Shown in pieces: positions 1 through 64,000 of a stretch of 64,000 bases of DNA. A program made the translations under genes and the position numbers. Origin of the DNA: Sipunculus nudus (Eukaryota > Annelida > Sipuncula > Golfingiida > Sipunculidae); assembly GCA_026874595.1 (NCBI GenBank), contig CM049321.1:7748979-7812978 (forward strand), read 5' to 3'. Under the pieces are notes generated by a model. The model had not been told where the DNA came from. It ran no database searches and saw nothing but the letters and a program-made list of their open reading frames with translations. Numbering within the stretch: the first letter of the stretch is position 1; each line of letters begins with the position of its first letter.

Positions 1-932
1 TTGATCCAGGAGCGGCAAATCTATGGATCAATATTTTTGTTTGTTTGAAGGGCCTTATGAATGTTTCCTTTTAAAGAAAAAGATTCATTTTAACCATGTT
101 CGGTAGGTAGATAGTGCTCAATAAAACCATGATCATTTCCTACAGTTCACATAGACGGTGCCAGCAAGATTAACATAGGTTCGGATGCTGATATGTTATT
201 ATCACCATGTTATTATGAAAGGTCATGTATACAAATATAATGTTAACTGTCTGTGTGTTTAATTGAGGGTTATCAAATAAAGTGACTGTAAAATATGCAG
301 CCTTCTCAGTAGAGACGTATGTTCCAGTGTACAAAAAGAGCTTACCTAGACATACCTGCATGTAATATTAAAAGTTTTAAGTTCTTAAATTATAAAATGT
401 GCCCTGCTGACGAATGTTCGTTTCAAAATTTAACATGACTTTTGAAATATCAGAATCTCCAAATAACGGACGGACAGGAGAACGAATACCCCGTAACTCA
501 GACGCCTTTCAATCCGCTTGACTGATAAAAAAATGCAATTGCACTGACACCATTAAAGTTATTCTTACCGCCATAGCCATACTTCCTTAAAACACAGGAG
601 GCGCAATCTTCATCCGGTGTAACGGATGTTATTTCTTTCCTGCACTTGTGACGAGAATAGTTTCAGATTTGGGCTTTTCTTGTCTTCTGCAGTCCGCAGA
701 ACATGCCCGATTCAGTGTACTCACCAACGCTTCAGGTGTCAGCCCTGGCACTAATTACATTTGTTTTTTCTTAACTTGTTCCTTCCTGTTTTAATGATAT
801 TTAGTAGCAAGAAGTACACACTGTTGTTTTATTTTATAATATGTATAATCCATGTCTGTTTGATACAGGATTTATTAACCCTCCATCTTAGGGAGTAGAG
901 GCTTTCAAGCGTTGACGAGTCTGTATTTCTAT

Positions 933-1459
933 TAGTGGTAGAAATTGGTTTTAAAATCATAATCGATTATTGAAAAATAAAAATGATCGATGACCGATTA
1001 TTCTTGTTAGGATCTAATATGAATTTAACACGAGTTATGTTTTTTACATAGACACTACTGTGTAGCGATAGGAATTGGTTTTAAGGTCATAATCGATTAT
1101 CGAAAAATAAGAACGATCGATGATCGACTATTAATCGATAATTGTATGTACTGTACTTTATTTACTTCTGCTAGTACCTAAAATATTGACCCCCAGTAAA
1201 TAGTGTGACATGTACATTGGTATTCATAATGAAACCAATCATCCACCCGTATTCAAAGTTTACTTACCGTCAGACCTTCGTTGGCTGCGTAAGGTTCCGT
1301 TTTGATGCTGTTCGTTACTCTGTGTTCGTATATCCCTGACAGGATTAGATTCTTTGCAGCTACATACATAATCGTTTTAAATCGATGCAATCGATTTAAT
1401 CGATTTTGAAAGAAAACGACCAATCATCGATTTAATCGATTTTAATCGACACACCAGTA
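933..1459. repeat. hAT-like MITE with ATCGATT-rich body
   Basis: About 527 bp. The ends are TAGTGGTAG on the left and, read inward from the right, TACTGGTGTG, which resemble hAT inverted termini. The flanking octamers are ATTTCTAT (925-932) and ATTTCTAG (1460-1467), a 7/8 match, as expected for an 8-bp hAT target duplication. The interior is rich in ATCGATT/AATCGAT words and holds a diverged internal duplication (about 936-1010 and 1066-1141). There is no coding capacity, so it would be non-autonomous. Confidence 0.6.
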
Positions 1460-2683
1460 ATTTCTAGATCAATATTTGGTTACATAATGGTGCATGGGGT
1501 GGGGGACTTTCTTTAAGTACTAAATGCTATACGAAATCTTTATTTTCTACATTTTTTTATGTTTGCCCTTGATCTCCAAAAAGCCTGACTTTCCAAAACT
1601 GACATCTTATCAAAATAATAGTCCCAGGTGATAAATTTCACCGGTCGGGACAAAATATATGGAATTTTGCCACCTTGACTAGAACATACACAAAATTGTG
1701 CTTTAATTCTTGAACAGCTCAACATCATATGCTTAATGTTAAATATAGTCCATTTCCATACATTTAAGATTTTTTATAAATTCGTAGCACAAATTAGCAA
1801 CGTTACCAAGGGCTTGGTCTTTATTTGCAAAAATGAATTTGATACACATAATAAACGAGTGATGAAGTCGTAGAACACTATTTTAATATTTGTTTCTCGG
1901 GCCCTAGAAATCTTTCCTTTAAAAAAGAGTAAGATTTTTGTCTGATTTTTATTTTCGTGTTCCTGTTGCGGAGAAGCATTCTGCGATCACTCCAGAATTG
2001 CAGACCTCTAATTTGTGATATATTTTATGAAATCTTTATTTTTTCCTTCCACAACCCTTTTAATATTCAACTTCTAATAACTTTATTGTCTATCTTGTCC
2101 ATGGAATCTCTCTTTTTAACAGTTCAATGCATTTATGCTATTTCAGAGAGAAATATCTTTATGTGAAACACCATTAAAAAGACATTGTTATTAAAAGACA
2201 AGAAAATATATTACATAATATAAAAATAATATCACGAATAAACCTAGAATATGTAGAACATATATGTTTTAAACTTAATATACCATGTCAGATTCTGGCG
2301 ATATCTTTGACTTCAATGCAAGAATCAGAAGTAGCATGTATGATAAATAGATTTTCACTCATTGAAATGGTAGCCTATAAATACCTCATAAAGGAATATA
2401 TTGATAAAATAACATTTTGACAGTATGTCAAAAGACACATATTGATGGTAATTTGAGTGTGTAATAATTGTTCTTTATTCTAAATGACTACATCTACTGC
2501 GTAGTTTTGCATATTACGTAAATTTTCAACCGTTGTTTAGTTTATTTGCTTAAAACACGAGAAAAAAATTTGTTTGATAAACGATCCCTATTTCCTTTAA
2601 TTGTATTTGGAATTTTTCGTGCCTGCCAACCTGCACTCACCTTTTCATTGTGGTTTTAAAACTATTAATATATGGAAGATGCA

Positions 2684-2717
2684 GTGACACTTAAAGACAT
2701 GTGACACTTAAAGACAT
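2684..2717. repeat. 17-bp tandem duplication
   Basis: The unit GTGACACTTAAAGACAT occurs twice, head to tail and without mismatch. No other role is visible. Confidence 0.9.
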
Positions 2718-3179
2718 GTCAGGGAAAACCGGTGTTACATTTAAGATAAAAAAATAGCAATATTGTTAAAGCGACGAAAAACCTTTTTTCTTAAACTGTA
2801 GTAGATAAAACAGTATGAATTTTCCTAAAATTTGAAGAAAATAAAATGTTTTAGATTGTTTATCAACAGCAATAAAAGAATTATAAAAGCAATAACATTT
2901 CCATGGGGAACTGGTAAACTTTTGAGATACGTGTAGTTGTTTTAAAGTGCATGAATGTGAAACTCCCTATACATTGTTCTTCCGAAATTCAAATATTATC
3001 TTATTTTTTCCATTATTTATAAAGCAGTAATTTATATTATATGTAAAAGGGTTCCATGATGCTGACATAATAAACGAAATGTTAAATTAAACATAAAATA
3101 TGCATTAATTGCAAAATGAATATGGATTTTAAGGGTATATATACTTAATTAAGAGACAGGTACTAATATGACCACAAAG

Positions 3180-3585
3180 CGGTGATATGGTCGAGTCCAC
3201 AACTTCCGGTTCCGATTGCAAGTCAAAGTCCATCTCCTTCGAGTCCGAATCACTTGCAACCCAAGTCCAAGTCCAAATCAAACACAAATATTATTCTCCT
3301 CTTTAACAGAAATTAATTTTAAATGGTAATTTGAGATCAAATAACCATATGTATATTTTTATACCAAACTTAAGCTTGGTACGTTAGTATTTGCGTAGGC
3401 CTAGTATTTTGTTGGTAGTCCCTACATGTATAACATGTCTTTATATTACTGAACTCGAGATGGACTGGGTCCGAGTCATCGAGTCCTTACCCCCGAGTAC
3501 AAGTTCGAGTCCGGGACTGCCGACTCCAAGTCCGAGTTCTATAAAAAGTGGACTCGAGTCCGGACTCCAAAGTCCTACATCACTA
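3180..3585. repeat. hAT-like MITE with GAGTCC-rich body
   Basis: About 406 bp. The left end reads CGGTGATATGG and the right end, read inward, TAGTGATGTAGGAC. The body is packed with degenerate GAGTCCGAGTC words in both orientations. The flanking octamers CCACAAAG and CCAAAAAC match at 6 of 8, a plausible decayed 8-bp target duplication. A related terminus occurs just after the protease stop codon near 53,577. No protein is encoded. Confidence 0.5.
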
Positions 3586-5389
3586 CCAAAAACGACAAAA
3601 TATATGAAAGCTAAGACGAAGAAGGACAGGAAGTTACTTCTGAGATTGACTTAATGACGTTTACCTGTCCTTGTATAATAGTCCCTGTTGGACTTTTGCA
3701 ATCTGCTGGAGACAAGTCCAGAAGAAACAGGAAGACTTTAGTTACGTTACAAGATCTCCAGCCACTTTTCTTCATCCTAAAACCTCATCCAGAACCTCCT
3801 CACTATGTGTTTATTCCGGGTACTTCTTCCATCTTGTATTGTTCTTTTGATTTGTTCTAATTGCATTGTTTTTTTTTCAGTTATTTCCTGTAGCTAAACA
3901 TGAGAAAACCAGTATTAATTTGCCTATTTGGCAAATCTTTGGAAATTAGCTGTTTTAATCTGTATTCTGACCTGGTTATTGTTCACAACCACACCTTATA
4001 TACAAACAGATATCTTTTATTTATTTAAAAGTATAATCTTTAGGTAAAAGATTTAAAGGTAGGCTGTTCCACATACATGTTTATATGGTCCTGACACACC
4101 AAAGCGTCTATCGAAAAGTTCCAGTTTCCTTTTTGACTTCACAAGGATAACCATACCTGATCTTTAATTTTGACGAAATTTGGAAATTGGTCTTCCAAAG
4201 AAACATGGTATCTCAAGATGTTACTATATAATCATATGTGTTCATAGGCATACTTTTTGTTTCGCAAGCTGTTACAGCTTTTGTCCTACCCATTTCACGT
4301 TCAGTAAGCTTTGAGATGCAGCCAGACCCAACATGTCGGCTTTTTTACGGTCGCCTGCTCACTGAAATCGGATCGAAAAGTTCTGTACATCTTATTGGAG
4401 AAATAATTTGATACCATTTTCGCTCGACCAGTTCGGTTCATGAATGATTTAGGCAGCATATTTAATTTAAATCAGATTCGCTTAAAAAGATCTAACAAAC
4501 TTTTTGTGCAAGGATCATGTTCCTTTGGAGTATCAACAGTGTGCACCACCCTTTTAGTTTCAATTTCATTTCAAACAAACGCTTTCATTGTTTTTTATCG
4601 AATGGTACCTGCTTACGCTATAGGAAATCGAGTCCAGCTTTATTAATAATGATTTACAATATTGTTGGAGCATTTCAACGTAAAAGAAAACGGGATAATC
4701 TTCATATCACCGACAATAATAAAACGGGGCTCACATACCTTTACGGAACATCATAAATAATTATCTGGTACGATGCACCTTATACTGTCGGTTCACGGAT
4801 ACGTAAATTATGTTATACAAAACATGATACTCATAAGGCATAATACATAATATATAAAAGAATATTGATATTAATATATCGTTAGGTGTTGTATACTTTA
4901 GTTACAATGTTTCTGAAATCCGATCAGATCTTTGTATTATCATTTTTCTTCTGTGGCTCCCACCTGAATACTCCGTTCTTATTTGATTTTGAGCCTGTTT
5001 GCCTATAGACATGTCAGGAATATCGACAGATTGTTCTTTCATTTATTTCAATAAATCAAAAGAAGATTTTGTCTTTATTATTATTTTCCGTGGAATATTG
5101 CTGTAATGTCCAAAGTAATTACCTTTTGGGTTATAATGATCTGTCTACATCAGCATAGGTATCTAGATCTATTTATATTGTCATAGCGTATGCAACTATT
5201 CTTTTGATATAACCTTTTCGTACAGATATCAACAAACTTTTCAGAATATCCTTATCTGCAGGATTTATTAATCTGCAGCTAACACATGTATTCCTTCAAA
5301 AACAACCTTTATGTATTACAGATATCATATGAATGTTTGTAGATTTTAATGCAGCAGATGCCAATTTAACATATCTGTAGATATATCAG

Positions 5390-5391
<2 letters not shown>

Positions 5392-5439
<48 letters not shown>
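5392..5439. repeat. (TA)n microsatellite
   Basis: An uninterrupted TA/AT dinucleotide run of about 48 bp. Confidence 0.95.
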
Positions 5440-5441
<2 letters not shown>

Positions 5442-5842
5442 ATAGATAATGCCGGAATTCTAAAAAAATGTATATGTATTTATGGATACTGCACCAACAT
5501 TTTGAGAGTGGTACGCAGAAAGGTATTCGAGCCACGTGGTCATTTTCGTGCGACTCCGGATACGTTGTGCCTGAGGTTGTAGATTCGGGGTAGTACTGAA
5601 AGGAATACTCGAGTACTTGAATCCGAGAAGTTCTAACCGGGTTCTCGAGGCTGAAATGAAAACTTGAGTATCGTAAAGGCCTGCAGTTATCTTTACATTT
5701 GGGCAATTATTCACGTGGTTAATCAATTACAATTTTTATAGTAGCGAATGCTTACACATTGACGTGTTACAGCACGCTGTTGCACCGTCCACTTTCTGGC
5801 CCGCCACAGGTAAATGACCGAAAATAGATTAAGTGCTCCAGC

Positions 5843-6250
5843 AAAAAAAAGAGTAGACTTCTTTTAAATAAAGTGTGATAAAAGAGTAAAATTAGCGTCA
5901 ATTCCCCATTTTTTATCATAGACTGAATAAAGATGTGCTTTGCATACCATGACTGTGTATATGTACATGGAAATCAACACATATTATTCCCAAAGTCATT
6001 AACATACATAGCACACATCCCCCTGCATGAAGATATGGTCATTTTCGACATGTTGTCATACATGCTGGACGTTTGCATACAATTAATAAATTGCGAAATG
6101 TCACATTCTTGTTCTAACTCGATTGTAAAAGCAGGAGAGAAATAGTAAATATCAGAATACTTCCACTGAAAAAAAAGAGAGAAAAGAGTAATTAGCGTCA
6201 TTTTCAGGAAATTCTCAAAAAAAAGAGTGACTCTTTTAAAAAAAGAGTGA
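5843..6250. repeat. Pair of A-rich AAAGAGT repeats
   Basis: Two related blocks (about 5,843-5,910 and 6,165-6,250) share a poly-A/AGAGTGACTCTTTT-type segment and the string AGAGTAAnTTAGCGTCA, but in permuted order. Two GTGACTTARGTC words follow at about 6,310-6,340. This looks like a rearranged short interspersed or tandem element. Confidence 0.4.
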
Positions 6251-8362
6251 TTTGGCAGGCCTGTCTTTGTAAATATATGAAAATAATTTTTGGGGTGTAT
6301 TGCAGTAAGGTGACTTAAGTCATGTAGGTGACTTAGGTCCAGTGGCATCTGTGCATCACTAAGGTAATCATTATGATGTCACAATCGTAACAATGGAATT
6401 TTGGCCGCTACAGGGCTTGACATGACCCTGTATCCTGGCAACACATGAGTAATCCAAAAAACAATGGACAGCGAATTCCTCATTCGTATTTTCTTTTATT
6501 TTCGTAATATAATTAGCTAATTCATAAGGGGTTTGTACCATGTACCAAGACCTATTTATCAGAAACTAGCTGATAGACCCGGTATACCGGGCTTATTACC
6601 AGGGTTAGGGAGATTTATTAACTGAGATGTGAAATGTTGGCTCATTTTTTTTTATTCTAAAAGTTAACAAAAAAATATAGGTTTTCAGTGGGAAACTGTC
6701 TCCATAAGATACGTATATTGGCACGACTGCAGAATAACTCGCGCACCTCTCTGAGGCACAACACTTCTGTGAACAGCTGCTTGCATCTTAATTTTGCCAC
6801 CTACTTATAAATTACATGAATCCTTAACATCATACCGTCCGTCTGTATAAACTCATAACATTTATTTTGTGGTTCTGTCCTCGTGGCAAGAAATTTATAG
6901 CCCGGTATGTTTACCTTGATGACCTAGCCAGTGATGGTGTTGACATTGCGAACCGGAATGAGACGCGGGGGTATTCAGGTTTTCGATGATATTCGACTGG
7001 ATTCTATCGATGGACGTACAAAGATTATAGGTTGATGTGAGGAACACATGAAAGACTTATTAAATGTACGTTGCACGGAAACTGTTCCTGAAGAAAGAAA
7101 CTGAAATATGCATACCTCGTAAGTAGCAGAAGCGGACCCATCAGGACTGAAACCCCCGACACCACCCCAGCCCTGTTCCTGAAATTGGGACCTTGAATTA
7201 GGTTTTGTCATTAATCCTCCTGGGTTGAACTCGCCATTTCATAAAGCAAGAAACATGTGTTTTTCTCTTTTACTGACCACGCACGAGGGTCAAATCCCTC
7301 ATTGAAAGCAAGCGTTATTCATATGAACAATAGTCCTTAGTGTTAGAGGTTAAGTGACCACGATGCACGCATTCCGGTGATTGCCGAAGGCAGTTCGGCT
7401 GTGCTCGGTAAAAAAACGGAAAAATCTCTCAAAATTATATGTATATTAGAAATTATTTATTTTTATATCGCCTATGTCACGGCGGGGATAATAACCTTTA
7501 AAATGATCTATGGCACAATATTGTACACAACGCGGTTTTAGAGAACACTGCGAACAAACGTGAACCGAATTCCTTTTATAAGTATTAGATTGTTACAAGA
7601 ACAAATTATAATTAGAACGGTTTGTGTGAAACTGCTTCTGTCATTTCATGATGACAATAAACTTTTGCTAAGCGACCAAAATTAGACGTGTGTATTGGAA
7701 TGCAAACAGTCGTTTCGCCTTCTTTGGTGTAACAGAATTTATTGATACAGGAGAGAAGACGTCTTGGAAATATGTTTTTAGGCTAGCCCTCACACTCTGA
7801 TCCTAATTGGATCAATGTCCTGAACTCCTTCAAATGCGATTTTTTTTATCAGAAAAGCGCACCTCTTTAAAAAAGGACCAAGATTACTGCAGTTTATTTC
7901 CTTGATATTTCAACAGTGAAAATTCGTCGAGATTTGTACAACTGACAAAATATGTTGGTAATTTCCAGTTTTAGAGATGAAATATGTCAATGATAGCAAG
8001 ACAGTTGTAAAAATAATCCTTAAAAATAAAATTGATAAATTTCGATCGAATCCTGAGGATTCAGAGCATATATAATGTTTTATCGAAATATGTAAGTTAC
8101 TTCAAAATTATTTCCTAAAACTGACTTTGAAATGTATTATATGTGTAAATGTGAGCGTTTTTCGTGTAAAAGTCATTTCTCACTCTAGGAACACGGCATC
8201 AAAAGTATATTAACCTTGATAAATATATTAAACCTTTCCAATGGTTAAACGTCATTTTATTAAACGAAGCTTTGGTAAAAACGGGTTGTAATATTAAACT
8301 TAAAATTGAAAAATCTGATTCACAAATCAGATAAACAAATCGTATGTATTGGTTTAAAGGCT

Positions 8363-8364
8363 GT

Positions 8365-8434
<70 letters not shown>

Positions 8435-8452
8435 TGTGTGTGTGTGTGTGAC
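8363..8452. repeat. CA-TA-TG palindromic microsatellite
   Basis: A (CA)n tract passes into (TA)n and then (TG)n, opened by GTCACACAC and closed by GTGTGTGAC. The whole 90 bp is therefore one near-perfect inverted repeat able to fold into a hairpin or cruciform. Confidence 0.9.
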
Positions 8453-9111
8453 GAAATTTAACAAAATGTGAAGTTATTGAATTGACATTATAAAGAACCT
8501 ATAATATCTTTTAGAAAAAAAATACGAAACGTTTGAAAATAACTATTTTTTTTTGCATATTGGAATTATGCATATTAAGCCATACTTTCATCAGTTGGCT
8601 TCAATACATTCCAGAAACGGGACGATTAGATCTCTATTATAGTTTAAGAATGTGTCAAACAAATAACCAGTTGAACTGTAAACGAGAATAATCAGTAGAT
8701 GATGTTCAAAGAAGCCTTGAATATGGAACCTTAGGCAACTCCAACAAAACAGTCTCGTAAACCAAACAATATATAAGGCGAGAGTGTTTTTTGCTCTCTT
8801 TTGTATTTACTTTTGAGACAAACACGTTGTGACAGAGCGTTCCTCCAGAACCATCTTGGCAGATATGAACCTCTTGGCCGTCAAACTCTTTATGCTTATA
8901 GATGCCCGCCTTAAGACTGTCCTAAGAATACTTTACCGTTGTATTTCGTTGTATTTCAAACCGTGACCTCGCGAAATAGGGCCGATTTAATCATAAGTGT
9001 TGCTTTATGTGACTTTTCTGCCCAGAGTTGGTATCAAACAACCCAACAAACAAGCAAACAGACACAGATGAGAACATAACCACCTTCACGGAGGAACATC
9101 AAGGATATCTA

Positions 9112-9195
9112 AGGTAAGGGCGTAGCCTATATAGTTATAACGATGTTGGAATAAGGAGCTGGAAGGGCACTGCTTCGAATCCCACCAGAAGCCCA
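9112..9195 (+). repeat. Possible tRNA-derived SINE head
   Basis: The segment holds a B-box-like GCTTCGAATCCC about 50 bp after an A-box-like TAGCCTATATAG, the spacing of a Pol III internal promoter. It cannot be folded into a clean tRNA, so it is at best a tRNA-derived SINE relic. About 60 bp downstream (about 9,258-9,310) is a diverged copy of the left unit of the MITE at 933. Confidence 0.25.
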
Positions 9196-9305
9196 TGCTT
9201 GCACAATATTATGAAATCGAACAGAACCGAAGATTCGCTCATATGTCTAAATGACAGTGTTAGGAATCGGTTGTAAGATCATTTTCGATGATTGAAAGGT
9301 AAAAA

Positions 9306-9497
9306 CCGCAACCCGTGTTTTTCATTCACTTACTGGCCCATATTCACCGGTTAATTGGCGCAGGGGCTCCCCCAACAGGTGTTTGCAATCACTTATTCAG
9401 CCCATATTCCCATGTCCGATCGTGCATTTGTGACCTAATATTTGTGAATATTCCTGGATTTCCTTCATGAATCCGTATCATGAGCCGGACCCACACC
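9306..9497 (+). repeat. Interspersed repeat, copy 1
   Basis: About 190 bp, clearly homologous to the reverse complement of 41,061-41,265. The shared landmarks come in the same order: CGCAACCCGTGTTTT, then GCCCATATTCC, then ATTCCTG, then ATCATGAGCCGGACC. It is non-coding; family unknown. Confidence 0.7.
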
Positions 9498-10699
9498 AAA
9501 ATCTAATCGATTCTTCATTGGCCCATTCAAGAGGCGAACTGAAAATTTCATTGTATTCCGTTCAAGACGCGCGAGTTACGGTGTGTTCAAGCACACACAC
9601 AAACACACATACGAACGGGAATTAACGCATTAGTTAATGGCACCCTGCAACAAGATTTGGCATGTAGACGTATGTATACGCTATATGAATGAATATCTAA
9701 GCAGGATTTATTATATAAATAAATTCCACGCCTAGAGTCTTCATGTTAATACGTGTTGTTTTTGCTTTAAAATCAACAGCTTTATTGCAGTCTTAATCAT
9801 CAAAAATATTTGTAAAATGCAAGACCTATATTCTATAAAGGTCTCCTGTTTTTGTCGTATGCTACAATTGTATAATATTTGGTATACTGACAATTGGTAA
9901 AAAAAATACCGCATGCACTGAAATAATTTGGGGGGAATTTAATTTATGCTCTGTAAGAGCCATGTCACAGAAACATAAAAATCAGGACCTGGCATCACAT
10001 AAATGGTAATATATAGCATGCCGCAGAATATATATCTTTTAAAACTAGACCAAGTTAGGACGTTTTAGCATCCCAAATTAATTGGGCTATATATAGTGTG
10101 CACTGGCATATATTAACTTTATTCATCGTGGCCTCATATAGAAATAAGTGCTGCTATATTTGGAATAACGCTTTGGGGTCACCCGCCCGAGAGCGAGTCC
10201 CAGCCCGCCTCCATTTTGAAGAACTAAGCGTTCTATACTGGTAGGTCAATACACATGTCCAGGAACGGGAACCGGGCCTGGAATTGCCAAGCGCCATAAG
10301 TAGCAAGCAGTGCAGCTTTACCAGTACTGAGGCAGCATGGACAAACAGCAAGCTACAAGGCCACCAGCCACATAAAACACTAGTCCAAGTCTAGAGGGAG
10401 GGGGTGGGGGACTCAAAATGTAGGTCACTCAGAAAACATAGTACGCCAGAAACAGTGGCGTTCCGAAGAGGTTCCCATTACGTTCCCGCGAGCAGCTAGT
10501 GCGTAAGACGGCCTTCAATACAGACGGCATCGCTAGATTATCATCAGAACTAATCGAAGCCCGGCCGGGCAAAGCGGGTGTCCCTCACGAGCTAAACTTA
10601 GAACACAAATGCAAGTCCTGCGTCAGTCGAATCGATGACGCGGCGGTAATGATATGTAGCAGCCTCGCTCGCGTAGAATATTAATCGGGCCGAGTGCGA

Positions 10700-10870
10700 A
10701 TTACCTCTCAGCCAATAGCAGCCCGCCATCCCCAGCGTCTAATTACTAGGAATGTACATCGAAATGCTGTGACGTCATTCCTGATGGTGCCATGACGTCA
10801 GAGGTTGTTCCCTGGGACCCGGCTTAGGGCTGACTTGAAATATATATGCACAATGCGTGGATTTTGTGTT
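10700..10870 (+). promoter_or_regulatory. NR4A core promoter with two CREs
   Basis: In order: a CCAAT box (10712-10716), perfect cAMP-response elements TGACGTCA at 10770-10777 and 10793-10800, then a TATA-like TATATAT at about 10840-10847. Initiation would be near 10,870. Surrounding DNA is GC- and CpG-richer than the window average. CREs 23 bp apart upstream of a TATA box fit the known CREB control of NR4A immediate-early genes. Linking this promoter to the receptor 16 kb downstream is inference, based on motif content, strand and the lack of any other gene between. Confidence 0.6.
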
Positions 10871-11449
10871 AGAAGTACGTGGACGCGCTTGCACGTCGGA
10901 TGGGCCTGCTGTGGTTGTGTTCCAAGGTGTCATAGGACTGCCGAAACACACTGGATTCCCATAGCGACCCGCAACCAGTGGCCAAAGGCACCGAAACGCA
11001 GCTCAAGCCAGGTACGTGTGGCATTGTCAGCACATGTGCTTTGTTTATATACGGCTCTCAGCTCTCCCGCGCAAGTTTGGGTCGTTTCAAGCCACATACG
11101 GAAGTTCCACAGTCGCCTGTGCACGTGCGTCTTTGGCATCACTTGTTCCCATGGTAACCAAGGAAAGCATGGATGCAATGATGAGTCCGTGAGTTGTATA
11201 ACGGGGGTGGATAAGAGGGCGTTTCAGCACGGATTTACACTTTTTTCCATCCCTAGCCGGGTTACCCCCGGTGTTTCCCAATGCACGTGGGTTTGCTGTA
11301 GTTCCTGCTGTATACACCAGCGTTTGGACTTGTGCAGTGTTTGTCTGGAATTATTTCTTTGGAGTTTGTGTGTATATCTCTCTCACCTGTCAAACCCAAG
11401 CCGGACGGACCTGTTCCCTTGGGATGAGATTATTGGTTTGTTTGACCAG
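10870..11449 (+). other. Probable NR4A non-coding first exon
   Basis: GC-rich sequence after the TATA-like box. Two good donors could end it: CCAG|GTACGTG after 11011 and CCAG|GTAAGC after 11449. The open frame across it (no ATG at its start) ends in a phase that does not match the 26,968 acceptor frame, so it is more likely 5' UTR than coding. NR4A genes usually have a non-coding first exon. A further donor, CCAG|GTAAGA at about 12,081, could mark an alternative 5' exon. RNA evidence is needed to choose. Confidence 0.4.
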
Positions 11450-14400
11450 GTAAGCGGACTGTTTCCTCTCTGGGATATCGTGGATGTACAGAGCTAGTGT
11501 GGGCGTCTGAACGCTCTGGGACACACATGTGTCAGAATTTCTTCTGTGTGAGGTGTTGTGTCGTTGGTGTTACACCGGTTGCTTGCATGCGCTTTGATCA
11601 CTTCGTGGATTAAGTTGCCGTCAGCTGATTCCGGACCTTCCGTTGATGCGCATAGGTATGTTGTTTTTATATTGTCTTGGTGTCTCATAGTGTATCATGT
11701 CTTAAATCTTGTCTCTTTTCTGTTCTTATATCCTTGCTTAAAGTGGACCGTGCTAGCTCTTGCGAACGCAAAAAGTAAGCAACCATAGATAAATAATTAA
11801 CAGATGGGGATAATAATAACTCGGCACATACTGTGTCCGTTGCGATATCAACTAATAAATTAATTTTATTGCTGTGGATATATACGACATATATAGGAGT
11901 ATATATCTTTAACTTCCAATTACCCAAATATGTAACCAGATGTATGATTGTTGAAAAAAAGCCCGGTGCAAGAAAGCAGGAGCCCTTGGCTATAAGAGAT
12001 ACACCGTACTAAGTATAGTGAGGCCGAACACACGGGCAGGCTGGCTGGCACTACCTGCCTCAGAAACCGTCTCACCTGCCAGGTAAGATGAACAGGCATC
12101 AAACTCCTCCGTGCTTTACAATGCTATCTTGGCTTCCCCCGGGAAGATCGTACACAGACATTGTACGAGCTTCTTTATGTACCGAGCTCCTTTGTATTAA
12201 TGCTGCTCACATTTGGATCAATTCCGGTTTTTTATTCGTCTTTGTTAAAATTCTAAAATTACGCATCGTTCAATATGTTCGAGAGCCTGCACTTATAACT
12301 CGTATATTTCTATTTTTTTCTATTTTAACTATTTGTTCTATTTATCCACCCAATTATGTTAACATCTTGTCAATTTTGAATACTGTAGATTGTAGACATA
12401 AAAAAAGACTCCCGGACAGACTTTTTTTTTACTTTGACCCCGAACAATTTTTGGGTTTATTTTTTTTATATTTTGCATTGCGTTTTTTTATAATTCCTCA
12501 TTAAATGTAGGCATTTGATGTGTGCCTGTGCCTTCTTTCGGTGAAAGATTCCTAAATACATATATATATATACTTCTTGTATTACAATTATTATTATTAT
12601 TATATTTTACTTCTAATATACCTTTGGCATTTAAAACATGAGAACTCATCCCAGGTTAACGTTTAATAAATGAAAATATTTCGCCAAAAATTTCATATAA
12701 CCACCCAGCATTGCCCATCCCGATAAAGTATTTATGTGAATCCCTCAGTATATGTCAACTGATTTATTATATCTTTTATCTAAGATCTTATCTCTAAGAT
12801 CATAAATGTGTCTTGCAACGTTTTGCTACAGATGTTCTTTCTGTATAGATAAAAAAATTGCAGATTTCTTTTTTTTTGTCAGAAGGCTCGTTGGTACTTT
12901 TTTCCTTAAAACAGAGAAAATAAGAAAATTGCCATTTGTAACTCACGTGTAAGATATTACCTTTACGGACATCCCATAATATACTTTATATGCTTAACTT
13001 TGCCTTCTCCAGACGGTTAATTGCTTGGCTTTAAATATGGAGTTTTCTCAAGAAGGAGGAATACAATACCTTTCATATGTTAACATAGATGAATACAATT
13101 ATGATGTCTTTTTTTTTTAATAAAAAATAAATAAATATATTTCAGGTCATCTGCTGATATGATCAATGAAATGAGTCCACTTCTTTTCCAAGTTGGGAAA
13201 ACTTAAAGCACCATTGGATCGAAGGAATTCCCACTTTTACAAGCAGTTTCAGAAATACTAATCACTTGGGTATAAGACCCTACCCGGTATACCATATTCG
13301 CATATTTATTTTGTTTGCTTTTACTATTATAATGGTAAAGTTTTGTAGATATAAAATCACCAATTTTCACTTAGCCTAGAGCATACCCTTGCTTTCACAT
13401 CCAAAAAATATACATATATAAATAAGATAACTTTGAGTTCCTTCAGAAAAATTTACTAATAGTGCCTGTATGCTGTATGCAGGAAAGCTGGGTTTCTGGT
13501 AATTTTTCATGAAAAAAGGGCTAAAATTCAGAGTTACACAGGCTTGTCCTGATTTCTTGGTAGAACATATTAGAAGCAATACTGCATATGGTCATGTTTC
13601 TGAGACACGTGAACCATTCAAAAGTCGGGCTGTATGATCTTCAAAGTAACATCCAAATCAAAATCCATACATTTTCAAATATGAACAGGGAGCCTGCCGG
13701 GAGGCACGATTCTTTGGGAGGCTTGTGCTACCGTGCACCGTAAAAAAGGGGAGGACGGGGAAAAAAATGAACTTTGCAGCTAACAAAACAAGCGGTAATG
13801 ATGATCAGGAAATCTGGGCTCAGGCCATCGGGCATCGCCGGAAAGGGGGATCGCGTGAAATTGCGAGGGCTGATTTTGGTTGGGATAATCAAGTTCTTGT
13901 ATCTATCATGGCGACAGAACTTGGAAAAGCAAGGCTTTGAGTGACAGCTCTGAAGAGCCACCGTTAGGTGAGCCCCAGGCCCCGGTTTTGTCGTCTTGAT
14001 TGTGATGGTGAGCTACCTGGCCCATGCGCGTTACACCGAAGAGATCTCATTCATTGGGGCCGCGCAACGGTCGTCTGCCAGGTCTTGCCACTTCTTGTGG
14101 TGATCGTCTGCTCCAGGCGCGGGCCGCTTCCAATTTACGCGCCAAAATTGACACTCCGGCCTGACTATAGCTCCTCACGTGTGTTCTTGTCTTGTAAGGA
14201 AGGGCTCACCATGTTCAACATGCTAAAGAGCTGGACACACCGTGGGGCTGTTGGCAAGCGGACAAATTGGCACTTTTGCACCGGATTCAGCGCGATTCCT
14301 GCAGCTTTGTTACGTCAAAAACTCGCTAGATGCGTGCCCGGCATCTAGAGTCCCCTCCTCTACCATGTATCCAATTATTTCGGGTTTAATGGAATCTCGC

Positions 14401-15896
14401 CGAAGCCAAGAAGCAATCTTTTCTCTGTTCTGCTTACGGTGGCTAGTAATGAGGCCATCCGCTACCAACACTTGTGGATCACGCGACACTGGTACTAAGT
14501 GCCACCATTCCTCCATCCTATATACTGAAACCCTCTTTGATATCGAACCCGGCAAGAACAAAACACCCACCGATTCTCATCCTCGGAAATTCTCCCACTG
14601 GCATCAGCGCAGGTGGCCGCACACACAGGCTCACAAACACCAAGACTTTTTTCCAAAGATTTGTCAGGAAAGGGGCTCACATTTGGAAGAAACTAGGTAC
14701 TCGTTCACTCAGGTTTATTCGCTGTAGGCTGTATCCATACGTTTTCAATGTAGACGCTGATGTGGTCAGTGAAAATCCAGAACTCTCAAAATCTGGTGGA
14801 GAGTGTAGCCTATACATGTACCACCATCCCATATTGTATACAACGTCCATATATACGCTTAATTTTTGCGCCCCTATATATGTAGGAAAAGTCAGCAAGT
14901 CTTCCGAAGCACTGTATGCTGTGCTTGGCATAATTACTTCTTGAAAAAGCGAACTGTATAGTGAATATGGCATTATTTAAATTTTGTATATTATAGATAT
15001 ATTTATGACCTTGACCAGTCTTTTGAAGTTGTGAAGAAATTATATATTTTATTTATTTTAGTGCAGGTGATCGCGCATACACAAGCGTTGGCTCTAAAAA
15101 CTTTGTTTATGGAGAGTGTATGAAGCCAATATAGTCATTTTAACAAAAGGCCTTACACTAAGATTTACGGACAGCTTAAACAGGGAAACCCAGATATAAA
15201 GTTGTGATAATATATTCTGCTTTTCGCCTTTGTTTTAGTCTGTTTTATTTCATTTCTATATTTTTATAGCATTTGGAACATAATTTGTTTTGATCATTTG
15301 TATTTTCGCTTGGGTGGCTTACATTCTTCCGAATGAAGTCATAGTTTCGATAGGTTCTCCAAATTCAAAACACTGTAATATTTACCATAGTATATTGTTG
15401 AGGAATATGATATGAAAAGAATAAGGCTACTATTGAAAGTTACAAAACGTTCAGTCCATGCAAGAGGGGTAGAGATAGGTCACGCCATAGTTATCTATAC
15501 GTTTTATGTGAACAGCGTTTCCCTTACCTGTACAAGGTAATTATCTTGTTAGTATGTCCACATCACTATCACTGTGTCATGTTAGGCTCGCCCGTGTATA
15601 AACGCAGTTGTACCATAATCTCATTGTCTTAGGTTTACTGTCCAAATATTTAAACAATCATTATGTTTGGTGAAGATAGGAAAGCTGAATAATTAGTCTT
15701 AGCTTAACTAAGTCTTATGATACACCAATTCCTTTCGTTTTAGTGCTGTTAGTGACTATGTTATCGTGTTATCACTGTGATTCATTTTACTATTGCTTTG
15801 TAATGTAACATATTTTTCGTTGGTATAATAATAGTTCGTGTATTATCAAACTTTGTAGATTTAACGTGACCAATCTGTTGCTGGTTTGAGTGTACT

Positions 15897-15899
15897 TTT

Positions 15900-15969
<70 letters not shown>

Positions 15970-15972
15970 AAA
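15897..15972. repeat. (TA)n flanked by inverted TTTTACCT arms
   Basis: TTTTACCTTATA leads into about 25 TA units and closes with TATAAGGTAAAA, so the locus is one long inverted repeat. The right flank extends into AATTTATATATA, and the reverse complement of that junction recurs at the TA tract near 49,408-49,428 (about 21 nt shared). This suggests a mobile element that carries or nucleates TA microsatellites. Confidence 0.6.
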
Positions 15973-16563
15973 TTTATATATAATTTCCAGAAGTTTATAA
16001 AGCAGAATGGTTTTGTATTTTTATACTTGCGATAAAATAATTAATAGGTACATAATCATAGGTTTATATGAAAACTAAATTCGCTAACTTCACAGCATGC
16101 TAGAACCTCAGACCCAGAGGTTGATAAATGGAATAATTACTACATTTTCAAAGCTCGCCGTAAATCCCATGTTGTAATTTGATGTGAAATAATGGTTAAA
16201 AATATTACAGTTTGTGCTTAAAATTGAATGTCGACAGTTTATGATGTATGAGAATCTGGAATTAAATTGACACCTTGCCTTAAAATTCATTTAAATACAG
16301 AATTCTCTGGTTCGGGCAGTTGACACAAAGTAGTTCAGCAAGTAATGAGGACAAGCTTAATTTTGTATGTTCAGCACAGCATACAGATTGTCACTCAGGT
16401 GTCTGTTCTGTTGTCTTTTCCGTTTCTTTCCTGTGCAGTCTTGTATAAATGACGCCTTGGCTGCGGAATGTCAAATGTGAATACGTCAGCCACTGCCATT
16501 TCAATTCCATGCCTAGTTTGGAAGGAAAATCATGCACATGTGAAAGATGTATTGCTGCCTATC

Positions 16564-16665
16564 TTACTACTACAACAACAACAACACCAACAACAATTAT
16601 AATAATAATAATAATTATTATTATTATTATTATTATAATAAAGTACAAATAATAATAATAATTGT
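16564..16665. repeat. CAA / TAA trinucleotide repeats
   Basis: CTA and CAA units pass into TAA and then TTA units, making a compound, partly self-complementary microsatellite. Confidence 0.85.
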
Positions 16666-16860
16666 TATTGTTATATAATAAATAAATGTTTAGTGTATTC
16701 AGAAAAAAAACATATTTATAGTTGAATTGTTTTGTAAAAAATATGTGATAACATCAGTAGGATAAATGCCTCTATTAAAGTTACCTTTCATTTTTGCATG
16801 CGTCTTGCTTGTCTTCAGTCGTTTAACTTGCTGTTTAAATGTTGCAATGTGACTCAAATT

Positions 16861-17060
16861 TAGAAGTTCAAATCGGATACGTGTATTACATGCAGGTCGA
16901 TTAAGGCGTCGACAACTGGAACAGACGCGTCTATTCCTAGCCTTATTAGCAAGGTGTCTTGTGTTGTTGCAGGAGTTCTGCACTAGAAAATGGTAACATG
17001 GTTCAATTTTAGCATTTCAAATCGGATGGATGTATTGCATTCAAGACGATTTGGGCGTGG
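16861..17060 (+). repeat. Diverged ~150-bp spaced duplication
   Basis: About 50 bp centred on AAATCGGAT...TGTATT...GCA...CGATT recurs about 150 bp downstream (16,861-16,911 and about 17,008-17,060) with substitutions. It lies directly upstream of the GC-rich motif cluster at 17.1-17.6 kb. Confidence 0.55.
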
Positions 17061-17233
17061 GTTTCACTAATAATGCCGTCTCTTCGAGAGCGGATTATAC
17101 TGAAGTCTGTATAGCACGTGCAGCCCGCCGTCTGCTCGTTTCAGCAGACGACACCAGTTTCTGCAGACGACACTTTGCCCGCGGCGAGCAGTCCTCCAGT
17201 ACAATACAGGGTCTTGTCAGGGGATTCTATTGC

Positions 17234-17640
17234 TTGCGCAAAACCCCGCAAAGTACAGGGATTCCCTGCGTCATAACAGCGCATAATAGGGCGAATGACG
17301 CAATAGCCTTTCCCTTCAGAAGCCTGCTTAGGCTATATTTAGAATATGGGACAACCGCTAGTCTTTCGATGTGCGTAGGAAGGCCGTCACATGCCGAGCC
17401 AGTCTCGACCCAACGGGCTCTTATCGATCGCGTGACGTCATTGTAAGGGGTTCCTTGCGTAAGCGGCCTGTATTCATTATCCATTCTCTATGCAAAACAG
17501 GCAAGCCCCTGCTCGCGCCAGGAGGTCCTTACTCTGACAATGACGTCATCGCAGGTGATCCCCACAGCTTTTTGCGTCGGTGGCAGAAAAAAAAAACGGC
17601 CGGTGTAAACAAAAACTAATTGAATTGTTGGGTTACGTCA
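17234..17640 (+). promoter_or_regulatory. Intronic CRE/MEF2/C/EBP motif cluster
   Basis: Within about 400 bp: a C/EBP palindrome TTGCGCAA (17234-17241), a CRE variant TGACGCAA (about 17295), a MEF2 consensus CTATATTTAG (17333-17342), perfect CREs at 17433-17440 and 17541-17548, and TTACGTCA at 17633-17640. The DNA is CpG-rich. MEF2 and CRE sites are established inputs to vertebrate NR4A1 promoters. I infer an alternative NR4A promoter or a strong intronic enhancer. A 7-bp perfect stem (17130-17149) and a twice-repeated GCAGACGACAC lie just upstream. Confidence 0.5.
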
Positions 17641-20600
17641 GCAGAGTCCCTTGCCGCTGGCTGAATGGCTGGTCTTGGTTGCCTCTGTGCCTCGTGCTGT
17701 GCACACAGTGCTGGATACAGCTCCACTGCTGGTGTATGGGGTAGCTGGCTGCGGTTTGGAGTAGCCGGTAATAGCGTCGATCAGCAGCGCGTTTCAGAAT
17801 TGCTCCATTAGAAACAGGAGAAAATCGTCTGTTTTCGTGTCAAACTTACTCCGGTATTAAATATATATTTTATTATATATATATATACATACATTTACAG
17901 TTTTATCATATTAACAAATTTACCATGTTATTTAAAAGTTAAAAAATACACAATCAAAACAAAGGTTTATTTTAAAATGACAAAAAAATACCCATTGTTG
18001 AAAAAAGAATCTAGGTCATATAAGTTAAACACAAGAACATATATATATATATATTTATATATAATATGTAATTATGAAGATATTTTGTCAACCTAGCATT
18101 AAACATTAAATCTATGCAAGCTTTATAGAATTTCAAACATTAAAAGCTCATTCATTGAAGAAGAAAATCATTTAGGTTGTCAATGAATGCCTTTTGTATA
18201 AGTTGGGATAATACAACGTTGAAAACCAGTGCCCCGTACACTGCTGTCTCAATTATGTTCATTATCCTGTACAGGTAATGTCAGTCGCTGCTGACATGAG
18301 ATCTCATGTGTATCACAAAGCCCTGGTTGTCATTCTTAAGAAAACTATAATAAAAAAGAAATTTCATATATTTGTTAGTTTGGCATCTCTCACAGTCCAG
18401 TCTTCTGAATGAACTACATACAGCTTATTTTAGGAAAAGCCATTCTTCCTGAGGCCCAGAAAACGTTTAAATCAAACATATTATTATAAAGGATGTAGAG
18501 CAAACCCGACAACAATAAATCGTGAATTTGAAATTTAAATATGAAAAATCAAATGTAGTACCCGTTCAAAATATCATATTAACAGTAATTTCAAAGTCTT
18601 TGAACCATATTCATACGTCAAAGTGGACTTCCGGTCCCTCCATTACCTCATGTTCACTGGAGAAAACTTAACGCACGTACATCCGGCGCTATGTCCGATT
18701 CTTTAAATGCTTAAACGTCGTCGATTTTCTGTCTTTTGTGTCAAATTTTTATTACGTTTGTTACTTTCAACCCACAACATATATTTTAATTCTACGGAAA
18801 AACTGTTCGCAATTTACCACCAGAGCCACCTATTGAGTAAATAATTTCGCCATTTTGTATTTTTCTCGTTAATTGACAATCAACAGTTAAGTGCTTGAGT
18901 CGTGTTTTATGTCATTAATTTTATCGTTCAGGCTCTATTTTTGTGATAGATCGGTCTTTTCTTGGGTATACACAAAGACTTTTTCCCAGAAAAACAATTA
19001 CCCATGGGAATATTTCTCATAAGATCCATAAGTGGCGCTGCAAGTCATACAAGAAAAATTTTACCATAAATACTTTCCAAAGTGCCAAGTTCGCGCAAGT
19101 TCTGTGAAATATAACATAAAAGTCACTGTTATCATATATTAGTAAGTTTTTGGGTTTTTGCCTTCCTAATCCCTGTTTACTACAAAAAAGTGAAATAAAT
19201 ATATTTGTTGGAAACCACAGTATATGCCACCATATCTTGTCTTTTTGATAATACTAGCACAACTCAGACGTTGGCAGTATCTAGACATTAATATACATAA
19301 TGGTCTATGTAACCGATCTCCAGTGCATGAAGATAAAACCAACGCCATGGGGAATTAATTTAGTGAAGGTAGTGTTGTGTTTGTGGTTATCCGTAATCTG
19401 GTGCCTTTGTGGTCGATATGATGAGGTCGGCGCTGATTTTCGGCCGTATGCTTTCTGGCTGTGCCCCGGTGAGGAGTAGAATGAACAGCCCCGTCCATGC
19501 CTTCGGTCTGTCTTCTGGAACCACCTGTGCTTCTTTCTGGGTGGCGTGGCTGCTAACAGGTGTGGATACATCACACCGCAACGGCAATTAAAAAGCCTTC
19601 ACGCCTTCGGTATATCCATTCACACAAACACCGATTCATTAAATTTTCACATGGCCATTATTTTATGAATTTTGAGAAAATCTATATTTATCGAAGTAGC
19701 GCTGAATTTGGATTGGATTACAAGGTGCAAAGCTGAGGATAAGCATATCTGGTTCTTCTGAATTCTTGCGAATGAATCTTGCCCGAAGGACATGAATGGT
19801 GCAGCCCGCGTTCTTTCATGTTTTGTTTCTTGCCGCCGCGGTACGATTGACGTAATTTGGCGCCTTTTTCCTGGCCGCCTTCCAAGGACTGTCGTCTGCT
19901 CAGTTGCGCTAAAGCATGGCGGGAACGCGTAATAAGCAAAGACAAGCAGGCCTTAATTTTACACTTGTACGCTTCACAAGTGGCTGAGCTGTCTTTTTTA
20001 CATAGGATTTGATCAGAATTTTAGACAAGTTTTTACTCAGTACCTTTCTATAAGGAGCCTCTCTGTTATGGTGTTCTGTTCGTTTTTCTCTACTCTCTCT
20101 GTAACTAAATCTCTGTAGACATGTGGTTGTCTATAAACGACATCGTCCGTTTCCGTCAGTCTTCGCTTACAATAATAGTAATACTCTAGACATTAGCATG
20201 TTTATTAAATTTACTTTTTGCAAGCGTTCCCTGGGCATTTGCCCACTCCCCAAAGTTTAAAGGAAGCCAAGCTTAGATAAACCAAACAAAATAGTAAACC
20301 GGTAAAATAAACAAAGGAGAAAATTATAAATTTCTTTCTGTAATGAAAAAGTAGTTGATAATATATATAGCTGCTCAGAATTCCTTCTAAAACTCGATTT
20401 GTTTTACGCAACTTTCCCTTAGTAATCAACTATGAAGAGTGAAACTGGATTTTTAAAGAAAAATACGCTGCTATTTGTTCTTATAATATATGTGACTAAG
20501 AAACAATTAATTGTGTTCAAATTTTGTAAATTTTAAAAGTTAATTAATTTTAAAAAGTTGGATTTCAGGAAAAGTCGGATCCGGGAAATTTCCCGGAGAC

Positions 20601-23471
20601 ACAGAGATTACAAAATTGTCCCACAAGCAAAATGTAACCTGCTATACATTCATTGTTTATTTCACTATTCAAATGCAACTTTTAACGCTTCAGCGAAAAT
20701 CAATATATGGAATATATAGGGAGCATTTGCACCATGATATCACAACAAATATGTATGTAATAAGATAAAATTAAAATTATAAATGTTATTTAATTTTCTT
20801 TCAAACTTCCATAATAAAATTATTAAATTATAGTTTTAAATATGAATAATTCCCATGAATTTTGTTTTTTTTTTTTTTTTGATTTTGTATTGAACTAGGT
20901 GATAAATACCGAAGTTAAACCTAGCACTAATGCTCAAACTCTATCGTTACATAAAATATCCTGTACAAAAATGACCATAAAATATTTTACATACTTCACT
21001 CCTAAAACCTCCCAAATGTGTTAAAGTTTAAGTATGTTAAATCATTAAATTGTCCGGGGCTTCCTAAAATTACAGACACCATGATTTATAATTATAATTT
21101 TATGTCACGTGGTATCACGAGAAGATGACATTTATCAATGAGGATTAGCCGCATGGTCTACACAGCACTGACAGGTGAGGTCGTGAGCGGTAGCAGATTA
21201 GTTTGAGTATTTGTTCATAGGTGGCAGCAAATACTTGAATCATAGTGTTCAGTGACTTCCGTGTACTCGCACAACGACCACCTGCTTTAATCACACAAAG
21301 AACATAGGCTGCCAGATTCATGGAGCCCACCACCTGGCTTGAATATAAGCCATCTATTATACATGAAGTCAAGATTATATTACAAAGAATTTTTTTTGCG
21401 TGAAAATCGAGAAAGCTCTGTATATATATATATATATGCTACTTTATATATCTACTTGACCATATGTTAATATATAGCGTATTCTGTCTTACGAATGTAT
21501 TTAATATATGTCTTATATTTTGACTGAAAAATGTAACTCGTGTCCCGAAATATTGTGGGATTCTTTCTCCGGAATCCAGGGTCAGGGTCAAGGGAATAGT
21601 TTACTTCCACATTTTTTTCACGTCATCTCCGTGGTTGTGGCTGAAATGCGTGAGCTGAAGAAAAGGGCTTGCACACAGCTCCTCTTCCCACAGCTGAGCC
21701 CAAAACTACGATTATCTGTCTGCTGTCGGCGCACAGATTGTCATATTTTTAACGCACAGCACTGCGAATTAAGAAATTCCGTGGTTGAAAATTTCTAGGT
21801 TTTAATTATTCTTCAAAAGCATGATATTTTATTATATCATATTTCATTAGTATATATATATAAATGTATATGTGCACATGTGCGTGTGTCGGTTATAAAA
21901 CTATTGGCTTTATTTTAAAATACAACCTATAATATCGAATCCTCCTGAAGTTCTTAAAAAACTATATTACCAGGAAAAAATCTGAAACGCTGAAAATTAA
22001 CTGCAGATGATATATTTTCATATTGTATCTCGGTCTCTCTTTCATGTTGTCATATTGTCTCGGTTTTCCTTTGAGTATAAATATATTTTTTAGGATGTTA
22101 TGATGTCTAGTGCCTGCTACATTTTGAGTGATTGTGTGTATCTAATTCATCATTATACAGTAGTGATAATATCTTAAATTATGTACTGTATATACATACA
22201 GATTTTTTTTTTCATATATTCTCACGGTTAGTTATATGATTTGTGTTAAAATTGCGAGATCGTTTTGAAATTAAAACCGGACTCTGAGTTGTCGAAAATC
22301 AAGTAGACCCAAGGGACCTCCCGCCTTTGTCCGCAAAAGATCCTATAACTGGTCCCTCATTGATCATTGGCGGACAGACGACTGGTCTGTATTGGCGCAC
22401 CAGAATGTCACACGCTTAAGGCGCATGCGCGTGAATCTGTGACCAAACTCCGACAATTAATTATGCAATATACACCGGCGCTCCACGGAAAGAAACACTT
22501 AACCTATGCAAGTTAACGGTGGGAATTGCATGTATAATTATAGGCAATGTGTTACAAGATCATAGAAGAACCAAATTTTCCCATGCGTCCCTTCACATGG
22601 CAAGCCCTATGTTTCATGGTAAAGGCCATGGTGGTTGAAATGAGAGGACTGACATTTCAAAGGAAATGTCGTCATCATTTATTCATCGTTATCTAAGCAC
22701 ATTACAAGACTGGAACGGATCCAAACAAAAGTTTTGTTCAACAGAAACAATGAAACGGCACATAAAATATGTGATCACTCAATACTAAACCGAGTCTCTG
22801 ATTCAGTCAACTAAAGTTTTTTATTACAAAAAATGCCTGTCAATCTTTTGTACCGCGTGACACATCAGACGTTTCCGGTTTAGCCTACATTTTTTGGATA
22901 ACCAAAACTAAAACATAGGCATCTTTTTTCCACTTAAACTGCTTGTTTGTTGTTGTATGATAAAAAAATGTCTGTATCACATGGGTTTTATACATGACTT
23001 AAGCAATGATTATAAATGAAAAGACCTTTTAATGAGCATGCGCATTGCGCTCAGTGATCGTCTGCAGCGTTCTGTTCTGAGTCTGTCGTGCCTAATTTTT
23101 ACAACTATAATTAAATACAACCCAGTGACTTCGACAGTAACCTGATCGTGAATGATTTGGTTGAATGTGTAATTTAATCATCTGAGAAAAAAATATACGA
23201 TCTTACTCCATAAATTTCAAGAACCCGAAAGCCCAGTGTTAGTCTCCGCTGATAGGTGGCATCATTGAAATGGGAAAGGTCTATTACACATGCAAGAATA
23301 ATGATCCATTGATTAAATTATTTAATCTGTTTTTTTAATGTAGCTGTTTAGCATTACACTGACATGTGCACGTTCATATAATTATATGTGCAAAGTACAT
23401 GGATGTACCTACGTATATTTTTAGTGGATATTTAGTGAAATATCTGTAGAAATATCAGTATGCTTATTGTC

Positions 23472-23477
<6 letters not shown>

Positions 23478-23507
<30 letters not shown>
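23478..23507. repeat. (GA)n microsatellite
   Basis: A pure GA dinucleotide run of about 30 bp. Confidence 0.95.
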
Positions 23508-23509
<2 letters not shown>

Positions 23510-25726
23510 TCTATTTTATACTTTTCCCTGCCCCTGGGGAATCACGTGTCCTGTTTATATTATTCCAGACAGAGTGCTTCATTACTAGACACAGAGGGGA
23601 CCAGTTATTGTATGGCACACTCATTGGCATTTCCACGTTGACAGCTTCCTTTAGGCGCTATTCATCACGTGCAAAAATTTAATATAATAATTGGTCCCTC
23701 AAGAGCCGACGGGACCCAATAGAAATCAACCCGCCACGGTGGCCACTTGTAGCCCCGCCCTAACCCTAAAGTCCCCCTCCCCTCCCGCCCACAATTATAA
23801 GTGTAAAAGTCAGCGCATGAACTTAGCCAGTTGCGCTTGCTATTTTGATCAGCAAATTAGGACCTTGCCAGAAATATGCGGCCAAGATACAAAGTTGAGT
23901 ACGCCACTTCGGCGAGAACAGGTTGGTTCTGTAGTACTGTTGATTTTGTCTTAAAGGGCGAGTTTTGACATTTTAAATAGCGATGCTATCACAAACTCGT
24001 CTATACCTCGGAAGGACACTAAATGTCAGCCAGCCCCACGTTCCTGACTTCCTTGTAAAGTTCACTCAGGTCAGGGGAAATATAAATAAGAAAGAAATTA
24101 TTCGTCTATAGGTGTTTCGACAGACAGTGTTTACGTTCAGTATGTTTTCTCGGCATTCATTAACGCTTGGTTCATCGTATAACTTTTTCTGCATAGTATT
24201 TAGAGCTGTCTTGTTTGAACTACATGCGCGAGTCCAAACATGCAAGCGTTAATAACATGGAACCAATGTTAAAAAAAATAATTTAAAACTTCGCGTTGAA
24301 AAAAAATCATTTAGAGCTCGTTGTTCCTGTATAATAATATCTAGTTTTGTATAAAGAATATTTTAATATAAGATTTACTTTTGGGGGAAAATAAACAAAT
24401 CGCTACCAGAGGCGGTCAAACTTTCTTGTTACAGAAACCCTAATATAAAATAAAAGATCAGTATATTTTTTTCTATAAGTACACTATTTCGGCATATCAG
24501 ATTCCGGTAGGATAAGTATATATAAAATTAATTGAAAAAAAATGGGATTGGGAATTCCAATATATGGATATTCATATCCTCGTATAAATCAAATCAATAG
24601 TTAAATATATAGTTTTATACATTATTGTAATGCTATTTACATATTCCAGCTATTTATTAACAACCATAGCTATACCCATAAGTTCCGAAGATAAACAATA
24701 TTTTCATAAATAAGAATATTTGGAATATGTTGTTGTTACATCAAATTCAATATTTCGAGCATTGTCTCTCCATCTTAAGCACTAGGAATAATAATCTATA
24801 GTAACCTTACTGATGACACGATAAACAAATAAATAGCTTGAGTCTGAGAAATATACATATCTTGCGTCATTTTCCTTGGAAAAGGAAATATTGTAATGAC
24901 GGTATAGACGGAAGGGCACATCTAGTATGCGCTAAGAAATATTTACTCATTCCGCGAAAAAGTTTTTAAGTTGACTACTTAATATATGTGATTTATATAT
25001 ATGTATATATATTTATATATATATATATATTAAATATATATGGATTTAATATATATATATATATTTATTTATACATATACCTTATATATATACTACACCT
25101 TATATTGGCTTCTTTTAATATTCATAACTAATAATTCTGTGTAAAAAATTGTATTGAAAGAACTAAAACTTGTACATTGTTAAGAACTGAAATTATTTTC
25201 ATATATGGCGTTCACTCAATGTTATTTTTTTTATATGTAATGGTAATTAAAAATTGTACTTTTATGGGTTTCTTTTCGGTAAATTCCATATATGTAGGAA
25301 TCCACTTAGGCCACTGTAACTGTTATTCGGTATGTCATGTGAGTAAAATATCATTTTATTTATTGTTTTGACTAATCTTTACAAAAAATCTAAATATAAT
25401 ATAGTTAATATTGCTTTGAATGGCGAGAGCGATATAGATATATAGATATTTTTGTTTAGTTGTAATATGCCAGAGCAGTGCGAAAAAAAAAATCCATCGT
25501 CTAAAACAGGCGGGAAGATCGTGTTACCGATGTGGTGTAAGTATACGGGGATTGTGACGGTCATATGCTTTCGGTGACAAATGGTTTGTTTATCAGGCTA
25601 GTCATAAGACCCTGTGAAGCACTAAGCCACAAACAGCCGGAAAACTACAAACGTTTAGCTACAGCTGTACCAGTAATTTTACCCTTGTAAACAACACTTT
25701 CACGACATAGCGTCAGATCTTTATTA

Positions 25727-25734
25727 TGACGTCA
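25727..25734. promoter_or_regulatory. Perfect CRE palindrome
   Basis: TGACGTCA in the NR4A 5' intron, 1.4 kb upstream of the first coding exon; part of the locus-wide CRE cluster. Confidence 0.5.
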
Positions 25735-26967
25735 TCGCGTGTACATCTGGTACCTTTTTAGGGCTAACCCATCAACGCTAAACGAAACTATAACATATCC
25801 ATGATATCCGGAAACGTACTAAATGCATTTTTTTTGTATCTGCGATGAGACACCCATGCTGATTAATCCTTTCGATATTAAGCATTTGAAAACAATTAGG
25901 GAGATGTTTTTGCAATACAGTCCACAGCCTTTATATATGCATGTATCGCGTAAACACTTCTGCATAAGGACGTCAGCGTAATAGTACAAAAACTTGTTCT
26001 TTCATTTCGAACCGAACATGTACAGTGTGACAGTCTTAGTTACCCTGATCGGTTCAGGTACTGTAGCTTAAATACTTTCGTCATTTTATTGTTTCGTTAC
26101 TTGCAGCATATTGTGTTGCATACGATTTTTATTAAGAGTTGTATTGGATGCCATCTAAACATTTGTTTTGTTTTTGTTGGTTGGTTTTTTTTTTTTTTTT
26201 TTTTTACTTTCTTGAACACATGAAAAGGAAACCGCCACGAATCGACATGATTGCAGCTTCAGTTATAGTGACGAAGATTCTTAAATTGTTTCGAATCTTT
26301 TAGAATTAATAAACCTTTATAAGTACATATGGTTTAGTTTAAGTCACTCTACATAAAGTCATCTGGAATTAAAATTCTGTAGAATAGAATGGAGCTTTTC
26401 ACTGGTTTTCGGGATGGATTATTTGAATAATTTTAGATAGTCACAAAGAAGAGAAAGTCACCATGAAAATTAAATTAAGAATTTATTCATTGCAACGGTT
26501 GAACATTTATATATATTGTATACACGAAAATTAAGACAGGCAAATTAACTAAGATTGTTGTGGCTACGCGTGTATGAGAAAATGAGTGTAAGGGAAATGA
26601 TCACGAAGTTTATATTTCGTTTCAGCCTGGTCGTATATAGTTTTAAAGCCTTTTCAAACGCTACTTCATGTTGTATTCCGTCAAATTATTATTCACAAAA
26701 ATAGGCCAAACAAAAATGTGGGAGTGCTGAGTGAACAATATGTTGGTTCTGCTGATTTGGTGCTTAATAAACATTCACGGGATCTGTTTTTCGTAGCATC
26801 AGTGATGGTTGTTATTATTCTTTCATATAGATACTGCCTTGTCTTGCATTTTGTCACGTTTTTGCACTCAAGAAAACGAAGCCAAGACGAACATTTGTGC
26901 CGCTATACAAAGATTAGTAAAATGTTGTAATTGGTAAATATTCGAGTGGCTTGTTTTTTCATTGTAG

Positions 26968-27143
26968 CGCTATCCCCGGAGCTTGGTAGCGAAAGTCCAC
27001 GTGCACCCTCCTTGACCGCCCTGGTGTCCAGGCCGACAGATACGCACTTCTCGGGCGCCGCCACCCCGGCCCCCACGGGCACACACCCACACGCGCTAAG
27101 CCCGGTCACAGGCGAAACCAATATGCTGTTACTTCAGCCACAG
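26968..27143 (+). CDS. NR4A: NR4A coding exon 1 (start exon)
   Basis: Bounded by an acceptor ATTGTAG and a donor CACAG|GTAAGG. It ends in phase 0, matching the AF-1 exon. The last seven codons, from the ATG at 27123, read MLLLQPQ. The frame upstream of that ATG stays open to the acceptor (Pro/Thr/Ser-rich), so 26,968-27,122 is either 5' UTR or extra N-terminal coding sequence. Confidence 0.65.
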
Positions 27144-30100
27144 GTAAGGCAGATATTACGTTAAAATACAAACAAATTTTACAATATTTTATTTGTTACC
27201 TAAATATAGAACTTCATATTTAGTATAGCGCCTGAACGTATAAGTAGATCTGAAAATAACTTGTGTGTTTAAAAAGCCATGTTTGGATTGATGCATTCCT
27301 ATTATTTTCGACATTATGCAATTCATGGCTTTTTTGTCGTGTCCTGTTTTGTTTTATTTAAAATGTAACGTAGTGCGACTATGTGTTTTGGATGGTGTCA
27401 TCCCAGACAGACGATTTTGGAAATTTTGTGTTACTTGGACTATGGCCAGTTGGACGATTTAAGGAACGACGATTTGGACATTGTTTTTTCCTTCGGTGTA
27501 TATGGTATTTCGACACACTTGAGAGAGAAGAGGGAGATGAAATTTGTGAAAATGCTGCTTCAATTTTTTCAAAGTATAAATATATTTTTATAATTTAAAA
27601 TTGGATATAGGCATTTTCCTAGAATATTTTGTCACACTTATTTTGCGTGTTTTTATTAATAATTTATATTAAAATATAGAAAAGAAATCAGACATTTCTG
27701 TTCAAATCCACGCGAAACAATATCATTAATTTATAGTGATATAGTGGTCTCTATGCAGCTTTAGCCGCATGTTAAATGCTCTCTGTGATACGAATTCAGA
27801 TTGGTTTCCCATCATTTTCTAAAGCATGGGAAACCGCAAGAACTCCAGCACTCATCCCTTCTACAACACAAACACCGCGACACACTCTCGCGAGACCTTA
27901 GGTCATCTCGTCTATTAGGGAGGACGGGCCGACAAACGACTCCGGCGCATGTCACCACTCAAACTAATGGGTCATCAGAGCGCGCAGTGATCCGTGACCG
28001 CGCCACTCCCTGCCTCCGCCACAAACATAACACGTGCAGTTTATAGTCCAAACACCCCAAGTCACCCGACTACCATTTCTAATCAAATAAATGGGGGTAA
28101 AATGGAACTATTAGACAGCAATGCACAGCATCGGTAGTTCAGCATCCCACAGCCCCGCTAAAACCGCTGATGGCCGGTAGCAGGAAATCTAAACACTCCG
28201 TGTTTATGTAAGGGTAAGATGGCTAATTTTAACAGACGAATCAGCTCGTAACAAATTTACTGGCTGACGTCAAACGTGGCTGAAAAAGTTTTGCCGGCTT
28301 TCGCTCTTCTTCATTGCTTGGGGAAATTATTAAAATGAACAGCTTGATTTTGCATCTGTCTGATAATTACAAGGACTTTATTTATTATATAAAAATAATT
28401 TTCGATGTGTTTGGAATGAGAAATCCTATCTGTAAACTCATAATATCAACATCCTTTTTCAAAAGAAAACTCACACAAACATATGTATATGACAAATGTT
28501 TTAGTTACTGAAAATATAAACAAGGGAGAAAGAAGAAATATTTATTTTGTGAATCTAAATAAAACAGCTCAGTAAATTGCAAACAATATTATTATGATAT
28601 ATGCATGTTTAGTGTACCAAAAATATGCTTAACAAGTATGATAGGTAAATACAATATGCAGTTTTATAAATATGCATTTGTATAAATTTATAGATAATAT
28701 ATATAGAGAGAGAAAAAAAAAGAGAGAGAAAAGGGGGAAACGAAACCTGTGAACCTTCAATAAATACCAAAGTATTTTTAAATTTCGTCTGTCTGTTGCA
28801 AACACGTGTCCACAGTAATTATTTTATTGCAAACTTTCCGATATTAATGGTCAGAGTCCGTCCTGGAACAAAAGATGGCGTATTCTCGCGGACGCTGTCC
28901 GTCATTAACATCACGTGGGGTGTGGTCAGCACGTGCCACGGGTAGTTTCGAACATTAACGGGTCGAGCCGGTACAACGTGTGCGTGCATGGACCAGCTGT
29001 CCGCTTTACTCATGTAACGTGGGTATATAGTTGCAGGGAGTTATGTCTGATTATATGTGACGGATGTATCGGTGATTCCGCCAATCGTGCTATCAATACA
29101 CAGACTAATTTATTTACTTGACCAGTGCACTGTAATTATAAAGCAATCTCAAAATCAGCACTAAATGATCGGTAGGTATCACATTTCATGTTTAACATGA
29201 TAGGCGTCTTTATCCGATGGAAACCTGCGCCAGTCTACGAGGTGCAGTCGGTTTCCGCGCAAACTGCAGGCAAACATTATGCAATACGGGTACAATAGTC
29301 CTACTGTTGTATGACTTCATGTGGGATGGAAACTCATGATATATGTTTATATTTTCACGAGCAGTTTTGCCAGTTATAACATAAACCGGTTTAAGCTCTA
29401 AGTACAATAATTATTTGTTATCAATAGGCTTCGGAAGAAAATGAAATTTATATATAACTAAGAACTCATCATCTGAAATAGCATTCACTCTGGACTCAAA
29501 TACATTAATGAATGTTTTGTAAAATATCATAAGACCTTTTTTTTTCCACAATTGATTTTCAAAAATCCGGAAATTAACGTGTCAGACCTATTTTGAAAAC
29601 CTAAGCATCTTTGTTACTACTATGTAGTACTTGTTTAGTGAAGGCATCGACAGAAGGTTATCATAACACTGCGCCCCCTCGTGGTCACTAAAGAAGAGAC
29701 GCTCAGGGAGCAGGTTTAGATTGATAGAAAACCATGTATTTTCTGCGCAGACATTACTGTGATGACCACGTGACTGTGATGACCACGTGACTTTGATGAC
29801 GTCATTATATTTTTCCCCACCTGCTTATAAAATTAAGAAAAGAACAGTTATTGTCCTTAAATTGTCACCGTGGAATAGGTATTAAATGAATATGATGGTT
29901 CTAATAGGATGGTTCTGTTTGAACATTATCCAATCTTGCTGTTATGTTAGCTGAAGTAACACGTGGCGTTGCTTTCTTCCAGAGTAGTTTCAGCAGTACA
30001 TCGGCTAGCAGCTTGGAGCGCGTGCATAGCGGACCAGCGTCGTACAACTTCAATGTGAATATTAGCATGGGATCTCCAGTGGGAACATTTTATCCAGAAG

Positions 30101-33100
30101 AGGGCAGTAGCTTCGCGGGAGAACTGCCGACCTTTGACCCCTTCCCAGCATCCTTTGATGTACCCTCCGCATCCGGTTACCAGGACCCGACTCAGGTCAT
30201 GGCCACAGTCACGGATACTCCGTACACAACGGAGTCTTCGCTCATGTATAAAGACTCTAAAACGGACACTTTTGCGTTCAGTAGTGAACACGAATACAGC
30301 ACAGCGCACGGACATGGAAGATTCCCTCTGTCAAGCTCACTTCATCATCAACAACAACAATATACACACGAAGAACCAAGCTTCTCTAAACAAACCGAAT
30401 ACCAAAGCAGTCCACCCATGTTTGAACAAAAACAGCCCAGCACTCTCGGGCAGACTTACGAATCCCAAAGTCCACAGGTGTTCCCACAAGACAGCAAAGA
30501 AGCCGTATTCTCAAGTCCCACTTTTGAAGGGAGCCAAACAGGGTTTCCTGGAGACCGCCAAGGTTTCCATAGTTACCAACAGGCGTACTACAGTGGTAGC
30601 CGCCTTCCGACTCCAGATAATAGTTCCAATTTTGGCCTGCAGAGCGGCGGTTTGATGTACCGGGCAGACTTCAATGTTCAAATGATACAACAGCCATACA
30701 CGGGTCACGGAACACCTTTTTCCGTACCGGTGGGACATGAGACTGGGTGAGCTGAATTTTTAATCAAAGTGCATTTAAACTCTATTTTCTATGTTACCGT
30801 AATACTTGACTGTCATCCTATTTAATATCCTTGTTATATAACTGTTACTTTTTTCTACCCGCTATCGAGTTTTTTTTCTGTCCGAGAATATCTCTCATTC
30901 TTAACTAATCACGAAATTTCGATTAGAAAAACTTCAGTATAACATTTTATTTTAAATTTTATTCAGGAGATCTCAATTCCCTTGGGACTGATGATCCATA
31001 GCATGTTAATTAATCGCGGGGTTTGATTGCATCCAATTTTGAATGTCATTTAACAGACCGGTAGCTGTCACTATATCATGGTGTTCTATTTTCTGGTTTC
31101 TGTTTTGTAACAATACTTTCTGCCTCGTTTCCAGCATGGACTTGCCTCGGTTTGGTATGTCGTCGCCAACCACCCCTTCTACCCCAACTTCCACCCGTTC
31201 TACCCCACCCCAGGACCCCCAGCCACCCCCTCACCCCCAAAAGGAGAGTCTGTCTTGTGCGGTTTGCGGAGATAACGCGGCCTGCCAGCACTACGGGGTC
31301 AGAACGTGTGAGGGATGTAAAGGCTTCTTCAAGGTAAGTTAATATTCAAATTTGTCAACCCCATCCAGGGAGAAGGGACGTTATGAATTTATCTTTGTAA
31401 TGATATTCGGCTCCGGGTTTACAAAGTTATCGACTACAGTATTCTTTTTTTCTCTTAATTTTTTTCTGTGTTTGAGCAAGTTCTAAAAAAAGGCTGTTCT
31501 TTCCCATACTGACCTTTTTCAGAGTAATGGACAGATTTCCACCTGATATGTATTTCTCATCTTGACCTAGTTTTCAAGTTCGTACGCTCCACATCATTTC
31601 CCTATTATCACTCAAGTTTCTTATTTGTTTTCTTTAGGCCATACGTTTAACGGCATCGCCCAATTTTCACAATTTATTTTGTTGCAGGCGAATGAGGACA
31701 GTGACACCATCGTTAATTTTCATGCTAATGTTATTATTTATGTTACGTTCAGATTAATTTAAATAGACTCATATCAGCACATGTTACTGTTCATTTAAAT
31801 GTATGTTTGTCAGTACCGGAAAGTAAAAAGGGTTTTTACACTTGTATATTACAGAGAATAGTGTAAACTTGGAAATATTAAGCCATACAGATGTGTGTTA
31901 CAAGATGATTTAACGGACTTACGAATATTGCAGAGAACAGTACAAAAGGGCGCGAAATACGTCTGCTTGGCCGACAAGAATTGTCCCGTAGATAAAAGGA
32001 GACGTAACCGCTGCCAGTTTTGTAGGTTCCAGAAATGCCTAACAGTAGGAATGGTCAAAGAAGGTAGGTGTCTTTTTATTTTTTAACATTTTAAAAGTCA
32101 CTTTTATAAGTTTGATAATAGTTTAGAATTCATGCTTGCTGATATCATCATAAGAGTGGCTACATTAATCATTAGAATAGCTTTTATCAGTAACATACTA
32201 ATGTTTTGTAAATGATTTCATTCTTCATGAAATATGGGTTATTGTATGTTTAGTACCTGTCTTATTCATTATGTATTTAATATACACAATGAAAATATGA
32301 GTGATGAGGGCATCCACTTTCTGTTGTACTGAGACTATATAGATATAATCATATTATATCTATACTCCGGCTACATTATATATAATTTCCCAATCAGTTG
32401 TTTCTTTATATATGATTTACTTTTGTGGAGTATATTCAGATCAGTAATAATAAATTGGGTTGGGTTTTACTCCATGTTGTTCTATTAGTATATAAGTTTA
32501 TGAGCTTGCATGTACTAAAATGATATGGACGACCATTTTGAAGAAGGTTATGGTTAATTTGTAGTTCTCATTTAATAACCACACTATTATTTTCAATATC
32601 TGTTATTTTATGACCACTCACCATTGTGTGGTTTGTTTTCAGTTGTGCGGACGGACAGTCTGAAGGGTCGCCGTGGTCGCCTGCCTTCTAAACCTAAGAG
32701 TCCACAAGAAAGTCCGCCTTCCCCTCCAATCAGTCTCATAACAGCCTTGGTCAGGGCCCACGTGGATACCTCACCTGATATCCCGACGCTAGATTACTCA
32801 CAGGTAATTAGCATAAATCTGCATAGGACGGTGACGTCATTGTGTGATACTACGTGGACACCCCTCTAAATTTCTCAAAATTAGATTACTCAAGGACAGG
32901 AGTAGTGACCGTATATCAGCATAAAAGCATAAATGACTGTGACGTCATTGTGACAGCTTATGTGGATACCTGATCCGATTAATCATGGGACATTTGCATG
33001 TTTCAGTGTAAACCTGCGTGAGGATTGTGTAATAGTGATAAAACTTTGGTCGGTGGAGCTTTGCGCTCGCTGGGTGCTTTCTAACTTTTATATTGATACT

Positions 33101-34959
33101 GTGAATACATTCCTCGTACATTCCTTAATTTTGTCATTGAGAATAATCTGAGATAGGTCAGAAAGTTAAGAATATTTTCTAGTTATATCAGCTTGTAAGG
33201 TATAATGATCTTAATTTATTTTTCAGTATAAAGTCCCGACCGGGGAGGAGGCACCGCGGCCTCTTATGGAGCAGGTCCATCAGTTTTACGACGTACTTCT
33301 GGCGTCCCTTGATGTGATGAGGGGGTGGGCGGAAAAAATCCCGGGGTTTACAGATCTACACAAGGCGGACCAAGAGCTCCTGCTACAGTCGGCTTCACTG
33401 GAGCTGTTCGCCCTCAGGATTGCATATAGGTGCGGCATTAATTGGGCTTTTACTGTATATATCCTGCCACTAAACTGTATAGATTATAGAGAAATGGAGT
33501 GAAGCACATTGTTTGCTTAACACGGATAAGTAATTGTGGTTGTTCTTTTTCAATTTAAGTGTTTATATTATAATTAATATACTGTAAACCTCGATATTAT
33601 AAGCCATCGTATTCAGAATAATGACCTCGACTTACCGTATTTACCTAACCTTATTTTTCCTTACCTTGCCTTATTTACCTTATTTACCTAACCTTTCTTT
33701 ACCTGACCTTGCTTTATCTTATCATACTGTTTGCAGGGTCCAGGCCGGGGATGACCGGATCGTATTCTGCACTGGCCAGGTGTTACACCGCCTGCAGTGC
33801 CTTGGTAGTCTGGGCGAGTGGATTAATTCCATCGTCGATTTCGGGCTGACCCTACACAGAATGACCATAGACATATCGGCTTTAGCCTGCATGGCAGCTC
33901 TTACTCTCATTACTCGTGAGTATAGTCTCAACCTATTTGTATTAGGCAATAAAAGGCATGGTAAAAGCACTACATAACAAAGGAAATCTTATCAAAATTG
34001 TATAATTTTATCTTCTTGAAGAAGAAAATAACAAAAATGATGCGTGGGGTAAAATTGACGTTGGCGGTGCCTGAGAACCATACCCTTTTTTGGCCTTAGA
34101 TTCTATGTTATAATTAAAGGTGGTGCCACTTGACTTTTGTCACGCATCTACTCGGTAGCAATGCCTCGGAAATGCCCGTTTTTGGTCTTCAACTCTCCGG
34201 TTATTGCATTTTTCGCGAAGGGATTATTGCAGCGCCATCTATCCGGTCCTACATGAACTACGCGAGAACGGGTGATATGCTAACTGGAAAGATAAAATAA
34301 AAACGTGGCGTGAATGGTGTGTTTTCTTTTCCGGTTGGTTTCAGAATAAGTGAAGATCACGCCACACACAGCAACCATTTAATTGTTGGTGCAAATAAAC
34401 TTCGCCCCCTTGTGAGATGTGAACCAAATAAAATAGTCCGCACAACTTAAGGCTATATTTATGTTTGGCATCTCTATCTAATAATATGACAGTTTAAATC
34501 CAAAATATATGCTTCACTGAAAGATATGTTTAACATATACTTAATAACCCTATAGAACTTGATGTTCCTTTCAAAATAATGCAATATAAGCTGCATCAGA
34601 GTAACAATATGTTTCAAAACAACAGTTCACTACTATTGAAAATTATATGAATATATGAATGTTTAATACTGAAACTAATACATTGTGTGTTGTTTTCAGA
34701 TCGGCACGGCCTTGAGAAGCCAGATCGTGTAGAGGAGCTTCAAAACAAAATTGTTGACGCGCTGCGGGATCACTGTACATATAACAGTGACGCCATGAAG
34801 AAACCACAGTTCTTCTCGCGGATTCTCGGGAAGATCCCGGAGCTGCGTTCAATTAGTCGAGAAGGCCTCCAGCGGCTATACTTCTTGAAAGTAGAAAAAA
34901 TCGCGGCCCCGCCGCCTGCCCTGGATAAGTTATTCATATCGAGTCACCTGCCATTTTAA
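27123..34959 (+). CDS. NR4A: NR4A-family orphan nuclear receptor
   Basis: A nuclear transcription factor that binds DNA through two C4 zinc fingers. Exons: 27123-27143, 29983-30746, 31135-31333, 31934-32063, 32643-32803, 33227-33429, 33737-33915, 34700-34959. All junctions are GT-AG and in phase; 1917 nt gives 638 residues. Order: Ser/Gln/Pro-rich AF-1 (about 1-290); DNA-binding domain from [14 protein letters not shown] through P-box CEGCKGFFK to [13 protein letters not shown]; the extension [19 protein letters not shown] that in this family reads the A-rich 5' half of the NBRE; hinge; ligand-binding domain with [10 protein letters not shown]-terminal helix ending HLPF. Introns after GFFK and after GMVKE match vertebrate NR4A positions. 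Family members work without classical ligand and are induced by cAMP, Ca2+ and growth signals. The start ATG in MLLLQPQ is chosen because it is in frame; the frame is open further upstream in that exon, so a longer N terminus is possible. Orthology is secure; the subtype need not match one vertebrate paralogue. Confidence 0.95.
28265..28272. promoter_or_regulatory. Perfect CRE in GC-richer intronic island
   Basis: TGACGTCA at the end of a GC-richer stretch (27.8-28.3 kb) between the start exon and the AF-1 exon. No exon is supported in this stretch; it is a candidate intronic enhancer. Confidence 0.45.
29671..29686 (-). promoter_or_regulatory. CTCF-like core motif
   Basis: On the minus strand it reads GACCACGAGGGGGCGC, a close match to the CTCF core CCASNAGGGGGCGC. 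Similar motifs lie at 34403-34414, 35486-35498 and 37011-37024. Function is inferred from sequence only. Confidence 0.4.
29759..29806 (+). promoter_or_regulatory. Tandem E-box plus CRE composite
   Basis: A 17-bp unit GTGATGACCACGTGACT occurs twice head to tail (29759-29792), giving E-boxes CACGTG at 29767 and 29784, followed by a perfect CRE at 29797-29804. The last 24 bp (29783-29806) recur with one mismatch in the 3' UTR at 35137-35160. Located about 180 bp before the AF-1 exon. Likely a CREB plus bHLH-zip input. Confidence 0.5.
29983..30746 (+). CDS. NR4A: NR4A exon: AF-1 transactivation domain
   Basis: Follows the acceptor GCTTTCTTCCAG and ends at a GG|GTGAGC donor, phase 2. It encodes about 255 residues rich in Ser, Gln, Pro, Phe and Tyr, with a short QQQQ run and aromatic/acidic patches such as [14 protein letters not shown], typical of the disordered NR4A AF-1. 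An in-frame ATG at 30067 could serve as a downstream start. Confidence 0.9.
31135..31333 (+). CDS. NR4A: NR4A exon: first zinc finger
   Basis: Acceptor CGTTTCCAG, donor AAG|GTAAGT. A Pro/Thr/Ser linker is followed by the first zinc finger with cysteines in CAVCGD and the P-box CEGCKGFFK. The exon ends exactly after GFFK, the conserved NR4A intron position. Confidence 0.95.
31934..32063 (+). CDS. NR4A: NR4A exon: second zinc finger
   Basis: Acceptor ATATTGCAG, donor AAG|GTAGGT. Encodes [17 protein letters not shown] and on to [20 protein letters not shown], with all four second-finger cysteines present. Confidence 0.95.
32643..32803 (+). CDS. NR4A: NR4A exon: DNA-binding extension and hinge
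   Basis: Acceptor GTTTGTTTTCAG, donor CACAG|GTAATT. Encodes [19 protein letters not shown] followed by a Pro/Ser hinge and [17 protein letters not shown], the start of the ligand-binding domain. Its 3' end and donor are partly duplicated in the following intron. Confidence 0.95.
32757..32972 (+). repeat. Tandem partial duplication of exon end and donor
   Basis: The segment running from CACGTGGATACC in the exon through LDYSQ, the donor and a CRE recurs in degenerate form in the intron (units starting near 32,759, 32,851 and 32,959). The perfect CREs at 32832-32839 and 32940-32947 are 108 bp apart. The intronic copy keeps TTAGATTACTCA but has lost the working donor. Confidence 0.65.
33227..33429 (+). 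CDS. NR4A: NR4A exon: ligand-binding domain, part 1
   Basis: Acceptor TTATTTTTCAG, donor ATAG|GTGCGG. Encodes [20 protein letters not shown] and the PGF..L.KADQ...L signature shared by nuclear receptor domains. Confidence 0.95.
33737..33915 (+). CDS. NR4A: NR4A exon: ligand-binding domain, part 2
   Basis: Acceptor TGTTTGCAG, donor ACTC|GTGAGT. Encodes the [20 protein letters not shown] segment through [14 protein letters not shown]. Confidence 0.93.
33973..34099 (+). repeat. Interspersed repeat family G, copy 1
   Basis: About 127 bp running from CATAACAAAGGAAATCTT to TTTTTTGGCCTTAG, with the landmark GTGCCTGAGAACCATA. Homologous to the reverse complement of 46,774-46,902 and to about 51,775-51,945, with shorter relatives at about 47,000-47,036 and 51,595-51,760. 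It lies in an NR4A intron. Family unknown, non-coding, SINE-sized. Confidence 0.6.
34700..34959 (+). CDS. NR4A: NR4A last exon: LBD end and AF-2
   Basis: Acceptor TTGTTTTCAG. Encodes [18 protein letters not shown] to the stop TAA at 34957-34959. The terminal helix reads [11 protein letters not shown]; vertebrate NR4A proteins end KLFLDTLPF, so this one carries an extra residue and lacks the Asp. Confidence 0.95.
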
Positions 34960-36066
34960 TTTCGGCGCCATCTTTGACACTTAGTGTCGATGGATGCCGG
35001 GAGGTGTCGCTTTATAAATGCGCCGTCTTCTTCGCCACATCGTCGTGTGTCACGTGATTCAGATTTTAGTTCCGGTGCCCCCAGTATGCACCTCCAACCC
35101 TTCTGTGAATGCACCAATTAGATGGTTACCGTCGTACCACGTGACTGTGATGACGTCATTTGTGACTGCATGTCGTCCGATGGCGTGACTTTAGCAGTGT
35201 CGACCAAACTGCCTGTACGCCACCCAGATATTTGGGTGTACCAGACGTATTTATACAAAATAAATAATGAAGAGACTGTTATGCTTTCATTATAAACCTG
35301 GTAGGACGTTTGCGCCTATGGTTTGAAGTGATTGCCATGTCGTGGATTTTGTTATGGTAGCAAAAACTTGCCTCTAGTTAATTGAAATTGTTTTGTATAT
35401 TATTATGATGGACACATCACCACTCTTTGTTATAGATACATTGTCGTCGGAGAAATACACATTTAGACTATAAAGGCACACATGAGCGCCCCCTTGTGTT
35501 GAAAAGAGACACTAGGCGAATTTTTATTTTACGTTTTGTATTTGATCTCGTGCACGGAACGTCAAGTGGAAGCCAACCCCTCCCCAGTATCATGGTTGTC
35601 CCTTAAATATTGTGCCATCTTGAGTCTGACATGGGAGTTACTGATACATGGCTATATGTGTTCACGTGCTTGGGATAGAATTCAGTTTGGTGTAGAATAT
35701 CATGTAAATTTTTTATTTTAAGTATGGTATCAGTTGAGGCTTATGTGTACGGAGACGTGTCGCCTTATTATTTGACAGTGAAGTGATAGCTGTTTTCATT
35801 TTAAGGCAGAATTTAATCTTGTTATATACTGTGCGTGAACACTGTAAGGTCGCTTATCATTATCCCGAGTAATAAGTCACGTGACTCGTGTTTGCAGACG
35901 AACAAGTACCAGATCACGTGATCATGTCAGCAGACGTACAATTAGTTACCAAGGAGACAGTACCTGCCGTCTGCAGAACTCTCTGCCTTGCGGACTGCCT
36001 GAAAAGAAATATAAACGGAGGATTTATGACGAAAAAATATAGTCTACTTTCCTAAGGAAAAATAAA
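34960..36066 (+). other. NR4A: NR4A 3' UTR and polyadenylation region
   Basis: After the stop codon, AATAAA hexamers occur at 35259-35264 (about 300 nt downstream) and 36061-36066 (about 1.1 kb downstream), so short and long 3' UTRs are possible. ATTTA words, which can destabilise immediate-early mRNAs, occur near the first signal. The stretch also carries the E-box/CRE composite at 35137-35160, a CTCF-like motif at 35486 and palindromic E-boxes at 35875-35886 (AGTCACGTGACT) and 35912-35923 (GATCACGTGATC). The true 3' end is not visible from sequence. Confidence 0.5.
35137..35160 (+). promoter_or_regulatory. E-box/CRE composite, second copy
   Basis: CCACGTGAC, a short spacer, then TGACGTCATT; 23 of 24 positions match 29783-29806. 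The intact CRE is at 35151-35158. Confidence 0.5.
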
Positions 36067-37465
36067 TGTCCAAAACAGATGCTCGGTTCTTCATTCTTTG
36101 TATTCAGTGATTTCGGTCACAAAGTATTTGGTTGGTACTCAGGAAGATTTGGACCCCCATGGATAGTGAGTTCTCTCCACAGGTTGATTCATCCAAGCGA
36201 AACCAAAATAAACTACATCAGTTTTCAACTTTTGTGATATAAATTCAAATCGAACTATCTTGACAATAGAACAATGCATATACATACATGTTCACATGAT
36301 AAACAGAGGTGGTACCAGAGAATTTTTGTAAGCTAGTGACTGACATATTGGTTTTGTAAAATTTTCGATTTATCTAAAATTGTAATTGATTTATTAGAAT
36401 TTTCAGATAAAGATTATTTTTAAGTATAAATTAAATCGGCTTAAAACATGGTAAATTACTAAAGTTTGCCGCAAGTTCCTATTTATAGCGTGTCGGTACG
36501 TATCTTTTAGAACATGGCGACCAAGTGGAGTTTATCACATCAATGGTGCCCTCTGTCGGATTTATGAAGATCACTAAGAGCCATAAAGATGACTGTTGGC
36601 TTAAAAGCATATACTTATGTATAAGCATGAGATTTAAAGATTAAATTAAAAAAAATCAGATTATCCAAAATGTTATTTGGGTATTTTCAGCAATTATGCA
36701 TACTTTATTTTACAGTTATTCATCTAATTTAAAAACTTATATTATCCGAATGTCAATTTTGTGCATTCAGCAATTATACATACATTTATTGTACCGCTAA
36801 CAGATGTGTAAGCGACTTCCTACAGGTCACAAACGTAAAATGTTTCTAAGGATAAAATTTCAAATATAGTCCATTAAGCCAAAAATCACAATGTAAAATA
36901 CTAAGTACTAGCTCAAATGTGTACACCTCACGCAGCGGTTATACACTGCAGTCGTACCAGGTCTTCTTTGTTCTGGCCGCTACTCTGCATAGCAGATTCT
37001 CCGGGTTACGCCACCAGGGGTCGCACAGAGCAAACATTTGTAATAAGACCAATTAGAGCATGGTATCGCATTGTGCATCCAATTCACAAGTTATAAATCC
37101 GCGACATTCCCCGCTCGTTGGAATGATTCTTGGCCCTGTGCGACACCTGGTGTTGAGAGCCCGAAAACGTGCTGTTCAAAGCAGCTGTTACAGCAAGGAG
37201 ATATGGAATGACTGTAGTGGATAACCCCTGCGTGAGGAGTACAGCTCAACCGATATAAGTCCTTTGTCTAAAGACTGTAAATTGTTTGATTCATTAATAA
37301 GATGGGTCTAATGTTAATGATATCAATGATAAACACGTGTTCTGTACTCTAAAATGTTACTCTAAATATCAAGGTCACATTATCTCATGTAACTGCTGGT
37401 AAATCGAATACTGAATTTGATATTCTGAAATTATTGCAGTCATATGACCAACATGAAGATTGTAG

Positions 37466-37820
37466 TGACGTCATAGAGAAGAAAAAAGGTCACGCAAAGT
37501 TAAATATATATATATTTTTTTGTATTTTATGTCTTTTCTATTATTAATACTAAATTTATCAGGAAAACTTGCATTATTGTATCGCCGTAATAACGTTTAA
37601 GATTTATATGCGAAAAAGTAATATGTTAAAACAAAGAAACAATCAAGTTTATAATAAATACTTTCATATACTGAGGAATATTCATATGTTTTACTCATAA
37701 ACAAGAATGTGTTTGGAGTACATTCGACATCAGCCGTTAGACAGGTTACGATGTGAGTGAAATCCGTTACGTCTAGTGAACGGAGTAAGGTGAGGTGACG
37801 TCATCATTAGGGTGACGTCA
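37466..37820. promoter_or_regulatory. Downstream CRE cluster with NBRE
   Basis: Perfect CREs at 37466-37473, 37796-37803 and 37813-37820. The last two sit in a tandem 17-bp unit GGTGACGTCATCATTAG. An AAAGGTCA half-site, the NR4A monomer-binding NBRE consensus, lies at 37485-37492, 12 bp from the first CRE, so CREB input and NR4A autoregulation could meet here. About 2.5-2.9 kb past the receptor stop codon. Confidence 0.45.
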
Positions 37821-40193
37821 TCATTAGATGAAAGTGAAGAACAATGATTTCTGTCTTGGATTGTATTTGTAATATATGATGATTAAGAGTAAAAAATGAC
37901 AGATCCTAAACACGTAGTATTTTGTTGATGAACTTTGGTGTGTTAACCACCTTTAGAGTATATTTAGACAACCAGTAAACAATAAGCAAGAACCCAGCAT
38001 AAAACCCCACTCACAGGGAGACACAAGCTGTACGATATGAAGGGGTATCAACATTACTTCAATATGATAATGCCTGAAGTCTGTGCCTCTTTTAGACATT
38101 TTCCAAAGATATTTCCGTCACAAAACTTTTTTCTATTGGTTTCTTTATCACATTGACAAGATAACCTGGAACAGGAGAAAAGGACTATTTTTTTTAACTG
38201 CACAACATTTATTTAAGCGTTTTGTGGCAGCATACAATGAAGTCTGCAGGGCCTAACAATAAAGGAGTTAAAGGCAAAAGGGTCAGTGTTATTTGACAAT
38301 TCATACCTAATTATTACAGCAATATAACATAATTTAAACTGATAAAGAGCCAGTTATATGGTGTAGCCTTGATATAAATATTCGACGAAAACAGTAATTT
38401 TCTAAATTACCGGAACATACATTAAAGTGGTTTGTCTGTTACTAGAACAAAACTTTAAACGTGAGAACTGCACCAATCCTTGTTTACACCTGCACATTTG
38501 TTTTCCTTTACAACTGCACAGATATGGGTCAACTTCACATCAGAATATGTCCTGTTCAGAAAGTCTTGCCCGTGATCAGTGAAGCCAGAATGAACCGCTT
38601 CAATAAGTCTCGCCTACCCTTCACAAAATTTCCTTAATTGATTGCCCTCATATGAAAAGAAAATACTTAATTAAGTCCATCACATTTTATTCCTTTGATT
38701 TGTACCAGACTAACATTACAAAAATCAATCTATGTAGCCAGGTGTGACTGTAAATACATGTTTTGACTTCTGAGTAGCATATACCAAAATCTAACAAAAC
38801 TGGGACACTGGTCTGACTTGAAACTCTTTTCCATTCTCCACACAGAAGATCTATCTATGAATGTACTCATGCCTCATGCCTATATACGTTCGCACAGCTC
38901 GCTTTTACGCAGATAGCGAACTGTTTCACCCGAGAAGTGTATATTATTACAAGAGTTAAGAAAAGTATGAGTATGCATCGACATCGATAGGTGGCGCTGC
39001 ACGGTGGCGGCCACGGAGGTTTTTGAGCTCTTCTATTCTTCTATTCTGACATTTATTCCAAATATAACCAACAGGAGGTATTTGTCTGTGAAACCTGATT
39101 TAGGTGTAGATAGACCTGTGGATCTATTTTTGCGGGTGTTATATCCGTGACGCGGAATTGTAAATATAAAGAGAAACTTAGGCACGTACTTCCTTGGATA
39201 ATATACGTGATACAACTGTTTCAAGAACTGTTGAAGATGTAAATGCAGGTTGATAGTACAGTGATACTTGTTGTGGTCATTTCAACGTTATGTCAAAGAA
39301 TTACCGGGATGAAATCGGAGATTTACCTGTGTTGCATGCTGACATAAGGAATGACTTATAAGGGATTTCAAGTCACATGTTGTTCACATTTACTGATCAT
39401 GCAAGTGGGTCGGTTACTGGGTCAAATGACAGGCCAAACATGCTCAAATCCATCAATGTCACCAGGGTTTGTTTCTTATGCACAATAGACGCTATCACAC
39501 AACTTCACCATTCCTCACACAGGTCTGTCTATGAATATCAAGGATAATCCTCCTGCATACATTATTCACTCACCACGCTTTTACGCCTAAATCGAGCAAT
39601 TGAAATTATAAGTCAATCATGCATTGACAACTTTAATTTCAAATATAGCGGTAATAAAGAAAGGTATTGTCTGTTTCAAATTTCATAAAACCCGGGGAAC
39701 TACATTGCGGCACAGTATCGGTGACGTGTAAATGTATACAAACAAATACCACGAGGCACCCGGTTTAAACCCGTGTTTGGTAAATGGGCGTGATTCTGAG
39801 ATGACGTCGGGGTTCCACTCGGAACACCTCGCCTCATCTTCGGGTGGTCTCGGGAGAATAAAAAATCGGCCACGAGTTCCGAGTGGTCCGGTAAATGTGG
39901 GCCGCCATGTTTGTATAGTGTGGTTGTCTCAAGGCCGCAGAAGTAGCGTGCCGGTTGAACAAGCAATTGCAGGAGTCTTTTCATCTTCCCCGATAGATCT
40001 TGCCCATGTGCGGAGGCTGCAGCTTCACATTGGTCAACTCATGATAACAACAAAATTAAGAGGCTGTTAACAATAAACAGTTACCGGTTCGATAAGGTTA
40101 GGCAAACTTAATAGCACGTCGGTTTGTAATGCGCATGGTAGATTTCATCCAGAACAGTGACTTAGCCGTAATGTGATCGGCTGTTGCAAAGTG

Positions 40194-40351
40194 TGACGTC
40201 ACCGGCAAAATTTAGAAATAACTTCAATCTAGCAATTAATGTTGTTTTTACTCTTCCCTGAAAATCTGGGACTGACGGTGTCAGAAATACCAAACTTTTG
40301 ATGAGACATAGAATTTGTAGTCACAGGGCGATTTTCCTGTGTGTGACGTCA
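40194..40351. promoter_or_regulatory. Pair of GTGTGACGTCAC sites
   Basis: Two identical 12-mers containing perfect CREs (40194-40201 and 40344-40351) lie 150 bp apart in otherwise non-coding DNA. Confidence 0.4.
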
Positions 40352-41060
40352 CTGCCGAGTTGACAGCTCATAGATGTGCCAATATTTTTTGAACAAATCA
40401 CACAACTTCATGTTTTTAGTGGAATAATAGACATAATTTTTTTTCTCCAGGAATCGGGTTCATTTATGTTAAATCTTTGTTAATATTTTCTTCACAGGCA
40501 ATTGTTTTATTTGATAATATAATGAGATTTTGGAATATACTTACTTGACCTTAAATAATCTAGCAAGTTATCTCGATAACCCACAACGAACCAGGGCAGG
40601 TCAAACCAATATCTGCTCTGCTGTGTCTTCGTTACATATTCATGAATATTAATAAACCACGTGACCATGTATCGATCGAAGTCATCCGGACGGAGAAACC
40701 TTTTGCCTTTATACATGATTCTACTCGGGTACCTTCAAAGTCAAATAACTAAATGTAAGTGTCATGACAATAGTGCGTCAAAACGGTGATCTCTTGTAGC
40801 AGCAATAAACCCAAATAATTTCATTTCCCCTAAGAAAGTGTCCTCACAAAAAAATGAATGACATTCTTCAAACAGACCTAGACTGGAACTGTAAAGGACT
40901 TATGACTCGAGCACTTTAACAATATTACCCGTTACCATGGGGACTCTCTATACTGGGGAAAGCGAAAACAAAATAATAAAGTTTTTAACATTTTCATATA
41001 TATATACAATTATATATATATAATATATAAAATAAATATAATATATATAATATATATATC

Positions 41061-41265
41061 TGTGTTGGTCCGGCTCATGATCCGGATCCAGGAAGGAATT
41101 TCAGGAATTTTCACACATGTGCAGTCACATATGCCTGATTGAACATTGGAAAATGGGCTAAATAAGTGAATGCACACGATTGTTAGGGAATAATGAATGC
41201 ATCAATGAACCTCGGAATATGAGCCAATTATATATGGGTCAAGTTAAAGAAAACACGGGTTGCGG
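41061..41265 (-). repeat. Interspersed repeat, copy 2
   Basis: Reverse-complement relative of 9,306-9,497, sharing the same landmarks in the same order. It directly abuts a TA-rich tract (about 40,997-41,060). Confidence 0.7.
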
Positions 41266-41454
41266 AGTACTCCACATTACGGAAGGCCCGCATTCCTGAT
41301 TTCTATGGTTGATCTATAATCAACCTTAGGTTAATTTATTAAGCAAGAATATCAGTTCCTGGTTACTTGTATATGAAAGCACCATTTTATATATCTTGTA
41401 TACAGCAATACATTTCTAAATATTCACCTTTTAAAATCATATTAATTAGTACTT

Positions 41455-42021
41455 TTACTTGTAACATAAAATATGCAACCATATCAAGTCATGACCGCTA
41501 GAACTTCGTGTCGTATTAGCGCTGTTTGTCGCGTCATGTTCATCACCAAGTTCGTCATTCACCTCACTTTTATCATCAACCTGGGCGTATGCACGCATTT
41601 CGTCATCGCGGGTGACGTGATCTGTGCCGTGGGCGTCATTTTCGTCTCCCGCCCCTTTTCCATAACTCTTTTCCAAACCATCTTCGTTACTGTTCCCATC
41701 GAACTCGTTATATGTATACTGTTCATCACTGCCCGCCGTCTGAGTGTTACCATCAATAATCATATCGCAAACGTCCGTACCACAAACGTCAGTATCATAG
41801 TCATGTATACAAGTATTATATCCATAGCTCCCTTTTACATTATTGCTCGCCTCCGTACCATCACTCCCATCTTCCACATCGCTCGATTCTGCATATTGAG
41901 CAGGATCTTCTACAGATTGAGCGGTCTCATTTATAGACAGGTGGGAATATTCTTCAGTCTCTCCTCCAGCGTCCCTGCAATGATCACGATATTTGTATTG
42001 AAAAATATCTATCTTTATCAT
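41455..42021 (-). CDS. Acidic open frame, possible terminal exon
   Basis: A 188-residue open frame on the minus strand, rich in Asp, Glu, Asn, Ser and Gly, with no hydrophobic core or known domain. Codon use looks natural and the frame is long for this AT-rich DNA. A fair acceptor (ATTGCAG, exon base 41974) would start the peptide at DAGGETEEYSHLSINE, and the stop TAA is at 41455-41457. That reads like an acidic cytoplasmic tail, or a disordered or secreted acidic segment. No matching upstream exon was found; the only donor tried (near 42,535) is in the wrong phase. A (TA)25 tract lies just upstream. It may also be a chance or relic frame. Confidence 0.35.
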   Translation of the reverse strand: MIKIDIFQYKYRDHCRDAGGETEEYSHLSINETAQSVEDPAQYAESSDVEDGSDGTEASNNVKGSYGYNTCIHDYDTDVCGTDVCDMIIDGNTQTAGSDEQYTYNEFDGNSNEDGLEKSYGKGAGDENDAHGTDHVTRDDEMRAYAQVDDKSEVNDELGDEHDATNSANTTRSSSGHDLIWLHILCYK

Positions 42022-42057
42022 AAAATGTGACGGATTTTTTTTTATACCTACCTAAAC

Positions 42058-42060
<3 letters not shown>

Positions 42061-42110
<50 letters not shown>
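42061..42110. repeat. (AT)25 microsatellite
   Basis: Uninterrupted AT dinucleotides. Confidence 0.97.
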
Positions 42111-42113
<3 letters not shown>

Positions 42114-42300
42114 CATTATTGAAAAGGTCATAAAATACACATATCTTATCTGCTGTATGCAATTATATCAAATATAATGTATGCAATTAATACAGATCAC
42201 ATTTCTTGAGTACTATTTCTCATATACTTCAAGACCTGTACATCGTGCACTTACATTGCATGCATATATTCTAGAGCATATACACTGCAGCATAAGCATG

Positions 42301-42303
<3 letters not shown>

Positions 42304-42354
<51 letters not shown>
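42304..42354. repeat. (TA)n microsatellite
   Basis: An uninterrupted TA dinucleotide run of about 51 bp. Confidence 0.95.
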
Positions 42355-42357
<3 letters not shown>

Positions 42358-42748
42358 CTATATATACATAAAGGTATCAATCAATGTGTGCTATGATATA
42401 TGAAGAACATTTATTTATATTCCATATGTCGCCACTGAATTTGCTAGGAGCAGCGAAGACAGATGTGCAAGACAAAAAAAGAATCCTACAGCTGGAAAAT
42501 TTAACTAAATCTCTCCTTGTCACAGGACCTACCTCTTCTCCAGATTTTTAAGAAATTATTAATATACAAAGACAGACAGAAAAATAAACAGCGGTGATAA
42601 CATAACCTCATTGAAAACTATTCGGCCAATTTGAAAAAAAGTACGAAACATTGTGATGACGGACACACCCTCATGAGTAAGTCGGCGTAATAGTTTCATC
42701 TTCATACGGTTGAATAAATATTCCGAGCTTCAATGTTACATATCAATG

Positions 42749-42763
42749 GCGCCGCCATCTTGA
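42749..42763 (-). promoter_or_regulatory. YY1-like site upstream of protease gene
   Basis: GCCGCCATCTTGATG is a strong YY1 consensus read on the minus strand (AAGATGGCGGC), about 240 bp before the protease ATG. A weaker AAAATGGCCGCC is at about 42,883 and a further perfect GCCGCCATTTTG lies in intron 1 near 43,332. No TATA box is evident. Confidence 0.4.
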
Positions 42764-43000
42764 TGCGGAAACATGACCCTATTTCCAGCTATCACATAGC
42801 ACAATCAGATCTGACAAACGAAACAGGTCATGTTCTTCGAGAGCGACCACAAGATGAAAGCTGTTGATGTTACATATATTACAAAATGGCCGCCCACAGG
42901 GCAGTTGGTTCTCTACTTTGTAGAAGTCTGAAAATATGATTTTTTGGTCATCAATCATGCCAGTGTCAGAATAGATGGAGAAACTATAGTGTGAACTAAA

Positions 43001-43106
43001 ATGAGTTTGTTATTTTGCTTTATCTTCCTATTTGCTGCGAGCACTGTCATTTTTTACACTGAGTGCAGCGCCGAGCAAGAGGAGGCTCTACCGCGCATAA
43101 TTAATG
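43001..43106 (+). CDS. Protease exon 1: signal peptide, propeptide
   Basis: ATG start followed by a hydrophobic leader (LLFCFIFLFAASTVIF), acidic pro-segment EQEEALPR and the new N terminus IIN. Donor AATG|GTGAGT, phase 1. Confidence 0.88.
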
Positions 43107-46100
43107 GTGAGTATTTTTATTGTTTAATATACACCCAGACATTGTGTGTGCGGGACACGCCAGGTATGCATGTGATTCAGGCCGCACGGGGAGAGCTCAA
43201 GCGTTACGACAAGTAACAGTTTCCTCTGACGGTCTTTAACCGTTTCCCAACCTTATGATTTTGGACTGGAAAATGCCTACAGTAGGCCTACCTATTATAC
43301 CATTAAGTCAAAGAAAATAGTACATTACGACGCCGCCATTTTGCGCCACCACCGGCCGAGTTGATATTAAAGCTGAACCAGCCGAGTTAATCAGGATGCG
43401 CGCTGATATTACTATACGCAGAAGTGAGCCTATTTTGTGCTGCTAAGTTTTGCTTGAGAAAAAAAATTAATACAAAAAGATATATTTTTACAATTCCAAA
43501 ATGTCCGAAACAAAAGATTTTGATGATTTGTTTTTTTTTGTTAATTTCTTGTTAAAGGAAGCGACGGGATTGTTTAAGTATGGAGTGTTGGCTTAGCTTA
43601 TTAAACCACCAGGATTAACTATATACACGATATTTAATAGCAAACTAATGAAATCTAAATAGATGCAATATGTCACCGTAATATAGATAACTTGGTTAAA
43701 TAAATAAAAACGGATATTATGTAAAATCTTCATAGAATAGGCCTCCAGGTCAGTTTAAGCCAGCCGATATTTTGCAAGCCGAGTCGGGCCATGAAACTCG
43801 GCTTACTACTAAAGTCAGCCGTCTTTTTATCAAAGCCAGCCGCATTTGTGTGGCTAACGCGGCTCCGGCCTGTAGAAGAAAGGGAGGGTCTCCAGAGTGC
43901 TGTCACATGCACACAAATCTCAGACAACACACATGCAACAAGGTAGCAAGGTTAAAGAAGGCCATGACAATAAGAAAAGTAGACTTATGCAGCTTTTTAA
44001 TTTTTTTATCAAATTCTTGTTACAATCTTTTAACATTTTCTAGACAAGCAAACATACAACATATATATATATATACAGACTTACATATAACATAGTCCAA
44101 ATAAAGCACAATAAACATATATTATAAGGCAACATCACATAATATGATACTTATACAAAAACATGCTTACAACCGTTGTTTGTAGGATTTTCAACAATTG
44201 TATCCACTCAACAGTGTTCTTTATACTCGTCAAAATTGTAGAAATATATTCCAAATATTTTAAAATCTTTTCATGAATACAGAATTCCTGTTCGCCCTAT
44301 CTCTCTCAGTTTCATATATGTACATTTTATTTCTTCCATTACTGATGACCAATTAATTCTCCTTTTCTCAAAACGTGCAGTATATATAGATTACTTAACT
44401 ACGATAATAAGTAAATTTAATATATTTACGCCACCAAATTTTCCAAGTATAACATCTTGTTTACTTATTGTAAAACCTTGATCTGTACTTTCTTTTCACA
44501 ATTTATTAAATGATTTCCACAATAAGGATATATGAGGACATGACCAATACATATTATCTCAACTTCAGTTTTACAAAAAGTACATCTTTTATCAGATTTA
44601 ATTTTCAATTTAACCAACCAGTTATTATTAACTAACATGTCATGTAATAACCTGAATTGGAAAAAAATCTGTACTTCACATTTAAACACACTTTGAAGGG
44701 AATTAGGAAAACTCCAATTTGCAACAGTATAACTTCAATATTTACTTACTTTAGGGATATATTTATTATGGAACTTGAGCGCAAAGTAACTATAAATAAG
44801 TTTAGTGTTGCAATCCATGAAGAATGTCTTATTTTCAGTTAATGTTAAGATGAATTTTCCTCCTGTATTATATATATATCTTTATTTTTAACATATTTCC
44901 TGACAACTGAAATTATTGTTCTCCATTCTAAATAAAATTCTGGAAGTACACCGCTCTTCTGCCAGACCACAAATGGGATTACCAGACCTCTATCATCAAT
45001 GACTCGCTTATGTACCAAATACCTGCCTGAAACAAGCGTATATTAAAATTAAAGTTTACGTTTTCATGTTTGAATAGAACCATAATAATTTATTGTACAC
45101 ATTATTTTCATTATACCTGATTTGGACCAAGCTTTTAGAACCTAAATATAAAAAGAATCAACCTGCGTCTGAAACCGTCTGATTGTCTTCATGTCATATG
45201 AACAGTGAAATATTGTATGTGGCAAAGCACTTATTTTTCGAATATAATAATATAAACTTTGTAGTAAATTTTTTGCCATTGAAAGAATTGAGAAACTGTA
45301 CTGAAACTACGATATAACAAATGATTTGCAATCTGAATTCTGCCAATCATAGTTAGATGTCTGCTCTTACAGCTAAAAATAATATGTTTTATTTTTTTCA
45401 ATTTATCCTAAAAGTTATACTTTTCTGCTTTCTCTTTCTCATATGAGAAGAATATACCAAGAATTTTTACAGGTCCATCTGGCCATCTTATACCAAATGG
45501 TTTGTCCGCATTATTTCTGTTTGACCCTAGCCATAAGCCTTCTTTTTTTGTTTTTTTTTTATTTATACAAAGACTTGGTATTTTTGATAATTTACCTATA
45601 AACTGCTAGAGATATGTGGCTGAAATTTACAGTTACATCATCGGCATAGCTTATCATTTTAATATTTGTATTTTTGACTTGGATGCCTTATATATTAATA
45701 TCTTGTCTGATTTAACTAGCTAAAACTTCCAATGAGAGGATAAATAAATAAGGTGAAAGAGGGTCACCTTGTCGGACCCCTCACCCAATATCTATACATT
45801 CTGACAGATATCCATTATTTAATATATTACTATATATGTTATTATAAAATATTATTGTCCACTGGATCAGTGATGAGCCAAAATTTATTTTTTCTAATAC
45901 TTTAAACATAAATGGCCATTCTAAAGAATCAAAGCTTTCTTTAAAATCCAAACCTAAAAGTATACCACGTGACTGTTGTTCTTCCATGTATGGCAATAGA
46001 TCTGATATAGATCTGTGATATGGAGAATTTTTTTAGGTCAGTCAAGACATAAAGGTCTACATTTAACAGTTCCATTGTAATTAGTGAGACATAAGGACTA

Positions 46101-49100
46101 CCTACCACTCCTCATATCTCTATTTGGAATGACCCATTAATTGGCCACCCCTGCTGTAAAGTAGGTTTACAAGGTCAGGGTGCAAAAACGTCACTAATTC
46201 TCTGGTTTGTAAATAACCCAAACGTTGGCCAAGCAGCTAATGTCTGGTTGGCACTTGATTAAACGTTTTGTCGTGCTAAGAACGTTACTCGACATGAGGA
46301 TAAATTTCAGATGCCGCCGCGATTGTTCTAGTTCCCCCGATTATCACGTTTAACTCATAGACCGGCAATATATGTTTGACCTAGTAATATCATCAACTCC
46401 AAATACTGACAGACCTTTCGGCTATTTGGTGGATTTTAAACTGAAATTCCATTGTTGTTTTATATTATCTGTGGGGAAAATCTTTTACCATACCCCTGTG
46501 AGGGTTGGATACACCCCGCTGCATGTAAATTTACCAAGCAAACCTTAGCTCTTATGATTAAACATAAGCCTTTTCATAATGGCAGACCTCTATTGGACTA
46601 TACTTTACATTCCGAACTGTTGTCATCCACTCATAAATATTTAACTGACTCTTTCAGAATCTGCAAAATTAAGTGGCCTGTGTGATTGACAACAAATAAT
46701 AGAACAAGAAAAAATGCTTACAAGTTTTTGGTATTAATTATTTACACTTTCATACGATGCAAAAAAAAAAGTTAACTAAGGCCAAAAAATAGGTATGATA
46801 CCGCGTCAATTTTAACCCCCCGTATCAACAATTTTGATTTTGATTATCATCTTAAAGCAGATAAAAGAATACAATTTTTACAAGATTTCCATTGTTATGT
46901 TGTTCTTTAACCAGTTTAGCGCAGAGAAATCCTGTTATTATCATGCTTTTACCTGATCATTTGACATTTCCATCGAAACATACAAAAAAGGGTAAATTAA
47001 TCGTGCCTGAGAACCATACTTTTTTTTTGCCTAATATCCACATTTTTAGATAACCTCTGAGAATTGTTCATAGAATACTTTGAGCCTTTTCTTCGTGTAC
47101 TTGGTAACATAAACTTAGTAAATGAAGAATTTCCTTCCTGTGAAACATCTTCTTATCTTTAAATTCTTTATATATTAATTTGTGCGTTCATTTGTTGTTT
47201 TTATTTATACCGATAGGTCACACGGCACTCCAGTCGAAATGGCCATGGATTGTTCTCGTGACGGCACGGGGCGCCACATGCGGGGGCTCGATTGTAGCGC
47301 CACACATGGTACTGACGGCCAAACACTGCGTCGTTAAAGTAAACAGAACAGCCTTAAGGTCAGAACTGTGCGACTTATTCAAAAATATAATGATGTATAT
47401 GAAACGTAGATCGTTTTAAGTACAAGGGCAAATTATAATAATCATATATGATAAATTGTAGAAATATCTAATAAACAATTGCAGTAATACATTTGGTGTC
47501 AACCTAGCATCAAGAAGTAAAAATAATAAATTATAAATTGGAACACATCCGTGGATCCTTGTTTATATAAATTATATGGTTTTTTTATATTACTTATATA
47601 AGTATTATTATTATTACCATTATAATTATCAATAATAATTATAATAGTTATCATAATCAACATTATTAGCATTAGCGTTTTACTTTTGGCAATATTTTTA
47701 ATCAGCAATGTTAGCATTATTCCTTTTCAATTATAACGTATCAAAGCTCAGCTTCCGACACATTGACGAGCAAAACTAGAATCCACATTTTGCTCAAGCA
47801 GATTTGGTCTAGGTGCATCATACTTACCGCGGGGCTCACATTTTGAGGGCCAAAACAACAACTGAACCGACATTTTTATGCAGAAAAATGGGGGTTCCGT
47901 GCAATATACACACTCAACAAGTGAACCCACATTTTTCTATTTTTATGGACTTCAATATTTCTGTCTATGAGCCCACATTTATTCTGTGCAAAGTGAATTC
48001 ACTTTTGGTATTCTTGTCAATGACGTCGCGTAAAACGTCATGGAAAATATGTCCAAATGTGACGTTAATTGTTCACTGCACATTTCTAAATTATAAAATA
48101 CTGTTTTATATTATTTTATATCATTTTATAGTAGAAGCTTATAAGGTATTAATCCCACATAGTTTAGTGAGAAAATGTTGGTTCACTTAAGTGTTCTAGC
48201 TGATCTATGTATGTTTATGATGAAGTTACATTTGGTATACTTGTCGATGACGTCGCGTACACATCGCATCAAGAAAAATAAGTCAACAAATGACGCTTAT
48301 TTTCCTTGTATAACTAAAACGAATGATAAAATATTAATATTTTATTTATAGTAAGGTATAGTTGAAGCCTTTTAGGCATTGAACACATGTTTTTTATAAA
48401 ATGAAAATGTGAGTTCAGTTGTTGTTTTAACCCTCTGACGTTCAGCCCCGTATAATGGACCTGTACCCAGATTTGTCCCTGTATAATGCACCTATACCAA
48501 GATTGTGCCCCGTATATTTCCCCTATACCCAGATCATGCCCCGTATAATGCACATCTGTGCATATTTGGTACCTTTTTCATGTTCTAATGTTTTTTTTTA
48601 GAGTGACGGCTCAAAAGGTATCGCGATATCGGCGTGACAGAGGGGAACAAAACAGAGGAGTAAAACGACTTATTTTTCATGATACAGATGACATGGCTCT
48701 ATTACACCTAGACCGCCCTTTCACGTTGAACAAAAAAGTAAAAAGCCTCTCCATCGCCCCTTACCTGCCTCCCGTTGGTTCGCTATTCATGGTGGCGGGT
48801 TGGGGCTGGACACGACCCTCAACAAATTCCGTAGCAACCACGCTACAGGAAGTGACGTTACCCATTGTGAGTAGGAGCGCATGCGTAAAGGAGAGGGTGA
48901 CCATCAAGGAAACCCAACTATGCGCAGGTTGGGGAAACGGAAGTTACGCCAATATATGTCACGGAGATTCGGGCAGTCCCGCTGTGTATTGGTCGAAGTA
49001 CCAGAAACGCTTTGAGCAAGTAAGTGATATAAATAGCAAATCATTTTAATAATATACACATGCCAACGACAATAGGATAAAATTAATGCATAGTGTACGA

Positions 49101-49370
49101 AATATTTTAAATGCTTATATTGAAAATTTATTTTTAACTTATATTTAAATTAAAGTAACATAGTAACTTTTTTTCGATAACCACTATTATACTTGTACCA
49201 GAATACTTGTCACCATGACGACACATTTAAATAGAATATTGCTGAGACAAAATATGCAGAAATATTTTTTTTATGGGCAATATGCTCCTTACGTATAATT
49301 TTGTATAAATATTTCAGACAAACATTCACTGACACCAGGTGTTCGCGTTACAATGACAGGAAAATAATAT

Positions 49371-49417
<47 letters not shown>

Positions 49418-51540
49418 TTTACCTTATCTATGACGTAATTTCTGATGTCACGTGACGCTGGATTTAAAATTACATCTTACAACTAAATAACAGGTACAAT
49501 CGGCACGAACACTATAAAATGGTTTGCTATTTTCGCATAGTTTACAGCTTAAGATTCAATCAGTTTCATATGTTCATATAGTCCCTACTCCCCATTCTAT
49601 ATGTAACATTTCATTCAGACCCATTTGTACCTTTCTGCCTTGATTTACCTAATGGCGGTCCCGGGGGGGGGGGTTCTGATTGACTGCGCCCCATCACCTG
49701 TCACTCAACAGAAGCACTGGCTGATTTTGCCAAATTTATCCCGCCCTCCAGAGGCAGTAATAAAATCGGGTTATACACCAGTTGTCGGGTTCTTGGACCT
49801 CAGCTCTAAATTGTTAAGATTGAGAGTCTGGTTTTATGGTCACGCCCCCCGTCTCCTTAAGAGCAGTCATCTCACCTACCTAGGTATGATTGTTTAAATT
49901 TCATGCCGAACTTGCATAAAAGAATAAAGTTTGATAATTGTTATCGTTTACTGTTTTTGTACATTTCACTTAAACATGCATATGCTTGCTGTGTTTTTTT
50001 TATTTAGATTATTTAAGTAGACATTATCCAGTCCAAAATATCAACACAATTGAAAATAAACCCCCCATACAGATATTCATGTAGTATCATGCGAACACAC
50101 ATATACTGAGGTTGCCTTTTGTTCGCGAGGTTTCCGAATTCGTGATATTTGCGAAAAGCAAATTGTCGCGAAAATAAAACCGCTGTAAAAAGAGGTTGCA
50201 TCTTTCGGAGTCAAGGCAAAAGGAAGAAGATAGCTTACCGCAAGGCTGAATGATACCAGATTTTTCAAATTTATTATCTGCAATAATTAAAAGCAATTTC
50301 AACTCGCTCGATGTTCACTTTCATTTCGGTCCAAGTAACGATTTGCACACGAATTATTTAATATATTTAATTTGTGTAATAAAGGATATACTTTGTGTGG
50401 TTTATATTTTGTTGAGGTCGCGAAAATAGAACCCTGACGAAAAATTGAAATCGCGAAATGTTACCTCACGAATATAAAGCATACAACAGCATATACACAC
50501 GAACGCTCAAACTGAATCGGGGAAAACAAAAGCTTTCGCGTGGGGAAAAATAATAGTAAATAATCCTATACTACCAAGTATGATGTGCCATATTTTGTTT
50601 TCGCACAATAGGTGGCGGTAGCAACCGAAGGCCCCAGTGGCTGTCCGCTTAATCATCACTATGCGGTGTTCACTCCCGTTACCAAGGCAAGGAGCTGGAT
50701 CCATGACAACGTGGAATGCTCAAAGCCAGGTAAAGGTCAAAGTCTTTGCGTTCAAACTGTTAACAGTAACATCTCTCAGTTCGACTCATATCAAGTATTT
50801 ATTCAATAAACCCACATGATACTTCTTTTCAGCACCAGAGAAGCTCGTCTGTGTCCAATGACAAACGTGGCCTATTCAGACATTTAACGTCTAAATTAAG
50901 AAAATCCCTTGTATCTTTAAAAAAAAAAAAATTGTTCAGAAAACACCAATCTAACTGCAAACATGCTGTTTGTTTTGTTTATATTCACGACTATCTAGCA
51001 TGTAGTGATTGGCCAAAATAATCCAAATACAACCAGGTCAGACGAACCAGTTTTGCAACAGGCGTTTTGTAACTAGTGACCTTTCATCTTCAGCACATGC
51101 GCAACCAACTACCTAAAGTTACATGTTTTATTCCGTTTTGTAAACATCGATGTGTTTACTAACAGCTCATGGATAAACAAGGCCATATATTCGTCACAGA
51201 GGCGTTATGTAAAGTTTCCCAACAGAAATACCCTTATAAAAAGTTATCAATATGCACGCAGAGAAAGCGAGAAATCACATAGATTGTATAGAAGAGGCAG
51301 GTGATTAATCTTTAATTCAACCGTACGACTGTTTAGTGAGACGGTCAGAACTTGTAGTGTTTATCACTGAATGAAGCAATTTGGAATTTCACATTTTACA
51401 CATTTTTAAGTACAGTACATTTTAATTCACCTTCACCATATAAGAAACTTTTACCTTATTATCAATTACAGACCAATCTGAAAAAAAAAATCCTGTTTTT
51501 TAGAATATAGAAAAAAATTTTTTTTATTAATATTATTTTA

Positions 51541-51591
<51 letters not shown>

Positions 51592-53565
51592 ATTAGGATG
51601 CGGTAATCGTGATAGGTAAAAAAAGGTGCGTTTCTCAGGCACTATTTTTTTAAAGAGATCAGTTTGCCGTGCAGGTCATTTATTTAACCTTTTTACGATA
51701 GGTTCTCGATAAAAAAAAAGATATGATGAGGACACAACATGATAATGAAAGAAATGTTTTGCTAAACAGGTAAGGGCATAACATAACAAAAGAAATTTTA
51801 TCTAACTTTTATTATATTATTTTCATGAAACAAATGTCCGAGCGGCTGGAGCTCACAATCGCCAAAGTTCTGATAAAAATAAAAATGTATGGGGATGGGG
51901 TTTAACATTTTATGCGCTCAGTGCCTGAGAATTTTTTTGGGTCTTACGTATTGAACTTGTGAGGTCTGGTCTTACAGTCTAGAGGCATATACATGCCATG
52001 TCTCGCTACACGCAAGTTCCCGTGAAGGCAGTTATTGGCCGTATTTCAGACTGTTCTTCCAAAGTTGATTGCAAATTATATTGGCAAGGCTGTAGTACCA
52101 AGTACAAAGTCATATTAAAATGGCTTAAATTTATGTCCGAATTTTGAATGGATGTTTAACTATGCCAAATGAAACGGAGAGTTGCTGGCTACTTGCTTCG
52201 CTGTTGCGTAACTATCTCCGTCTTCTTCACGCGCCTGGACCCAAACCCCCTTTTCCATCGGGTCTCTGACCTGCTTAACGGACCCCCCCCCCCCCCCCCC
52301 CCCCCCCCCAGGGAAAAGCCCGGTTTCTACATAGGGGTGTATGCTTACGGGCAGATGGGATACAAAGTAACACAAATCACGGGACGCCAACCTAGTCTGC
52401 TATTTTCTTTCTCTTGCTCACTCCTACCTTATCATTATGTCGTAGCTATAAGAATATTTATCAAGAGGTGTATCCAAGAAAAATATTACATACAGTCCAG
52501 AGCCTTAACACCCCGTACTAATACTTTTGATATTCTCGCTGTTCCAGGTTACTGGATCTCAAAGAACGTTGACCGACCCGAGGAGGGAGTCGGCGACATA
52601 GAAAAGCGACCCTTGGTAAGAGAGACTTCCCTTTTTATAAAGTTACGACCTATTCTACAATACCATTATCTGTTTTGTAACGCTTCAAAATCGGTGGTGT
52701 TTGCAATGGATAGTTTTAGAGGGGATTAAAGGACTTCGACTGACACGTCACCGACAGCTGTGTTAATGTTGCCCTGACTGGAAATTCTAGAACTGTGGAG
52801 AGTGTTCTTGTATGTTTGTGTGACGTTATCAAAATATATAAATAAGAACATATGCGATGGGGAGAATGGAATTGATGTTCTAGCTTTTGTTGATGCTTGT
52901 TGTGGTTTTTATTTAAACGTTTCTTGTGAAACGTAATTAGATATTCTAGCTTTTGTTGATGCTTGTTGCGGTTTTTATTTAAACGTTTCTTGTGAAACGT
53001 AATTAGATGTTCTAGCTTTGTTGTTGCTTGTTGCGATTTTTTATTGATCGTTTCTTGTGAAACATTATTATAATGAACACCACAACATCTGAGAGACAGA
53101 CAAACAGACAGACAGGGATATTGGAATTATCTAAATCTTCCACACGGCACTAATTATAATCCGTCAATTTGTATTTGTTACAGATTTAACATTTAAAATG
53201 TAAATTTATAGGAAACGTTAATTTCACCTCCTGTACCACTCTTGTGCTCAATGAAATAACTGTCATAAGACTATTTAAAACAATAAAACAATCAATATCA
53301 ATTTAACCACCACTTTTTTTCTTTACAGAAGGCTTGCGGAGGAAGGCGGATTCTGTGTTTAAGTTACTCCATCCACAACACGTCTCACTGCGACGCACTG
53401 GATCCGAAATGCGTCCACAGACAACGCATTAAATTCTCGCGTACTTACGGTCTACGGTGTTACCATGACCACCAGTCAGGAGTATACACATGGGACGGGT
53501 GGCGGCTCAAAGTCATACAATGCGTGTGCTGCGATTATAAACTTTACTACAAATGCCCCTACTAG
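43001..53565 (+). CDS. Secreted S1 serine protease with Cys-rich tail
   Basis: Predicted extracellular chymotrypsin-fold (S1A) protease. Exons: 43001-43106, 47217-47358, 48602-49019, 50612-50729, 52548-52615, 53329-53565; in phase, 1089 nt, 362 residues. Residues 1 to about 22 are a signal peptide; a short propeptide ends at Arg32, with activation before IING. The triad is His72 (LTAKHC), Asp113 (DDMALL) and Ser206 (GDSGSP), all present. Cysteine pairs 42-58, 168-182 and 191-220 (chymotrypsin numbering) are kept. The pocket is odd: the residue at 189 is Asn and at 190 Ile; the usual Ser-Trp-Gly 214-216 aligns with Thr-Glu-Gly; and Tyr stands where Gly226 is expected. Trypsin specificity is therefore unlikely, and the pocket may be narrow or blocked. 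Residues 262-362 form a non-protease tail with nine cysteines ending CVCC-x7-C. The donor of exon 2 (AAG|GTCAGA) is non-ideal but gives the family-consistent reading. Ordinary digestive proteases lack such a tail. Substrate is unknown. Confidence 0.88.
44400..46030 (-). mobile_element. Decayed L1/Tx1-like LINE, antisense in intron 1
   Basis: Reading the minus strand from about 46,020 downwards gives reverse-transcriptase fragments in order: LLGLDFKESFDSLEWPF; a GVRQGDPLSPYLFIL motif preceded by a stop in place of Arg; ISYADDVTVN (the YxDD catalytic box) after a frameshift; LWLGSNRNNADKPFGI; and a C-terminal Cys segment around RCTFCKTEVE. Stops and frameshifts show it is dead. It is 5'-truncated and lies opposite to the host gene, within intron 1 of the protease. 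Confidence 0.85.
46774..46902 (-). repeat. Interspersed repeat family G, copy 2
   Basis: Its reverse complement aligns along its length with 33,973-34,099, from CATAACAATGGAAATCTTG to TTTTTTGGCCTTAG. It lies in protease intron 1. A short same-family scrap (CGTGCCTGAGAACCATAC) is at about 47,007. Confidence 0.6.
47217..47358 (+). CDS. Protease exon 2: catalytic His
   Basis: Acceptor ACCGATAG. Encodes GHTALQSKWPWIVLV, CGGSIVAPHMVLTAKHC with the catalytic His, and VNRTALR. Donor AAG|GTCAGA gives the phase needed by exon 3; the nearer GTAAAC at 47339 would break the frame. Confidence 0.85.
47770..48430 (+). repeat. Duplicated block in protease intron 2
   Basis: Two diverged copies about 230 bp apart (about 47,990-48,190 and 48,223-48,430) share TTTGGTAT-CTTGTC-ATGACGTCGCGTA and a later TATAGT-GAAGC-TTAGGCATT-like stretch. 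Upstream, CCACATTTT-type words recur five times between 47,783 and 47,980. Confidence 0.55.
48446..48560 (+). repeat. 31-bp tandem repeat, about 3.7 units
   Basis: Units begin CCCCGTATAATG (or close variants) near 48,446, 48,477, 48,508 and 48,539, with a CCTATACCCAGAT core. The array ends about 40 bp before the exon 3 acceptor. Confidence 0.85.
48602..49019 (+). CDS. Protease exon 3: catalytic Asp and Ser
   Basis: Acceptor (T)9AG. Encodes EQNRGVKRLIFH, DDMALLHLDRP (Asp), VAGWGWT and ICHGDSGSP (Ser). It ends at CAA|GTAAGT, phase 0. Confidence 0.92.
49374..49428. repeat. (TA)n with AAATTTTACCTTAT flank
   Basis: About 41 bp of TA followed by a flank that is the reverse complement of the right flank of the 15.9 kb TA tract. 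Confidence 0.75.
50124..50470. repeat. Possible MITE with CGCGAGGT termini
   Basis: The left end (CGCGAGGTTTCCGAATTCG) and the inverted right end (CGTGAGGTAACATTTCGCG) align loosely over about 50 bp, and both contain GCGAAAATA-type words. It lies in protease intron 3, directly before exon 4. No target duplication was resolved. Confidence 0.4.
50612..50729 (+). CDS. Protease exon 4: end of S1 domain
   Basis: Acceptor CACAATAG, donor CCAG|GTAAAG. Encodes VAVATEGPSGC, the 220-type cysteine, and the C-terminal helix SWIHDNVEC. Confidence 0.85.
51541..51594. repeat. (ATT)n microsatellite
   Basis: A nearly pure ATT/TTA trinucleotide run of about 54 bp. Confidence 0.93.
51595..51945. repeat. Family G repeats, two inverted copies
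   Basis: A minus-oriented piece (about 51,595-51,760, with GTGCCTGAGAAACGCACC on the reverse strand) is followed by a plus-oriented piece (about 51,775-51,945, CATAACAAAAGAAATTTTAT through AGTGCCTGAGAA). Both are related to the NR4A intron copy at 33,973. Confidence 0.5.
52283..52309 (+). repeat. Poly-C run (27 nt)
   Basis: An uninterrupted C tract with a purine-rich complement, in protease intron 4. Shorter G runs occur at 49,665, 58,109 and 61,050. Confidence 0.95.
52548..52615 (+). CDS. Protease exon 5: linker
   Basis: Acceptor GCTGTTCCAG, donor TTG|GTAAGA. Encodes a 23-residue charged linker (from GYWISKNVDRPEEG to EKRPL). KR in this linker could be a processing site. Confidence 0.75.
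52874..53071 (+). repeat. 66-bp tandem repeat, three units
   Basis: Units start at 52,874, 52,940 and 53,006. Each holds TTCTAGCTTTTGTTGATGC-like sequence and a stem-loop ACGTTTC-TTGT-GAAACGT (perfect 7-bp stem in the first two units). It lies in protease intron 5. Confidence 0.9.
53329..53565 (+). CDS. Protease exon 6: Cys-rich C-terminal domain
   Basis: Acceptor TTTCTTTACAG. Encodes 78 residues with nine cysteines in the spacing C-x6-C-x10-C-x6-C-x15-C-x20-C-x-CC-x7-C, then PY and TAG. I do not recognise the domain. It begins and ends in phase, so it is a real exon rather than read-through. Confidence 0.78.
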   Translation, partial: KACGGRRILCLSYSIHNTSHCDALDPKCVHRQRIKFSRTYGLRCYHDHQSGVYTWDGWRLKVIQCVCCDYKLYYKCPY

Positions 53566-53723
53566 GTTCAGTGATGTAGTGATGTTGGACCCGAGTCAAC
53601 TCGGAGTCAGAGAAAAGTACTCGAGAAATCAGGGCAAGTCCATATCGAATCCAGCAGAAAAAAAAGAAAAGCTCTTTCATATATTACGAGGAGTTATATA
53701 CATGTGCGAACTACTAACAGAAT

Positions 53724-53729
53724 AATAAA
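53724..53729 (+). terminator. Polyadenylation signal of protease gene
   Basis: AATAAA about 160 nt after the stop codon, the first such hexamer downstream. The 3' UTR before it carries a GAGTCAACTCGGAGTC-type hAT-like terminus from about 53,577, so the UTR is partly transposon-derived. Confidence 0.5.
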
Positions 53730-55621
53730 AAGGCTTCATATTACCAGTATTAACTCTGCATCGGGAGTTAGATGTGATTACTCATTCAAGGAAAGGCTTC
53801 CAAGACCGTACGTTCACCGTGTGATTTTTCATCCCACGTTGTTTGCACTCACATTATCAACGGCGACCGTAATGTGACCTCCGAAACTGCGAGAAACCGC
53901 CACCGTTTTACCCGCACCGGTGACTTTAAGAAAAGCCACAACACCCACCGCCACAAAGGCAAAAGCAGCATACATTCCCTCCACCGATCTCAGCCACGAC
54001 GCCCAGCCATGTCAATCGAGAGCCGAATTCGATCAGTGAACCCACAAAACTTCGAGACGAATGCCATTTTATACTTGCAGTTTCTGCCACTTAGACAACA
54101 TTAGCAAGTTTTTTCGTCATAAGCCGCCGGCGATCGCTGGCACCGTGATCGCTGTCACCATGCGGCCACCGTTAGGGTATTTACTGCTTTATATATAGCT
54201 GGTTATTAAACAACAGGCATTTGTTCAACATAATAATATAAGAAAGGGAAAGGAAAAAAAAAGGTAACGTGCAATACAAGTCGAGATGGCGACATCAAGC
54301 TGCGAAGATGTGGAGGAGACGGAAAGCAAAATGAAACATCTCATCGTGGACTTTTAATTTTGGTTGGGGGGATTTAATAGGGCAAATAATTAAATATCCT
54401 ATGATAGAGCCATCTCGAAAATTCGTTACTGGTTTCGGTTCAAGGAAACCGTTTACTTTATAATTGCGAAACCGAAACTGGTTTCGGTAAAACTGTGAAA
54501 CCATACACGGAGATGTTTTCGGTTTCGCTAAAACCGTCCACTTATTCTATTAGTGATACTGTTGATGCCTGATAGAATCAAATTGCAATGATTTAGTTAT
54601 AAACAGTCTTTCGGAAATAATTTGAATTCAATATTACCTAATTCAATATTAGCCATGTATCGCTAAAGATGAGACGCACGCATCCTGTCTGTCCATGTCG
54701 TGTTATACGTGGATGTGTTTTTGGACATAGAGAAAAAGTATATTTTCATCATAATTGCAATATAAATTGGCCATCCACAACTAATACTGCTCTCACTAGT
54801 CATAAAGTGCCCAAACATATTCGTCTCTAAATTTGGATATTTTCTTAACTATTTAATTTATTTTTATTAATTAATTTACGATATTATATTTTTTCAATTA
54901 AAACCGAAACCGTCCATCTATCAATACAAGGCGAAACCATACAGAATCGGTTTTCCCGGAACAGAAACTGGGTTCGAATGTTCGACTGGGCCCTTGCCGT
55001 GGGCCTTCTGATTGATAAGTGCTGCCACCTGGCAAATAAAGGACAAAACACGCAGGCGGCAAGCGGCAAATTTGGTGGAATCGCTGTGGAATATCCAGAA
55101 TTTTTGTGGTATTTTATATGTTTGTGTAAGAAAAATGTTCCTGTTTGAGTAAATTTCATAAAATAGTCATGATATTACTTAGTAAACAATAATTATGAAT
55201 TTACATATACATAGCAATATGTATCTATGTGAACATAATTACATGTAATTTACATATAAAGTATCATATATAAACCTGCATTTTTGCTTACATATATTAT
55301 TGTTATAAATGTAATATTTACTTACATATTGGAGTATACATATAAATAAGGTGTACTTTAATGTATTTTACTGGGTTTTCAACAGAACAACAAACAATTT
55401 TTAAGAACTCCGTATGCGGCACGTGCTGTAGGTGTCAAAAATCACTCCTGGAGCGATCGCAGAAATTCGCCGCGTGGCCCCCTTGTGACGACCGCTTGCC
55501 GCCCACGACAGTGTGTTTTGTGATAAGTCAAATATAGGGAATCGATTTTTTTTCCGCTTAGCCGCCCACGTACCGCCGCGCCAGTGTGTCTTGGCCTTAA
55601 AAGTTGTCTGCACTACTGACA
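53730..55621. other. Intergenic transposon-relic zone
   Basis: GC-rich degenerate blocks (53,770-54,190 and 54,950-55,610) contain CCGCCCACG/CAGTGTGT words repeated about 70 bp apart near the right edge. Between them are AAACCGAAACC-type degenerate repeats (54,430-54,540 and 54,900-54,975) and a 10-bp perfect inverted pair TCGAGATGGC / GCCATCTCGA (54,281 and 54,409). No gene is supported. The pattern is that of nested, decayed DNA transposons. Confidence 0.4.
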
Positions 55622-56222
55622 CTCATCAGGCTGCAGAAGAGAGCTATACGAATGTTCACTTCATCTCCATATAATTCACACAAACGTAATCTGTGTATTT
55701 CTCTCGGGTTATTAACTCTAGAAAATATCTACAATTATAGTGCTGGTTTATTTATGAAATGAAACCTATAATTGTATCTTAATTATTTGTCAAAAACTCA
55801 TATGTACATCATTAAAGAACAAGAAGAATGCAATTTTTCCATGTGCCAGTATGTAAAACTGCAGCCTACAGTAAAACTTTACCATTTAAAGGGTTGGAAT
55901 TTGGAACAATACTATGAAAGAAATTGTTTCTTGTTGTGCAATATAAACATTTAAACGTCGTCTGAAAAAGTGTTTTTCCTCCACTATAGAATCATATTTA
56001 TTATATCTAAATTCATTTTATAATCATTATTTTGTTTTCTCTATACTGTGAAATGTGTAATTTTAGTTTTCTTATTGAACGGTGTCTGCACCATATAACC
56101 TACTATATTGAATGTTAATATTGAGAGGACTTCTTCTCTGTGAGTCAGTCCTCATTGTCACATTATTTCATGCATAATGAATGTATTCTTGCTGCAATAA
56201 AATGAATTGAAATTGAACTCAA
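55622..56222 (+). mobile_element. 3' end of a CR1/Jockey-like LINE
   Basis: The + strand reads LQKRAIRMFTSSPYNSHKRN then ISLGLLTLENIYNYSAGLFM, the familiar C-terminal stretch of CR1/Jockey-type LINE reverse transcriptases. Stops and frameshifts follow, with a KRRLKK remnant near 55,955. The 3' end has an AATAAAATGAATTGAAATTGAA-like tail. It is 5'-truncated and dead. Confidence 0.75.
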
Positions 56223-56435
56223 TGGACAAACTGTATTGCCACTACGAAAAATCCAAGTTGTTTCTGCATTGGACAGCAGATGTCGTCCTTATTAAACCAT
56301 TCGGATTTGAAAGTAAAACCACGAGACATTATCACCTGTTGACAGGATAATTCTTCATTATTAAGTAATAATTAAGTTAAATAAACATCAGGGAAACACT
56401 ACACAATACCGGTTCCAAGTAAGAGTTACAGTATC

Positions 56436-56436
56436 T

Positions 56437-56491
<55 letters not shown>

Positions 56492-56509
56492 AGAGAGAGA
56501 AAGAGAGAA
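56436..56509. repeat. (TG)n(GA)n compound microsatellite
   Basis: About 25 bp of TG followed by about 49 bp of GA with minor interruptions. Confidence 0.95.
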
Positions 56510-56985
56510 TTGGTAACTTAATTTTTATTTTATAAGTTTGCAATCTTATGGCGAAGTACTGCTTGGTGGTGCATCATTTATCATTTTCTTGCCTCTTTTA
56601 CATTTACTCCTCTGCGGCTGCCTGACCATGTATGACCTTTCAGGGTTCGATAAGGGCGCGGGGCTTCTCTGCTCTCTAGAACGTACTCCGAGGACGGCGT
56701 CAGGACGAGAATCCTTCTGCGGAGGCAAAGGAACGTGTGTCGAGTGAAATAACGTTTTTCTGTGACCACGCCCAAATCCTCAAATTCTAGAACGATGTCA
56801 CATGATATGTAGCAGTTACAAAAAGCAGGTGACAGATGTGTGAAAAAGTCACAGTGTTATCGTCCTTATCATGCAAAACCAATAAATCACAGCGTATAAC
56901 ACGCTACCCCTTAAAACCTTTGTGTTACCTTGAGCCACTCTCTGAAACACTTGACTATTGAAGTTGGATTCGAACTGGGAGCAGA

Positions 56986-57022
56986 ATGAAGATATTGCTT
57001 GTACTTTGTGCGGTCGCTGCAT
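56986..57022 (+). CDS. Small peptide exon 1: signal peptide
   Basis: ATG in GCAGAATGA context; 12 codons plus one base; donor CAT|GTAAGT. No clear TATA box; AT-rich upstream sequence with two TTATC (GATA-like) words at about 56,857-56,870. Confidence 0.7.
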
Positions 57023-60000
57023 GTAAGTATTTACAGAATAAGCAGTTAAGATCATCCTGAAAATACAAGCCTACAAACTTCACAGTGTCTTATGATCTAT
57101 GTCCTAAGATTTTTTTAGGTAAACTAAATAACCAATATATGAAATCAAAGGATTCTTTCCCATTTTAACACACGGTTTTTTATTATAAGTAGAGCTTTTA
57201 TCGGTACTAGCAAAAGGGGTCTTTGTTTTGGAGGTTACCTTGGATGGGGTCGTTGAATGTTTAATGAGGACCATCAGCCTCGGAGGGTTTGTGGTTTCTG
57301 ATTACATCTTGTTCATCATTAAATTTGAATTACCTTAGAATGTCGTTTATAATGCCCGTAGACTTCTTCAAATCATATTCCCTTCTAGACTTGCAATGAT
57401 TCTCTCCCCTTTTTCCTAATCTTTTTAAACCGCACCAACACCTCGCAGAATCGGACTCACAAGAGTATGACTCTGCTGGTTAGGGTTTATTGGGCGTCAA
57501 AATCTGACACCCACAATGCACCGGGGCTTCTGACTACGCCAGCGACGTAGGTATAAATTTATTGACAAAGGGTAATGCAGTCGGTTCACGTTAGTGGACA
57601 AGAATTGGTTCAAGGAAAATTACATAATGTACCTTATTGCTTGAACATTGTTTGAAATCAACCGGCGCCGATAAATAATGCAAAACCACAAATAGCACAT
57701 AAGCTACATAAGCCCACCATCCGCAAATTACCTCAAACAATTGATATGGCGGGTATTTAACTTGTTCTACGATAATTTAATAAATTTAAAGTGCGACGTA
57801 TTCAAATAGGAGGGCTTATGATGAAGCTCGCACCCTTTCAAAATACTGTATAAATCACTCTTTACAGGAGCGGATTCATGATATACGAAAAGGAAGGTTA
57901 CGACCAAGTAGGACTAATGACGAAACTAGACTTGCCCAGTCGATGCAATATTTAAAACATGACTTCTCCCACTATCAGAGCCATCAAGCTTACTCTTGCA
58001 TGCTGTGTCGCAACGCTTCGAAAAATATCCCAGGTCCAGAAAGCGGGAGGGTCAAAGCCGCCAATATTTTTCCTAAAGCCTTAAAAAAGGTTGCGGCGTT
58101 TGAAAAGGGGGGGGGGGATCCGGACCTGCTTTATCCACTAATTTTAATACGCAAAATGTATAGCACACATCTGTCCCTTTTACCAACTGTAAAAAAGGAT
58201 GTATTTCCTGAGTGACCAACATACTCGCAATAGCTACACTCTGGATCTCACGTAGCTGTTCAGATTTCCTTACCGAAATCTTCCACCTGTCGAGTATCTG
58301 TGAAACTATGCCTGAAAAGTTGTTTAATGCACTGATGTCAGCTGGGATTTATGCCAAAAGTCATATTTGTAAGGCCTATATGACTGTCATTTAAAAAAAG
58401 TTACTCCAGTTCTTTTTATTCGAAACATTTCACAATCTTGTCTGTCTGGTTCTACGATAAAATATCGATCGTAACTTTAAAGGGGCCAAATCACGAAAAA
58501 TAGCTTCTTCCCTTAAAAATAAATTTTTACCTGCCAAAACATTGCCCTGAAACCGTTTGCTTACTCTTGTAAACGAGTGTTAAAAACAGTGGACCGGTTG
58601 CGATCAAAAATATCATCATACACATAGCGCGTTGGACTCGGTTCATCGCTGAGCCAAAAACTCCTGCTATTCACGAGATGCCTTGACTGACTTTGCCCCA
58701 AAATGTAATACATGTCCCCGCCGGCTGAAACGTCGTTTGTTGTGGCTCACAATCGGATCTCTGGTCACGCGGCCTTGTTATGGTAAAAAGACACACGTGG
58801 ACTGTGTTTACAAACACGCAAAGCCATAACAAGGTGTTAAACAGCCGTTTGCCAGGTACTAGACTGTGTGCTTGGAAGGTATTGCTTGGAAAATTTTTGT
58901 ATAAAGCAAAACTGAACTGATTGTGTGAAAGAATAGGCATAATTTTGCTCTTGTTTATGTCCCTTTAAACTGGGAGTAGCCCAGACTAGTCAATGGGCCT
59001 CTTCGTTTTTATTAGTAAACTCAGCCACGTGCCTCCTATCGTTTCATACATAAAACAGTGCCCCCTCTTGGATAAATTAATTGTTAAAAGATTCAAAATC
59101 TGGTACCCAAAGCAAATATGTCCTCTTTTGACTTCGTTGACTGTAAGATCCTTTTTCTACGCTGATTATCAGTCCACATCACTCTCCCCTACTCATCCCG
59201 CCAGTTTTTGAGAATTTCCCTTAATCTGCGCGATCTCCATCAACATTGTGATAAAAGATGCTTCGTTATCTGGTCTGTCGTGAAGACGTAAGATAACCTA
59301 GATATAATATTTTTACTTCGTTACATAAGAAAACGCAACTTTTTTTACTAAAATTGGGAATGAGTTTGATAGGCAGGCGGAAATTACCAAGTACTGTAAG
59401 AAATGGCGAGTTGACTCGCAGGGGTAGAAGGGTAATCAAAGTTAGGACGTTTTTTAAAACACATAGACACAGAAATACACACACAAGTCTATAATTCTAA
59501 TTATTATATTGGAAATAAAATATATTAATAATAAGAATTATAGTCTTCTGTGTGAGTGTGTGTTTCTGGTTCTGTGTGTTTATGAAAAACTTGTCCCAAC
59601 TTTGAATACCCTCCCCGACGCTTGAAAATAAATTGACGCCACTGGTTGTATCCCTCCAGGTATACTTGGCATATCTCTTCTGTTTGGGCTCCCTCTTCAC
59701 TGTGGGACGTCCGGGACTACTCGTCTCAACTGTCAAACTTCAAAATCAAGACACCTTCTGTTTATATTTCACATGCGCATTCTTACAAAATATTATTTAT
59801 TCCGTAAAGTCCTTACCACAAAAAAAGCATGTTTATGTAATTTGCCTTAGACAATTCTTGTCCAACACACTTGAACGGTCTATATTGTCCTCTTCACTAC
59901 ATTTATACCTACGCCGCTTGTGTATTTAGAAGCCCCGGTGCAGTGTTGGGCATTCGGATCACCTCGACCGAATCCGTTGGCTATTAGCCTCGGATGTGTC

Positions 60001-61558
60001 AATGATCCAATGAAACACCATCAATTATGGTAGAGTTTGCCGGAAATCCACCGGGTTGCCATCTCTAATGACTCGTCTAAGAAAAAATCACAGTTTCCTC
60101 AAAGAAAACATTTGCACATAATAATGTGTATAATATGGGCTTGATATTTTGCTTATCATCAAATATGACCAGGTTCCGACAGTATTTTAACTAGAAAGTT
60201 TAGTTTATCACAAACACCGCCCACTGAGGGTTGACTAGCTTCCTTGTGTGACCTATATCCTCGTGAATTCTAAATCAGTATACCACGGATTTTCCCCTCT
60301 ATTTTTTTGATCGGTGTTGCCTTATAGCTTCAAAGTAGAATTTACGAGGATTGGCAGTACCTGTACACAAAATACATTGTTTTGTTCGTACTAGGCACAC
60401 AACGGGTGTACAGTTGCCTTCGCCTTGATCTGGCTGTATCAGAATACTTTCCATGGCGGCCCCAAATGCACATCTGAGGTTAGAAGGCAACGGATTCGGC
60501 CGAGGTGTTTCTAATGCATTGTGGGAGTCAGATTTTGACTCCAATAATCCCCAAACAGCATATTCTTCCTCTTTGTGAGTCCGAGCATGCGCAGTGTGGT
60601 TTGTCTGGGACTAAATACGATGTTGTTCCCCTGTCAGGCGCGCTTGGTCAGTCCTGTGGACCTGACGGCAACGGACGATGCTACGACGCCAGAGGCTTCC
60701 TCGTTTTTTGTCGGGACATTCCGGAGGCATTCGCTGAAGGATACACGGTCGACTGTGCAGGTATGAAACCCTGGATTACGTAAATAATTGAAAACAACAC
60801 CAGTGTCACCAGCTGTCATCATAATCAGGTTTCATCAATACACTTAAGAATCTAATGGAGTAGGTAACGGGTTAACGTGTCAATCACAAAGAACAAATGA
60901 GGACATCTTTCTCATAGGTTTTTTTCTCCCAGTTTCTCGAAAAAGCTCTCGATGGCTGCCATTTTGAGTACTTGATTAGGAGTTTTTGTTTACGGTTCAT
61001 TGTTAATTTATAGAATTAAAGATAAGTTAACAATTGTGTGCGTACGATGGGGGGGGGGGCACACACAGACACACACTCTCTCTCTCTCTCTCTCCATCTC
61101 TCTCTCACACACACACAACCACTGGAGCTCTTACTTGTGACTTGTTTTGTGAGGTTTCCCCTGGTGTTCATTTAACGTTATGTAATAATTAAGAGTACTT
61201 TTTACTGGTGAAATACATTGCAATAATAAGTAATAATAAGTAATTAAAGTTTCTGTTATGACTATCTCTCTCTCTGTCTGTCTCTCTCTCTCACACACAC
61301 ACTCTATAAAATATATCTGATGAGTTCTAATGAATATTTTTTACTTTAGCCATGGGGCCTATTTATGCATATTTGTATAAAATGGAAAGCAAAATAGTTC
61401 TTATTGTAGAGTTTAACGACATCTAAGTTGTTTTCCTGGACCTTTCAGGTAGAAGTGGTGACTACATGTGGTTGGACTGTGGAGGCTATTTCGGACCATT
61501 TGTCCAGTACCCCGCGTGTTGCCATAACCAACCGTTGCCGGAGTGTTCGCCTAATTAA
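56986..61558 (+). CDS. Small secreted cysteine-rich peptide (89 aa)
   Basis: Exons 56986-57022, 60638-60760 and 61449-61558; GT-AG junctions, all phase 1, 270 nt including the stop. The product starts MKILLVLCAVAAC, a typical signal peptide with cleavage expected near residue 14-17. The mature part of about 72 residues has eight cysteines (19, 27, 37, 52, 64, 77, 78, 86) in the spacing C-x7-C-x9-C-x14-C-x11-C-x12-CC-x7-C, enough for four disulfides. It is acidic and aromatic, with no Lys in the mature part. I do not recognise the family. Possible roles are defence peptide, matrix protein or secreted regulator, and nothing in the sequence decides between them. An alternative first exon cannot be excluded, but phase, signal peptide and splice sites agree. 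Confidence 0.75.
57432..57540 (-). repeat. Inverted paralogue of MITE insertion site
   Basis: The reverse complement reads AGAAGCCCCGGTGCATTGTG then a GTCAGATTTTGAC stretch and CTTGTGAGTCCG. It matches 59,928-59,945 joined directly to 60,517-60,590, that is, the locus around 60 kb without the intervening MITE. Confidence 0.6.
58475..58968. repeat. Candidate piggyBac-like MITE (TTAA ends)
   Basis: About 490 bp bounded by TTAA on both sides. The inner ends read AGGGGCCAAATC on the left and, inverted, AGGGACATAAAC on the right. A TTAA target duplication and AGGG-type short termini fit non-autonomous piggyBac-like elements. It lies in intron 1 of the small peptide gene. The interior encodes nothing recognised. 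Confidence 0.5.
59404..59642. repeat. Foldback element with ~100-bp inverted arms
   Basis: The left arm (GGCGAGTTGACTCGCAGGGG onward) and inverted right arm (GGCGTCAATTTATTTTCAAG onward) align through GGGTA-TCAAAGTT-GGAC, the CACA/GTGT blocks and ATAATTCT near the centre (about 59,523). The whole element can fold into one imperfect hairpin. Confidence 0.65.
59951..60517. repeat. MITE with ~48-bp terminal inverted repeats
   Basis: The left arm (59,951-59,998) contains CACCTCGACCGAATCCGTTG, TTAGCCTCGGATGTG. The right arm (60,469-60,517), inverted, contains CACCTCGGCCGAATCCGTTG, CTAACCTCAGATGTG. It ends about 120 bp before exon 2 of the small peptide gene. Flanks join cleanly in the empty-site paralogue at 57.4-57.5 kb. 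Confidence 0.7.
60638..60760 (+). CDS. Small peptide exon 2
   Basis: Acceptor TTCCCCTGTCAG, donor GCAG|GTATGA. Encodes ALGQSCGPDGNGRCYDARGF and on to EGYTVDCA, carrying four of the mature cysteines. Confidence 0.8.
61048..61118. repeat. G-run / (AC)n / (CT)n compound repeat
   Basis: Poly-G, then AC, then CT and AC dinucleotide blocks. A related (CT)n(AC)n block is at 61,264-61,304. Both are in intron 2 of the small peptide gene. Confidence 0.9.
61449..61558 (+). CDS. Small peptide exon 3, stop
   Basis: Acceptor GGACCTTTCAG. Encodes GRSGDYMWLDCGGYFGPF and on through ACC and PECSPN, then TAA. It carries four cysteines including the adjacent pair. ATTAAA words follow within 20 nt, but no clear AATAAA is close. 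Confidence 0.8.
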
Positions 61559-63016
61559 CTGAATTAAAATTAAATATGTCACCAGTATCGTTCTAACGTA
61601 AGATTTAATTTTAATTATACATGTGCCCACAGTACTTCGTATGTTTTATTATAAGCAGTACATCAGTCCTACACCCGATTTACGACGTCCAGTTTTTAGT
61701 CTATGCCGACATCCGACTTGTGACATTTGGGGTTATATATATATGAAACAAACAAACAAAATCTTGTGGTCAAGCAAATTCTTCGTCATATAATATTATC
61801 TTATAACACTTGCCAAAATAGAAATCGCTTCAACTGATTGAAAAGTCAGGAAGATATTTTTTTCCATAAAATACATGACGTTGTGTTATTTGTTCAAAAC
61901 TATCGGCACATCTATGAGTAATTTCAACTGTGCAGTAACGTCAGCAACAGGAAAACCCCCTGTGACTAAAAATGTTACATCTCCTCGAAAGCTTAGTATT
62001 TCTGTCAATGTCAGCCCGATATTTCCACACAGGGAAGGAAAAGGCAACAATATATATTCCTAGATTTAAGTCATTATTAAAATTTGCCTATGACATCATA
62101 TTTTGCACCAGCCGATCACATCAGGGCCCAGTCATGGTTTTGGGTGAAAAGCTGCCCATACATAATACTCCCAGGCACCGGCAGAAAACTCGGCGATATA
62201 ACGCGGTGGCAAAGATAGCAAAAGAATATTACAGGATACCTTTTGTTACACGATCACAGAAAATAATGGGTGGAAGGATAGCAACATGTTACATCGTTTA
62301 TATATAATATCTTTGACAATATATATGAAAATATATATATAATGTATATACAAGGCTTTCAGGAACACCGGGCTAAGTGTCTTTGAAGCTCGAAATCTCA
62401 TTTGGACATGTACATTATGCCGACAATTTGCAATTATTTTTCACTCCAATGGAATAATAATACATAATAAAACATTTAATACTACTTCTAACGGTCAGTT
62501 TAATATTCCTGTATGACAGATTTTTATACCATTAAAGTTATGATTGCATTGTGCAGAACATGCACTGTGCAGAACATAAGAAACCCCGATTTTCTTGGAC
62601 CTCTGTATTATATTCATGAGCATTACCATGAATTAAAAGTTACTTAAATCATATGTACTGACATATGTACTGTCCGTATATAAACACAGAAAAATACAAA
62701 TCAAACTACATAGCACTGTTAAACGTTCTGCGAACATAAACAGACACATCAAAGTTATTTTTGTCATGTTATCTTTAATATTGCACTTGTGAACTTGTCT
62801 GACATTATCAACACACATGGCATATTCACATGGTCTTTGCAACGCTTCTCTTCGGCAGTACCATGTCAATAGTTCGAAGGAAAGAGCTAGTTCTGCGTTT
62901 AATGTATTTCAGGATAAGGAATTCGGGGAAAAAGGGATCCCGAGTTGTAGTTTCTCCCAGAGACAACAGGGGTCGCTAACGATACATATACATTTCATAT
63001 ATGTATGTATGTGTAC

Positions 63017-63094
<78 letters not shown>

Positions 63095-64000
63095 ATATAT
63101 ATATATATGTATTAATTTTTACGGAACCTAATATCAACAGATCACGTATGCGTGATGAACATTAATTTTGTCAAGGAAATAAAAAAAAAATCAGATTCTG
63201 TAACACTAGGCAGCGTGAATGTCTAGGGGAATGAATAAAGAAAGTCAGTGGCTTTTTGTTAACAAATAACTGTAATTTATTCTCTTAACAACCCTAACAT
63301 TACAATACACTAAATCAATACAATTACACAGTATAACAGCAGTATAACAACAAATCAATACAATCACACAGTAAAATAAACAAAGTGCACAGTACCTGGA
63401 TACCACCACAGTCACAGCGATAAGTCCTTTAAAATATATAAGCCATATGAAAAACTCACACACAAATTCTCTCGGAGAATAACAGTCCAATATAAAGCTC
63501 TTGTAACAATCCAGAAAGTAAACTGAATACCAAATAAGATTCGTCACAAAATCCAGAAGAAAATTAGAAGAAAATCCGCTGGAATATTCTCTCACCTCTC
63601 TCTCGGCTCTAAAACACAGCCCTCTATTTATAACTTTTCACCTCCATCCGAGAACCTTCCATTGCTCGAACATTCTAAAGAAATCTAACACAGTACACAC
63701 GTTCAAAGAACATACCAGAACAAAGAACGCTGCGTATCCAGGGTTCAACCAATACGGATTAAACCGAGCCTGCAACATCCGGCCAGGCGAGGCCGCCACA
63801 ACACGAGCTACGCGTGGCACACAAAACAAACGCCAACAACATATGGAACATCCATGTGCACAACAAATCAATCATCTGTAAGACCGCTGCACACAATAAA
63901 AGGGCACCTGTAACATAACATATATATATATATGAATGATATGTATTGATACGCTTCTTCGATACGGTTGCACGGTTAAAGCAGTACAAGAAGATCGGTT
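61559..64000. other. Right flank, no gene supported
   Basis: AT-rich spacer with scattered short open frames that I cannot support. It includes a large (TA)n tract (63,023-63,110) and, from about 63,290, an imperfect 42-bp-spaced duplication around AAATCAATACAATYACACAGTA. The stretch 63,240-63,900 is unlike the rest (long, low in CpG, with clean edges near a poly-A at 63,181) and may be an unrecognised transposon. Confidence 0.45.
63023..63110. repeat. Long (TA)n microsatellite
   Basis: About 68 bp of uninterrupted TA, then AAAGA, then a further short TA run; preceded by TATG/TGTG words. Confidence 0.95.

Follow-up and report, generated by a model that had tools for sequence, protein, structure and literature searches.

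What does it mean that an NR4A locus carries 15 perfect copies of the full CRE palindrome (TGACGTCA), spread over 29.6 kb? NR4A is a CREB target common to animals, in memory and in stress. The window analyzed here is a 64-kb stretch of DNA (C16:7748979-7812978) from a genome of 1,426,538,692 bases (1.43 Gb). An exact word scan of the window found 15 copies of TGACGTCA and no others, which reproduced every position given in a preliminary description of this DNA. Start positions, counted from the first base of the window, are as follows.

TGACGTCA start positions: 10770, 10793, 17433, 17541, 25727, 28265, 29797, 32832, 32940, 35151, 37466, 37796, 37813, 40194, 40344

The preliminary description had called the gene at this locus NR4A, and its protein bears that identity out. 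Domains zf-C4 and Hormone_recep scored above their cut-offs, and when the domain region, joined into 336 aa, was compared with PDB, human NR4A2 matched best (7wnh_A; phmmer E 2.2e-156). The product combines a C4 zinc-finger DNA-binding domain with a ligand-binding domain, and NR4A is the closest family. All six introns have GT-AG borders, and the reading frame is open across them.

29944..34959, plus strand: NR4A coding region, seven coding exons, 644 aa, predicted start codon
29944-30746, 31135-31333, 31934-32063, 32643-32803, 33227-33429, 33737-33915, 34700-34959: NR4A coding exons
29784..29831, plus strand: likely core promoter, with E-box CACGTG at 29784 (another at 29767), CRE at 29797-29804 and TATAAAA at 29826

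The CRE at 29797 ends 21 bp upstream of TATAAAA and starts 147 bp upstream of the ATG at 29944. From this order of CRE, TATAAAA and ATG, the NR4A core promoter, with a predicted start site, likely lies at about 29.8 kb rather than at 10.8 kb. The genome also encodes a CREB1 orthologue (C13:62806549-62806704), which is 81% identical over 52 aa of the bZIP (query residues 5-56).

Relative to the ATG, the 15 CREs lie at -19.2, -19.2, -12.5, -12.4, -4.2, -1.7, -0.15, +2.9, +3.0, +5.2, +7.5, +7.9, +7.9, +10.3 and +10.4 kb. The preliminary description had them running from the promoter through introns and 3′ UTR into downstream sequence. Sites do lie far from the promoter, but six of them precede the 29.8-kb promoter, by 1.5 to 19 kb, and just two are intronic, both in one intron; one more is found past the stop codon and five farther downstream. 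The elements other than the promoter CRE are listed below (only features with an orientation are given a strand).

10770..10800: CRE pair 10770 and 10793, 23 bp apart, 19.2 kb before the ATG; flanks matched only themselves in the genome search
17433..17548: CRE pair 17433 and 17541, 108 bp apart, 12.4-12.5 kb before the ATG; flanks matched only themselves in the genome search
25727..25734: single CRE, 4.2 kb before the ATG; flanks matched only themselves in the genome search
28265..28272: single CRE, 1.7 kb before the ATG; flanks matched only themselves in the genome search
32832..32947: two CREs, 32832 and 32940, 108 bp apart, carried by a degenerate tandem duplication inside the intron that separates coding exons 4 and 5
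35138..35158, plus strand: E-box/CRE composite; its CRE, 35151, starts 192 bp past the stop codon, ahead of the first AATAAA (35259)
37466..37473: CRE, 2.5 kb past the stop codon, with AAAGGTCA at 37485; flanks matched only themselves in the genome search
37794..37827: 17-bp tandem repeat in two copies with one CRE each (37796, 37813); flanks matched only themselves in the genome search
40143..40427, plus strand: copy of a dispersed repeat (about 285 bp) carrying CREs 40194 and 40344; similar copy at 62149-61859, minus strand

Since CRE 35151 is positioned between the stop codon and the first AATAAA, it is probably in the 3′ UTR. We take the AAAGGTCA at 37485 to be an NBRE-like word.

Base composition and chance were rejected as the cause of the cluster by shuffles, Markov models and order-3 simulations. 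The preliminary description put the chance level at about one copy per 64 kb; 100 dinucleotide shuffles gave 0.78 per window, and the richest of them held 4. Markov models of orders 0 to 4 predicted 0.7 to 2.2 copies; orders 5 and 6 gave 7.7 and 13.1, figures inflated because models of these orders absorb the TGACGTCA word itself. No order-3 simulation out of 400 contained more than 6 copies of TGACGTCA (15 observed), and among 176 palindromes of 8 bases with 4 or more G+C, the highest count reached by any was 9. When 8-mers with at least 6 occurrences were ranked by observed/expected ratio, TGACGTCA was fourth, below CCCCCCCC, GAGAGAGA and AGAGAGAG. The sites are also clustered within the window: 15 random points in 64 kb would span so short a range with a P of 1.2e-4, and 5 of the 14 gaps between adjacent sites do not exceed 150 bp (1.04 expected; P 0.002). 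One-mismatch variants of the CRE (30 in total versus 18.9 expected) are not similarly concentrated, with 12 inside 10701-40400 and 18 outside, which indicates that the perfect word is what clusters. In an unbiased hexamer table for 10701-40400, TGACGT and CACGTG lead once A/T-rich words are set aside. TGACGT occurs 41 times there (11.0 expected) and 17 times outside (12.2 expected), an enrichment that is partly circular since the CREs define the region borders; that of CACGTG is not circular.

The earlier statement that the sites are confined to the locus proved too strong. Five further copies of TGACGTCA lie in the 40 kb adjoining the window, three in the 20 kb upstream (two of them RTGACGTCAY) and two in the 20 kb downstream (none RTGACGTCAY). 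The apparent edges of the array are therefore a window effect, and the domain has no sharp edge.

RTGACGTCAY is the flank preference of CREB/ATF factors, and the sites of the array follow it closely: 14 of the 15 have R at -1 and 13 have Y at +1, so that 27 of 30 half-sites fit (p 4e-6 assuming independent sites, an assumption that the duplicated sites violate). Site 10793 is without Y at +1, and site 28265, flanked by C and A, is the worst match. Genome-wide, RTGACGTCAY has 26,276 occurrences, a rate of 18.4 per Mb; the backward control pattern has 8,263, for a ratio of 3.2. The array holds 13 in its 29.6 kb, where the genome mean predicts 0.54, a 24-fold excess over that mean; with the two repeat-borne sites removed, 11 remain, a 20-fold excess. 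The density was thus far above chance, as had been claimed, and also far above the genome mean. The genome background is clumped, and Poisson odds consequently overstate the array. Among the 50 RTGACGTCAY sites listed for the first 3.3 Mb of C1, 23 fall in two arrays at 44-45 bp spacing, and the densest other 29.6-kb stretch among those 50 holds 6. The two arrays (C1:2830346-2832202 and C1:3296785-3296926) look satellite-like from coordinates alone; a further clump, at C1:2999875-3023437, packs six RTGACGTCAY into 24 kb.

Control loci were far poorer in CREs. Across 28 other nuclear-receptor loci (88.4 kb) there were 4 TGACGTCA and 0 RTGACGTCAY; these were 3-kb stretches around the DNA-binding exon, taken from the best 30 of 67 matches minus two NR4A, rather than matched 30-kb neighborhoods, and some possibly share one gene. 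Six arbitrary 10-kb stretches (60 kb) had no TGACGTCA. The locus of the FOS orthologue (54%) had 1 TGACGTCA per 30 kb and that of the CREB1 orthologue 3 per 30 kb, 2 of them RTGACGTCAY. Around the EGR orthologue (85%, C1:2748357), there was no RTGACGTCAY in the listed C1:2458874-2791334, a count made for this long form. Judged on these four genes (NR4A, FOS, EGR and CREB1), a dense full-CRE array is not general to immediate-early genes in this genome. Among the matches listed for the EGR probe, most of the C2H2 zinc-finger matches with lower scores lie on C16, the chromosome of the window, which suggests a zinc-finger expansion on C16.

A CRE-carrying repeat family, proposed beforehand as one finding that would count against the array, accounts for CREs 40194 and 40344 but not for the other 13 of 15. 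For these 13, a search with a joined nine-segment query (1,636 bases) returned nine matches, all self; no second genomic copy of their flanks was found, and a repeat origin was rejected on that basis, with the proviso that absence of matches in such a search does not prove rarity. Thus, homotypic clustering, as a density above both sequence-matched and genome background outside repeats, was found for 13 of the 15 sites. CREs 40194 and 40344 came with the dispersed repeat at 40143-40427 and may be passengers. The copy at 62149-61859 (minus strand) is 76.5% identical over 294 bp and has one mismatch in each CRE. A first look across the genome gave 1,954 candidate copies; all 40 that were scored matched, namely, the repeat itself and 39 others at 83 to 87%. 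With two CRE-like words 150 bp apart, this ~285-bp repeat is a candidate spreader of CREs through the genome, and the present case shows that a dispersed repeat can place CREs beside a gene of this type.

Local duplication involves three more sites: 32940 with 32832, 37813 with 37796, and 35151 with 29797. Copies 32832 and 32940 share a 58-bp local match at 74%. At the fixed offset of 108, the CRE core (32828-32844) is identical at 16 of 17 positions and the flanks at 12 of 20 and 11 of 21. This duplicate is weak evidence of function because the pair was picked for holding CREs. The pair 17433/17541 has the same 108-bp spacing, and duplication of its flanks was not evident in a MAFFT alignment; a common repeat behind both spacings was therefore rejected, as only the second pair aligns as a duplication. 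With two repeat-borne and three locally duplicated sites set aside, about ten independent origins are left.

The second enriched word, CACGTG, occurs 24 times in 10701-40400 (4.2 expected) and 8 times in the rest of the window (4.2 expected). Elsewhere, there were 16 copies in the 40 kb of flanks, 15 in the 88.4 kb of other nuclear-receptor loci and 5 in the six arbitrary stretches (60 kb). We considered whether CACGTG is coupled to CREs in general and rejected this: 5 of 15 CREs have CACGTG within 200 bp (3.9 expected; P 0.37). A specific E-box/CRE composite, CACGTGACTNTGATGACGTCA, is found exactly at only two places in the 1.43-Gb genome, 29784 and 35138, both at NR4A. Near-matches number 1 with one mismatch and 18 with two; the backward control gave 11. 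The single one-mismatch copy (C17:2049230) had no gene recognizable by eye among nearby ORFs. The composite at 35138 matches 29782-29806 over 25 bp at 96%. A 17-bp tandem, ACTGTGATGACCACGTG, adjoins the promoter CRE (29756-29800) and is common to the composite past the stop codon (35136-35160).

The array is real and unusual, and it sits at a known CREB-target gene. We consider it probable, reading from sequence, that this NR4A is an immediate-early-type gene with a CREB-type CRE/TATA promoter and a distributed homotypic CRE enhancer array, in which full CREs extend from 19 kb before the coding region to about 3 kb past its end. These CREs would be occupied by CREB or by a closely related CREB/ATF factor. 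In response to cAMP or Ca2+, phospho-CREB and/or CRTC would recruit co-activators (CBP) at the proximal CRE/TATA, and the upstream, intronic and downstream CREs would add input, giving strong, fast NR4A induction. At the E-box/CRE composite, CREB and USF-type input could be joined, on the model of the Bdnf promoters. CREB action at the 29.8-kb promoter is well founded by analogy; that the distal CREs contribute to NR4A output is something we infer.

Known systems offer partial parallels. The ICER/CREM promoter contains four tandem CREs and is strongly induced by cAMP; it resembles the present locus as a homotypic CRE cluster, but its sites are in one promoter and those here are spread over ~30 kb. 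In mouse neurons, one study describes strong induction of Nr4a1 and Nr4a2, which have a proximal CRE/TATA, by depolarization and cAMP via CREB/CRTC1, and much weaker induction of Nr4a3, which has none; CRTC1-driven induction of Nr4a1/Nr4a2 requires the CRE/TATA spacing (PMC5740062). The locus studied here is like mammalian Nr4a1 and Nr4a2 in having a CRE near a TATA just upstream of the NR4A gene, in a genome with a CREB1 gene. It is unlike the mouse genes in the number and form of its sites: between -3 kb and +0.3 kb, Nr4a1 has 6 half-sites, Nr4a2 5 half-sites and 1 full site, and Nr4a3 2 half-sites (PMC5740062, Table 1), against 15 full palindromes over 29.6 kb here, a comparison in which half-sites are not matched one to one. 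Drosophila Hr38, the NR4A orthologue, is activity induced, and the CrebB ChIP signal in embryos coincides with open chromatin at its start site; in the portions of that report used here, a full-CRE array is not described for Hr38, which we compared by description (PMC12572301). Bdnf promoters I and IV have calcium-responsive elements for CREB and USF (PMC10135494), and the CACGTG beside a CRE here is likewise a CREB site with a USF-type partner. The difference, besides the gene, is that there are just two CRE/E-box composites here and that proximity of CACGTG to CREs is otherwise at chance level. Searches of the literature on NR4A or homotypic CRE clusters and on NR4A/CREB in molluscs, Aplysia and Hr38 turned up no such array in titles and abstract openings, which is not proof of absence.

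Other explanations account for parts of these data. If only the proximal CRE/TATA works, perhaps with one or two nearby sites, the remaining CREs would be neutral products of local duplication, a repeat and a CRE-rich background. Two sites do lie in a dispersed repeat and three in local duplications, RTGACGTCAY is 3.2 times as frequent as its backward control and other clumps exist; against this, about ten sites have independent non-repeat flanks with the flank preference across them, and the other loci examined have 0 to 3 TGACGTCA per 30 kb. We regard a proximal-only promoter as unlikely, and give the same weight to occupancy by other bZIP factors (ATF2/JDP2, ATF3 or the CREB3 class), in which case the locus would read stress and not cAMP/Ca2+. 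The full CRE palindrome is common to several bZIP families, and the flanks of 5 of 15 sites depart from GTGACGTCAC, through T on the right with A on the left or in other ways. Yet TGACGTGG, a CREB3/XBP1-type word, is absent from the window, and CRE/TATA on NR4A is the classical CREB/CRTC arrangement (PMC5740062).

Slightly less doubtful, though still improbable, is that the pairs at 10.8 and 17.5 kb are alternative NR4A first exons or promoters of unrecognized transcripts rather than enhancers. Their surroundings are richer in GC and CpG (GC 0.526 and CpG o/e 1.10 at 10501-11000; 0.498 and 1.10 at 17001-17500), while no Pfam family exceeded its cut-off in the 18 non-NR4A ORFs scanned, a subset of those in the first 42 kb. 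Chance or repeat artifact, which does hold for 40194 and 40344, is very improbable as an explanation of the entire cluster in view of the shuffles, the simulations, the self-only flank matches and the density of 20 to 24 times the genome mean.

Beyond the CREB-type promoter with a distributed array, the locus may be a selected, gene-wide cAMP/Ca2+ response domain. With ten or more full CREs of independent origin and a locus-private composite on both the promoter and 3′ sides, NR4A would then be the strongest or among the strongest CREB targets of the genome, its output scaling over a wider signal range than promoter-only CREs would allow. We put this forward tentatively, at a little below an even chance. 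If the array is functional, a few promoter half-sites are not the only way to build the link between CREB and NR4A: perfect CREs arrayed over a long range can serve instead. The locus would then be a natural test of CRE number as a determinant of both strength and range in an immediate-early response. Master cAMP targets could also be screened for cheaply across the genome, by counting non-repeat RTGACGTCAY per locus.

Searches of the window for known RNA or tRNA features gave no matches (Rfam, 0; ARAGORN, 0). Weak, below-cut-off reverse-transcriptase domain matches at 44468-44734 and 45784-46032 (both minus strand) are probably LINE remnants. A 66-bp tandem repeat occupies 52870-53070 in 3.1 copies, and trypsin-type serine protease exons lie on the plus strand at 47144-47416 and 48549-49046.
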